A stretch of DNA of 64,000 nucleotides. Source: Ianthella basta. Lineage: Eukaryota; Porifera; Demospongiae; Verongiida; Ianthellidae. The DNA is taken from positions 9,936,256 through 10,000,255 of the forward strand of contig OZ025871.1 of the NCBI GenBank assembly GCA_964019415.1. The letters run 5' to 3'. This document shows, in pieces, positions 1 through 64,000 of the stretch (positions are counted from its first letter, which is position 1; each line of letters begins with the position of its first letter). The position numbers and the translations under genes are program-made. The notes below the pieces were generated by a model. That model did not search any database and had not been told where the DNA came from. It saw nothing but the letters and a program-made list of their open reading frames with translations.

Positions 1-714
1 AGCACAATAATGGCAATTGCAACTGATCAAGTTGCGTATCAGGTCCTTCTGCTGTTTCATTCGCATCGACAACTTTCACTCCCTTTCAACAACCTACTTA
101 TCTACCTAACACTTTTATTCAACATGCTTATACGTATACAATTGCGTTGATCTGCGCACCTTTGTACACTGTTTACCACCATCATAATGCATGATTATAA
201 TACACAAGCTAGCTGAGCTGGTAAATATTGCACCAAATACTTACGCCATGAAATCAGAATAATTACTGCAATAACTTTTTAGGAAATCACCAAACAAGGT
301 GGATGATTGTTTCTGTGCTGATCAGGCCATTTCTTTAATACTTCTGCCTGCATGTGGCAATTCTAACCCCACCTTCATATTCAATATTGACCTTCGATCA
401 AGTATATACACAAGACATGTGCCACCATTGTTTACATTAATGCATGGGAGGACTAGTTGTGAGTTCTGACATTATCGTTCCTTAAGTTGGTGAAGGTCAT
501 AGTGAATCATGTCCTGTATTGATTGACTATATAGCTGTTGGATGTAACTGCTCATGGCTTCATACATTATTTCTTGTTATAATAGTTCAACTTGCCCGTC
601 AGCCTTATTTTGATTGTACATTTATAATGGAGTATATTCTTGCACATTTTGTATGATTGCAAGATCTTACTGATCTCTTGATTTTTACATTAGCAGTTGA
701 AACAGCAATTGCTT
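1..714. other. Intergenic, left-edge remnant of a duplicated gene end
   Basis: No coding region is seen. Bases 1-31 closely resemble 14344-14375, which contains the stop codon of the ZU5-death gene, so a paralogous copy of that gene probably ends just outside the window. Bases about 300-580 show weaker similarity to the flank repeated at 2260-2720, 15700-16260 and 26690-27210. The rest is AT-rich and unassigned. Confidence 0.4.
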
Positions 715-998
<284 letters not shown>

Positions 999-2059
999 TT
1001 TGACATATCTTAATAGTTCATAATGGGTTGGTCAAACATACAGTTAGATCATCAGCTTGAAGCTAGAGATCTACATACCAAACACCGATTGCCAGATTTC
1101 GCAGTTAGGCTTGCTGTCATCAAGACGTACAGTTTGCCAGGTAGCTAGCTAGATTGCTGAACCATTGTTGCACGCCTTCCATGCATTAAACAACTCTAAT
1201 GTAGTTTGGTCATGCATGTGTGCACAATACACAATGTCAGCTATAGGGGAATTCTGACGATGTAGTTAATTCTGTATAATTGTTTTATATGTACATAATA
1301 TCATGCAATTCATGTTACCAACAATTGCAGTGGTACCAATGCGAATTTCATGCCTTAGCTAATTTATGGATGGATCAGGTATTGTGTAATAATGAAATTG
1401 GGCTAATCAATAGATAGATATCCAGCCTTCTACACCACTGGTGTACAGGGTATGTTACATCTTCAAATTCAACATGGCATGGTGGCCATGTCTATTTTTA
1501 GCATATTTTACATATTACACAAAATTATATTATACTTGCTATAGACAGGATAGTGCGACATTAATATACTAGTGTACTGTAACAAAAGACGTGGCTAGAC
1601 TAACACCATGCCGGAATGTCACCGCGATGTAAGGGGGCAACAACATCACCACGAGGGTGCACGCACGGTTCTCGTCAATATACTAGTGTATAGAAATTCT
1701 TTAGAATTAAAAGGGATTTAGGAATGGCAAGCAGAAAAAGCGTAGAAACAAGCAACAGTAACTCAACAACATGATAAACCACATTCCCGTGAAGTTCACT
1801 CTGCCTGCATTCCTAATTTCCTTGTACCTGCATAGACCCAAATGTCAAGCTAGCTAGTCCCATATGTAGTTAGCTACAAGTAAATCTATGCATGAACTAA
1901 TGTATGTAGTCTAACATGTGACTGTTGTAAATGCTACATTTGAAGATTCAATATATAAATTACTTATAGGATACAACATGAGACATGCTGTTCAGAGTGT
2001 TTTGTATAACATATTGCATACTGCAGTGACCTGCATGACCTGCTAGGAGGTGGCTGTGC
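999..2059. other. Intergenic, no gene seen
   Basis: AT-rich spacer. Bases about 1565-1640 are similar, in opposite orientation, to 4770-4845 (a shared stretch around GACGTGGCTAGAC and CATGCCGGA), so a small dispersed repeat is present. A piece at about 1420-1450 resembles the arms of the foldback element at 8121-8400. Nothing else is recognised. Confidence 0.5.
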
Positions 2060-2730
2060 CATCAGTGCACCTACTGGTGTGTGGTGTATGCATTGAGGAC
2101 CGTCCTCTCCCTTGGTGTCAACCCACCTGTCACTTCTGACTACTGTCACAAGACAGCACAGAACTATGCAGGGCAAAAGGGAACCTGGTATCCTGCGAAG
2201 AACTTGAGAATGCTACACCAAGTGTTCTCCCTTGTAACTCTGGCTATATGATGACATTAGGAAACTATAATTATACCACAACTTGTTCAGAGACAGTTCC
2301 TTGTGTTCTTTTTTTCCAACTCTGAAGCATCCCCTTCTACTGTTAGCATGCAATACCTACCAATGTCACTCAAATATATTCCCTTGATTTGTCCCACCAG
2401 CACACAAACACCACCATCGTGCATGCATTATTGCTGATGAGCAAGAAATAATCCACAAGAAACTTATTTACTCAATATAATCAGTTGAAGCTGCTGTATG
2501 CGCCAAGGTTATATATTCCTCTGTGCTGAATGTGGGATGAGCCTGTGCTTAAATAGCTGTTGATTGTTTGTTCTGTTACGGGAGGACCTTTTCATAGGGT
2601 AAAGGAAACCACCAGATAATGTTCCGTAATAAGAATCATGACCTGCATTGATTGAATAGTTTTGATATGTCTGCTTATAGTTTCAACTCCGTAAATTATC
2701 CATTCAGTATGCCTTCAATGTACTCCAACC
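2060..2730. repeat. Segmental-duplication flank, copy 1
   Basis: This stretch recurs at 15541-16260 and, for its second half, at 26690-27210. Shared landmarks are GTGTATGCATTGAGGAC, then the CAGTTGAAGCTGCTG block, then a run reading TTTCAACTxxxTACATTxTCCATTCA. Copies differ by many substitutions and small indels, so the duplication is not very recent. No open frame is conserved between copies. Confidence 0.8.
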
Positions 2731-2739
2731 CCTAGTGTA

Positions 2740-2779
2740 TGTGCATGTGGGTATGTGTGTGCATGTGTATATATGTGTA

Positions 2780-2865
<86 letters not shown>

Positions 2866-2872
2866 CATGTGA
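2740..2872. repeat. (TG)n microsatellite
   Basis: Pure TG dinucleotide run of roughly 90 bases flanked by imperfect TGTATG units. A homologous TG tract sits at the same place in block II (19083-19165), so the tract was present before duplication. Confidence 0.95.
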
Positions 2873-4015
2873 GTTGCTGTATTTGTTATGGCATTCAGTG
2901 TGTGGTTGCAAACACAGTGTGTGATCTTTCATTCATATCTGTGTAGTGTGAGATTTGTGATTCAAGTACACTTTCATTGTTTTGAATTGCAAAGTTTGAT
3001 TCACAAACTCATAAAACCAATGGATCTACATAAGATCACTGCTTTCAAGCTAACGACTGTAGGTTCTATAGATGCTATACATGACTGCACTGGTGGCATA
3101 GTCGACACAAACCTGCCATGCACAAACAGCAATCCTTATAGAGCATCATCTCTTTGTAGCCTATAGATATGTGCACTCTTTTTGAATAGTTTATTTCATG
3201 AGTGGCACCTTGTCATTGAGCCTCAGTGCACTGACATGACTCTCAATGCATTCATGCATTGTGTCCTTATTTCAGAGGTAGTACGAACACATCTCCATGT
3301 AGCTGGAACAGTAGGCACTGTCCTCATTAGAGAGGTACCCTTCATAATGAGGTTCACCTGTATAAATGCACTCTGCACTTTAAACCAACGATATAATAGC
3401 TTGTTCCTGGACTATGAGTGTACATGTATGTATAATACATGCATATGTAGAAAGACTATTACATTTCAGAATTTGATTAGAAGCTCATGTATGCATGTGC
3501 CCAATGTGTCCACTAGTATACAGTTACCATAGCTAATCCTGTGTATAAACTTATAATGCACTTGTAGGAGTTCATCTGGGTGTATAGTGTGAATCGAACC
3601 CACTCATTTCTCCTTATGGTCAATGTGTGGTTAATATGTCACCCCTGAGGTGCCCAACACTTAGGGTTGCTCACCCCTTAGCAGTGAATTGGGCTTCCTT
3701 GAGGTCATGCATTCCTATGAATTCAAGCCTTTCCTGGATGTAGGGGAGATATTGAAGTGCATGAAATACTTTTCCAGTTTGTGGAGGAAGTGTCATAGCA
3801 GTGTGTGTGTGTCTGTGTGATGACACTGCAGATTTAGAGCTTCAGTCTTTGTGGCACTAGCCCCCTCAGAGGCCAGGGGCTAAGCAAGTCTATTCAGTGA
3901 GATTTTTAGTGGTAAAGTGTGTTGTGTGTACTGTACTAGATCAGGTACAGATAAGAGGCTATCTTTTGATCCACAGTGGCTGTTGTCACTAGTGTGCGGA
4001 GTGTGGACACTACAG
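2873..4015. other. Block I upstream region of the membrane-protein gene
   Basis: This region is homologous to 19170-21368 in block II. Open frames here (for example about 2888-3166 and 3182-3532) are not kept in the other copy and are not called as genes. One unit of a roughly 40-base motif (3299-3342) is present; block II carries several copies of it. The 5' exons of the gene ending at 6501 should lie here or further upstream but could not be fixed. Confidence 0.6.
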
Positions 4016-4051
4016 GCATCTTTGTGGAGCAGAGTGGGACAATGGCAACTA
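4016..4051 (+). CDS. Candidate small extracellular exon, membrane-protein gene copy I
   Basis: A 36-base exon candidate with acceptor ACACTACAG and donor A|GTGAGT, phase 1 to phase 1, reading IFVEQSGTMAT. The following exon at 4368 also starts in phase 1. The equivalent 36 bases in block II (21369-21404) keep both splice sites and the frame, while the sequence just upstream has indels between copies. That conservation is the main support. A longer version starting at 3977 is open only in copy I. Confidence 0.35.
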
Positions 4052-4367
4052 GTGAGTCCATTGGGTGGGGGGAGGGGGGAGGGGAAGGAAAGGGTGGTAA
4101 CATGGTGCTGGCCATCGCAAACCCACACACATTGATACTCATTTACCTTCCTGGTATTATTGTGGTATACATAGTGTATAATTCTGTACTATTAAAGTAA
4201 TGATTGTACTAGTTCTACAACATTTGTATCAATGAACCACTAGATACGCTGTTTGCCCAGACAATAGCTTGTGATATAATTATAGATGGTAAAATGTACG
4301 TATGGAGTAGAACAATGCACTTTGTCTTACCTGCGTGTTTTCCCTTCCCTGTGTGTTTCCCACTCAG

Positions 4368-4610
4368 CTACCACTGTGATGCCAGATCCTACACCAACGC
4401 CTACAGCAAACACCACTGAACCACCACCACCTGCAACATCAATCAATTACTTACCCATAATCATCGGTACAACGACAGGTGGAGTAGGATTCATAGTCAT
4501 TATTACATTCATCTTGTGTGTGTGCATAACGTGCTGCTGTGTGCGGGCAAAGAGAGCAAGGAAAAGGACAGAGCAGTACCAACAAGAAATGATGGTGGTG
4601 GAGTCAAAAG
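4368..4610 (+). CDS. Transmembrane exon of a tyrosine-motif receptor-like protein, copy I
   Basis: The exon begins after CCCACTCAG and ends before GTATGA, phase 1 to phase 1, 81 codons. It encodes a Thr/Pro-rich stalk (PTPTPTANTTEPPPP), then one transmembrane helix of about 25 residues beginning near YLPIIIG, then a Cys-rich, basic stop-transfer segment (CCCVRAKRARKR). The protein is therefore a type I single-pass membrane protein. If the donor is not used, translation stops after six more codons (TAG at 4628-4630). The same read-through stop exists in copy II, so a short-tailed isoform is possible. The family is not recognised; the product is described from topology only. Confidence 0.7.
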
Positions 4611-5561
4611 GTATGAATGGCATTGCGTAGGACTCGTATAGTTAGTTAAACTAAATGTTATTGTGGTATGTATTGGCCAGCCCTGCAAAATGAGGTGTCA
4701 CTGTAAGCTGTTAACAAACAGTGCCGCACAAACTCCACGTCCTGTCTAGAAATTCTTAGAATAAACTCGATGGTATGATATCGTGCTGACGATCCGGCAT
4801 GGGGTTGGTCTAGCCACGTCTTTCTTGTTACAGTTTTTTTTACCCTTGCCACAATCCTTTCTCTGTATTTTCGGGTAAAAACGACGTTTTCACATCAGCT
4901 CTGACGGATGACGCCGACCAATCACGTACAGCGTGGTTGCTTGGTGACATCTGGACGCTGCCCAGTGCTGCTGATGAGGAGTGGGATTCTCCGAAAAGGC
5001 TTTCCAGCACAGTGGCAAACCTCCAACTTTCGTCAACCTGTATGCAAAGGTAAGTACCTTTTCTTGTCGCTTAGATTATATATGGGCCTTCCCCAATTGG
5101 TAATCATAGAAATACTCCACCATACAGAAGTCCATCACCCTGCCCACTATGTGGATAGATATAGCAATGTGCAGATTGCTCTTACGCAGCTTTTCATTCT
5201 CAGACAGTTTGGCCAGTTTTCTGTACACACACTAGTCTGCCATAGCTCACACACACTTCATCCACTTTATATTGTACTATGGGCGACAGCATCATACAAT
5301 TAAGACAACATATGCAATGCTCGTCAGAGTCCACTCTGCAACCTTGTTCTCAGCACATATCAAGCATTGCAGCATATTTATGACCTGGGAATGGAAAGAA
5401 ACATGAGTGCTAACACTAATGAATGCTGACAACATTAAAACGCTATACTCTTGTAAAGGCCTGAGTAGCTAGGTAGGCATGTATTCATGTTACACTCTGT
5501 AGTGTTTGGCTTCGAGCACTATTGCAGATGAGTGTATGTGTGTGAGCTCACTATGCACATG

Positions 5562-5630
<69 letters not shown>

Positions 5631-5953
5631 TATTTCCATGGCTACTGCATAAATGCAAAGAGGTGAAGCCATTGAAGGCAGTGCACTTGTAGGTGTTCAA
5701 TAACCATAGGGAATGTGGTCAGCTAGACCATGTTCTATAAGGCAATGATGTAAGACTGCTGCACAAATGTCAGACCATCTGACTGCATTGGGGCATATTC
5801 TGTATATCTGCAAATTTTTCATAATGATCAGGCAGCTAAAAATTCAAGTATATATCTCCAAGTTTTTCTCGTCTGCATTGTATAATGGCATCATGCTGAT
5901 GTACAGATGACAGAAATGATATTGATGCATATAACTTAATTTCTTCTTCTTAG
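4611..5953 (+). other. Intron of membrane-protein gene copy I
   Basis: This is a phase-1 intron of 1343 bases, homologous to 21961-26034 in block II. It contains a (CA)n tract at about 5568-5628. Bases 4770-4845 are an inverted relative of 1565-1640. Bases about 4880-5050 are unlike block II and are unassigned. Block II has gained about 1.1 kb between the parts matching 5530 and 5540. Confidence 0.6.
5568..5628. repeat. (CA)n microsatellite
   Basis: About 60 bases of pure CA. It lies in the intron between the transmembrane and tail exons. The matching site in block II (24660-24992) has grown to over 300 bases. Confidence 0.95.
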
Positions 5954-6501
5954 GAAAAAATGATGAGAAACCAGCAACCGTTGATGTACAGCTCTTGGAA
6001 AACCAAAACACAGATGACATGTACCTTCCTTTGGAACTTGATGACACATACAAAGGCAAGCGGCAGGAACCTGTCAATGCCGTCAGTGTACAAAGCCCAC
6101 CCGATGAGTACTATGCACCCATGGAACTTAACTCGGTTGACCACAGTCAAGTGCATGAACCACAAACGCAAGTAAGTGAAGAGTACTATGTTGAAGTGGA
6201 CGAAGATCATATGAACTCTTACAAAGAACAAACTGTTGAGGAGCAAGAGTACTATACTCCAATGGATGCGGGCATTGTGAAAAAGAAACCACGACTTAAG
6301 AATGATCCCCAATTGGGAGGCAAGAAAGGAGGAAAAGTTCATCAAAACGTAGAAGTACGTGACAGATCCGACACTGTAAATGAGTATGCAAATGCCACCA
6401 AATGGACAGCAGCACAACCAGGAGACTTTTATGGCAATCTTGACGTAGCTCCCAAGCTAGCCAATGATGAGGAATTTGAAGGTAGTGAACCAGACGAATA
6501 A
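5954..6501 (+). CDS. Cytoplasmic docking-tail exon of the tyrosine-motif membrane protein, copy I
   Basis: This terminal exon follows TTCTTAG, phase 1, and runs 181 codons to TAA. The tail has no kinase or other folded domain but is rich in tyrosines in SH2-binding contexts: YLPL, YYAPM and YYTPM (the YxxM class bound by PI3K p85), and YANA and YGNL (the YxN class bound by Grb2), plus YYVEV. Most of the rest is acidic and probably disordered, with a basic patch (KKKPR) near the middle. From known SH2 specificities it would act as a phosphotyrosine scaffold under the membrane; the kinase acting on it is unknown. The acceptor and first 88 codons are conserved in copy II (26035-26300). Confidence 0.75.
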
Positions 6502-6666
6502 TATGTTGCACCCTTCTCAGGTGTGTATAAGGCCAGGGACACACAATATTGTGCAATCATTCACATGTCGCTTTAAAGACTACATTTTTCATTCGCATAC
6601 TTTTAGAAGTACTTGCCATGGCTGCCATGGCAGATGGTGAACACGTGTAGTGTGGCACCAGTGACC

Positions 6667-6672
6667 AATAAA
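6667..6672 (+). terminator. Polyadenylation signal AATAAA
   Basis: A canonical AATAAA hexamer lies 165 bases after the stop codon of the membrane-protein gene, with no competing open frame between them. It is a plausible 3' end for that transcript. The matching region of block II is lost in or after the assembly gap. Confidence 0.45.
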
Positions 6673-7371
6673 GAATTAGAGACTGATACGCTCTGACTAT
6701 AATTTTTACGTCAATCATGTCACTGCAATGCGTTCTACAATCTGCCCGTGTGGGCTATGGCTACAGCCTACCGTCACAAGACAAGTCACAGTCAATTGCA
6801 ATTCAGGGCACCTTGATTGTGTAATTGCCAATATCCTTCAATAATAAAAGAGCAGCTGGCAGATCGATGGTCTGGTCGCCACTGTTTCTTCATATATAGC
6901 AATATCACACTGTATGCTGTGTAGTGCTCTTATTCCCAGCTGTCTGTTGGATAACTAAACCGAAGTGACTGCTGACTTGATACTGCCACTTGGTTATGAC
7001 ATTTGTGTGGCATGGTTCAGATCCATAAGCCAAAAAATGATAGCAGAAAGCCGTCACACCATCTTCCCAGGAGGAGTTTGTCAATAACCAATTGCAAATT
7101 CATTGCAAATTCCATAACTGAGCTCTCTTTCATCCATATATAGAGCAAAGATGATGTCCCATAGTTACGTATGACGAAACATGGGAAACCTTCTTTTTGC
7201 AAGCCAATGCTGAAAACCCCCATCTAGGACTCTCTCCATATAGTGCTAAGAAAGTCAAACTATGTTCACTGCGAATCCTTCATTTGGTTTCTAGTTGTGA
7301 ATATACACATATAATTTACCAGAGGAGTCAAACAGCAGACATTATGGCCAATTGCACCATGCATGCAGGGG
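6673..7371. other. Intergenic, no gene seen
   Basis: Spacer between the membrane-protein gene and a LINE fragment. No conserved frame or RNA structure was recognised. The first exons of the ZU5-death gene could lie here or in 7700-8476, but no in-phase candidate was found. Confidence 0.4.
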
Positions 7372-7690
7372 CCAAATCATGCAAGTCACTCCCATGCAGC
7401 AATCCTGTCTCCTTCCAATGCTTCTGAGGACTGCCGCTGCATTCCCCTTTGGACTGCAATTGAAAGTCTCTGTAGCAAGAATTGCCGGCTACGAGGCTCT
7501 CCAATGGTTTGTAGATGCGTCTCACAAGTTCCCGCATAAAGTCCTCCGCCGCCTCCCCCAACACTCCTGTTGCTTCTACCATGAATGGCACAAAGTGGTG
7601 ACTTGTGTCCAGATGTGCATACTTCACCTGCTCAGCCTGTGCCACTACAACTCTGGCCCCTCTCACAGCTGCTGGAATATGTGGGGGAGA
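7372..7690 (-). pseudogene. LINE-type reverse transcriptase C-terminal fragment
   Basis: On the minus strand the frame starting near 7690 reads KYAHLDTSHHFVPFMVEATG, then GEAAEDFMRELVRRIY. A second frame then reads GNAAAVLRSIGRRQD. This is the tail found downstream of the reverse transcriptase domain in many invertebrate non-LTR elements (pattern KYxxL...F.P..VET.G...). The frame change between the two parts shows a small indel, so the copy is dead. Only the last 110 or so codons remain; the catalytic part is missing. Confidence 0.55.
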
Positions 7691-7843
7691 CAGGTTTTGA
7701 GATTAGTGAAACAAAAGATAATTTGAAATTATAATATACTGCATTCAGTACTGTTATGTTTTGTATGCAGTGTATTCCTCAGTCTGATAGAATAGAGCTT
7801 CATTACTACATCTGGAAATTCATAAGAAGGGTTTGTTGAGCAT

Positions 7844-8054
7844 GCATCAGACTGAGAAGTTCATAAGAGGGGGTTTGTTGAGTGTTAAACACGTGGCACA
7901 CTTTTTTACCAACAGGCAAAATGTTTCGGCCCTAAAAGGGTCTTCTTCAGTTGCAAAAGAGTACAAAAACAGAACATTTTGCCTGTTGGTAAAAAAGTGT
8001 ACCACGTGTTTAACGCTCAACAAACCCCCTCTTATGAACTTCTCAGTCTGATAC
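7844..8054. mobile_element. Foldback (MITE-like) element with about 80-base arms
   Basis: Bases 7844-7923 and 7975-8054 are near-perfect inverted repeats separated by about 50 bases. The spacer carries a hammerhead-like core on the minus strand (see 7924-7983). A degraded partial arm precedes it at 7815-7841. The element is non-coding; it sits upstream of the first visible exon of the ZU5-death gene. Confidence 0.85.
7924..7983 (-). ncRNA. Hammerhead-ribozyme-like core (degenerate)
   Basis: Reading the minus strand: a helix III strand GGCAAAATG (7983-7975), then TTC, a 22-base interval, CTGAAGA (7950-7944), a short CCC...GGG hairpin, GAAA (7927-7924), then CATTTTGCC (7923-7915), which pairs exactly with the first strand. 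This follows the order helix III, UH, helix I, CUGANGA, helix II, GAAA, helix III of a type III hammerhead. Helix I pairs poorly and the cleavage triplet would be GUU, so activity is doubtful. It may be an ancestral or decayed ribozyme. Confidence 0.35.
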
Positions 8055-8120
8055 AAACATGCCTGTTGAAAGGTCGGTTCATTGCAGTAAGCCACTGCAA
8101 CAGCCAGGCCTGGCTAGGTT

Positions 8121-8400
8121 AAACAAGGCCTAGGGCTAATCACTGGATTTTATGCCTACCAGCCTTCTACACTGTAATGTCCCAGGAGGCTGGGGGGCTG
8201 GAACGCTATTGATGGCAACCAGTGATTGCCTTCCCCTGCTGCTCGGCAACCAGTGATCGCCTTCCCCTGCTAGTCAGAATGACTACCAGTTGAAGGCAAT
8301 CACTGGTTATCTTCAATAGGACTCTAGCCCCCAGCCTCTTCAGACACTTCAGTGTAGAAGGCTGGTAGATGAAAAAATCCAGTGATTAGCCCTTGTTCAA
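8121..8400. mobile_element. Foldback element with internal tandem repeat
   Basis: The left arm (from AACAAGGCCTAGGGCTAATC) and right arm (ending GATTAGCCCTTGTT) are inverted repeats of about 120 bases with small differences. Both contain CCAGCCTTCTACACTG and a run of G or C residues. Inside, a 31-base unit (GGCAACCAGTGATxGCC) is repeated in tandem at about 8214-8274. Non-coding; the type fits a MITE. Confidence 0.75.
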
Positions 8401-8476
8401 ACATGCCTGTATAGCTTAGATTGCCAATCTGCATTAATTGTCCATGTGCATTTCGATAATTTTTATTATTCTGCAG

Positions 8477-8539
8477 GTGGCCTTGAGGACATGAGTGTGG
8501 GCTTTGCAGAACCGAGTTTTATTGCTCAATGGGACAGAG
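8477..8539 (+). CDS. ZU5-death gene, first visible exon
   Basis: A 63-base exon after TTCTGCAG and before GTAAGT, phase 1 to phase 1, encoding GLEDMSVGFAEPSFIAQWDR. The phase and reading frame join to the ZU5 exon at 9140. No initiator methionine is implied, since the frame is still open upstream across the acceptor. Confidence 0.55.
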
Positions 8540-11500
8540 GTAAGTATGCTCGCTGCTACAGCATGGAACAAGCTATCACCTATATCACACAAAAACGGCC
8601 ACTGTCTCTAATTGTAAACTGTGTTGGGATGTTACTACTGAATTTTAACAATCTGCGTCTCACTACCATTCACATAATTACTGTATGGAACACTAACAGG
8701 CTAAATTAGCTGTAATTGTGAATAGTTTATAGGAGATGGTTACAAACAACTCTACCACATTCAGCAACTGATCATGAATCCAGTTAGTTTTGCTAGAAAT
8801 TTTAGTTAAGAGAATGATTGAGTTTTTTGTGAAGTAATCTCGGTTATATGTAATGCACTTGCCATCAGTTCATGTATTACGTGCAAAACCACATCCGGTA
8901 TTGCATTATCTGAGTGTGCAGTTTCAGTGGTTTAGGGCTTCTAGTTCCAATTAATTTTTGTGCTTTCACCTAATCACGTGAATGAAGTATTGTAAAATAG
9001 ATTAACACTTGCTACTATGCTTCATGCACTTGTGATCTAGCATTTCCATTGTTTTGTTCAGATGATGGAGCAAAATCAATCGGGTTTAGAGACCCCTAAT
9101 GGCATACACCAATTAAAATATTGTCTTTCCCTTTGCCAGGTTTGGCATCTGAATATGCTCTAAGGAGGTTGTGTTTAATTCCATTTCATATTAAACAACT
9201 GACAATCAGCCCAACTGGAGGGAACTTTACTCTGGGATGTGGTGATGCTGTACTTATAGTTGAAGCTGACTCAGTTGCTGAGTTGACAGACGTCCGCTAT
9301 GCCATCATCCTCCATGGTCCTTTTGTGCACTTGGCTGGCTACAAACCTGCCTCAGTTGTTATCTATCTCAACCTTGAAGAAGCCACTCTGCTGAAGCCAG
9401 TTAAACTGAAAATCAGGCACTGGTGTAAGGATACTGATGTTGAGTCCTCTCTTAGGTTGGTGCGAGCTCCGCATACTACAAGTGAAATGCAGGACTGCTA
9501 CATTTTCAATGATGTAGGAGGCACTTCCTCATCCAGTGTGTCTGTTTTCAGCATACCTGAGCCCCAGTGCCTATACTGTGTTGAGATGAAGACTGAGTCT
9601 CAGGCTAGGTATAATGCCGCTGCATTCATAAAGAACTTGCCTGACACAACCAAGTTCAGGATACAACTCATGTGTGACTCCTTGGAATGGAACCAGGTGA
9701 GCTTGGAAACATTATTCTGTGTGCAATAGTATTGGTCTGATTAGCAATGATTTGTGCTGATTTGTGATGTAGTTCTTTCAGGTTGAGATAAACGGATGCA
9801 TTGCATTATATGTTGCCGTGCACCTTTAATTTCCAGTACCTGACAAACATCCTGGAAGAGAAGGGATGGGAGAATAGCAGCAAGGAAGATGTGATTGCAT
9901 CATTCTCATTTACTGCCAACCAGATCACAGCTACTCCCCATGAGCTAAGTGGTCCCGGATGGAAAGCAGCCATCCATGGACACCAGGCGGTGAGCAGCTG
10001 AGAATGAAACTGAGCAATTCATCGCTATAATTATGTACTGTTTGATACAAACAACTCACCTTTCCTTGCTTAGGTTAGAGAAGGAGATTTCTTGAGAATT
10101 CGAGAAAAATCAAAGGATGCAGTTTCTGCTGAAGTTCTCAATGGTAGATATCCTCCGGTGGTTTATTACCAAGTTCTGTTCACCAGGGTGGCAGAACAAA
10201 GACCAGTACCAGCATTTTGGAGGGCTGAGTTACTTGGAGCTGATGTAAATCTCTTCTTCATTTGTAATATCAAACAGGAAGAAGGTACGTATGTATGTTC
10301 ATTGTTCATTGCCATGGCAATACCAGAAACATCAATGGAAAAGACTGTGGTGTATATATCCTCTTAGGGAATTTATTACCATCTAACAAAGTTATAAATT
10401 CCCTAGGAGCTCTGGGTTCATAATTTTTGTTAATCAGCTTCAAAGCTTGCGTTATTTCAATTTTTTTGTTGTTCATTGCTCACACTATTCTTGCAGTGGT
10501 GCAGCGCTGCTGCCACATTGCGCATGTAATTTCATGCAGCATGTGCATGTGTCACCATGTCATGCAGAGTATATGCATGACATCCCATGATTTAGCATGA
10601 CTTGCTTGTGTATGCTCTGTTATATATGAATTAATTTTAATGGAATAATGAGTGTGAAGTCATTAAGCAAGAAATGCCATGGAAGTGGCCAGTCCTCTAC
10701 CGAATACAGCAGTTTCCTGCTAGTTTCGTACCCAGCCCACTTCCGGCTGCCATTTTGACAAAAGCGTGCCTTTATCAAAATGGCGGCTGGAAGTGGGCTG
10801 GGTATGAGACTAGGTTTCTGTTACTGCACAATATGCAACAAACTAAGGCAATTCCATGCAAACAAAGCATTCTCTACAACACTTACATTGACTGCCTCAT
10901 CTCCATTAACTTTGTTACTACAGTGAATTCAGAATGATGATGTTTTCTGCAAGTAATCCGAACTTTGTAAAGTCTGGTGTAGGTAACTACCTACTGCAGA
11001 CTTGTATCCCATTGCTGAATAACTTCAGAGACCCAAGACTTCGACTCGGAATGGCAGTGTTGCTATGTTGAAATGCTCTTCACATAGGTCCATCGCAGTG
11101 AAAGTACTCATGTAGTTACTAGTTCCACCGGCTGTGACAACAACAAAATCAGTCCTCTACCAAAGAATCCTTCCGAGTTCTTGCACATTCCTTCTCATCT
11201 CCTATGTGTCTGGCAACGAAACACTCGAGGGTTCAGCAAATTGACTACATTCTTCTTAACTCATTTAACAGCAAAAAGCCAATTATAGTACACTAAGCCG
11301 GCCAATATGCTTTTTATTTCACTTGTCTTCCAGTGCCTCACGCCCTCGTGAATTGCGGAAAAGTATATAGGCCGGCTTAGCGTACTATAATTCTAACATA
11401 CAAACACAATAGCAGTCGTGGGCCAATGAGCTGATCATGAGTTTTGTGTAGAAATATTATGCCTGTATATACTTTTTCAGGCACAATTTTCAGCAATATT

Positions 11501-13104
11501 TTGTTTGTCAATATTAGTAAGCTTTAAAATTCTAAAATATACACTCTGTGTGTGTTCTCCTTGCATGATATAGCACAAGGCGTCACCATATGCATTTTCA
11601 GTAGCTCCCTCACCTCCATCCCGCTCTAGCCATAAATGACCTGAATGCGGAATAAAAGACAGATTGAAGGACCTCTGCGCATGCATTTCCTGCATTTTTC
11701 CAGACATATTATCCAGTTCATCTACTGATTCCTGTAACTTCCATCAAGTATATATGTAGAAATAGTAAAAGCTTTTCACAGAAATAGTAAGGATGTAGGG
11801 ATGGCATAAAAAGGACAGAAATAAGTAAAGGTTGTTACACAGTAGAGCATTAACCATGGTCCCTACATGCAAGAATGTCGCACAGTATAGTCTTACACCC
11901 TTGAATGTAGGGATGATGGTTAATGCTCCACTGTGTAACAGCCTTTACTTGTTTCTGTCCATTTTATGCCATCCCTACATCCTTACTATTTTTGCAGAAA
12001 GTTTTTATTATTTCTACTTTCTGCACTTCTTGCAGCCGAGCTAAGATGCATGATACAGCTATTTCACTTCCTTGTGTAGCTACTGATAGAATTAGCTGCA
12101 ATTTGCATTTGAGAAATAGTACTGACATTGTAAAATAATCATTCATTACACAAGCCAAATGCAACGCAAAAAATGTTACTGTGGTTCAAAACAACCGAAA
12201 ATGGAGCCTCCAGAGGCTGTAGGCAGCTGCTCGCAATGGCACCAGTCACAACACTTTCATCCGGTTGAATTACATAATTTGAAAATGCATGGCATCTGCC
12301 CCACTTGGCCGAGCAACACGGTAGGAGTCCTGGCAAGTGCCGTCTTCTGCACTAAGTTGTGCCACATGCATTCTAACCTACAAAGGAATGCAGCCAGCCA
12401 AAAATGATGCAATATGGTGCGAGAAGATTTCTCCAGGTCTCTTTGGTTCATGCACTACGGCTGTCAAAGAAGAAGAATAAGAAGAAGTCAAAACGTGGCA
12501 AATGTCGAGGGTACTCTCTAAATGTAGGCGCTCCTTCGTTTAAAACTAAGGTTAGCTATGTGCACTGTTCAGTTCCTGCTTCTTCATGGGAAGCTTCGTT
12601 TGCAGGCTTTCGCTTCATTTGTATTACAGCATACAAACAACCATGCACTGCCATCCCTACATAAACAGCACTACCATGCTGTCTGATACCATGATCGACA
12701 TTGTATTCATTACATAATAGTTTATACTGGTTAGAAATGCATTTTCCTTGCTTGTACTGTTAATTAGTCTTAATCTTTATCTTGGCAACCATATTTTGGT
12801 AAATTAAATTTGTATGTGGTTAACACATACTCATTGTGGCGACTGGCTAATTTTCAGTATACATTATGTATGATTGTGTACTAGATCTGTGTTGCCTTCG
12901 GTATAAGTGTGGGTGACTTAGTACAATTTTGCTATGTGCTATTGTAATTGTTCTCCTACACAGCCCCACATGATGAACTAAGTATGAGAGTTGCTGGGCA
13001 ATATGCTGCCTCAGCTGCAGTCGTTAAGTCTCCACTGCTCTCCAGTGGTATGTGAAAATGTTAGATGGCCTGTTTGGTTCCTTGTGTGTGTAAGTGTATC
13101 TTTA

Positions 13105-13181
<77 letters not shown>

Positions 13182-14357
13182 ATGTTTGTGTGTTCACGTA
13201 TATATGTGAGTGTGTGTTTGAACACGTACATCTGGTGTGTGTGTGTGTGTGTGTGCTTGATATGCAAACGTCATATTAAGATGGCCGCCGCGTAGCGCAG
13301 TCAGTGAGTTGTTATTCAAGCGTTATTTTTATTAGCTTATAGTCATTATTACACTTCAGGCAAGTGGCTAGGTTACCAGGTAGTCTTTTTATGCGCCTAA
13401 TAGAAGGGATGAACCCCTGAAATCAGTATGTGCCTAGCAATTAGGGTGAAAGACTGGTAGAGAAATGTACGCTAAACAGAGGTTATGCGCTTATAAGGGG
13501 GTGCGCTTAACAACCGATCAGTAGGGTATGTGACTAGAATGCCATTTTACTCTTGCAGGATTGTCTCCTGTTCAGACTGCATTGCAACTGAAAGACCTTG
13601 TAAAATGGGCTGTCCCCAGGGTGGCTCCAAAGTGGGATGAGGTGGGACTGCAGCTCAATATTCAACAATACGTTCTGAGGAGTGTCGAGGCTGATGGGGG
13701 CGATGTTGTTACCAGGTGCAAGAACATGTTTGCCAAGTGGTTGGATGGCCAGAATGGAACTGGAAACCTGCCAAGGACATGGGAGAGTGTACTGGAGGCT
13801 GTGAGGGAAGCAGTGGGCAGTGAAGTGTGCAAGGCTATAGAGCAAAATGTTAACAATGAGGGTGAGCTAAGGCTGTGCACAGCTGTACTATAATATCACA
13901 TTGTGTCTGGCAATGTTACATTGCAGATGGTCATGTCTCATATCACATTGTTATATAATATTGTTGACATGAGCAATAATACAGTTGTCACAGTATGCAC
14001 GGGGCTGTTTATATATGCCTGAAGCAGTTGTTCACTAAAAATTAAATACATAACTACATCTTGGCAGCAAAACATATACCTTTACATTCCATTGCGTGTG
14101 CACAGTTATGTTTACATGTGTTTATACCTGTACAGTCATGTGGTTAAGTGCCTACACTGTTGCAAGTGCTAGCAACACTGTGAATAAGGCTATGTGAATG
14201 GGGCAGCATAAACAATTTAGTTACCTGCACTTACATGAATTATAGCTATTGATGCAAACTACAGCTGACAATATTATTAACTTTCTGCTTTGTACTTATC
14301 TACTTATCTACAGACACAGATGGATTGGGCTTCTCTGACTCTCCAGCAAAATCATAG
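8477..14357 (+). CDS. ZU5 and death-domain protein gene (5' end not found)
   Basis: Exons with matching phases: 8477-8539, 9140-9696, 9837-9989, 10074-10284, candidate 12964-13047, 13559-13861 and 14314-14357 (stop TAG). The protein has a ZU5-like beta-sandwich, a middle region in the position of the UPA domain of the ZU5-UPA-death module known from PIDD, UNC5 and ankyrin, and a C-terminal death domain. Proteins with this module act as cytoplasmic adaptors or as the intracellular part of receptors in cell-death and NF-kB-type signalling. No transmembrane segment is seen in the visible exons. The first exon starts in phase 1, so at least one upstream exon is missing. The 2.7 kb and 0.5 kb introns around the candidate exon could hide others. 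Confidence 0.75.
9140..9696 (+). CDS. ZU5-death gene, ZU5-like domain exon
   Basis: A 557-base exon, phase 1 to phase 0. It contains the ZU5 signature ISPTGGNFTL, then a beta-rich segment with VRYAIILHGPF and LLKPVKLKIRHWC, close to the ZU5 pattern of a GG-x-hydrophobic start and a Px-hydrophobic-x-hydrophobic strand. The second half carries EPQCLYCVEMK. ZU5 domains form the first beta-sandwich of ZU5-UPA-death supramodules. Divergence from vertebrate ZU5 is large, so the call rests on pattern and on the death domain further along. Confidence 0.65.
9837..10284 (+). CDS. ZU5-death gene, middle (UPA-position) exons
   Basis: Two exons, 9837-9989 (51 codons, phase 0 to 0) and 10074-10284 (phase 0 to 1), separated by an 84-base intron with GTGAGC and TTAG ends. 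They encode a beta-rich stretch including GPGWKAAIHGHQAV and PAFWRAELLGADVNLFF. By position between ZU5 and death domain this corresponds to a UPA domain, but no clear UPA motif is visible. Confidence 0.55.
10707..10826. mobile_element. Small foldback (MITE-like) element
   Basis: Arms of about 55 bases carry ACCCAGCCCACTTCC and its complement around a short spacer (ACAAAAGCGTGCCTTTAT). The arms differ at several positions. Non-coding. Confidence 0.8.
11281..11392. mobile_element. Small TIR element
   Basis: Terminal inverted repeats of about 24 bases: AATTATAGTACACTAAGCCG at the left, and at the right CGGCTTAGCGTACTATAATT. The interior of about 65 bases is unrelated. Non-coding MITE-type element. 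Confidence 0.8.
11757..12016. mobile_element. Foldback element with about 115-base arms
   Basis: Left arm 11757-11868 and right arm 11905-12016 are inverted repeats with roughly one difference per ten bases. Each arm contains GATGTAGGGATGGCATAAAA or its complement. The spacer is about 36 bases. A copy of the GCCATCCCTACAT end also occurs at 12650, hinting at a second partial element. Confidence 0.8.
12964..13047 (+). CDS. Candidate linker exon of the ZU5-death gene
   Basis: An 84-base stretch between CTACACAG and GTATGTG is open in phase 1 to phase 1, exactly the phases needed between 10284 and 13559. It encodes APHDELSMRVAGQYAASAAV followed by VKSPLLSSG. Support is the phase fit and clean splice sites only. 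Confidence 0.4.
13106..13256. repeat. (TG)n microsatellite, interrupted
   Basis: Pure TG run of about 75 bases, then degenerate TG-rich sequence and a second short TG run to about 13256. It lies in the ZU5-death intron. Confidence 0.95.
13559..13861 (+). CDS. ZU5-death gene, death-domain exon
   Basis: A 303-base exon after TCTTGCAG and before GTGAGC, phase 1 to phase 1. Residues follow a clear death-fold pattern: LKDLVKWAVPRVAPKWDEVG, then ADGGDVVTRCKNMFAKWLDG, then LPRTWESVLEAVREAV. The W-x-x-VG, MF-x-WL and TW-x-x-VL-x-AV signatures are typical of death domains, a six-helix homotypic interaction fold used by adaptors and receptors in apoptosis and innate immunity. The domain appears complete. 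Confidence 0.85.
14314..14357 (+). CDS. ZU5-death gene, terminal exon
   Basis: Fifteen codons after CTACAG in phase 1 (DTDGLGFSDSPAKS, then TAG). The sequence at and beyond the stop resembles bases 1-40 of the window, which is why a paralogous gene end is suspected there. Confidence 0.5.
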
Positions 14358-15540
14358 CAATGACAACTGATCAAGTAAACATTTGTCTTTGTAAATTATG
14401 TCGTGGTACCACAGCAAGCACAGTGGCCTCTGCTAACATACACATGCACATGTGAATGCGCAAAATGCATGCAGCATCTGCCATAGCTATTCTTGGTGGA
14501 GGAAGTTTCTGCTCACTACAGTGTAATATAGCATGGTAGTGTCTACCACTATATTTCATGCAGGTTCTGCACATGTGGCTGTGATATGCAGTCTGTAGAA
14601 GATACAACTTGCTTACATAGCCAATGGATATGTAGAATGTAAACTATTATTTCTTACACTCTTCATTATGACTACATGCATGCATGTTTTACACAAATTT
14701 CATGGTGATCAACTGATTAATGTAAGAGATGCTTATTAATGTTTGTCTACAAAGTCATGTCATTTGATCTGTAAAATCGATTTAAATAATAATAATTATA
14801 ATTATTTAAGTATTTATAGTCTGCATGCAGTTGAATTTACATCTATTATGTATATGTTTTATGTATATTATGCAAGCACATACAATGGGCGCCGTTTATC
14901 TCAAAATATATCCTCCAGCCATGGTTTTACTGTTTTTATGCCCCATTTTAATCACCAGAGCAGGTACATTGCCACAGCTGGTATAGTAATATTCAGTATA
15001 GTATTGCTCAACACTGTAACTGGACTGATATGCCACAGTCATTGATCCAGTTACATTGCAAAAACTACAAGAGAGAGAAAAAATCCAGTAAAACTACTGA
15101 AAACTTTAATGTTGGACATAGACAATTGGCAACCTTCCCACTTCCTTGAGTGAAATTATACCCTGTGAATAACATTGATGAGTAATATGCAGGTGGCTGG
15201 TAATGTATTGGTATTAAACACTAGTTATAACATGTATTAAATAATAATATGAAATTCTTATTATTACACTTTTAACGTAACAGTATCTGGAAAAATAGTG
15301 ATTGGGCATTTCTTACAGTATCACAGTGAATTATGCATTACTAGCTGCAATGCCCGCCTTCAGCAAACCCTGTAGGAGGGTTCAGTGTACACTTTAATGT
15401 GGTCAAGTGTATACTGTAAAGTGGTCACACGGTGAGTTCTTTCTGTAAACTAAGGATTCTGTGCAGGAGGGTACAGTGTGTCCTGTAGGGAGTTTAGTGT
15501 ATGCTATAAAGTGCTCGAACCAGAGCAGACAACAGGATGA
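14358..15540. other. Intergenic, no gene seen
   Basis: AT-rich spacer after the ZU5-death gene. The open frames at about 14371-14607 (minus) and 14743-15045 (plus) show no domain or splice support. Nothing else is recognised before the duplicated flank at 15541. Confidence 0.45.
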
Positions 15541-16260
15541 TGTGGTGTATGCATTGAGGACTGTCCTCTCCCTGGGTATCAATTACCCCAGGAACCTGTC
15601 ACTCCTGACGACTATCACAATGCAGCACAGCAACATCCACTGTAGGAGAGAACCTGGCAGCCTGTGATGGACTTGAAGCTGTTCCATTTGGTTTTGTCTC
15701 TTCTGACAGTATGGCTACTACATGTATAGGGAACTGTATTAATATTTTGACATCAGGAATAAGCATATTAGCTTGTTAAGAGAGATAGTTACATCTGTTC
15801 TCATTCTTCCTACTCTGCTGTTATCCTCCTACCACTATCACTGAAATATTAAATCCTTTGTACAATTAGTTCACCAACATACGAACACTACCACACAGGA
15901 AAACAACTTTATCACCATGCATGCTACGGACATTAATATTCCACCATTAACTAACTTACTCAATGTTATCAGTTGAAGCTGCTGAATTTCACCAAGGTCT
16001 TAATTCACTTCTGTATTGAACATGGGATAAGCCAGTGTTTAAATACTTGCTGCGTGTATTCAGTTCTGCATGTGTTCAGCCCTTACTCCATACCTAGAAT
16101 AAAGGAAGCTACCAGATGATGTTCCGTTATGAAACTGATAGCAAATTATGTTCTGTATTGATTGAATAGTTTCTATTTGGCTGCTTAAGGTTTCAACTTC
16201 ATACATTATCCAATCAATATGTCTTCAATGTCCTCCAACATGTAATATAATACATGCATG
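15541..16260. repeat. Segmental-duplication flank, copy 2
   Basis: Homologous to 2060-2730 (both halves) and to 26690-27210 (second half). It ends directly at a minus-strand kinase exon (16264-16432). In copy 1 it continues straight into the TG tract instead, so the material from 16260 to about 19080 is specific to this block. Confidence 0.8.
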
Positions 16261-16263
16261 TAG

Positions 16264-16432
16264 CTAGTACATTACAGCACCATTCATGAACACATATGCA
16301 CTAGTCTGTTCAAGGGAATGTACTTGTACCCTTTTAGCATGTGAAATGAGACCATCAAATTCTTTTTTCCGCTCTTGGAAGGTGGGCCTTGACACCTTGT
16401 CATCACTCCAGCACCCTCTCATTATGGAATAG
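16264..16432 (-). pseudogene. Orphan last exon of a tyrosine kinase (truncated duplicate)
   Basis: On the minus strand, acceptor GTACGTAG is followed by YSIMRGCWSDDKVSRPTFQE and RKKEFDGLISHAK, the final alpha-helix motif (CWxxDxxxRPTF) of a tyrosine kinase domain. It then runs into a short divergent tail and a stop. It matches the terminal exon of the RTK at 30007-30265, and about 70 bases of intron further upstream (16615-16680) match 31436-31500. No other kinase exon follows up to 18 kb, so this is a stranded 3' fragment. The frame is intact over 55 codons, so the fragment may be young or reused; otherwise it is a pseudogene. Confidence 0.7.
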
Positions 16433-17400
16433 CTACGTACAAGCAAATGTGTTTATATGGATAAATTAACATAATCTTTAAGCGTAGTGTTATGCTATTT
16501 AATTGTATTCACTGTACACATTAAGGAAACTTTTATTTATCAACAAATAACCAACAGTGTAATGTTCTTCCTTCTAAGTAATCTTTAATAGTACTCCAGC
16601 TAACTTCTGATTATGACATTGTGTATTCGTAGCTTTCAGATCAGTGATGTAAGGGGTCTAACAGTGGACCTAATACACCAAAGGTCAAACATGGACATAT
16701 AGCTACAGCTAGCTAGCTAACATGTTTAATCTGTAGCTATAGATACCAGATGTGCATCTGGCTGACCTTTGCCCAAAATTTTATATAATAGCTGTTAATA
16801 GTTGCTAAGTACATACATACATACATGAATCGGCCTATTACAGCACCGGAGTTAGAAAGTAAGAAGCTAAAATGTGTGCAAGTTAATGAAAGAGTTCCAG
16901 ATGGATACTGGCCTATCAGTAGCTAGCTAAAATGATTCGTTTTCCAATTGGCCTGTTGGTGGTTACTCTTTCTTTCTGCTTTCTAACCACTCTCGACTGG
17001 CACTGATGAAGCTGTGCGACACTCAGGGGCGTCACCCACCTGAGCCGTTGCTAAGTAGCTTGTAGCTATGAACAAGTTGTGACTGAGACCATGTCCAGAC
17101 TCAGGCAGACTGCTTGCCTCTGTATCTCCTCTCTTATTTCTGTCTCTATCTACCTAGGTATGTAGCTATAGCTAATAACATATCTATAGCGAGCGAGCTA
17201 GCTAAAATTAATGTTAGAATAATTAGCTAGCTATACAATTATCATTACTGCAGGCTCTACATACTGGAGTATCTTTGTGCAACCTACAGAGCTAGGCTAC
17301 ATGTAACAAATTCAAAGCCTGGCTAGGTAAGTAGCTACTGTACATGCGTACAGCTGTACTACCCCTCTTGTGTGGTTGACTTATGCATTACGCAATGTCC
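16433..17400. other. Non-coding; partial kinase intron remnant and spacer
   Basis: Bases 16433-16490 and 16615-16680 match the last intron of the RTK gene (30270-30320 and 31436-31500). The rest is AGCTAGCT-rich spacer with no recognised feature. Confidence 0.5.
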
Positions 17401-18212
17401 AGGTGTCATGCAGGTATGTTACGCAATCTATAAAATGGCCGACAAAGCCAGACTGTTGACCACGTGGAGTCATAGGCTAGCGCTGTTACCGACATCGTCC
17501 TGTCTGGGAGACGGTGTGAGAATCCAATTCTGTCGAACATTTCAGTGAGTTCAGACAGCTGTAATAACATTGAATGTGGTATTGCATGTGGGGTAAAGTC
17601 CGCCCCTTCTTGGCATATGAATTCCGGAGCTGCCTGTTGTACTGCAATGATCAGATTGGATACTGGACTCGTAATTCCTCTATGCGAAACATTCATAGTC
17701 GAAGCATTACTTGTGTTACATTTGCAAATGTTTTATAGTAGGCCGCTGCTACTGCCACCAGAAATGCGGTGGTTACTGGTGTCACATAATTGCTCCTGCC
17801 ACCGGCCGGTGTCTTTAAAAGCCATTGGGCTACTCCAACCACCGGACTGTGTGATTAACCCTAACCCTAACCCTAACCTGCCGATATTTCGGTGGCAGAA
17901 GCCATTCCGTTTATAGTATTCTATGTATATGTATATATTCCCCTACTTCGCGTAGCCCTATGCAGCATGCCAAACTGAGTTATAATTGGTTAAAAAACTA
18001 AAATTGATACTATAGCCATAGAAATAACCCGGGGTAATGTCGTCACTAGGGTAAATCCATCATTAAGGTGCAGTCGCGACTTTTGTTTGTTCACTGCGGA
18101 TTTTTAACAAAAAACAATACAACCATTTCAGTGCACTCTCTAATGCAATTTGAGCGTGCTCCTTCTCAGCAAATAGTTGTAGACTTACCCAACGGAATTA
18201 CTTTAGTTCACC
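17401..18212. promoter_or_regulatory. Upstream region of MRPL14, with telomere-like tract
   Basis: This 0.8 kb upstream of MRPL14 should contain its promoter, but no TATA box or other core element is evident. It holds an unassigned 96-residue minus-strand frame (17405-17696) of unknown meaning and a telomere-like tract at 17855-17878. A small inverted repeat built on TGCCACCG surrounds the tract. Confidence 0.35.
17855..17878. repeat. Short interstitial telomere-like tract, (CCCTAA)3
   Basis: TTAACCCTAACCCTAACCCT followed by AACC: three to four units of the animal telomere hexamer (TTAGGG on the other strand) in the middle of the window, about 340 bases upstream of MRPL14. Such tracts can come from telomerase-mediated break repair or by chance. 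Confidence 0.7.
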
Positions 18213-18620
18213 TTGCATTCATCCCTTCTTTGCTTCCCCAGTTCTTCGTCTGCTCTCTGTCGGATGCGAACTGGCATACAAAAGATGTCAGAGGTGAAAG
18301 TGGCAGATAACAGCCCTGCAGCCACACCTTACCGAATTCCTCCAAAGTGCATCCACGTCTACGGCAAGAAGTGTGCCAACGTTGGAGACCGGGTACTTCT
18401 GGCTGTCAGAGGGGAAATGAAGAAGGCACTTGTGGTGGCCACAAAGGCACCCGTCCATGGGACCAACCCTCGAGTTCGCTTTGACGGCAACTACGTTGTA
18501 CTACTGAATGACAAGAACGAACCTGTGGGAACACGAATAAAAGTTCCTCTACCTTCCTCGTTGCGGCGTCTCTCACATCGCTATAACAAGGTCCTCGCAC
18601 TGGCAAAGAAGTTTGTATGA
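18213..18620 (+). CDS. MRPL14: Mitochondrial ribosomal protein L14 (uL14m)
   Basis: This is an uninterrupted 135-residue frame. From residue 23 it matches animal MRPL14: IQKMSEVKVADNS, PPKCIHVYGKKC, VGDRVLLAVRGEMKKALVV, TPRF-like NPRVRFDGNYVVLLND, PVGTRIKVPLPSSLR and the C-terminal KVLALAKKFV. uL14m is a core large-subunit protein of the mitochondrial ribosome, near the subunit interface. The first 22 residues are Ser- and Arg-rich without acidic residues, as expected for a mitochondrial targeting peptide. The chosen ATG gives about the usual family length; CTTCCCCAG at 18230 could instead be a splice acceptor with the start in an upstream exon. It is the only clear housekeeping gene here, located inside duplicated block II. 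Confidence 0.93.
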   Translation: MHSSLLCFPSSSSALCRMRTGIQKMSEVKVADNSPAATPYRIPPKCIHVYGKKCANVGDRVLLAVRGEMKKALVVATKAPVHGTNPRVRFDGNYVVLLNDKNEPVGTRIKVPLPSSLRRLSHRYNKVLALAKKFV

Positions 18621-19082
18621 GTCACACATCGACTCTTACATATGAGTACATTATAGCATAGACAATGTGTGTTCGTTCTTATTTATTGCTGTATGTGACT
18701 GTATGTATGTATGTATGTGTATGATTTGTATGGAATGTGTGTTGTTGGTCTGTCATTTGGTTCTGCTTGGTCTCATATCCAGCCTTACTCTCTATGAGTT
18801 GATTATGGGACAAACATGCATGCAGGCTATATTAGGCTTGCTGATGATTATGGCTGGAAATATGACTAGGTTTTCACCAGTTCATATTGCTATTGAGTGT
18901 GTAGCACTATAGCCCAAATTGTAAGTTATCTTGTGTCTACGTATATACACATCTCATGCACATGTATGGACCGTACTCATTGCTGCCCTTGTACATGACT
19001 GCTTTTTGTTGAAGTGGTCACAACAGCAGTTACTGGCCATTTGCATAGATTGTTTCTCTCCATTGTACGTAGCTATTTGTTG
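18621..19082. other. 3' region of MRPL14, no other gene seen
   Basis: AT-rich sequence with a short (TGTA)n run at about 18700. No canonical AATAAA was found close to the stop. Ends at the TG tract where homology to block I resumes. Confidence 0.4.
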
Positions 19083-19084
19083 TG

Positions 19085-19164
<80 letters not shown>

Positions 19165-19165
19165 C
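19083..19165. repeat. (TG)n microsatellite
   Basis: TG run with one CG interruption, homologous in position to 2740-2872 of block I. Confidence 0.95.
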
Positions 19166-21368
19166 ATGTTTGCATGTGTGTTTCTTTCTCTGTTATGGCA
19201 TTCAATGTGTGGTTGCAAACGCAACGTGCGATGTCCTGTTCATATCTGTGTAGTGTGAGTTTTGTGGTTCAAATGCAATTTCATTGTTTTGAATTGCAAG
19301 GTTTGATTCACAAACTCATAAAACCCATGGATCTACATGTTAACACCACCACTTTCAATCTAATGACTGTAGGTTCAACATGACTCCACTGGTGGCATAG
19401 TCAGCATAAGCCTGCTTTGCACGACCATTGTTATAGAATCTCAAACAAAATCTCTTTTGTATCCTAAAGATACGTACACTCTTTTTAATGAGTTTGTTTC
19501 TTGAGTGGAATCAAAGCCTAGTCACTGATGCACTGACATATGACTCTCAATGCATTCATCATTGTGATGGTACTATGGACTTAAGCAGGTTTACATACAT
19601 ATGAGAGGATAGCCGAAGCCAGTTTCTTGGCTCAGTTTTATGAGCCTTATGAGATGACTCTTGACCATGCAACACATCTAACAACACACAGAGCCTGCGT
19701 ACACACCCCAACTGTGTGCGCTTTTGTTAATGTTCTTAACATAGAGTGTAACTTAGAAGCTTGGCTGTGTGGTACAGTACTTTATATGAGTGTATCTGCC
19801 CTGTGTATAGAAAATCTGATGCATTTGTAACTTTGGCTGAATGTTGTAAATCATGTATCATCTTTTGCAGCCACATATCCAAATTGTGATTGTTTCCATT
19901 TGTTTCCTATAGGACTTGGTACTAGATTTTGTAGTTTACTCCTGTAAATTGTTAGGAGTGACCCAAACTTAAGGCTTTAGAAGACTGCCTATTAACATAG
20001 ACTTTGAATGTTATGACAGCTGGCATTTGGTGTACTGTTGAACAAGTGGCACACACTACATGTAGGTGTCTGTTATGGCAACCATGTAATGTAGAGAATT
20101 CAGAGTATGTTTGGTGTGATGAGGTGACACATTGTACCTTGTTAGGCTCTGATTGCAGGAATGGTATAGTACAGCGACCGTGGCATCTGGATCGGACCTC
20201 TGTCTAGTCTGAGCATTTGTATGGCCTCTCCACTCCAATTGCTACCTTAACCATCCTCTAGTCTCCAAAATCTGCTACATTTGTTGATTGTCACTGTTGC
20301 CCTGACACTGTACATTGCCTTAATAATTGTATGCACCGAACCCTCCAATTCTCCGACCCATTTCTCTGTTCCAAACGCCATAGTAACAGTTTGAGACAGG
20401 ACCCATGCAAGAGATGTGTTCTTTCAAAGGTAGTATTCTTCACATCTACTTTTGTTTGTAGCTGGGACAGTAGGCACTGTACTCATTAGAGAGGTGCCCT
20501 CTCTATGTAGCTGGGACAGTAGGCACTGTACGCATGTCCTCATTAGAGAGGTGTCCTTGTTTCAGAGGCAGTGAGATCACATCTCCATGTGCGTAGCTGA
20601 GACAGTAGGCACTGTACTCATTAGAGAGGTGCCCTCTCTATGTAGCTGGGACAGTAGGCACTGTACGCATGTCCTCATTAGAGAGGTGTCCTTCATAATG
20701 AGGTTCACCTGTACACATGCACTCTAAACCTTACGAACGATATAACTGCTTGTTCCTGGACTATTAGTGTACATGTATGTATAATGCATTCATATTAAGA
20801 AAACCTACTGCTGTTCAGAATTTGAGCTCATGTACGTATGCTTGTGCCCAATGTGTCCACTAGTATGCAGTTACCATAGCTAATCCTGTGTATAAATTTA
20901 TATGCACTTGTAGGGCTTCATCAGAGTGTATACACTGCAGTTTGTGAACCCACTAATTTCTCCCTATATGGGTTATGTGTGGTTAATATGTCACCACTGA
21001 GGTGGCAACTGGCACTGCTCACCCCTTAGCTGTGAATTGGGCTTTACCTGAGGTCATGCATTTCTATGAATTCAAGCCTTTCCTGGACATGGGGAAGACA
21101 ATGAAGTGCTTGAATTACATTTCCTGTTTGTGGAGGAAGTGCCATAGCAGTGTGTGTGTGTCTGTGTGATGACACTGCAGATTTAGAGCTTCAGTCTTTG
21201 TGGCACTAGCCCCCTCAGAGGCCAGGGGCTAAGCAGGTCTATTCAGTGAGATTGTTAGTGGTAAAGTGTGTTGTGTGTACTGTACTAGATCAGGTACAGA
21301 TAAGAGGCTATCTTTTGATCTACAGTAAAGCTGTTGTTGATTGTGTGAGGAGTGTAGACACACTACAG
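19166..21368. other. Block II upstream region of membrane-protein gene copy II
   Basis: Homologous to 2873-4015. It carries an expanded minisatellite (20459-20700). Open frames seen in block I are not preserved here, which argues against them being exons. Confidence 0.6.
20459..20700. repeat. Minisatellite, about 40-60 base units
   Basis: Five imperfect copies of a unit containing GACAGTAGGCACTGTA and CATTAGAGAGGTG are arranged in tandem and as higher-order pairs. Block I has a single unit at 3299-3342, so the array grew after duplication. Confidence 0.85.
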
Positions 21369-21404
21369 GTATCTTTGTGGAGCAGAGTGGGACAATGGCA
21401 ACTA
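21369..21404 (+). CDS. Candidate small extracellular exon, membrane-protein gene copy II
   Basis: Equivalent of 4016-4051: acceptor ACACTACAG, donor A|GTGAGT, phase 1 to phase 1, encoding IFVEQSGTMAT without change. Just upstream the two copies differ by indels, so selection may act only on this piece. Confidence 0.35.
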
Positions 21405-21717
21405 GTGAGTCCAGTGGGGGGGAGGGGGGAGGTGGAGGAGGTGGTAGCAGGTTGTTGCCCAGCACAAATCCACACACATTGTTACTCATTTACTTTCCTC
21501 GTAGTTTAATGGTATGCACAGTGTATAATTCTGTACTATTAAAGTAGTTCTAGGGCTATTGTATATATCAGTGCACCACTAGGTGCGCTGTTTGCCCAGA
21601 TCACAGCTTGTTAGTCTGTTGGTAATATTCTAGATACTAAGATGTAAGTAAGAAATAGAATTGTGCGTGCTTCATCTTGTCTGTGTGTTTTCCCTTCCCT
21701 GTGTGCTTCCCACTCAG

Positions 21718-21960
21718 CTACCTCTGTGATGCCAGACCCTACACCAACACCTACAGCAAACACCACTGAACCACCACCACCTGCAACATCAATCAATTAC
21801 TTACCCATAATCATCGGTACATCGATAGGTGGAGTAGGATTGATAGTCATTATTACATTCATCTTGTGTGTGTGCATCACATGCTGCTGCGTGCGGGCAA
21901 AGAGAGCAAGGAAAAGGACAGAGCAGTACCAGCAAGAAATGATGGTGGTAGAGTCAAAAG
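21718..21960 (+). CDS. Transmembrane exon of the tyrosine-motif membrane protein, copy II
   Basis: A 243-base exon, same length and phases as 4368-4610. Coding differences are few (for example ATSVMPDP for ATTVMPDP, and TSIGGVGLIV for TTTGGVGFIV) and mostly conservative within the membrane helix. The Cys-rich stop-transfer segment is unchanged. Purifying selection on this exon is suggested by its much higher similarity than the surrounding intron. Read-through stop after GMNGIV at 21978-21980. Confidence 0.7.
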
Positions 21961-23516
21961 GTATGAATGGCATTGTGTAGGACTCGTATAGCTAGTTAAA
22001 CAAAAGGCTATTGTGATATATATTGGCCAGCCTGCAAAATGAGGTGTCACTGTAAGCTGCTGACAAACAATGCCACACAAACTCCACGTCCTGTTTAGAA
22101 ATTCTTAGAATAAACTTGATGTGTATTGTAGACTGTTCATCACTGGGTATTATGCGTACTAACCTGTTACACTGCCGAAGCTAGTAAAATGGCGGAATGT
22201 ACGTACTTAATGCCACACCCAAGTACTCTGTACAGCCAATGCCTTCACTACAGGTTTCCCTTTCGATCTCAATGTGGGGGTGTTACAGAATCTACCTGCA
22301 TTCACACTACGTCTAGCCCTACAGCTGTATGACTTCTACAGCTGGTATTGCATTCATAGCTTCCACAGTGGTATTTGTAGCCTCTCGTCACTTCAATATC
22401 ATCTTATCATTAAGATATTGCAAATATGCATGTGCAAGATGCTTGCAATAATATTATAACTGAGCACTAGCTACACCTTAATGTATGAATACTTGTACGT
22501 AGATACATATGAAGGATGCTATGGCGTCGCCAAGTTGTGCCCTTGCCATTTGTGTTGCTCTACAGTTTGCTTAAACACCCACTTGTCTATAAAGACCAGT
22601 GCATTGCCTCTCCTTACTCGCCTTTCTTGTTGAGTGTGAGCGTGGGTTCTGTAGTTCCTCAACCCTTACATGTAAAACAAGGCTTATATTACATATGGGC
22701 CTTCCTTTCCAGTTGGTAATCATAGGAATGCTCTACCATACAGAGGTCAGTCATCGCCCTGCCCACTATGTGGATAGATATGATAGCCATGTGCAGATTG
22801 CTCTTACACGGCTTTTCATTCTCAGACAGTTTGGCCAGTTTTGTGTACACACACCAGTCTTCCATAGCTCACACACACTTCAGCCACTTTATACTGTGCT
22901 ATGGGCGACAACATCATACAAAATGGAGGCTGGAAGCAGTCTCAGCTTAAGGTAGCAGGATACCTTAATTTTGTATATTTGGCAGTACTAACTTCCTAGA
23001 GCGTATCTCTGTGATTCCACAAGCTATTCATCCCAAACTTGCTGTGTAGGTACTTTCATGCCTTGGTACCACTAAGCTACCGCCCACGCGTTATAACCAC
23101 ATCCTCTTATTAATTATTCATGATTTAACACCTATGACCACAAGGATACTCAATATAACATGGACCACTGCTACCACTGTATGGCTACAGATATTCATGA
23201 TGTGACAGCATGAAAGGGAAGTAGGATGGTCATAGCCAAAACAGTTTGTGACATTTTTGAATTGGACTTGTCTCCCAGGAGACAACGTATGCAATGCTCG
23301 TCAGAGCCCATTCTGCCACGTTTTTCTTGATACACATCAAACAGTGCAGCATCTTTATGGCCAGGTAATAAGTAGAAGCATGCATGCTAACACAAATGAA
23401 TGCTGACAACATTAACAACACTGTAATCTTGTAAAGGCCTGAGTAGCTAGGTAAGCATGTATTCATGTTACACTAATTGTAGTGTTTGGCTTCAAGCATC
23501 AGCGTTGAACTGTAGC

Positions 23517-23696
23517 TAGATGCTTTTAACTTTTGTGTGGTTTAACTTTCGTGGTTTTCGCAGAAAGTTTCATCTTGCAAAACATTACACAAGTCATTAG
23601 CTAGCCACACCAAGTCCCTGCAACAGTGAAAGCAACATGGTGAAAATTTGCAAACCACGAAAGTTTAACCCTGTGAGAGTTAACGCCTATACGGTA
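23517..23696. mobile_element. Foldback element with TTAACTTTCGTGG arms
   Basis: The left arm GGTTTAACTTTCGTGGTTTT and the right arm, read in reverse, GGTTAAACTTTCGTGGTTTG are inverted repeats; the outer ends TGCTTTTAAC and GTTAACGCCTATACGGTA extend the homology. About 180 bases, non-coding. A related single arm lies at 35570-35664. Confidence 0.75.
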
Positions 23697-23996
23697 CACT
23701 CCTTTATCTGAAGTGCACTTTGCGAGTACAGTGGATAGCGAATTGGTTGCCACGAGTGTCATACAAAACTACAAATCATGACTCACTTCTAATGTTTGAC
23801 CTAACTTTTGGTACGGCATATGCGTAACAGTAATACCCGAGCACCTTAGGTCCCCTAGCTGCTTACAGTGCCAATTGAGGTCAAATGTCAGATTTGAGTC
23901 ATGCACCAAATGACAGATGCAAAGCAGTGCCATGTTACATATTGCTGTTCGCCAAGGTGTATGGCAGCACATTCACAGCATTGTCGTTTAACCCAT

Positions 23997-24020
23997 TAGG
24001 GCCCATAATCCTAATGGGTT
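23997..24020. repeat. Short palindrome
   Basis: AACCCATTAGGGCCCATAAT followed by CCTAATGGGTTAA forms a small hairpin. Function unknown. Confidence 0.5.
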
Positions 24021-24659
24021 AACCCAGTGTACAAAATGTTTCAGCCCTTAACTGTCAGGGCCTACACAAGTGGGACAGGTCTCTGAACCCAGCAGCAAGC
24101 AATAATAACAGGATGATGCCATTTTTTGGCTCTGCATACAAGATGGAGAGTGTTGCAATGTATACACCACCTCCCTCTATGTCCCTGATGTACTATATTT
24201 ATATGGTAAACACTTTCACTATGGCCCATATAATTCCAAGTGGCTGGTTTACAGTATAAAATTTACTGTTATGCCTCAATAGGTATTGTTGCCCTTGCAT
24301 TCCTCACGGTTACTCATGAACAATGATGCTTCCCACAAACTGCTTCAGTTCTTTCCCAAATTTACAATAGAAAGCTCTTCTTTTTGCCACAACAACATGG
24401 CCTATACCTCTCTTATTGAATATGACCACAGACAGCCTTCACTTTCAACGTGATCACCCATGAGTTGCCTATACAATATGTAACATGTTGTTGGCCACGA
24501 AACAGGATATATCAGCTATTCAGTAGGGTCTATTGGTAGTGTATTAGATTTGGGAAATTGATTTTTGTAGCAGCCGCTGCGTCTCCACCTGTAGGAAGTG
24601 TATAATTATAGCTTCTATTATTGCAGATGAGTGTGTATGTGAGCTCACTATGCATGCAT

Positions 24660-24993
<334 letters not shown>

Positions 24994-26034
24994 CAAGGTT
25001 AGCTACTGGTTCCGTAGGACCCATATGGTATGGGACTCCCGGATGACTGTGCTGATAACCTCGCTAGTTAGCATCTTCCGGGCTGTGGGGCTGGTTTGGG
25101 CAAGGGCAAAGACGTGTTGGAGGTTCCTGCTGTCAACAAAGCCTCCCCCACACACGCGCAAACACATACGTGCACACACACACATGTTTCCATGGCTACT
25201 GCATGATTCAAAGGGGTGAAACCATTGAAGGAAGTGCACTTTTAAGTGTTCAATAATCGGCTATGAAAGGAAATATGGTCAGGGGATGTTCTATATGCCA
25301 ATGAGGTAAGATAGCCACACAAATGTCAGGCCATCTGACTACACTGAGGAATATTCTGTATATCTGGGGCTCTGACCAAAAAGGAGTTTGTGAGATGTTA
25401 TCTAATACTGTGATATGAGGTCATGGTTCCAAGTATGCAGTAAAGGAATAGTGTACTCCACCTTATATAGTTAGTTTAATTATGAGTGTACACTTTAATA
25501 CAAATTTGTACTGATAACATGTAGCAGCATACAAGTAGCATGTCAGTGAGATCAGATTGAAGCAGCTTACACTTCAGCTACAGCTATGATTGTGGGAATC
25601 GTATCCCTTGAATTACTATAGATTCTATGAGATTTATATGCAGTTGTCTGTTGAATGACAATGTACAATGGTTACAATTACGTGCATGTTCTCTGGCATT
25701 GTGACCAAACATCCCTATTCAATCTCTTGTCATTATATTCATTGGGCCCCTTTGACCATCTTAATTCTGATCGCTGAGAATACAGTTAGTGGCAATGTAT
25801 ACAGCGGTATATACATAACAGGAAAGAGTTATTTAAATTTGAAGGATGCATGTAATATTGTTAATAATTATGATGAGAATGGATTAAAAAATCTTTCATA
25901 ATGACCAGGCAGCTAAAAATTCAAGTATATGTCTGCAAGCTTTCTCGCCTGCATTGCAACAGTGGCAACATGCTGACGTATTGACTACAAAACTGCTATT
26001 AATGGATAGTTATACCTTCATTTCTTCTACTTAG

Positions 26035-26300
26035 GAGAAAATGGTGAGAGGCCAGCAACTGCTAATGCACAGCTCTTGGAAAACCAAAACACAGATGAAA
26101 TGTACCTTCCTTTGGAACTTGACGACACAGACAAAGGAGAGCGGCAGGCACCTGTTAATGCCGTCAATGTACAAAACCCAACCAATGAGTACTATGCACC
26201 CATGGACCTCAACTCGATCAACCACAGTCCAGCGCATGGACCACAGGCACAAGTGAATGAAGAGTACTATGTTGCAATGGATGAAGATCATATGAACTCT
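26035..26300 (+). CDS. Cytoplasmic docking-tail exon, copy II (cut by the assembly gap)
   Basis: Starts after CTACTTAG in phase 1, like 5954. About 88 codons are visible before the gap. Conserved motifs are DEMYLPLEL, EYYAPMDL and EYYVAMD. YYVAM here is itself a YxxM motif where copy I has YYVEV, so copy II has two YxxM sites in the visible part. The second half of the tail, including the YTPM and YxN sites of copy I, falls in or beyond the gap. Sequence after the gap does not resemble the copy I tail. Confidence 0.7.
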
Positions 26301-26500
26301 NNNNNNNNNNNNNNNNNNNNNNNNNNNNNNNNNNNNNNNNNNNNNNNNNNNNNNNNNNNNNNNNNNNNNNNNNNNNNNNNNNNNNNNNNNNNNNNNNNNN
26401 NNNNNNNNNNNNNNNNNNNNNNNNNNNNNNNNNNNNNNNNNNNNNNNNNNNNNNNNNNNNNNNNNNNNNNNNNNNNNNNNNNNNNNNNNNNNNNNNNNNN
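26301..26500. other. Assembly gap (200 N)
   Basis: Exactly 200 undetermined bases, probably a placeholder. It interrupts copy II of the docking-tail exon; the true distance is unknown and the two sides may not be directly adjacent. Confidence 1.
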
Positions 26501-26689
26501 AGTACTCCTGTTTTCAGTACGATTCATCGCAAAGGAGCAGCAAGGACTTTCTGTTAGTTTGAATCCTATAATAGCATTTTGGTCCGGTGGTGCAAAGAGT
26601 AGTTTAATGAAATTCACCAATGATTATTTATTCAATACAAGTCTGATCCGACACCAAGAGCAAGATTTTTTAACTCAAAATATTTGTTC

Positions 26690-27210
26690 TTCCTACTCTG
26701 CAGGATCCACTTGTAGTGTTAACCTAGCTAAACTTCCTACCACTGGGCACTGAAATATTAATCCCCTTGTGTAATTAGTTCCATCAACACACAAACACCA
26801 CCACCAATCCATGACCATGCTCTGAAGCTTTTGGTCGGATAAATATACCACCAGTAACTAACTAACTCAATGCTATCAGTTGAAGCTGCTGTATTCACTG
26901 AAGCTTCACTTCTGTATTGAACATGGGATTAGCTAGTGCTTAAATACTTGTCTCTTGTCTTTGGTTCTGCATATGTGTTCCATCACTACTCTACCCCCCA
27001 CATGATGAATAGTGTGACCTTCAATCAGCATGTTTACGGGAGGACCCTTCTATAGGATAAATAAATCCACCAGATGATTGTTCTGATATGAAACTGATAG
27101 TGAATCATTTTCTGCATTGAGTTTAATTTGTCTACTTATGGTTTCAACTTTGTACATTTTCCATTCAGTGGCTTCTGTGTCCTCCAACCTGGCCATGGTA
27201 TACATTGCAT
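26690..27210. repeat. Segmental-duplication flank, copy 3
   Basis: Homologous to 2280-2720 and 15700-16260 (CAGTTGAAGCTGCTG, GAACATGGGAT, TTTCAACTTxGTACATT). It is followed by about 2.8 kb of unrelated sequence before the kinase terminal exon. In copy 2 the kinase exon follows at once. Confidence 0.75.
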
Positions 27211-30006
27211 GCATGTACATTTATAGCTACAGTACAGTGCAGCAGTACTCATAAGTTATAGTTATATTAAAGCCGTGAGGGTCTTATCTAACTTAACCAT
27301 GAGGGCGCGAAGTGTCCGAGTGTGTTAAATTAGCTTAATGCCTGAGCGTACTATAATAATTATAACTGGCTTCTGTTATTCAAACAAGAATGGTTTGAAT
27401 GGTCGAACGAATCGAGTTACAACGTTGTTTCCTAGGTATACAGATGGCAGAGTCTTATGGATTCAAGAGGATATGGCGAAACTAAAGGCACTGCATGTGT
27501 AAAAAGGATGTGATTAGTGACGGCGCAGGACTGAGTAACTCCAAGAAGCCGGTTTCTTTGCGGAACATTGAACGTTTCGTTGCCAAGCGCGCTAGCGGAC
27601 CAGATCAGAAGGCATACGCAAGAGTCTGCAGTAGAAGAAGCGCTGTTTGCGCCACGACCAGAGGAACTTATAGACGGTAGCTAGCTGCTTACTTTCATCG
27701 GAAACAAAGCTCTGCGAAGGATGTTTCAGCGTAGCAGCACATTGATTTCAAGGTAGTTACGCATGCCGGGCCTTGCCAAGTTACCTTAATTTGAGGTAAG
27801 AAAGTAGACGAGTCAGGCACTGTAAGTGCATAGAGAAGGCCCTGCTTAGCTACTTGAAAACGTTTTAGCTTGCATGTAGCAGTGTTGTGCAGCGATCGAA
27901 GCTCGTTGTATTCAGAAAAGGAGTTCGACACTTACATACGTGTGAACAGCATTTCATGCTAAATACATCCACATCAACCAATTTTATTCCATTTTCCTTG
28001 ATGCATCTAGCTAGCTGGCATGCAGAAGCAAGTCATGCGTAATCATGGGATGTCATGAGCATATGCTGCTATGATATTAACCATCCACAGGGTGACACAT
28101 GAATTTGCTGCGAGAAAAAGTCAAATGCTATGTAAACAGCAGCTGCATGGCAAGAAATGTGTGAAAAATGAGCAACATCTTTAGAACAAAATAAACACTC
28201 CACACGAAGCTGATTGGCTAACAATAAGAGCCCAGAGCTCTTGGGGAAGTTAAAGAATGGCAAAACTGTTGGTTATACAATATGTACCACGCATACAACA
28301 AGCACATACAATCATATTGGTCATGTGTGTGCAATGTATTGCAAGTAGAGGAATTCAGGTTAGAATCTACTGTCACATATTGTGCAATGTTCATGTCACC
28401 AGCCATTGCAGATGTGCCAGATTTGTTCATTCTTTTGCAATTGTTCTGACACTTGGTGAAAGCACTGCAAGGGTCTTGTGCAATATGGCATATTATCTTC
28501 ATTGACAAGTTCAACACAGCTTGATGTCTATTAAACGTTTAATAAAGCACATTAAGTACTAGCTAGAAAACATAATGAGACATTACAATTTTTATGTGAA
28601 CCATCTAAATTGATACACATTGTTAATTTTAGTAATAGAATCTATTATAATAGCTGTGTTGTCTCTTATATCTGCCCTGGCAGTAAAATTTGTACATGTA
28701 TAAAGTGATTTTCCTTGTGTGGACACATTGCAAACGCATGGCTGGATCTGATACAGTTTTGTATTTGTGGTGAAAATTGTGAGTATATACTTCATTAATG
28801 ATTATTATGTAGTAATAATATATTTAATATTAATTATAATATAGTAAAGTATCAAATTGGAAATTAAGTAATTAATTAGTATGTATATACGTGATATATG
28901 GAAAGACTATAGCTACAGTCATTATATTAAAGAATTTGTTAAGAAAGGACATATAGAACATATGAAATGGGATTGGCAAAAAAGGACCCATTTGGAGGCA
29001 ATGAAACAAGTTAGTATGGGGGTAAACACACGCGAAGGTTAAATATCACACAAATACGGAGTATTGCATCATTAGCACCTATGATGCATTCCATACCATC
29101 TGGGCAATTTTCAAAATTCACAGCCCTTTCGTGCATCTCAAATGAGGACTGAACATTTTCACAGCTGCCATCCAGAAATGTAATGCAGATAGTATACAAA
29201 ACATCTATGTAGAAATGGGTTAAGGCCCTGCATTAAGTGTAATCATCTCTTTCAGCAAGAAGTTGAGACAAGCTTGCAGATCTCGGCAGGCTTGTCTGCA
29301 CCCTTGTGCTAGCAGCACCATCTCTCTACACGAGAACATTTACAGCAGCAGCGCTTGTAGTTTTTAGTGATGCCTACGAAGGCTAGGGATACGGCAAAAT
29401 GGCAGATACCTTTCGTTCAATGAAGATTTTAACAGCCATGATCAACTATTTTGGTTTACCTGATGATGGAAGAGACTCTACCAGCGGCAATGATGCTGGA
29501 GCCAATAATGGGCAACTCCAACATGAGTACTCTTGCTCCGATTCCATGCAGTCTAGTTTGATTACGCTGGGTTTTAATGACCACTCTGTATAGTTGGATA
29601 ATGCTGCACCTGGCCAAAAAGAGTCTGCAATTCTCAGACACAATTGCAAAGATAAAACCAGCTCCCCAGGTTTGTGGCGACATCATTTATAACATGGTAG
29701 AATGCAGAATGTTGCTTTCTACTGGAAGTGAATGTTTGAACACCATTTTCATGAAATCAAACTGCTCATAACTCTGATATTCCAGCATATATATCTTGGT
29801 AACAGAACATACTAGCAAAGCGCAGTAAAGTGCAATAGGAAGCATATCAAATGCACTTTAATGCTATGCACTTATATAACTCTAATTCGCGAGTTGCCCC
29901 CAAATGGGCCCTTATCACAAATCATATCACATAGTGAGTAATATCAAGTGAGTAATATTTCATTTGCTGCATGACATCATGCAGTTGCAATTCAGTCCAT
30001 GGGTGT
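27211..30006. other. Intergenic, no convincing gene
   Basis: Two short frames were considered: 27495-27680 (plus, basic, 61 residues) in a GC-richer patch, and 29399-29593 (plus, 64 residues, preceded by AAAATGG). Neither shows a known domain or splice context. The remainder is AT-rich spacer. The 3' end of the minus-strand RTK lies at the right border. Confidence 0.4.
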
Positions 30007-30265
30007 TCAAGCATCATTCCCTTCAGCAGCAATTGCTGTACTTGCTTGATGCTGACAGTCACTCAATGCTGTGTGGTGAACATCAGGAGGTGCCTCCACA
30101 CCTTCTTCATTTGGAGCTAGGACTGCCTTGGTTGCCAAACTGCTTAAAGGCACATAAGTGTACCATTTTGCATGTGATATTAGATCATCAAACTCTTCTT
30201 TCAACTCCTGAAAGGTGGGCCTTGACTTCTTGTCATCACTCCAGCACTTTCCCATTATGGAATAG
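30007..30265 (-). CDS. RTK exon 17: end of kinase domain, C-tail, stop
   Basis: Begins after GTACTGTAG in phase 2, reading [20 protein letters not shown] then [13 protein letters not shown], the last helices of the kinase domain. A tail of about 50 residues with WYTYVPLSS follows to the stop. YVPL is the main candidate docking tyrosine; the tail is otherwise Ala/Ser-rich. Confidence 0.85.
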
Positions 30266-33200
30266 CTACAGTACAAGGGATTGTGTGTTATGCAAACAAA
30301 ATTAACATAATCCTTAAAAGTGCTCGGGGGGGGTGGGCGCATCAAGTAGAAATGAGAGCTTAGGCACACTCTGGGGAAAATCATGTTATGATGCATGGTT
30401 TTGGACAGTACACACCTGTATTGTTCAATGACAAAGATTGATACTGATTATCAATTGATAAGTATTAATTAATCGACTATTAAAGTATACCAAAATGCAT
30501 CAAATAGAAATGAACATGGCACTGATGCAAGTAATGTTGACAAAAATCAGCTTTAAACTACTACACATGCATTCTAGTGCAGTGTAACATGTCTCTAACA
30601 GTAAAAGCATGGTGTTTAAGGTTACTGATCTGGTAGTTTACATATAAAGCTTGTCGAGATGATGACACGCTATTCAGGTACATTATCGGTTTGCTTTTCA
30701 ACATGCATTTCAGTGGACATCCTTTGTACCAGCATGTATAGAAGTGAATGTACATCGATCTATCAAGACCAGAGACACCCCTGTGCACACTACTAGTCTG
30801 CTACAGCTACTAGTTGTGTTTGTAGGAGTACCTGCAGGCATCTAACTTCAAATGTAGAGGACAAGTACACAGGTATATCAAATGAAGGTGAACCAGAAGT
30901 GCATGGCATTTAGTTGGCTAGTTAATTGCTATACGAAAGGAAGTTGCTGTACTATCTCTCCTAAGCACACTTGGAGTGCTACAGTGTATTCTTCATTCAC
31001 TCTGGGACAGAGATTACTCGTTCCCTTTGTACGCACACAAAATTGCCGTCACAAACATGAGTAGTGTGATGATGCGTGGTATTGTCACTCAAGGTCCCCC
31101 CACTGAGAGCTTTCTCGCCCTTAAAAGACTTCAACGAAGTGCGATTCCCTGGTTAAGTGCCAGATCTCAGCTGTAGTGTCATCATTCCTACAAAAATTGG
31201 CAGAAAACTCATGCGAATGCAGCACCTTCGCGGATAGTACGAAAACCGCCGCAAATTTAGAAAAGCATAGCTTTGTCCCAGTCCAGCCTACTGCTAAATT
31301 GTAGGGTTTACCTCTTGGCTTGCTAGCTGGCTATGGCCTTACAATCCACAGTGAAAATCAGCCATTTTCAACGGTGAATTACGAAAGTCATTATAGCATG
31401 CGTAAGCTCTCATTTCTACTTGATGCGCCCACAATTATGACTTGGTGTATAGCTTGCAGATCAGTGATGTAAGGTCTAACAGTGTACCTAATACACCACG
31501 AGCACGCAATAGAGAAGGTTAATACTTGCAGCAACACAGTGCACTTCTTCTATATATGCACATAACAGTACCATTAGCTTACATCTGTTCCGGGCACCCT
31601 TTAGGAGACTCCAGCCTGTAACCCGCCATCACCCTGGAGAGAATAACTGTGTTGCCAAACTCTGTGTATGGAGAATCACCTGCAATATACACATTAGAGA
31701 TGATTCAATGAAGTTATAATGGAGTATGTACAATACCACTTAGAACATGTACAGTGCATTTCACTAAGACTCGAAACGCTTTCAAATTGTTCTATAAGTC
31801 AATGAGTAATATTGGATGTAGCCAATAAAAATTGCCACAAAGTGGTTTCGAGACCAAATCTGGTGTCTAAAGTGGCATAGCTACAGCATACGCAGTGGCC
31901 AGTAATGAATCAAACCAATCTGATTAGCGCATTTATCCACGACGTAATATTGCATTTAGGGATTTTTTGCAATATCTCCATAATTTTTACAATAATACAA
32001 ATCATTACAAGGAGTGAGCTGATGATAAGGACAGTATATACTATACTGGATGCCATTTTAATAGATCAGAATAAATGGCTGTCTACGGCCAATTTCTTTT
32101 GTTGTTATACTAAAACATGCAAACAAAACAGTCTGGCTTATACCTTTAAGCTTTTTCAATTTTGTACGCAGCTGACGAAGGCCTTTGGGCCGAAATGTCC
32201 TGCATTCAGTTGTTGATAAATCTACTACGTATTGCCCATGAACTATTTGCCTACATTGAACAACGTAGCAATGAGCCACTTTTTCTACATAGTTTATACC
32301 GCTTGCAAAACACATCATAGGTGATTTCCTCATCAGCAGATCCCTGAATCTGCACGAAAGGTCAAGGAATGAGCAACTTTTCAACTCACATTGAGGAAGA
32401 AGACTCTATTTTGTCAATGGAAATGCTTGAACAGAGTAGGTTTGTCACATCAGCTCAAGGTGAACTCACAGTGGACAAAATGGTGGCACCATCACTGTTA
32501 AGTGTGTCCCTTGACCATATTCACAAATGCTTTAGGAAATTCAGGGATTAATGTCTGTAATGCTTTTAAAGATGGACACAGTGGCGATAATAGCTGACAA
32601 GGTTATTCAGGGCTATAAATCTCAAAGACAGTTTCGGAAACTGAGTGTAGGCAACGGACGATTTGTTCATTATCTTAATGAATTTGCTTTTTATTGTACC
32701 CCGAAAACACACAACATAGGCAATTTAATGTCTTTGCGGAAAATGCACACATTTGATATTAGGAATAATTATGCTTGATTTTAGAGCAATCATTGAGGTA
32801 CACACAAACTATGTATTGTTGGCATCCCTTATCAATTTAGCGAGTAATAGGAGCTGAAATAAGGTCAACAATCACAACATTACAAAATATTACAATTGCA
32901 GCAGAGTTCAGCTGCTATGCAGAAAACAGGAAAATAAGCTCTAAACAATTACTGTATATGTCCTTATAGAAGCTGGGCTCGAATACAAGCCGGGACTTGA
33001 ATAGAAGCTGAGGGTCCGAGCAGCAAATCTTTAATAGAGGCCAGGTCTCAAGTAGAAGGCGGGTCTGGAATCCACACACTGGCACCCTTCAGCATCCTAG
33101 GTGCACACTTTATGTACAAATCAAATGCTGCGCAATGCCGTAGTGACTTACGGACGTTCCCGCTGTATATAGTAGCAATGTCCAAGTCTGAAAGGAAGTG

Positions 33201-36200
33201 CATCGCATAGTCAATTCTTTCTGCAGCTGAAGGTATGGAGCAAATGTAGTGGAGTCACGAAGGCCTCCGCTATTAGATGGAAGACTCTGGACAAGACCAA
33301 AGTGCGAGTTGGCAACTTCTGAGAACTCGCACATTCTTAGTGCATGCAGATCAACTTCTGGATTGATGGCAGTCATGTCTTATTACAGATCATACATAGC
33401 TAGGAATCAGTTCATTTTAATAGAACTGGGCTCAAATGGATTGGAGGCTGGGTAAAAACCTCCTGAAAGAAATACAGGCACGGGTCTCCATTCGGACATG
33501 TACAGTATGAGCGGATATGAGAAAATGACCTACTTTGTGTAGACTATTGATTTTGTTTGTTAGTGACACCGTGTTAAAGCAGATTGGTTGAGCTCTCTAT
33601 TACCCTTTGTTGTCCTTCGATAGCTGCTTCAGTTCCCAAGATACGCTTGACGCCAACACAAAACTATGCTTGTTCTTGGCCAGACAAAGGTGCTTAGAAA
33701 CATGGACTTCCGGTCATGGCACAAATGGCAGGCAAGTTGGATTGGTCATCGTGGGATGCGTATCTATCTCATTCTTGGCAAGGTCTTCATGCTTGTTGGG
33801 AATGCTGGATTAGTGTATGTATGTCAACTTCAAGCAAGGCTTGGCTGTCTTGAATAACATGCCTACTTTTTTACGCTTTTATGACATGTTGGTATATGTC
33901 ATGTGCAACGGTCACTGTGCAGTCTTTGTTTGAGCTTCATAGGATGCAAACTTGGCCACAAGATTGGGACGGTACCGTAGATATGAATGATGCCATAATC
34001 GTTTTCGGTGAAATATTATATACCCACATGATTGTTTTGTCTCATTCCTGTTGTTTACATACTGTGTGAAGTGGGTCATTTCCTCAAATCTGCTCACAAT
34101 TATTTTAGCTATATATATTTGTTATAACACCTTCTTCAGAAATGCTGTTGATTGGTTTTATAAGCACCCCCTCCGCCCGGGCACTTTGTGCCCTCGGGCC
34201 ACATGCGTATAAATTAGTCACATCCCAAAACAAAGTGCTATAAGTGAATAATTTGCTGAACAAAGGGAAGCATGGGCAAATGTTAATAGTTTTCTTGCCA
34301 ATTAACATTGGGGAATGAGGGTGACTCAATTGCATCATTATTCTGTAGGGAAGCTAGCGAGGAGCCAAGTGAACCAGGCAGAAATGTTCACCGAAAACCA
34401 TGTCTGTATGACGAAGATGTCTTGCCCATCTCCTGCAACGCAATCAGAGATGCCAACAAGACTTGGCTTGTAAAGGCGGAAAGTGTGCCCCACAGCATTG
34501 GAGGCGAATCTGATGGTGTGACAGCACAATAGATCAGTGATCAACTGAGGTGGAACTAACTGAAATCTGAGTCTCTATGTTCATTTGGTACTCTTGTGCG
34601 GAAGAATTGGCCTCCTTTGATGCACAAAGTTTGACAGCTGTAGTATGGCGGAAAAGCAGTAATCAGTTTACTGAGCGCTTGCAATAGGATGAAGCTATTT
34701 GTGCCCTTGCCCTTTTATATTCAAACCCAACCATATATGAATGGTTGGGTAGTGTAGAGTTACTATAATTATGCTTCATTGAAATGTTTTTATGTTTGAT
34801 CTGAATGCAAGCACTTGATTGTGAAGTGTTGCTGCTATGGATTGACTCACACTGAACCCAATCACTTGCTCTCCAATAAGATATAATCGCTCTCCAATAA
34901 GTACCCTGCCTATTATCGGCCAGTACCCATTATTGGCCAGTGCGTATACAACAAGAATCCGAGGATGAACTGAGAAGTATACAGTGGTGTACGGCATAGA
35001 TAGTCAGATGGACAGACAGAACTGCCTTTCAAGTTGCTTAGCACTGGCGTTTACCAAGCAGTACTATGTAGGAAGCCAAGCGAAGGCCTTGACACAAACA
35101 ATGTGTGAGTATGGGTGCATTCCGAAGAGCTACGAGTTTTTTTCTGTGTATTAACAAGCTAGCTACGTGATAGAGCGAGAACTCAACTGCTACATGCTTG
35201 TCAGCCATTCTGATTGTGTGTGCACATTTGCAGACAATCATGGTTTGGCTTGTGTGTCTGCGCATGCCATGCTAGAACACAGAAGATTGGAGCAATGCAC
35301 CAGGTCTACAATCATGTAGGAACGTGATTTGAGTTGGCGTGTCTGCATGTATTTCATTAACCGTCCACAGCTGCAACTCCTAATTAGCTACGCTTACTGA
35401 GGGCTTTCAGATCTCCATGTCAAAAGCAAACCACAGCTTGAGGCGCAATCCCAAAACTGAGATACGAACAAAAGGTTGCAAATTGGCCAATAATTGGTAC
35501 ATATGGACAGAAATAGGTATGGGTGACCAATAATTGATCGGTATCATTGAGTCTCGCTTCAAAACGGAATACCGTATACGCTTTAACTTTTGTGGGGTTA
35601 AACTGTCCCTTTTTTGCAGTTCAGCAACCACCCGTGAAAGTTTCACCCCGCAAAAATTGAGACCAGGTTGAGCAAATGTCACTGTATAATTACATCACGA
35701 AATTGCAAAATGGCGGCGATTCGCGACTGCAACTTTGATTATACGGCTAACAGCTGCTCTCCACCGAGGCAACGGAGTACACATCAATTGGGCCACGGTT
35801 CAGAGGATAGGAAGAATCAACACCATGAAGATTCCTCTTCACTAGCACTGCAAATATCATTGGATGTGACTAGTCGCACAGCATACGTACATCAAATAAT
35901 CATTGGTGAGTATCTATAATGCCCCAAAGTGACATCAGCAGTTGAGAAAGCGATTGCAAAGCCGCGTGTGTTCAGGTACTGGATTTTTTCTTTGCGTGTA
36001 TTGATCGGCTACTTTGAAGATGTCCATTCGTTTGTACTTTGTTCCCAAGCCACGGGATATCCCAAAACATGAGAAGATTGTTCCCTTCTCAGTGGCAGAG
36101 GCTGTGAGGAATGAGGTAGGCAGCACTCTGGTTGAGAAAAGCAAGTCAACTGGGAGGGAGAGGGGCACATATGACAAGGTAACACCAGAAAATTGGGCGA

Positions 36201-39200
36201 AGGTTGCCAAGTATGCCGCCGTGAATAGAGTATCCACAACCATACGTCATTTCAAGACGAAGAATTTTCCCTAATCACACTGAAGGAGAGTACTGTGAGA
36301 GGCTGAAAGAAGCTTTATTGGCAAGAGCTCGGTAGCAGAAAAAGAGATGACAAGCCAATACAGCAACTGCCTCTGAAGCAAGTAGGTCACCCATTGTTAT
36401 TGGGACGAGATGTAGAAAAGAGTAATTCATCAAACTAGGCAATCAGGTCGTATTATCAATAGTTCTATTGTTATCGAAATTATAACTGGGATCCTCCATA
36501 GCACAGACAGCAGCCTGCTGTTAGAAAATGGTGGTCCCATAAACGTAGACAAAGAAGTTGCTCGCCGCTTGTTGTGCAGGATGCACTTGACAATGTGAAA
36601 AGAAGAGGAACAACCAAGGCCAAAGGCAAGCCGCCTGACTTTCAGGCACTGAAATCACAATTCCTAGATAACATCAGGACTGTCGTCATGTTTGAAGGCA
36701 TCCCTGCACGGCTTATTCTGAACTGGTATCACACAGGGATTAACTATGCCCCTTCATCATCATGGACAATGGAGATAATAGAATCCCAGAAGATTCCAAT
36801 CGCAGCCATTTGACGGCAGTTTTTGCCTGCTCACTTGCATGTGATTTTCTACCACTCCAATTGATTGACAGTGGAAAGACCCCAGCTTGTCTTCCGAAAG
36901 CAACATTTATACCAGATTGGCATATTACATACACTCACAATCATTGGGTGAATGAGGCCAGTATGACGGATTATGCACAGGATGTACTTTTTCCCATACC
37001 TGAAAGCAACCAAGAAGCAATTGAGGGTGCCAAGCAACACCCAGGCCATGGCACTATTTGATCAGTTCAGAGGACAACTGACGGATTCGTTTATGAGTTG
37101 CCTGGCTGCAAACAACATCATCATTGTCTAAGTTCCACCAAACTGCACAGGAAACCTGCAACCACTGGACCTCAGCGTTAATAAAGCTGTCAAAGTTTCC
37201 CTCAAACAGAAGTTTCAATCATGGTATGCAGACAATATTCAGAAGCATCTCAAGGATAATCCTAATGAAGACATCAAACCTGTGGACATCCAGCTTGCCA
37301 TCAAGAAGTCACTGAGTGCCAAGTGGATCGTTGCTACAGTTCAGGAAATTGGAAAGCGGAAAGAATTCAACACAAATGGCTTCCATGAAGCAGGCATGAT
37401 AGATGCCGTGAAAGACTTGCTTTAATAATTGTGTAACAGCAATGAGCACAGCAGTAGAGCTCTATATTATGTTTGCATGAGATAATACTATATATATAGA
37501 TTACAAACTAAACATTTACCTAGTGCATTGAGTTAATAATAAAATCGCAGAGAGTAAACATATGTGCATGCTACTATGGAAACACTTCAAATTACTTGTT
37601 CACAAAGCATTTGAATAGATGTGAACACATCTTGGCCTGACAGTATTTCCTGGTGCTGGGGTCTTCTCCAAATGCGAATGATGTAGCAGATGCGATTGCA
37701 AATAAGCCACAGTCTATAGCACCGACTTGATTCTGGCTCTTCATCAGACGAATGTTCAGCATGTTGCAGTGAAAATTGGTTTGTATACTTTTAGCTGTTG
37801 CTTGGTCTACAGATGAATATACGGAATTATATACATGAACAAGTTTTCCCTTGTTCTTCGCAAATGCAACAATTCAATACCTCTTTTGATGTGTAGGAGC
37901 TGCAGGGCACTGATTGTCGGCTGATAATGTGGTTTGTCATTAAGTAGAGTTGATCGCAAACCATTCAGATGTGGAAATTGCCATTTGAGGAGCCTTTGGG
38001 CAAAATTGATGTGGTGGTCTATCAAACACATGCCACTCTCAATAATTATAAGCAGTTGATCATTCATTGTCAGAATGCTATTAAATCTAAGCCAAAGTGC
38101 TGCATCATTAGAGAATGGCTCATCATCATCCTCCATTACCTTCACCACAAAGTGCTTGCCTTTCTGTTCAAGAGCTTCTGGCTTCAGCTGGCCCTCTTGT
38201 AGGCTTTCACTGAAACTCATAGGTTGAACACTACTATCTAATATTCTCCTCTTCCAGTCTCATCTTCTGCAACATCTGCTTCACTGCCTGTTCCTGATTC
38301 TTCGAGCCCAATCTTGTCGTCAGCTGTTTAGGCTATCGGGGTTACCATAGTAATGCAAATGTAAAACCTTTTGTACATTTTGCCTTGAAGAAGCATATAA
38401 TAAAGATTGATGCACTACCTCTGAGCCAATTTCAAATGAGAGACTTTTGCATCATCCTATATAGTATACTACTTCAGCATGTGAAAAGTCTTGGTGAAAC
38501 ACACTATACGTACACATTATTACCTAAAGTGCAGCAAGAGAATTCATTCATTTACATACATATTTCCATAGACTTACCAAGACTGAAGATCTCCCACAAG
38601 CAGATGCCATAAGCCCACCTACATGGCCAATAACAAAAATGGTTAGCTATGCATAGCTAGCTATATCATCAATAAAGATGATAGCAGAGGCAGCATGCTG
38701 ATCATGCTACTGTGGTTGTATTATATAATACTTGAATTAAGACTCACACATCTGATTTTTCACTAAATTCTCCCTTGAGGAATGTTTCTGGTGGCATCCA
38801 GCGAATTGGAAGTCTAGTCTTTCCAGTCGAAACATACTCCAAAGTTTCCTTTGCCAGCCCAAAGTCACTTATCTTTAGCAAATCATTGTCCCCCACTAAG
38901 ATGTTGCGGCAGGCAAGGTCACGATGGATGACTCCTTTAGATAGCAGGTACTCCTAACAATTGGCAAAAACATATGATATGTAAATTAAGATGGTCTATG
39001 TACCATGGTGACACGAATGAAAGATAACATTCGGAACTACACATGGTAAGGAAAGAAGGGAAGGGAAAAATGGCAGTGAACTGGACCAGCACTGGCAACC
39101 TCCAGATCTTTAGCCGACCCTTCAGCAGCCGAGTCACTGGTCTCCGCCAACAGCCACTGATCCATTCCCTCCTTATATACTGATATGGGCGGGCTCTATA

Positions 39201-42200
39201 CAAAGCCTCCTTTGAAACACCCACACCGGGCACTGACTAATCAGTGCCACTCGGAAATGCTAATTAAGATGGTCTATGTACCATGGTGACATGAATGAAA
39301 GATAAGGTTCAGAACATGATAAGGATAAGAAGGGGGGGAGAGAAAATGGCAGTGAACCAGACCAGCACTGGCAACCTCCAGATCTTTAGTCGACTCATTA
39401 GCAGCCGGGTCACTGGTCACCACCAACAGCCACTGATCGATTCCCTCCTTATATACCGATGTGGGTGGGCTCTATCCAGAGCCTCCTTTGAAACTCCCAC
39501 ACCGGGCACTGACTGATCAGTGATCACTAGGAAATGCTAATTAAGATGGTCTATGTACCATGGTGACACGAATGAAAGATAACGTTCAGAACTACACATG
39601 ATGAGGAAAGAACGGGGAAGGGAAAAATGGCAGTGAACCGGACCAGCACTGGCAACCTCCAGATCTTTAGCCGACCCTTTAGCAGCCGGATTAGTCAGTG
39701 CCCGGTGTGGGAGTTTCAAAGGAGGCTCTGGATAGAGCCCACCCACATCGGTATATAAGGAGGGAATTGATCAGTGGCTGTTGGCGATGACCAGTGACCT
39801 GGCTGCTAGAGGGTCAGCTAAAGATTTGGAGGGTGCCGGTGCTGGTCCGGATCACTGCCATTTTTCCCTTCCCCCTTTCTTTCCTTACCATGTCTAGTTC
39901 CAAACGTTATCTTTCATATGATATGTAATGCAAAATGAAAAGTACAACAATGATTGACCTTGAAATGAAGATCCATAATATTATTGCAAACATTATACCT
40001 CACCATTCCACTAGCAATTTGCCAGCCAAAGCAAGTTAAGCTCTTGAGGCACTGATTAATGTCAGATACTTGCGTCTAAATGGTGGGAGTAAGCAGAGGT
40101 TCCATCAGTAGCAGTATATTAGCTGAACATTCTTTGAATGACAATTTCTCATGAGTAAAATGCTATGCTTTGCATGCATGTCATATAAGTGAGACATTGT
40201 CTGCAAATTCTGCATAAGTTGTATTAATTTGAAATAGTTTCCTTTGCCAAGAAAACCATGTTTTCTCAAATTTATATCACCTATTTGTACATGATTTCCT
40301 TGGTATTGATATATGAATTATACAGTGGTTTGCTACCAAACTTTCTTAGAGGCACCACGCTATGCCTTAGAGCGTCACCAGGGGAGAGGTGTTCGAAATC
40401 AAGCTAACCTTGCAGTGTACCAAGAGGGAAATGTTTGGGCGCACTTGTGTACCAAACTCCTCCGACGGCAGCTAGTGGATTGCTACCAAACTTTCCCAAT
40501 CATCTCATCTGTTGCTGCTACACGTCAAGATCACCATCACTTTTGAAAATAGTCCTGTTCTGAGCAGCGCGATGATGGTTCTTCACTAACCCCACATGGC
40601 GGCCATTGTTGTCAGAGGCAGTTGCCAAGTTGCCATAGAGAAGTCGACAGAACTTTGTCCCAATGTTTTCTCATGCAGCTGTGAATGAATTGCCACCAAA
40701 TGTCCTTAGTACTACGACACTGTGCTGTAGGGTATACTGAATAGTTGGCATTCTCCAACAGCCAACAGCTGAAGAAGAAACGGTGAAATAGTATATTAGG
40801 ACATATTTCACCCGCCAACCTCCTTTGCATGGGAACGATTCGACATCCAACTTTCAGAGGCCCAGGGACACTGCACTATTGCAATGAGCATCGCAGGGAT
40901 GGGAAACAGGCAAACGAGACCAAATTTATAGGGCTTGCCAAAGGTGGGGGCCTTGTGAGATAGTATTACATAATTATAGTTGCTAGTGCTAAGATAAGTC
41001 GCCGATCAAAACATTACTACCAATGCAGAAAAGAGACAATTTTAAACTTCAGTATCCCTTACTTCGGCAGTTACCTTCTTTGCTGTGAGGTAGTCCTTCA
41101 GGGTCCCATGGGGAACAAATTGCATGATGAGCATCACTGGGAGGGTGGTGGTGACACAGCCAATCATCTTCAAGACATGAGGGTTTTTGCCATCAGAAAC
41201 TTTCTTCATCACATTTATCTCATCCATAAATAGTTTTCTCTCATTGTCATCACTGCTGAAACCTGAAACGGGATATATGCTAAGTATGATTTTCAGCATG
41301 TGTTTCTGAGCAGGTTTACTCACTTCGAAGCATTTTCACTGCAACAGTCAAGTGTGACTTCCCTTCAAATTCCATTTCTTGCTTGTGTGCATAGATCCTG
41401 GGTGACATGGCCGTCACTGAGAGCTTTCCTTTGAACACAGCTCCATAGTTCCCTTGACCTAACTGGCCTCCAATTTTAATTTCACTTCTGGAAAGCTCCC
41501 AAGCATCTCCATTGGCATAAGTTGAGAAATGCACTGCCTGTGTTCAAATAGCGAATGGCATTGGAAGCTTGTAATAAGATGTGTAGTTTATATATGAATG
41601 TGCTTATATTATGAATTCATCAAATGTAATAATTATGTGAGTGGATTTGAGATAACGACCCACTTTGTTCAGATTATTGATTTTGAGTTTATGACACTGT
41701 GTTAAAGCCAAGTGGTTGAGCTCTCTATTGCCCTCTGTTGCACTTCGATAGCTGCTTCAGTTCCTAAAATATGCTTGCCTAAAATACACAACTCTGCTAG
41801 GTATTTGGCCAGAAAAAGGCGTTAAACATGGACTTCTGGTCACAGCACTAAATTAATGGCGGACAAGTTGGGTTGGCCACAGTGGAAGCAAATATGACAT
41901 GTCCTTGGCACGGGAAGGTCTACACGCTCATCGGGCATGCTGGAGTGCAGTACGTATGTTGACTTCGAACGAAGGCCTGGTTGTCTCAAATAACGTGTGT
42001 AGCTTTAACGCTTTCGTGACATGTTTGCATACGTTGTGCCGGACAGCCACCGTCGTCTTAATTTGCAGTCTTTGTTTGAGCTTCAGAGAACTATAGGATT
42101 CAAACATGGCCACAAGATTGGGACTTTACTATAGATATGAATGATGCCATAATCTGTTTTGCGGTGACATATCATCCGTTTGTCCCATAGCTATTGTTTA

Positions 42201-45200
42201 CATTTTGTGCGAAGTAGGTCGATTTCTCAAATCTGCTCACATAATATTATTATAATATGGTATACTCTGGCAGGTTAGCTTCTTTAAAATTAATTTACTT
42301 ATAATATTATTGTAGTGCAAAACTTAATGCAAAAATTAGAACTGATGAATGCATGTGGGACATGGCATAATGTAAACAATGCGGTGTTTGGCCTCTGCAT
42401 GTATTCCCTCCCTTTGCATCAGTCGGTACCCCTATACATTCTTGCGCTATAATTGTATCCATAGAAACAGTGAATAATCGTTCTCCATTCCGAGATATTG
42501 TGTCATTAGTGACTACAGTATAATAGCACAAATCGCTGGGTTGGCAAGTGAGGGAGAGAAAGAATCAAAAACGAAGGGAATGAGCCGATACACAATGAAA
42601 TACTCTAACATTTCCTTGTGAGTGCTTTTTTAAACTTAATCTGCTGTAAACTTACATCAACACATCTAACTTCCCGCCCACCTCTAACAAGTTGTGCGTA
42701 TTATAACTCTTCACAGGAGCATCTGATCACAAACTCTCACATGGAAAAGTTGGATCTTTTTCTTGCTTTGAAATTGAACTTCGCTGTGAGCCAGTATCAC
42801 ATGCTCACTTGCCAGCCGACAATTTACTGACAAGACTTGTTGCCGGATTGCAAGAAACCATTGTCTGACATTGACTTTCCCGTGGCACCTTGCAAAATAT
42901 TGTAACACTTATGACTAGAGTTTCTGAAAATGACTGCACAGCCGTGAGCCATGCACATAATTTTATGTCTAGCATGTCACACACCGTCACATGTGTAAAC
43001 ATGGTAACATTAAAGAGTGTGATAAAACCGCACAGTTCCAGCTATTATAAACAAACTCTCCTAGCAGCTTCCATGTCCCACATGTGAATCTTATGCTCCT
43101 TCAATTCAACAATAATTGTACCTTCGTATTTTCCTGTACACTTTCATAGTAGTGTGCTGATGGAACCATCCTGCAGTATTAAGAATTTATATACAAATAA
43201 CAGAAGAATCATAAGTGTATGGTTATATCAATATATACCAAGGCCACGGAAACCTTGAGCAAATAGTCCTGAGAGAACATTACTTCCTGGCATGTTACAT
43301 TATATTAAATATATGCCACACTTTCAGGGGATGTATTGGGGACAAATCCCCTTTAAGTGTACTTGTGGTGTATATATATATTATGAACACAACAGCACTG
43401 CTCTCATTTTAATAGGGCAGTTTGTATGCCTTGTTAGTACTAACGAGCTAACTATAGAGTGGATCCAAAGAAATGCATCAAAAATGAATCAGTTGTAGTA
43501 GTATACTCACAACTCTGACAGAATGTTCCCTACATATAGAAGAGAGCTAAGAATATCCTTATAAATGACTGCTGAATGTTGCATCATGTGCTAATCGACT
43601 TGTGCATGTAGTGCATACAACATTCATACCCAGTGTACATGTGAATGCACTACCTCTCTGTCTTCTGTCTTCTACTTTTTTTGGTTCTGAACCAAATGCA
43701 GACTGCAATAAACACACAGGCTCCACCAGCAGGCAGAAACAGAACAACCACAACTGCCATGATGGTAGGACTGTTGGCTTGTACCATTTTACTAGGTGGA
43801 ATGACGTTCTCTGCATGCGTGGATTTCAAAGTACAGAATACGTGCATGAGGAATTTGTCTAGAATGTAGTAAGATGCTTATATACATACAGTCAATGAAT
43901 GCCAGACTTTGAATGCAACTTATATACCTGCCTCAATGTTTTCCACAAACACCATCAACTGACTCCGGTTGGACACCAAGTTGTAGTCTGAAGGGGCCAA
44001 CTGCAATGCTAGAAAGCTCTCTTCTCCCACCATGGAAGACGGCAGACCAGTGACATTTATAGTACAAGTGACTTCAGTATCATTTGTCAATAAGAAACAG
44101 CAATGCTCTTGTGCTAGTTGGAAACCTATAGTGATGTACAAATATGCAGAAAATTAGAATTAATGGTATAGCTACCCATGTACGTACATCATGAAAACAT
44201 CTAAAGTCATATAATTAGGTACACACTAAAATTATGTAGAAAGGTTTGGAGAGTATCTTGCAATATTGCAACCTATATGAAGCACTTCAGTTCTTATATA
44301 ATGTACAGTAGAAAACAGTGACAACGTATATTTGGTATTTAGTGTCAACATTCTGTCTAAGGTGCCATGTGCCCAAGATTATGATGTATTTCCATGTGCT
44401 ATACGTGTGTGCATGAAGAGACAATCTGGTGCTCCCAATTCAAATTGAGCTATGCTTGCACTAAGATTGATTTGAGTAATTTCTTTACAAACAATTCTTA
44501 TTCATTTTTTCATTGGCATAATGCAGTGCTATGCATGTCAGTGATTGATAATCAACATAATAATGTGATACACATGCATACCAATTTGCATACACAAGTA
44601 TACATTCCATGCTGCATTGCAATGACACCTGACACCATGTACAACACTGCCTAATTATGGGACAGTTGATTGCAAACAAGTGCTTTGATGTTCACTACTA
44701 TCCCAGCTTCTTATGACGTCATAATACATCATTATTAATATCATAAATAACACATTATTACGCACATAATTAATCGCAACAAAAACGTTTCAGACTGTGC
44801 TCCATTTGTGAACATCGCAAATATTATTGATTGGAAAAATGTTGTGTCACAATGTTCAACATTGTAACAGTGCAACATACAGTATCAGAGCAATACATTG
44901 CAAACATCTGACAAGGAATATATATCAATGCAGCTATATCTTATATCTAATGCTTCTCTTATGTGTAAGGAGTCCAAGGATGTGCTCAAAGACTGTGTTA
45001 GGCAACTGTCTAAAATTTCATGAGTAAACATCAAATCATAATATAGTCACTATTAATTATTAGTTGCCTCATTGTCATGTGTAGTCTAGTCATACTCATT
45101 TCAACTTACTGTCATTGAGAAGTCTGAAATTTGCACAAGGACATTCCCCTTTGCAAAACATAGGGTCTGTCAGACTACTTCGCATAATAGTCACTTCCAG

Positions 45201-48200
45201 TTGTACTGATGATTCCTCCCCACTTACATTAACACTAGTTTCTGTTGCAGTCCAGTAGTATTCTGGGACTGCATAAATAAAGAGAAAATGCAGATACCAT
45301 GTTGCAATAAACAGTGCTATTACTAGTAGAGAACAAATGAAACAGGCATGCTGACATACTGTGTAACAAATTAAATATTCACCAAACAATTAATGTATGT
45401 CAAAGTGAAAAAAGGAGTAGCTATGCATTAATTATCTTTATGGACTGAATAAACATCTCATTGCCCTCACCATTGAAGACTGTAACCTCTTTCATTTGGG
45501 TGCAAGAAGAGTTGCCGAATTCTTCCTGACTGAGTGTTACCAATCCTAGGACTGTACTGGTTGGCATGTCCACATTTTTACGTCCAATGTCAATGACACA
45601 TTGTTTTACTGTTTGCATTGGTTGAAATTGGCAGCTTGAGTTTAAAGCTGTATATATATATACACACAATAGACAAAACAAATTTGAATTATCTTAACCT
45701 GTACATATGTACTATAATTATAGAATATACTCCGTTGCCGGGGCAACAGCCAGGATATAACTGCAATAAGAAGTCATTTTGGGGGTAAAACTGCAATAAG
45801 AAACTATATACTGCACAGGGCGATTAAATCCTGTTATCACTGCTCAAATATAGAAGTTGTTATTGATGACAACTAAAGCATCAAATCACATCAAAGCACA
45901 TACGTACAAATGCAGCGACTTACAGTCAGCTTCAACCGTGCGTGGCTTTGGGAGAGTCCGCAAAGCACTGAAAAAGAGAATACTTCCCTCCATCATACTG
46001 CGATTAATGCACGCAAGCCAACAAATACAGCGCTCCGTAGCCGAGCTAGATAAACCATGTACGTGACCAGCAAAGTGCACAAATGAGAAACAGCAAGCTC
46101 TTGCACTAATTCATAAGTAAGGGCACTCAAAATCACTGCAGCAGTCGGAACGCACTGTTTCATGGAGAACAGAAAGTCAAGCAGCGAGTGCAAAGAACTC
46201 TCAAAGGCCAAGAACGTCGCAAGAAGCCTCAATCACTTCACTGGTCCCTTAGAGTGTTGCTTCAGTGGCTTTACGTAAGGCAAAACTTCATTGCACTCGC
46301 GAATTCAACAAAACTTGGCAGCTGCTCTTCAGAGGGAGGATATATCACTTATACCACAGCGCTTCAGTGTATATGGACTTTTGATACACTCGCCCTCGTG
46401 CACCTAAAATCCATATACACCTCAGTGCCATGGGCACCGTGGTATAACTAATATATATATAATATTATAATTATTATTAGTTATACTTGAACTGATTATC
46501 ACAGTTACTTACACACAAGTGTTTCACTGTTTTTGAATGCAAGGTTCAGAGTAATAGAAGCTGCATCACAAGCAGGACTGCTCCGGGTTATGTTCACAAT
46601 CACATCTAAAAAGCTTGCAACTGTCACTTCAACATCCTCTTCACCAAAGCAGAACTCTTCTTGTACATCTAATTAATGTAAAGTCATGCAAGTGATGCAC
46701 ATATGCCAGACATTTCAATGCATGTACACACCAATACAATTTGAGTGTTTTTGAATGAGGGTTTGTGCGTTCAACGGCAATGTGCTCAAACACAAGGCTG
46801 TATACAAAGACATATACAGCTTCAATGTTAATTATTGAAATTGTCCCATATATGTAATGCGCGAATATGTGTTAACAAATAATGGAATTATAATGGAACA
46901 TCACTATACCTTCATCTTTAATTGTGATAGAAGCAAAATGGCTTGAACCTAGTCTGAATCCTTCTCCAGGAACTGCAATAGATGCTGTGAATGTCTCGTC
47001 ACACTCTGGCACATCATCATTCACCAGTGGAATATTCACACTTGCAGCAACTGATCCACTTGGGAAATTCACCAAATAAATGCCACATTGTATGTCATCC
47101 ACACCTATAAGGACATATGCAGTCTAACATTAATAAATGTCATCACCAACTAAATTGAAGATCTGTCAAGCCATGCTTTTTATGTAACTATAGATTAACC
47201 GATTGGGAGATGGTTTAGCATTAATTGTATATAATAGTGATTCAAGTCTTCCATAGAGTAATGATCATTAGGCCAAGTAAATATACATATATATACTTGT
47301 TTATTGTCGGGCAGTGATCATCAGATAGGGGAGGGAGGTCTAATTGTAATTATATTTTTATATTGGTCAGTGCACGTCATGTGTAACCAGCTATGAACAT
47401 TACAGGCGGTTGGTATACGGAGGGGATGGTTGCTTGATTACAGTACCATCTATGGTGTGGCCAGTTAAGGGGTAACACGTGGTTAAGATGAGCTGTGGCA
47501 CTACATGTGGTCAGGGCCACCTGTGGTGCCAATTCAGAATTCTCACTAATAACAGGTACACATATAGGAGAACTTTATCCATTTATGGTTAGGGCTATAC
47601 AAACTATTCAGGCGGCTGGTATACAGAGGGGACAGACAGGCCTAGGAATGATATATAAACAAGTAATTATATTTGGCATTATGCATAATTATATGTAGTT
47701 CAGAGTATTAGCTTACAATGAGCAGTGTTGCTAACAATATTCATAGGGATGATGAATTCCTCATCACTGGCAGTACTTGCAATGACAGTCAAAGTGAGAT
47801 TTCCTTCTTCCTCCACTTTAACGTATTCTTCTTTCAACGAAACAGTAATCTCATTGTGAATGTAAACATTTGCATCTTGAAAATTTCCCAAGCTGATTAC
47901 AACATCATCTGATATGTGGGAAGGAGGTGACAGATGCACAATAAAGTGCTCTGTGCCTTCATTTGAGTTCAGGTCTTCAATGATGGGGATTTCTACCACT
48001 GCAGATGTCTGATTGGCTGGGAAGAGCCCAACATAGGAACCTCCTTTAAAGTCAAATCCAGCTGCAAAAGGGACACATGCAGGAGCAGCAATTGGCACCA
48101 TCATACACCAAAGATACAACATGACAGAAGTACAGTTGTGTATCCATCCTTCATGACTTCTGCACCGAAACACATACTCACCTGATGCATTTCCACTGCC

Positions 48201-51200
48201 ATACACAGTATCCACATGTACTGTATAGTTTGAATGTGGAATGGCTCTACTGGAGTTGAGAGTCAGACTGACACTTCCAAGCGACTCATATACAATGTAG
48301 TCTGACTTACTGAAGGTGCACAGTACTACAGCTGTGTCATGTATGACAACAGTAGTTGATATGTTTGCGTCAATGGACTCTGACTGTACCTCGGCATAAA
48401 AGTTCTCCTCGTCTTCATCCAACAGGTCAAGATGAATTAGAATCTCCATAGTTGCAGAATATGATCCTTTGTGAAACACTGCTGTGATGCTTTCATTTCC
48501 AGAAAGGGTGGCATAGTCACTTCCAACTATTATACACAATGTCACACATAATTATGCAGTTGATGGTGATCATCAAATGTGAGTGGATTTGAGAAAGGAC
48601 CAATAGCAATAGCAATAGCTAGGGCCAACACAATCGCGCAGGTGATAGTCAACACTATCGAATATCACCTGCATGATTGTTTTGGCTATCGCACAATTCG
48701 TGTCTGTGTCATAGTCTCTACCTTCTTGCCAAGTTTGAACACTGTACGCCTTCTCTGAAGCTCAAACAAATTAGGGCCGAAGAGTTATACAGTGGCCATT
48801 GTGCACCACATATACGGACTTGCTATGGAAGCGTATTGTGGATGTTCACAACAAAATATACAAAAAGAGTGGCAGTCCCAGGAAAATTGACCTGATATTC
48901 ATCAGGAAAGGGCTGGCGCAGAGCTGTGCTCACCTAAAGTAATGACTGTGTGTAGGGAGGCTATGCCAGTGCCGAGATGAATACTGTGCTTCAGCGATTG
49001 CCATACTAACTTGTCTGCCATTGTAATGGTTATCCGGATAGTATGCGGATCTTGTGTTGTAAATGGTACGTATCTCGGGAACAAGAGCAGCTATCGAAGT
49101 GAAACCAACTGCAACAAATAGCCCAATCTCTCTGCTATTATGCAAAATGTTTAACTCAAATTGGTAAAAATGTGTGAAGTGGGTCATTTTCTCTAATCCA
49201 CTCACAAATGTTGTCATGTGTTTCGATATGAATATGTAGCACATACAAGCATAGTATATACACATTCACTTAGTCGCCATTGCATAGCTAACATAAGATT
49301 CTTTGTAAAGAACACGTACTGAACTTGTCACTTTTGTCAGCCATCTAATTCCAGTGTCACCTACAGTTTCCCACCTGGCTGTAAAGATATATAAACTTGT
49401 CTACATACCAAATTGGTTATATATACTCTTTATTTCATCCACTGTTACCTTATGGCTGCTGCTATGTATTAAGATGTGAAACATGCTTTTAAGATAGTGC
49501 ACTGTTGTCCTGAGCAGTGCATACTTGGGTAGACCTCTGGCTTATGGATTATGACTGTACAGATTTGGAATGGAAGTAGCATTCTTGCATAGTATAACTC
49601 ATGAAGTTATCTAGTCAACGTACAGGTATGATTTCATATGACGTATAAAAGGCATCATAATGGTGGGTGCCAGGCCCTCGTAAGGGTTTCTGATTGATAT
49701 TTGCAACACAGCCACCCATGAGGTATTGAACAGATGCTGTAGTTGCTATTTTGGCATCAGAATTCCATGGGACCTACAATACTAAGAAGCTTAAAGTAGA
49801 GGGGCTATCCAGCACAGGTCCTAAAATAATACTGAAAAGCTTAGAACTAGTGGGACTATCTAGCACAGGCATGCACAATACCTGCACAACAAAATATGAT
49901 GCCCTGAGAGGTTACTATGTTCTCATTATGAAATATGCCTTTATATAAAGAAATAACACATTGTGAATCAATAAGATAACATTGTGTAATCAAAGTATGA
50001 ATATATGCTTACAATCTGTAAAATCAATACAGGCCTTCCCTTGCTGTCAAATCTTAAACTAGAGCTTACAATTAGAGCATGAGCTTAGCTTAGTTTTCTG
50101 TACAGATTGCATTAAATTTTTCAAGGTTTATTATAATAATGTCAATTGATTACTCTCTTAAACTGTATTTGCTTTAACCATAGATTATAACTTTTAAGGT
50201 CACATGCTTGTCAAAACAAATATTTGAGTTAATAACTCGTTAGGCGCTGGGGCGCCCCAGAACTTGAACTACTTGCTAGCAATTTTTCCATGTATGTATA
50301 GTAGTTCAGATAGTTGGGTGTGCAGCATTGCTGATGGACTGAAAGATACTCCTAGATGCAATAGACTGTTGGGTATGCAAGGGTTTCAAGTCTCCAGAGC
50401 AGCCAGTTAGCTATCCAATGAAAGTACCACTCCTAAACTGTCAAAATGCTTTACTGACTGCTTTTTATATACGTACCATTCTAAATGAGAATGTACATGC
50501 CACTTTGTGCCTGGAGGAGTATGCTGGCTACAAAGGCTACCTTATAGCTAAGTGGTAATGCCATGATTTTCTAGTCTCCGTCATAATTTTTCAATGGGCT
50601 GTTTGACCTCTGTTACATTTGGGGCTGTACCGCGGAGGAGAATTTTTAGGTAAGCTTCCACTACAATGCTATTATTATACCTGTTCTAGAAACACTTTTG
50701 CTTCTTTGGATACATGGAAAATACGAAGAAAGATGATTTTGAGCCTAGCTAACAGAGAGCGCTGAACGCAGTCATTTTACAAAGTCTGTTCGTGAGAAAT
50801 GGAGCTGTATCTTGCAGAGAGTCTCTTCTTAGGCTTTTCATTTGTATCATTCCAATAATAGCACATATTCATGATCACATTTCGTTCAATTAAAGACGTC
50901 AAAAAGCAATTAGAGCTGATTTTAAGCTTTGTAAAGAATGACGTGAGGGCTGCCATTTGCAATGACAGTAATCTATATATAATTTATTATAATACAAACA
51001 TGAAGACATACTAATACTTAAATATGAAAACAATATGGGATGTGGCTATAAATACTATAATACGTATACGTCATTGTGCTTGTGTTAATGGCAGTTCAGT
51101 TATAATACTGTTTTGTTCTATCTGGAGCACAAATTAACCCTTCAGTCGTGAATGACGAGTAAACTGGACATAAATTATGTAGTAACATAAATGCGAATGA

Positions 51201-54200
51201 TGAGTTTACTCGTCACAAAGTTGGCGCAGTTTAAAAACTGATTTCTTTTGGCTACAATCTCCAGCTGACTATAAGTTTCTCAGAGGACCTGCAGCAGTGG
51301 TTGGACGTTACTTAGCTTGCTTCTCCTTCTTCCTTGGTGCCCAATGTCCGCAATCAACCCCAAATGTTTGCGCATATTTGCACACTTTCTCCCCAATACC
51401 AATTTCTGTTAGTCTACGCAACCGAGGCAATTCGAAGAAGAGTCTGTAGACTCTTGTGCTAATTGCAACCACTGTAGAGTCAACAGAAGCAATCTTTAGG
51501 CTTTACGGCATGCACACATTGCTATTCTCACCATCTTCCTTCTTTTCATGTTCTTGTTTATACACACTTGTGTACGCGGTCTTCAACCGGCCAACGAGCA
51601 TCCCTTTGTCTTCTAGGACCCAGCGCCGAACTATCCACACATCATCTTCATCCTCTCTGACAGAGAAAACGTCACAAAGTGCGCACACGCAGCTCAAGTG
51701 ATTTAGTCCTGTGAGCCGCCATTTTAACTTCGCGTACCGAGAGCATGGAGCGAAGTTTAAAGTTTGAGCCTATGGTTTAAATCAAGATTTCTAGTTGTTG
51801 CTGCCTTCCATACACAGTGAAGCCAGTCTAAGATAGTCAACAGTACAATATGGAACAAAACAGTATTACAGTCATTGAGCAGGTGCACACAATGATGTAA
51901 GCGAACACAGTGGAGGGAGTGATGATTATTAATTAACCCTCTAGGCATGAATGCCAAATTTACACATGATAACAATATTTAATTATATACATATAAGCAT
52001 GAATGAAGAGTTTACTCGTCGTAGAAATTGGCACAGCTGTTTTCTATTGCTACAAACATTAGCTAGCTATTGCTACAAGCATTAGCTAGACTCGACACAA
52101 AGAAGGCAACTGGCTAGGACAGTATCAGTGCATGGATGCTAAAGACCACTGCTCCCTCCATTTGTGATAGTTTGTGTAACCTCTTCAACTCTAGTTTGAG
52201 GGTATCTCAGATCTGAATGGAAAGCAGCTAAGATCATTCCTATCCTCAAGACAGCTAAACCAAGAACTTTAGAGGACTATCGCCCTATTTCCATCCTCCC
52301 AGTTGTCGCGAAGGTTTTTGAATCGTTGTTCACATGCGAGTCTCCCGGTACCTTGTCAAGTATGACATCCTCCATGAAGCTCAATCTGGCTTTAGGCCAA
52401 ATCACTGTACACACTGTGACAGGATGTCCTTTTGAAAACCGTGGAAGACTGGAGAGACTGCCTGGAAAAGAATGAAATAGTTGGATCTGCCTTCATTGAT
52501 CTTAGCAAGGCATTTGACTCTGTCAATCATAACTTACTGTTGCTGAAGCTTTCTCTGTATATACGGTTTTCGAGGTGAAACTTTGGAGTTGTTCAGAAAC
52601 TATCTTAGTGGCAGAAGGCAGTGTGTGGTTCATGGAGATGCAATCTCTGAGTGGCCAAATATACATGTGGGTGTCCCACAAGGGTCTATTTTAGGACCAT
52701 TACATTTCAGCATATTTGTGAATGACCTGCCAGCAGCTCTGCTGAAAAGCACAGTGATGTTGTATGCTGATGACACTACTGTAAATGTCTCTGACAAAAG
52801 TGCCAAAGTGGTGGAAGAGGTGCTCACAGATGACCTTACAAGACTTACTACATGGCTTGGTATGAATGGCCTGACAATGAATGTGCACAAAACTCAATTT
52901 ATGAGTCTGTCTAGGAAGTGCCGAGAAAAGGAGGCCAATGGCCTGCGAGTATTGGTGGAACAGGAAGCATTGAAGAAGTTTGATGACGTCAAGTATCTAG
53001 GAGTGATCGTAGACAGCTAGGCAACTGAATTGGAGTGAACACGTGGACAGAGTGAAGAGGAAATGCCTTTCTGTACTGGGTCTTGTCTGTAAAGTCAAGC
53101 AAGCTCTACCAGCTGAATTGAGAAAGCACCTGTACCAGGCCTTAGTCCAGCCACATCTTGATTACTGTGCAGCCGTGTGGGCAGAATGTAGTAAGCAGGA
53201 TGCCACCAAGCTAGACAGGATACAGAAGAAAGGCATGAGGATGATTCTCGATGAAAGCTGGGACTGCCCCTCTGCGTCAATGAGATCCCGACTAGGGTGG
53301 ATGACAGTAGGCAACAGAATGAAAACGATGCGAGCGGCAGTCACAAAGAGATATTTATCGGGTGACTGTCCAAGGTACATGGTTAAGCTGTTCAGAATGC
53401 ATAAGGACCTAGGTCTGCGTAGTGCTAGAAGGGAGAATGATATATACTTGCCCAGCATTAGATCAAATTGGAAGGCTAACTCATTTCGATCGTTACAAGG
53501 CAGGCACTGACTGGAATTGACTACCTATGCCAATCAGAACTGCTAGCGCTAATGCCTTTAAGGACATGATTAAGCAATACTATATGGACTAATTTAGCAT
53601 TTACTTTATTTGTCTGAAATTAACCTAATTTATCTATTTGTTTATTAATTAATTTTGCAATTCACAAACAGAACTCTGTTGCCTGATTTGCCAATTCAAT
53701 TCCATTTATTCAAGTTTATTGATCAGCTTTAATTTAATTTATTTGCGTATATGACATTGTGCATGTTCATTATTAATTACCTTCATTTCACAAATCTGTT
53801 GCTTGCGCAAGTATGCGTGTCAATCATAGTTTATCACCTGCTTGTCTATCTTTCTTGTTTTGTCATTCTGTCATCATGTTAATACAATCGTGCTTGTACT
53901 GTTGGGTCCCCCATTGATACCAGCCCATGGTTGAAGGGGTCACCTTTAATAATAACAATAAACAACAATAAATCAAGCAGACTGCCTTCTTCAGAGTACC
54001 TACAGCAGTGGTTAGACCTTGCTTTTCCTTTCTCCATGTAGCTAGCGCCTGACACCTGCAATCAACCGTTAAAGTTTGTGTGTATTCGCTCACTTTCTCC
54101 ATAATTCCAATCTTTACTAGTCCATGGAACAGAGGCAACTGCTATAGTGCATTGTGGCAAAACCTTCCACTCGGCATACATAACATTTCATAGATGCTAA

Positions 54201-56295
54201 TGTGCAAAATTCAAAAGTGACAGAGTTAGAAAGTGTTTTGGGGGTCAGTTTGACAGAAGACATGACAATGTACAATAAATTTTAAATTGATATTGCCATG
54301 ACAACACAGTAAAATACAATCTGCTCACTAATTAAGTGCATTATTCATTACGGCAAGGTGTTAATTGACCTATTTCTCCTTAATGCTAAGTCACATCAAA
54401 TAAATTCAGGCATGTAGGCATTCGTATGACCTGCTTCTATGTACTTTTCATTGGAAGATTTTGCTTGCAAAGTGCTGTACTGTAAGTAGGATAAATTCAA
54501 ACTTTTAAAAATTGGCATTTTTGCAATTTTAGCTAGACCTTTTATAAAGAAAATGTGTACAGTGCATGATCCATGTTTGACATTGCTGTTAGCATACTAA
54601 GACCTGTCTGTATATAGAGAGGTTAGCTGTAACTATGTACACAAAGCAAGTTATAGGCAAAATAATTAAGTAGGTTGTACAAGATGTCTGAATAATTCAT
54701 TAGTTAGCTACATATGCTGTATAATGCATTTTATGGATTAACCTGTAATGTTAAACATTGTTTTCTCATTCTCTCACTCTTCTGTGGGACTTGTATCCCT
54801 TTACGGGAGCATTGGCATCAAATGCAGTATGACCTTCTTCATACGCATTCAGGTAATCTTGGCACTTCTCGAAGTATTTGTGATTTGATCCAGTGACACG
54901 TATTCCAGGGCAGGTGTTACCATCATACACAAGCTTACAAAGGAATAGTCACAGTGCTGTTAAGAGTATATCTTGGCTTTCCCCCAGACTCTCTCTATTG
55001 GGTTCAGTTCAGAGTGGAACTTCAATAAAAATTCGCATTTTTGGTTGAAACGGGTCAGTACATAGGCAACCTTGTTCTTTTTGTATTACAGAAACAGCAA
55101 TCAAAGGTACAGATTGCACATATGAATGTGCTATGGAGGATCGAACGTGTAAATGGATAGGACAGAGAAAAATTAAGGAATATGGACATTAGGAAGAGGT
55201 TTAATCAAGAAGGTGCTATGTATCTGGTGAAGAGAAATCAGGAGAGCTGAAAGGGCAGACTAGAAGAATTGAGCATTGAGAAGACAACAAAGAAAGTGCT
55301 TGTTGGAGGAATGAAGGGGAAGAGGCTGAGAGGAAGACCACACTTAAGATGGATTGCCAACTTTCAATAACCTTACAATACATATTTTTATGCTAACTCA
55401 CTGTTTATACTGTATTAGTACGAGGGATGATCTCCACAAGACAGCAGAAGAAGGGGCCCAGGGGGAGGGGGGGGGGGGGGCTGGAGGGGGTGGAGCCCCC
55501 CCACCTTGCATGGTGGAGGGGCAGAACCCCCCATATGGAAACTAACACTCCTTTTTAAAAATGACTTAATATAGGCACAGCTAAATGTATTACTATTTTG
55601 AATACTATTTGGTATTAATGAAGTGAGGGCTTCTCAGCTGGCTCAGGCATCAGAGAGGGGGTTGGTTCTCCAATACCAGCTTCACAACAGGGTTGAAAAC
55701 CTTGCCGACGTTTTTTAAGAATCAATCCTCCTGTTAATCTTCCTCCTTGTCCGGTGGCCATTTTAGGTTCGAATAATTAATTAGCAACAGCTACAGCTGC
55801 AACAGTCCATAGCTATTACTTCAATTTGAGACCCCTCCCCCTACTTTTTGCAGACGTTTCTGCCACCTCAGCTCCAATACTGAAGATAAATCCACTTTTG
55901 CAACTGTGATTGATTGATTGACTGATACAGAAATGCCACATAGATGGCTGTCTTAGACAGGCTCCACTGAATGTTTTGTTGGTTTCCTTAGTGGTTTGCA
56001 GCATTGTCAATAATATCAACTACATGCAAGTAAGTAAGCTACTTCAGAAGTTTCAATTCAATTCTAGGCAGTAAACACTATTGCCTTGCTAGAAATAATA
56101 ATAATAATGTTTTGTGCACGTATGCTCATAGAAATGCAAACTTACAAAAATGCAACTTACATGTAGCTGAGCCATCTTTCAGTTGTACCAGAAGCGAATA
56201 CTCTGCTTCAGCTGGAAAGGATGCCATTAGTTCAAGTGTAAGTGACTGTTGCACCTCGTATGTCACGTAATTGGCAGCAGAGAATTGGTAAGTGG
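30007..56295 (-). CDS. Receptor tyrosine kinase with Calx-beta ectodomain (5' end unresolved)
   Basis: Seventeen exons (listed separately) read from 56295 down to 30007. All exon phases match across 16 introns and the joined frame is 990 codons plus a stop. Order: three Calx-beta modules (about 330 residues), a Cys-rich and N-glycosylation-rich region (about 240), one transmembrane helix, a short juxtamembrane part, a tyrosine kinase domain of about 280 residues and a tail of about 50. Catalytic elements are all present: glycine loop [15 protein letters not shown] lysine, alpha-C glutamate in [24 protein letters not shown] and CW...RPTF. Calx-beta domains bind calcium or mediate adhesion, and occur in the sponge aggregation factor. 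The protein should sit in the plasma membrane and signal by tyrosine phosphorylation. No start codon or signal peptide was found, so more N-terminal exons are expected. Confidence 0.85.
30266..31582 (-). other. RTK intron 16 with a 1.1 kb TIR insertion
   Basis: Almost the whole intron is the element at 30333-31432; its flanks match the orphan copy at 16433-16680. Confidence 0.7.
30333..31432. mobile_element. 1.1 kb element with 30-base terminal inverted repeats
   Basis: Left end GTGGGCGCATCAAGTAGAAA followed by TGAGAGCTTA; right end is its exact complement (TAAGCTCTCATTTCTACTTG, then ATGCGCCCAC). The equivalent intron in the duplicated fragment at 16433-16680 lacks it, so it inserted after that duplication or was lost there. 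The interior has no transposase frame, so it is non-autonomous. Confidence 0.75.
31583..31679 (-). CDS. RTK exon 16: kinase C-lobe (PY motif)
   Basis: A 97-base exon, phase 1 to phase 2. It reads [20 protein letters not shown] then [12 protein letters not shown], the C-lobe segment (G-x-x-PY, then G-x-R-x-x-x-P-x-x-C) found in all RTKs. It lies 6.9 kb downstream of the previous exon. Confidence 0.88.
32172..32199 (+). ncRNA. Hammerhead-like core motif, incomplete
   Basis: CTGACGA, then a GGCC-TTTG-GGCC hairpin, then GAAA, as in helix II and the core of a hammerhead. No pairing partner for helix III or helix I is evident close by. The 3' part (CCGAAATGTCCTGCATT) recurs on the minus strand at about 60745-60770, so it belongs to a dispersed repeat. 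Confidence 0.3.
32968..33072. repeat. Short minisatellite, about 20-base unit
   Basis: Five degenerate units of the type AATAGAAGCTGGGTCTCG. A further single unit lies at about 33415-33450. Confidence 0.6.
33506..34097. mobile_element. TIR repeat family, copy A
   Basis: About 590 bases, similar over most of its length to 41637-42240 and, inverted, to 48579-49205. The ends are terminal inverted repeats related to GTGAGTGGATTTGAGAAA and GACCCACTT. Internal landmarks are GAGCTCTCTATT and TCGATAGCTGCTTCAGTTCC. No transposase is encoded. Confidence 0.75.
35570..35664. mobile_element. Partial foldback element (related to 23517-23696)
   Basis: Carries ACCGTATACGCTTTAACTTT and GGGGTTAAACTGTCCC, matching one arm of the element at 23517-23696; the second arm is strongly decayed. 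Confidence 0.5.
36020..37425 (+). pseudogene. DDE transposase pseudogene (pogo-like, DDE_1 type)
   Basis: Segments in different frames line up as one protein. An N-terminal DNA-binding part at 36020-36270 ([20 protein letters not shown]) is followed by [18 protein letters not shown]. The catalytic core from 36574 includes [12 protein letters not shown], then [43 protein letters not shown] and [10 protein letters not shown]. The C-terminus is [20 protein letters not shown], ending at TAA. The first catalytic Asp of NWDQTGI is Tyr here; the second (LFDQF) and third (LQPLD) are kept. Several frameshifts and stops make it inactive. It lies antisense within an RTK intron; the TIRs were not located. 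Confidence 0.75.
37592..38220 (-). pseudogene. Ulp1-like (C48-type) protease pseudogene, transposon-associated
   Basis: On the minus strand the first 110 codons read through [30 protein letters not shown] and [10 protein letters not shown]. After a small deletion another frame continues with [20 protein letters not shown], then [20 protein letters not shown] and [13 protein letters not shown] to a stop. The Gln and Cys of the Q-x(5)-C active site are present (NQVGAIDC). The catalytic His, normally in an H-W just before IVA, falls at the deletion and is missing. Such Ulp1-like proteases are common cargo of invertebrate DNA transposons; a host SUMO protease is less likely. Confidence 0.6.
38578..38618 (-). 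CDS. RTK exon 15: kinase alpha-F segment
   Basis: A 41-base exon (phase 2 to 1) reading [13 protein letters not shown] after the SDV of the previous exon. [17 protein letters not shown] is the classic DVW-S/A-x-G-x-x-LWE-x-x-S-x-G helix F region. Confidence 0.85.
38748..38953 (-). CDS. RTK exon 14: catalytic and activation loops
   Basis: A 206-base exon, phase 0 to phase 2. It encodes [34 protein letters not shown], then [20 protein letters not shown] and SDV. It has the catalytic Asp and Asn (HRDLACRN), the magnesium-binding DFG and WMPPE in place of the APE motif. The activation segment has a single tyrosine (LEY), unlike the paired tyrosines of insulin-receptor-type kinases. Cys in HRDLACRN replaces the more common Ala. 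Confidence 0.93.
38984..39917. mobile_element. Composite foldback: three direct units and one inverted unit
   Basis: A unit of about 277 bases beginning AATTAAGATGGTCTATGTAC occurs at 38984-39261, 39262-39538 and, truncated, at 39539-39690. It is followed by an inverted full-length copy to about 39917. Each unit has CAACCTCCAGATCTTTAGxCG and a TATATAAGGAGGGAA block on the opposite strand. The whole is flanked by a 14-base direct repeat CATATGATATGTAA (38971-38984 and 39915-39928), which looks like a target-site duplication. It lies in the intron between RTK exons 13 and 14. Confidence 0.8.
40004..40075 (-). CDS. RTK exon 13: alpha-E start
   Basis: A 72-base exon, phase 0 to 0, with TTTAG and GTGAGG borders. 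It encodes [20 protein letters not shown] followed by ASGM, leading directly into [14 protein letters not shown]. This is the alpha-E helix ([12 protein letters not shown]) typical of RTKs. Confidence 0.88.
40076..41062 (-). other. RTK intron 12
   Basis: About 1 kb. Repeats of TGCTACCAAACTTTC-type units at 40325, 40480 and (diverged) 40690 suggest a degraded inverted or tandem repeat. No gene is seen. Confidence 0.5.
41063..41262 (-). CDS. RTK exon 12: alpha-C helix and hinge
   Basis: A 200-base exon, phase 1 to 0. Contains [20 protein letters not shown] (alpha-C Glu for the Lys-Glu salt bridge), [20 protein letters not shown] and [11 protein letters not shown]. Counted back from the glycine, the gatekeeper is Met and the hinge is Gln-Phe. 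Confidence 0.92.
41324..41537 (-). CDS. RTK exon 11: juxtamembrane, glycine loop, catalytic lysine
   Basis: A 214-base exon, phase 0 to 1. Encodes [20 protein letters not shown] followed by AVFKG, then a loop of about 20 residues and [10 protein letters not shown] with the ATP-binding Lys. [11 protein letters not shown] fits G-x-G-x-x-G-x-V. The insertion between beta-2 and beta-3 ([20 protein letters not shown]) is fairly long. Confidence 0.92.
41637..42240. mobile_element. TIR repeat family, copy B
   Basis: 604 bases starting GTGAGTGGATTTGAGATAAC and ending TTTCTCAAATCTGCTCAC. The ends are inverted repeats. It is homologous to copies A and C and lies in the RTK intron between the microexon and exon 11. 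Confidence 0.8.
42241..43510 (-). other. RTK intron 10, right part
   Basis: Bases about 42985-43050 (ACATGTGTAAACATGGTAAC, then GTGTGATAAAAC) recur at 60239-60306, marking another dispersed repeat. No gene is seen. Confidence 0.5.
43511..43529 (-). CDS. RTK exon 10: 19-nt microexon
   Basis: GGAACATTCTGTCAGAGTT lies between ATATGTAG and GTGAGT and converts phase 2 (end of the transmembrane exon) to phase 0 (start of exon 11), reading REHSVRV. Without it, the transmembrane exon and exon 11 do not join in frame. Support is splice sites and phase only. Confidence 0.55.
43654..43810 (-). CDS. RTK exon 9: transmembrane helix
   Basis: A 157-base exon, phase 1 to 2. Encodes a short stalk ([15 protein letters not shown]), the helix [20 protein letters not shown] plus AVCIWF, and a basic stop-transfer RTKKSRRQK. 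This orients the Calx-beta part outside and the kinase inside. Confidence 0.88.
43928..44125 (-). CDS. RTK exon 8: Cys-rich membrane-proximal ectodomain
   Basis: A 198-base exon, phase 1 to 1. It has [20 protein letters not shown] with paired Cys and several N-x-S/T sites, then [18 protein letters not shown]. No named domain is recognised. Confidence 0.8.
44126..45109 (-). other. RTK intron 7
   Basis: About 1 kb of AT-rich sequence; no gene or mobile element was recognised. The frame at 44394-44654 has no support. Confidence 0.5.
45110..45268 (-). CDS. RTK exon 7: Cys-rich ectodomain
   Basis: A 159-base exon, phase 1 to 1. Reads [20 protein letters not shown], later [16 protein letters not shown]. 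The CKGECPC cluster should be disulphide bonded. Symmetrical phase 1 exon. Confidence 0.8.
45471..45647 (-). CDS. RTK exon 6: ectodomain
   Basis: A 177-base exon, phase 1 to 1, after TATACAG and before GTGAGG. Reads [20 protein letters not shown] and later [18 protein letters not shown]. Domain type not recognised; beta-rich and secreted in character. Confidence 0.8.
45648..46512 (-). other. RTK intron 5 with a small foldback element
   Basis: It contains the inverted repeat at 46349-46447. The rest shows short open frames without domains. Confidence 0.5.
46349..46447. mobile_element. Small foldback element
   Basis: TTATACCACAGCGCTTCAGT at the left and ATACACCTCAGTGCC...GTGGTATAA at the right are imperfect inverted repeats around ATACACTCGCCCTCGTGCAC. 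About 100 bases, non-coding. Confidence 0.65.
46513..46668 (-). CDS. RTK exon 5: ectodomain
   Basis: A 156-base exon, phase 1 to 1. Joined to exon 4 it reads [20 protein letters not shown], ending the third Calx-beta module and entering a Cys-containing region ([20 protein letters not shown]). Confidence 0.82.
46910..47104 (-). CDS. RTK exon 4: second half of Calx-beta module 3
   Basis: A 195-base exon, phase 1 to 1. [20 protein letters not shown], then [20 protein letters not shown] and FASITIKDE follow the Calx-beta consensus F-x-x-G-x-x-x-x-x-x-x-I-P-I-x-x-D, E-x-x-E-x-F and I-x-D-x-D. Asp and Glu residues at the calcium-binding positions are largely kept. Confidence 0.88.
47105..47716 (-). 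other. RTK intron 3
   Basis: About 0.6 kb, AT-rich, with a GGCGGTTGGTATACxGAGGGG unit twice (47405 and 47610). No gene is seen. Confidence 0.5.
47717..48061 (-). CDS. RTK exon 3: end of Calx-beta 2, start of Calx-beta 3
   Basis: A 345-base exon, phase 1 to 1. [20 protein letters not shown], then [20 protein letters not shown] is the second half of module 2. [20 protein letters not shown] then starts module 3. The exon borders cut each module at the same point as in exon 2, the expected result of phase-1 exon duplication. Confidence 0.9.
48182..48526 (-). CDS. RTK exon 2: end of Calx-beta 1, start of Calx-beta 2
   Basis: A 345-base exon (same length as exon 3), phase 1 to 1. [40 protein letters not shown] and VVIHD complete module 1. 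[20 protein letters not shown] opens module 2. The GSAT|FGSDY junction with exon 1 restores the Calx-beta core motif GTAxxGxDY. Confidence 0.9.
48579..49205. mobile_element. TIR repeat family, copy C (inverted)
   Basis: 627 bases beginning GTGAGTGGATTTGAGAAAGG and ending TTCTCTAATCCACTCAC, in opposite orientation to copies A and B. Flanked by AAAT on both sides, a possible 4-base target duplication. It has diverged further and carries its own internal inverted segment at about 48620-48680 (CGCAGGTGATAGT and ATATCACCTGC). Confidence 0.75.
49784..49870. repeat. Tandem duplication, about 55-base unit
   Basis: Two units of the type AAGCTTAAAGTAGAGGGGCT then ATCCAGCACAGG lie side by side. No coding meaning is seen. 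Confidence 0.6.
51120..51450. repeat. Dispersed repeat, complete copy
   Basis: GAATGACGAGTAAACTGGAC, GATGAGTTTACTCGTC and then CAGCAGTGGTTGGACGTTAC to GCAACCGAGGCAATTC. The same order is found split at 51930-52110 and 53990-54145 around the LINE. Confidence 0.65.
51930..52110. repeat. Dispersed repeat, left half interrupted by a LINE
   Basis: Matches the first half of 51120-51450 (GAATGAAGAGTTTACTCGTC, TTGGCACAGCTG). Its right half continues at 53990-54145 after the LINE. Confidence 0.6.
52190..53585 (+). pseudogene. Non-LTR retrotransposon reverse transcriptase, broken
   Basis: Order of motifs: [68 protein letters not shown], then from 52583 [42 protein letters not shown] and [10 protein letters not shown]. 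After a frameshift near 53018 follow [15 protein letters not shown] and [20 protein letters not shown]. This is a jockey/CR1-like LINE reverse transcriptase with an intact YADD active site. At least three frameshifts (near 52425, 52565 and 53018) and no upstream endonuclease make it a 5'-truncated dead copy. It ends in a TAATAATAACAATAAACAAC tail at 53950-53975. Confidence 0.85.
53990..54145. repeat. Dispersed repeat, right half
   Basis: TACAGCAGTGGTTAGACCTT to ATGGAACAGAGGCAACTGC matches 51285-51435. It is the continuation of 51930-52110 on the other side of the LINE. Confidence 0.6.
55080..55368 (+). pseudogene. LINE C-terminal remnant
   Basis: The end reads [20 protein letters not shown] then AN, matching the G-K-R-x-x-G-R-P-x-x-R-W tail seen downstream of many non-LTR reverse transcriptases. 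Upstream there are stops and only weak similarity. Confidence 0.5.
55455..55545 (+). repeat. G-rich tract with a run of about 14 G
   Basis: GGGGGAGGGGGGGGGGGGGG follows GGGGCCCA and is followed by GGAGGGGGTGGAGCCCCCCC. Several runs of four or more G within 40 bases could form a G-quadruplex; the GGGGG...CCCCC pairing could alternatively form a hairpin. Such a run is also prone to sequencing error. Confidence 0.7.
56161..56295 (-). CDS. RTK exon 1 (first placed): first half of Calx-beta module 1
   Basis: A 135-base exon, phase 1 to 1, between TTAATGCAG and GTAAGT. Reads [20 protein letters not shown], then [15 protein letters not shown], the beginning of a Calx-beta fold. It starts in phase 1, so an earlier exon must exist. 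Confidence 0.8.
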
Positions 56296-56422
56296 CTGCA
56301 TTAAATGCATATAAAATTATTCTTCAGTTCCACAAATCAATCATATAGAAATATTAGTGACTACTGTAGCCTGGTTAGGTTTAAGATCAAAGGGTCTGTC
56401 TAGCTGAGATATCCTGTATCCA

Positions 56423-56488
56423 ACCACATCCTGGGTGTTATTCTTCATAACACCTAGGTGTTATGAAAAATAACACCCAGGATGTGGT
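56423..56488. repeat. 66-bp near-perfect palindrome
   Basis: Two 33-base arms with one mismatch and no spacer, centred on CACCTAGGTG; the ends are ACCACATCCTGGGTGTTATT and its complement. Located 128 bases upstream (in transcription sense) of RTK exon 1. Confidence 0.9.
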
Positions 56489-56546
56489 CACTGAACAATT
56501 GTCCCTCACTAATTGAAACGACATTCTCTATTGTATGCTGGTGTGT

Positions 56547-56550
<4 letters not shown>

Positions 56551-56608
<58 letters not shown>

Positions 56609-56612
56609 TGTG
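56551..56612. repeat. (GT)n microsatellite
   Basis: Pure GT run of about 50 bases followed by GTATGTGTTGTGTG and alternating GCGCACGCGTGCAC. Confidence 0.95.
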
Positions 56613-56747
56613 TGTGTGCGCACGCGTGCACACATTGATATGTGTTACTGTCTGCAGTGGCATGTAGCCTGCTGTTTCATGTGAATGCGGAGTACACGGT
56701 GCAATATGTATGTCAGTTAGATAGAACTTCCAGGGCTCCTGTCAGTT

Positions 56748-57010
56748 CTTTGAACACAGGGTTTATCCGGTCCATAAAGATTGGAATTCTTGGCAAATAA
56801 AGCCCAGACAACAAGTTGGCAACTGTGGTAGGCGTATTCAGATCCCCATCTGCTCACCTAGCCTCCACGACAAAATGGGCAAGCCACAGATTTAGCGGCA
56901 TAGCGCTCAAAGAGATCTGAGGGAGACCTTTTGCTGCAGCACTTGTTACATTCTTCCTGCTACTCGTCCAGAGCGTGAACTGCTCAGCAGGTCGCTCTCA
57001 CTGTGGTCGG
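56748..57010 (-). pseudogene. Recombinase-like (Crypton / DUF3504-type) fragment
   Basis: On the minus strand: SRKNVTSAAAKGLPQISLSA, MPLNLWLAHFVVEAR, a small insertion, then TPTTVANLLSGLYLPRIPIF, MDRINPVFKELTGALEVLSN and stop. The pattern of a W-L-x-x-F-x-x-E-x-R strand followed by P-x-T-x-x-x-L-L-x-G-L resembles the start of Crypton-type tyrosine recombinases and their domesticated relatives (QRICH1, ZMYM). The catalytic R-H-x-x-R-Y part is not present. Recognition is by pattern only. Confidence 0.4.
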
Positions 57011-57328
57011 TGCAACATAACTGTTACAAATCTCAGACATCTTTCCTGGCAACACTGGAGGGGCGAAGTGTGTCATGCTTCAGCTATTCCCGGAAAGCTG
57101 TAGATTTCTTTTTCTTCTTGCACGGTTCTTCAAAATCCAGACCCAAATCATCCATTTCGCAGTAGCCCACTTTGAACACCAGTAATTTCCGAGTAAGTGT
57201 AGGGATTGGTACACACCCAAAACTAGCAAAATCACACGCAGCAACAGTAGCAACTGTAATACTGCTGCTGCACATTTCAAAGCAGAATGTATAATATCCA
57301 ATTTGGGCCAGCTACAAATAGGTTCAAT

Positions 57329-57452
57329 CCTAGTTCTTCCGGTGTTGCAGGATATCACCTCAGTGATAATTCACATCACCCTCGGGCCTTTGGCCCTCAG
57401 GCAATATGATTGACCACCTCGGTGATATCCTGTAACACCTAAGAAGCTAGGG
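57329..57452. mobile_element. Foldback element
   Basis: Arms with GGTGTTGCAGGATATCACCT and its near complement AGGTGTTACAGGATATCACC are separated by a CCCTCGGGCCTTTGGCCCTC hairpin. About 124 bases. The same CCCTCGGGC hairpin style occurs near 34180. Confidence 0.75.
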
Positions 57453-58927
57453 TTTAACCTATTCTTAATTAATGAAACTAGCTTACAAAGGTACTCAAAT
57501 TTAATACAGACAGTAGGAATCACATAGACAGACTAAATCACTTGCCAGTATGCTTGGGAGTAGAATAACACCATTGGAGCTCAATTGGTGGACCATGCAC
57601 TATTATTATATTATGGCTCCTAATTTTTGAGGAGCACAATTTTTGCAGATTGGCCTTTCAGATGTTTTTGCAGAAATTAATTGTGTGGATTAGGGTCTAG
57701 TGACTTTGGCATTGAAGTGTTTGGCATTTAGTAGATAATAATAGCAAACACTTCAATAAACATTGCTTTTAGCCTTGATAATGACGTGCCTATAACCAAA
57801 GGGCTAGAAGGAGCTGGTCATGGAAGGAACGTGTGGACATGGCAAGCTAGCAAACGTTTTAGCGTGGAGGCGATGGATCATGTGCACAAGGATGTGTGAG
57901 AAGCTACTGTCATGGAGGAACTGCATTGCAAAAGGGAACCAAAGAATTGTTAGGATCCTTCGCTGTTACAGTCATTAGGACAGCAGTTACGGTCTGTCGT
58001 GTTCAAAAGAAGACTGATATTGTCTGTGTGCTCCATGTTTCTTTGAAGGGGTGGTGCAATCAAGTGCGAAGTGACGGCGTATAAGCACTATTCCAAAGAT
58101 CTGCCTAGGGAAGGATTGGAAGTTCCATGCACCCTAAGGTTCAAAAGTCCGGCGGATGACTCTTCGACTTTGTGGTAGGCAGCTGTTCAATCTGCATGTG
58201 CTTCACTTTCATGTTTTGCTGCAGACATCACTGACGATGGCACATCTCTAGCGAGCTCTCCTTGGGGGTTTTATAGCTTTTAATCTGAGCTGATCGCGCT
58301 AAAATAGCAGAGAAGAGACTCGCGACCCTCACATATGCAAATGTTGCACCGGAGTCAATCCAAAATAGAGGGCTCACTTTGTCACATAACCTTTCATACC
58401 CCAAAGACCTTTGAAGCAGCTGGCAGGAAGACAGGGCCACCTCGCATGCTTCTCTTTGGCACCCATTACCAGCAAATTTGTGCGCCTTGGAATTTGGGGG
58501 TTATGCGAGCGTGAGATGGTGTCCAGATGATTATGAGTGCCTCTGTGCGAAGACAGCAAATCAACAGGTACTAGGGAGACACATGACCTTTATGGACACG
58601 GAATCTTGAAGAAGGGTTCCGAGAAACGCTGCCGTAGTGCCAGTGATGTACTCTTCAATGATTAGTCAAAATTAATGTGGGATGTTTCCAGCCATACACA
58701 TATACGATAAGCAGAATAACACTCATGCACAAGTTGGCCTGCCGAATTGCAACTGCAATGCAAGTTGCATAGCTGTTGCTGCATCCTGATCCTACTTGTG
58801 ATAGCTTCCATTGAGAATAGATGATCGAGTTGTTAAGTGAGAGAGGTTTAGTAGCCTTCCACAATGCAGAATGAATATACTATAATGTGAATGCAAGAAT
58901 GGGTTGAACTATCCTAAAGTGCTTCTA
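57453..58927. other. Non-coding, no gene seen
   Basis: Short frames (57896-58084 plus, 58228-58440 minus) have no recognised domain and no splice context. Could be an upstream intron of the RTK gene or intergenic sequence. Confidence 0.4.
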
Positions 58928-59075
58928 GCTAAAATCTATTACCGGACTTCACTAGCCAAAATTTTGAAATAATTGCCAAATGTTTCAACATCCATTCAGT
59001 TGTCTTCATCAGTGGCAGGTACAAATACAATTATTTCAAGATTTTGGCTAGTGAAGTTCAGTAATAGATTTTAGC
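58928..59075. mobile_element. Foldback element with hammerhead-like motif
   Basis: Arms of about 50 bases, GCTAAAATCTATTACCGGAC and CCAAAATTTTGAAATAATTG with their complements at the right. On the minus strand the spacer has CTGATGA (59012-59006), then 19 bases, then GAAAC (58986-58982), the same core order as in 7924-7983. Confidence 0.8.
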
Positions 59076-59429
59076 ATGTCTACCCCTAGCCACAAAGGAT
59101 TGTTTTCACAGTGCTTCTAGATTATGAAAGAAAACTGTGTCATTAATGTGATATCATTTTTAATTTTGATATAATGTATGTGAATGCAAGCATGTCTGTG
59201 CATTTGTGTGTGTGCATGTGTGCTAAGTGTGCATCCATGTATCCGTGCGTGCACACATTTGCATGCATGTGTGTGCATTTTGCATTGCAATCAAATACAT
59301 GGATGTTCAGGAATGTTAGAAGTAGTTTGAGAGACTTTTAGTGGAACTTGTGTTGTGACTTTGAATGAGGGCATGCAACAGTAACTCACTATTGTATGTT
59401 TAGCCAATGTGATACAATGTAGCACTTAC

Positions 59430-59530
59430 GATTGCAGCTACCTCCTGTTTGCTGGTATCCAGAGCAACACTGAAGGTCGCAGAAGTAAGTTGTCCGATGG
59501 CTAGTACGGGTCCTTGCAACTGATCTTGTT
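59430..59530 (-). CDS. Candidate upstream exon, possibly of the RTK gene
   Basis: A 101-base minus-strand stretch with strong acceptor (TTTGCTTTGCAG) and donor (GTAAGT), phase 1 to 0, encoding QDQLQGPVLAIGQLTSATFS and VALDTSKQEVAAI. It does not join RTK exon 1 (phase 1 start) directly, so another exon would be needed between them. Confidence 0.3.
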
Positions 59531-59699
59531 CTGCAAAGCAAAGTACCATAGAATATTTGCCACTATAAGGGTATGTGGCTGTGTATAGCACAGCTTCCTG
59601 ACTTAGCCGTATCATAATTATTATTATGATGATTTAATTTACAAATACAGCATGTATGTTTATACTCCTACCCTACTCCAATTAAAATTTTCAAGCAAA

Positions 59700-62229
59700 C
59701 ATAAAAACTTCAGCAAAATGTTACCACAACGAAGGCATGTGAGTTATGACTATGTAAACAATGTGGCTGCTGCAAGCGGCTGATTTTGATCCTCGTATTT
59801 TCACTTATATCTTCTACAGGCACAGCGGAATTGGAACAAGACAAGTACCGTGGAAGAGACAAAGAACCCCTCTGTAACTTTGTGCATGATCTTTGCTAAT
59901 TTAGCTTTACTACAGCATGTTATATTGACAATAGCAAAGGCACTATAATAGAGGTAAATGCCTTCTCAACGACTACAGCCCAGCCGTTTAGTGAAAGGAA
60001 TGGTGAAATAACTACTTTGCTACGTGTATCACTTGACAATATTATGACTTCCTGCTGAAATGTGATAATTTGTTCAAACAAAGCCCTTGAAAATGACTAC
60101 GAAACTTTCTTCAAGCCACGTGCAGATGTCTTGCTGCAATGATGAATGCATTTCTTCGTAAATGCTTCAGACAGGAAAGATGAATTATGCATATTTGCCC
60201 AATCCAGGCTCTCAAATCACGCATACATCACGTCCAGTCACATGTGTAGCCATGGTAACATCAAAGAATGTGATAACACCACACAGTTAACCCTATGTAA
60301 ACAATGTTGGCCGTAACCCACATACAAACTTACAAAATGCAGAATCTAAGGTTTGAAATCACTGTTCAAGGGAAACGTCTGCTGCAGCATTGTGCATAGC
60401 TATACTATATAGGGTGCCTAGCTGTCCATTCATAAAATGACTACACGGAAAGGGAAAGGGACTTAAGTGGTGGGTGTAGTAATAGTGGTGACTCATGCTG
60501 TAGGAGGGCCTGGGATATTCTCCCCCAGAAAATCTTTTGAAATTACGCATGCAAGTTATGGCTATGTAAATAATGCAGCTGGGCTGTGCACAGCCAGTTT
60601 TGACCTTTGTATTTTGGCTTGGTTCTCATGCTTTCTAAGCTGGATTAGAGCGAGACTATGATATTGTAGAGGCTCATAGTTGCGTTGATAATACAATGAT
60701 ATGAGATTCTCGAGCAAGATGCAACTGATAATGATAAATCAATCAAATGCAGGACGTTTCGACCCGAAGGTTCCTACCATTGGCACCAGTGACGTCACGG
60801 ACAAATGGCGTTCAAATGATAAATGGCTTCTTTTAGCAATTTTCCTCACCTTGTTTTACTCGAACGAAACCGTATTGAGCACTTACACTTTAGAGTGAAA
60901 GTTTTTAATGTAGTACTACAATATAAGTTCAAGTTGAAAATTGATGCAGTTCCCCTTTAAAGCACCCCACTCTGCTCTAGGATGAGATTATCACCAGGTC
61001 TGGCACACATCCCCAACAAAAGTCACACTAAAATCCAAATCTGAAGCCACTTACTACACAATATCAATGACATACCACAAATTTACTGCATTGATAGCAT
61101 GTAGAAACTATTTCTTTTTATTAAACTATTGACAAGGATACAACAGTACTGAATATTTTACCATGCCAAACGCATTCGGTTTGTGTGCATTTGTGGGTAC
61201 AAGCAAGTACCTACGCACACTCGCATAGATTAGCACAAATTATATTCATTTCAAGGTGTAAAATGGCAGCTGCACAATCAACGAGAAAGAAGATATTGAA
61301 GTGTAAAATCACTTGCATTGAACAAAAGTTACTGCAAACTTGATCAAGCTATTGCAAATAATCTTTCCAGCTGCAAGCAAAAACAGAACGCATATTTGTC
61401 AGAGGAGGGCAAGAATATCTTGCAAATTTTGACAATTATGGAGTCGGATGGACAAATTACCTCATGTGCCACAGTTAGAAAGTGGGCAAATCAATGGAGA
61501 ACCAACCGCAGATGAAAGATCAGTATCACTCAACTGTCAATAACATTGCTAAGGAAATGGCTGCCTTTATGACGTAACAAAGAAGACAAGTTTGATGCCA
61601 GAGCATTTCAATTTAAGTATTAATCGAGTACTTGTGCGAGTACTCACAGACGTACTAGCCCACTCTGGTGTGGCAAGCATTATAGTGGCAAAGTAAATCT
61701 AATCAGCACAGTATAACACCATGTGCACATTATAGAAACTTGAGAGAGATGAAGCAGGAATTAGGGGATGTATAACAAATAGAAATGTGCAGGAGCTGAA
61801 AATGTGCTAAACACTATTCAGATAGTGCTTATGTTGTGTTCAAAAGAGATTCACAGCTTGTGGAGTCTTCCTCAGTTTGGTAAAAAATGACTGTATATAT
61901 TCACCAGATTTCCATACCTTTCTCCTTCCTGATGTTTCATGTCAGTACATTTCGGTAATAAGAAACATTTGTGCATCTCAAGTAACAAGCTACATAATCA
62001 TACACATCAATTCCAGTGCAATTGGTGAACAAGGCTAACAATGTTCATGACTATTCCCCATGATAACCTCTCCTATTTAAATTGTAAAGAATCCAGCATA
62101 TATACCACATTAATGAACGCTACCATTTTGACAAATGAAATATGAAAGGCGAACATCTGCGTTTACAGTGTGTGCATACAATTTAATCAATTCACACTCA
62201 CACATGACACAATATGAAACATACCTTAC
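59700..62229. other. Non-coding with dispersed repeats
   Basis: Bases 60239-60306 match 42985-43050. Bases 59740-59790 match 60545-60600 (GTTATGxCTATGTAAACAAT and a TTTTGAxCCTxxTATTTT block). At about 60745-60770 (minus) is a relative of the 32172 motif. A 65-residue frame at 61318-61515 has no recognised domain. Confidence 0.45.
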
Positions 62230-62356
62230 TCTTGAATGTCCACATCTTGACCATCCGAAAAAGCCACAGCTGCCAAAATAGTATTCAGTGTAGGATTCCG
62301 TTACATAGTAAGTGGAATTATATGACTGACTTGAAGTTCCAGTTACTTCACAAGCG
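62230..62356 (-). CDS. Candidate Cys/Tyr-rich extracellular exon, EMI-like
   Basis: A 127-base stretch between ATTTTCAG and GTAAGG, phase 2 to 0. Reads ACEVTGTSSQSYNSTYYVTE then SYTEYYFGSCGFFGWSRCGH. The spacing of C, then GFFGWSRC, resembles N-terminal EMI-like or MEGF-type Cys-rich modules of invertebrate surface proteins, in which CCxGW follows in the next exon. It is on the same strand as and upstream of the RTK, so it could be its N-terminal part or a separate gene. Confidence 0.4.
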
Positions 62357-62599
62357 CTGAAAATAATGAAGAGACCACTGTCATACATATGTATATGTTA
62401 AGCGTGTACCTCCAACCTATAATATATATACACAGGGTAGTTATAACTGGAAGCAGCCAATATGGCCGCTATTTTACACCTTTTTTGAACTCTATTTTTT
62501 CTTTCATTGTATGTTTGCATGAACTTTGAATAATTCAATAGTGAAGTACGTTCATTTGTATACGCGAAAAGGCGAACAGAAGACTAAGATGTCTCTTGA

Positions 62600-63000
62600 G
62601 GAAGAAATGGCACACCTATCAGCATGATATACTTGCAAAGTTTCAACGAAAAAGTGGCATTATACCGAGCCACCTTGGAGACAATTCAGTGGCAAGGTAA
62701 GATGCAGAACAAGATAAAGTATTATTTTTTTCTATGGGGTTTGAAGAAATACAAGCGGTTACGAAGAATATAAGAAAAAACACCTATTTACGCTCCAATT
62801 AGAGCGCGAATTCACACTTAAAAGTTATATTCTCGGTAACGGATTGCATTTCTTCAAACCCCAAAGAAAAATGTTTAAGTATAATGCCAACTGCGCGTGT
62901 TCATGCATAACTCACTTGCTATCAGTGGGGTCTTATAATGCCACTTTTTTATACAAAATTTGTCCTGGCAAACTCGGCCATTTTGTGAAACGTCATACAA
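62600..63000. mobile_element. Large inverted-repeat element
   Basis: TATGGGGTTTGAAGAAATAC and AAGCGGTTACGAAGAATATA near 62735-62778 pair with 62825-62875. AAAAAGTGGCATTATACCGA near 62648 pairs with TATAATGCCACTTTTTTATA near 62933. Total about 0.4 kb, non-coding. Confidence 0.65.
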
Positions 63001-63473
63001 AACGTCATAATGCGTCATCCGCACGCTGTATTCTGTTTACGTGTGAAACTGATTGGACCCGTGGAGCGGATAGAGCTGAAAGACAAAGGTAGGCCGTTCA
63101 GCCGGACGGACTTGATTCCACTACGAAGAAGTTAGCTTACTGGCAGCTTTCATGTAGCTTGTGGTGCCGTCACTGTTACTGAATAGTCTCTTAGTTGCCC
63201 AGGCCCTTCTTAAGCTAGCGCAGTTGTGACCCTCGTGTCGCTCACCCGCGCTCGCTCCAGAAAGGCCTGGGCAAGCGAAGTAGGATTCTCTACTGTGAGG
63301 ACATTTTGGTGTGGGTTACAACACGCTGGTCACCTTGAATCTTAAGCAGTCTCGCGTAGCTGTACCGACCGCTTTACCAGAAAGCGGACTGGCTAGGATA
63401 GGGCTTTAAGCTGCAGGGCAAATGGTTAACTATAAATCTAGATAATGGAAATGTATGTGGTTTCCGTACACAG
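63001..63473. other. GC-richer stretch before two repeated exons
   Basis: Contains CACCCGCGCTCGCTCC and CCAGGCCxTTCT / AGAAAGGCCTGG inverted pieces at 63200-63270. It may be a promoter or 5' leader for the candidate gene that follows; no core promoter element is visible. Confidence 0.3.
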
Positions 63474-63782
63474 ATGAAGAGTCGCACAAGGCCAAGGTGT
63501 GACAAGGTGGAGAATCGTGCTTTTCGGGTAAGCCTCGGGGCTAGCTACGTGCCCTGACTGCGTGCATGCTTATACGTGCGTGTGTGTGTACCTTGAACCT
63601 ACCGAACCCCTGTAACTAGCCCTGCCATACTGCATCCCTGACCTTCTACACCTTATGTGTGCATGTGACTCATAAATTAGGCTTTGAAATTTGTACCCTT
63701 TGTGCAGCACGGATCAACCTCCACCAAATGTTCAGAAAATGGAAGGTTCAATCAGTCAAGGAAGAAAAATCGTGCTTTTCAG
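63474..63782 (+). CDS. Candidate gene start: two related small exons
   Basis: Exon 63474-63527 (18 codons from an ATG, MKSRTRPRCDKVENRAFR) is followed by GTAAGC. Exon 63708-63782 (25 codons, HGSTSTKCSENGRFNQSRKK then NRAFQ) lies between GTGCAG and GTAATT. Both end in phase 0 with the same residues (NRAF). The introns after each also look alike (TG-rich, then CCT-rich), so the unit of about 255 bases may be a tandem repeat that continues beyond the window. Product unknown; short, basic. Confidence 0.35.
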
Positions 63783-64000
63783 GTAATTATTGATGTGCTG
63801 TATGAATGTTTACATGGTGTGTTTTATGTGTGCATCTTTATGGCTTGTTGGTAATTCTTGGCTATGGTGTGTGCACACGTACACGTGTGTGGGCCTACTA
63901 CTGACCCCACCCCCACCTTGTACATTCCTAACTAACTATACTCCTGACCTACTCATCCCTAACTTGATACACCATGACTACTTGCTGCACCCCTGCGCTA

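Follow-up and report, generated by a model that had tools for sequence, protein, structure and literature searches.

A putative Calx-beta receptor tyrosine kinase in the sponge Ianthella basta and the multi-copy family to which it belongs

Receptor tyrosine kinases in general act through ligand-driven clustering, trans-phosphorylation and SH2 and PTB docking. Calx-beta modules are familiar from two other settings. In the sponge aggregation factor (the MAFp3/MAFp4 family, of which the wreath domain is a feature) they are repeated and extracellular, in a protein that is secreted and has no transmembrane kinase; in the sodium-calcium exchangers they are cytosolic and form part of a transporter. 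The predicted protein described here is like metazoan receptor tyrosine kinases such as FGFR, the insulin receptor, RET and EGFR in having a complete kinase with catalytic motifs, a single helix and extracellular modules, but differs from them in its Calx-beta ectodomain and in a membrane-proximal region without recognised relatives. With the aggregation factor it has the repeated outer Calx-beta modules in common, whereas the transmembrane helix and kinase that follow in the same frame set it apart; the Pfam scans of the single frames, the joined protein and the membrane-proximal exons gave no match named for the wreath domain. Its likeness to the sodium-calcium exchangers is one of Calx-beta sequence, and its own modules are predicted to lie outside, joined to a kinase.

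Tyrosine kinases on unusual receptor parts have likewise been described in sponges and choanoflagellates as GPCR-tyrosine kinases (PMC12716839, in excerpt), although there the receptor part has seven helices and here it is a single helix with Calx-beta modules. Expansions of receptor tyrosine kinases in sponges are known in kind, as for the Eph receptors (PMC6485061, in excerpt). Among the matches listed from the open-licence PMC literature, in the excerpts available, we found none that describes a receptor tyrosine kinase with Calx-beta modules.

Gene model and predicted protein

The window, by which we mean the whole stretch of 64,000 nucleotides that was analysed, is C4:9936256-10000255 of an assembly of 209 Mb in 96 contigs. 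It contains a minus-strand gene model of 17 exons, running from 56295 down to 30007, whose joined frame has 1000 codons and a sole, terminal stop. Exon ends were set by a three-way alignment of exons and flanks from the window gene, its tandem neighbour (C4:10014000-10043999) and a copy on another contig (C11:6138000-6166999); because intron sequences differ, with the sharpest contrast given by the C11 copy, the exons are recognisable in the alignment. The features are given below, with coordinates in the window, strand, and the evidence for each.

56161..56295, minus strand: E1, first half of Calx-beta module 1, an internal exon; phase 1 in and out, acceptor TGCAG and donor T/GTAAGT at the three loci
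52547..53017, plus strand: reverse-transcriptase fragment in intron 1, antisense to the receptor gene (PF00078, E 5.5e-17)
48182..48526, minus strand: E2, second half of Calx-beta 1 and first half of Calx-beta 2 (alignment, Pfam match of the joined protein)
47717..48061, minus strand: E3, second half of Calx-beta 2 and first half of Calx-beta 3 (alignment, Pfam, genome matches)
46910..47104, minus strand: E4, second half of Calx-beta 3 (alignment, single-frame Pfam scan)
46513..46668, minus strand: E5, membrane-proximal cysteine-bearing region, part 1 (alignment; no Pfam or PDB relative)
45471..45647, minus strand: E6, membrane-proximal region, part 2 (alignment, genome matches)
45110..45268, minus strand: E7, membrane-proximal region, part 3 (alignment, genome matches)
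43928..44125, minus strand: E8, membrane-proximal region, part 4 (alignment, genome matches)
43654..43810, minus strand: E9, stalk, transmembrane helix and following basic residues (alignment, hydropathy 2.69)
43122..43170, minus strand: E10, juxtamembrane segment with two tyrosines, HYYESV (alignment, motif reading)
41324..41537, minus strand: E11, kinase N-lobe with glycine loop GQGNYG and VAVK (alignment, Pfam, motif reading)
41063..41262, minus strand: E12, kinase helix C and hinge, with a choice of two in-phase donors separated by 12 nt (alignment, Pfam)
40004..40075, minus strand: E13, kinase between hinge and catalytic loop (alignment)
38748..38953, minus strand: E14, kinase catalytic loop (11 residues), activation segment and WMPPE (alignment, Pfam, genome matches)
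38578..38618, minus strand: E15, kinase WAYG segment (alignment)
31583..31679, minus strand: E16, kinase C-lobe (alignment)
30007..30265, minus strand: E17, end of the kinase (CW), C-terminal tail with YTYVPL, and stop codon (alignment, Pfam, motif reading)

All 16 introns of the model are GT-AG, the 1000 codons are free of internal stops and frameshifts, and the junctions from E1 to E9 are phase 1 throughout (8 of 8). Introns cut the Calx-beta modules internally, and E1 to E4 therefore each begin or end mid-module. Taken singly, the minus-strand open frames near 48, 47, 41, 38 and 30 kb give Calx-beta or tyrosine-kinase matches; when ten window frames were scanned one at a time against Pfam, three scored over the curated cut-off, three gave weak matches and four had no match. 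A sequence-only reading of this DNA had proposed 17 exons in one minus-strand frame of 990 codons; the ends, the strand, the exon number and the architecture stand, and the length has to be revised to 1000 codons. Its observation that the exon phases match throughout also holds, since the joined frame is intact and the phases are identical in the tandem and C11 paralogues. We attach no chance probability to the agreement at one locus because the boundaries were chosen with the phases known; the argument is instead the recurrence of the structure in four loci.

Two of the introns, 1 and 15, are swollen in the window gene, to 7.6 and 6.9 kb respectively. Intron 1 measures only 2.1 kb in the tandem paralogue, a difference for which the reverse-transcriptase fragment is partly responsible. 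Within intron 15 are two overlapping minus-strand open frames of 150 and 93 aa (37595-38259) without a Pfam match, which are possibly the remnant of a mobile element.

The 5′ end of the gene and a signal peptide are absent from the model because exon 1 is internal. E1 starts at an acceptor common to three loci, has no in-frame ATG ahead of the Calx-beta module, and contains a single methionine that sits within the module. Over the 21 kb ahead of E1 in the window gene we recognised neither an upstream exon nor a conserved upstream Calx exon, and a search for a signal-peptide exon upstream of E1 in the window gene, the tandem copy and the C11 copy gave no candidate common to these loci. That 21 kb held two weak candidates, and the 11 kb before the tandem copy none; a further two in the C11 stretch are parts of Calx-type repeats. 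The C11 paralogue has extra Calx-beta half-exons ahead of E1, of which the window gene shows none, and its upstream block of about 3.4 kb is tandemly duplicated (6145.9-6149.3 and 6149.3-6152 kb).

The pairing of Calx-beta modules with a tyrosine kinase that was first read from the letters is recovered when the joined protein is searched against the two Pfam profiles. It matches PF07714 at profile positions 2-257 of 258 (E 2.3e-81, 273 bits), that is, as a complete tyrosine kinase, and PF03160 in three stretches (E 3e-25, 89 bits, against a curated cut-off of 27). There is a single strong hydrophobic helix at about residues 590-608 (mean Kyte-Doolittle 2.69), followed by basic residues; the only other stretch above 1.6 reaches 1.63 at residue 742 and lies within the kinase. 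Using patterns that we take to mark a catalytic kinase (the glycine loop, the VAVK lysine, the helix-C glutamate, HRD and DFG), we find GQGNYG, VAVK, the helix-C Glu, HRDLACRN and DFG in the window kinase, with an activation segment ending in WMPPE. The motifs GxGNYG and VAVK, the helix-C Glu, an 11-residue catalytic stretch, HRD and DFG are present in all three copies, namely the window gene and its two paralogues, and the tail tyrosine before Pro-Leu occurs as YVPL in the window gene and as YMPL and YVMPL in the other two.

Among solved structures the kinase finds, within the best 60 of 2500 matches, an ancestral Src-Abl construct, FGFR, the insulin receptor, ABL, RET and EGFR, with an EGFR entry coming top through two copies in one chain. 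For the Calx part, every solved structure that matches at up to E 1 is a sodium-calcium exchanger (10 of 10, best E 5.7e-6). E5-E8 encode 230 aa that bear cysteines and have no meaningful Pfam match and no PDB relative up to E 1. We asked whether E5-E6 and E7-E8 are degenerate Calx-beta modules: Pfam gave no Calx-beta in them, comparison of profiles did not tie them to the Calx modules, and the resemblance between the two pairs is weak at most (probability 1.7%).

A proposed mode of signalling and its ligand

We consider it probable that the locus encodes a single-pass receptor tyrosine kinase with Calx-beta modules outside, in which clustering by an adhesion-type ligand would produce a signal. 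On the evidence of the sequence, the outer Calx exons and the transmembrane and kinase exons are most likely one gene. Its product would present three Calx-beta beta-sandwich modules and the cysteine-bearing membrane-proximal region outside the cell, and would carry inside it a tyrosine-bearing juxtamembrane segment, then the tyrosine kinase, expected to be active, and finally a short tail that also contains a tyrosine. The Calx-beta modules would bind a cell-surface ligand, most likely a matrix protein or a protein of a neighbouring cell that itself bears Calx-beta repeats or calcium-linked glycans of the aggregation-factor class. A multivalent ligand of this sort would cluster the receptor and lead to trans-phosphorylation, and SH2 or PTB adaptors could then dock at the tyrosines of the juxtamembrane segment (HYYESV) and the tail (YTYVPL).

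It is also possible, though less likely, that we are dealing with an ordinary lineage-specific expansion of receptor tyrosine kinases that sense soluble or microbial ligands and have no tie to adhesion or self-recognition. Lineage-specific expansion has been reported for the sponge Eph receptors (PMC6485061, in excerpt), and the repertoire of Halichondria includes many tyrosine-kinase receptors, with Calx-beta appearing among the domains in a figure legend of the same source (PMC8242945, in excerpt). A table in a study of sponges and microbial patterns contains two Calx-beta genes with negative values of -4.9 and -8.1 (PMC6208332, in excerpt). The main argument for adhesion over such a role is the common Calx-beta module, and we retain the adhesion-type receptor as the preferred explanation.

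Copies, constraint and exon linkage

Both paralogues used in the alignment have 17 exons in the identical order and with identical phases, and neither has an internal stop; the tandem copy encodes 1002 aa and the C11 copy 1029 aa, the exon 9 acceptor being the least certain boundary of the C11 model. A fourth copy (C4:9922300-9926600) was modelled by a script that searched, in the phase expected, for the closest AG or GT; phase was therefore not free in this test. Across E1-E8 of this copy 15 of the 16 boundaries lie exactly as predicted and one acceptor is 3 nt off, giving 572 codons without a stop. Between two tandem copies, at C4:10016839-10017504, there is an orphan E1-like exon with about the first half of E2, which looks like a broken copy. 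The window itself holds an isolated E17-like last kinase exon on the minus strand (16333-16431, 82% identical to that of the window gene), probably a 3′ remnant of another copy, and no further exon of the receptor family was found elsewhere in the window at E 1e-3. An open frame matching ribosomal protein L14 (PF00238, E 6.7e-17) lies nearby on the plus strand at 18207-18617.

Comparison of the copies (Nei-Gojobori dN/dS with codon bootstrap) shows strong constraint on the kinase and less on the ectodomain. The kinase has dN/dS values of 0.14-0.15 in three pairs and the ectodomain 0.38-0.53 in six, with non-overlapping bootstrap ranges in the three pairs having both. Within the ectodomain the Calx exons give 0.32-0.40 and E5-E8 0.53-0.79, and the upper bootstrap bound for E5-E8 exceeds 1 in four of the six pairs. 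The ectodomain is thus under looser constraint, possibly with local positive selection; since its point estimates are below 1, the contrast is accounted for equally well by relaxed constraint and by selection for diversity. At synonymous sites the window gene and copy B are 0.61 apart over the Calx exons and 0.23 apart over E5-E8, an inequality that suggests exchange between copies. Repeated duplication together with such exchange would keep the signalling module while the outer part varies.

The window gene could conceivably be a decaying pseudogene copy, with inflated introns and neither promoter nor first exon, as might be read from the swollen introns 1 and 15, the reverse-transcriptase fragment within the former, and the failure to find a first exon upstream of E1. 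We regard this as very unlikely, given 1000 codons without a stop or frameshift and GT-AG borders at all 16 introns. Decay of the window copy is also argued against by its kinase, which is constrained on the window branch (15 non-synonymous and 26 synonymous changes); the corresponding counts are 26 and 19 in E1-E4, and 16 and 6 in E5-E8.

The window gene, which lies in a tandem array, is one member of a large multi-copy receptor family. At 75% identity or better the genome contains at least 68 copies of its catalytic exon E14, a lower bound because 150 of 772 candidates were scored, and the next listed identity is 64% or less. Eleven of the 68 lie at C4 9.73-10.05 Mb, all on the minus strand. 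E3 has 71 genome matches, the best 32 of which (E 3e-14 or better) are separated from the others by a gap to 5e-10. All but one of these 32 (31) are followed on the same strand, at 3.8-9.1 kb, by an E14 copy; with the strands flipped the count is 0 of 32, and an E14 copy lies within 10 kb upstream in 2 of 32. The 39 weaker matches are to other Calx-beta exons, and no family kinase lies within 10 kb downstream of any of them, so that over all E3 matches 31 of 71 have one and 40 do not. Calx-beta exons therefore sit mostly away from the kinases of the receptor family, and this counts against the explanation that we favour. The E5-E8 exons are more specific to the family kinases than E3 is: 91 of their 93 matches, on three contigs, have a same-strand family kinase exon within 10 kb downstream.

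Seen from the kinase side, 36 of the 68 close E14 copies (themselves a minimum) have E1/E2, E3 or E5-E8 within 15 kb upstream and 32 have none of them; close kinases must therefore also follow outer parts that these queries do not recognise, which likewise weighs against the favoured explanation. At C13 3.2-4.3 Mb all 13 kinase exons (80-87% identical) are without a recognisable Calx-type ectodomain exon upstream, and here a like kinase is apparently predicted to follow another outer part.

That the locus is instead two adjacent genes duplicated as a unit, one for a Calx-beta protein (secreted or membrane-bound) and the next for a transmembrane kinase of its own, is very improbable: linkage alone would be expected from tandem duplication of a pair, and in the window and tandem copies a methionine precedes the helix of E9, but the C11 copy lacks a methionine at that place, E8 ends at three loci in a donor without a stop and is met by an E9 acceptor of matching phase, and the kinase recurs downstream of E5-E8 in almost every match on the three contigs.

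Calx-beta arrays and a possible role in adhesion and self-recognition

At least 150 Calx-beta matches exceed the curated cut-off in the genome as a whole (150 of 969 candidates scored), most of them on C11, C6 and C23. No match on C4 is among those listed, so the window's own modules rank below them. On the minus strand of C11, at about 4.8-5.7 Mb, there are Calx-beta arrays (for example at 4.82-4.86 and 5.56-5.72 Mb) near which we saw by eye no family kinase exon, although they share their region of the contig with Calx-beta receptor kinases; these kinase-less arrays could be candidate secreted, aggregation-factor-like genes. A group on C6 (3129864-3135966) consists of three close cathepsin L-like open frames without the catalytic cysteine. 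By eye, two of them have serine at that place, and for one the printed alignment shows it as well; silicateins have serine at the place of the catalytic cysteine. The best PDB match of the C6 cathepsin L-like gene is a digestive cathepsin L, with weaker matches to a cathepsin-silicatein chimera (E 5.7e-34) and silicatein alpha (E 7.9e-29). The many Calx-beta matches and these cysteine-less genes fit a siliceous sponge, which they make a likely source, the cathepsin evidence being supportive and not decisive.

We infer a possible role in allorecognition, or a link to the aggregation factor, from the common module and from the contrast in rates between kinase and ectodomain. A more specific proposal is that these receptor kinases and the Calx-beta arrays without a kinase on C11 (4.7-6.4 Mb) together make up a receptor-ligand complex for self/non-self recognition, matching via the common module, diversified by tandem exchange and signalling through the one conserved kinase; we think this unlikely. 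The aggregation factor is described as an adhesion proteoglycan of demosponges, and the claim of an exclusive role for it is disputed (PMC6820919, in excerpt). A grafting transcriptome from Amphimedon gave no significant enrichment for aggregation-factor-mediated adhesion in the part of the report available (PMC5450542), which counts against the recognition reading. A 2025 review describes the mechanisms of invertebrate allorecognition as "a complete mystery" (PMC12065747, in excerpt).

Because their predicted outer part is made of Calx-beta modules, as in sponge adhesion proteins, the receptors of this family are good candidates for the conversion of cell or matrix contact to an intracellular signal. 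The family offers a clear case of one kinase module kept constant across tandem arrays in which the outer parts diverge, and it provides concrete genes with which to test how sponge cells may convert adhesion or self-contact into a signal.
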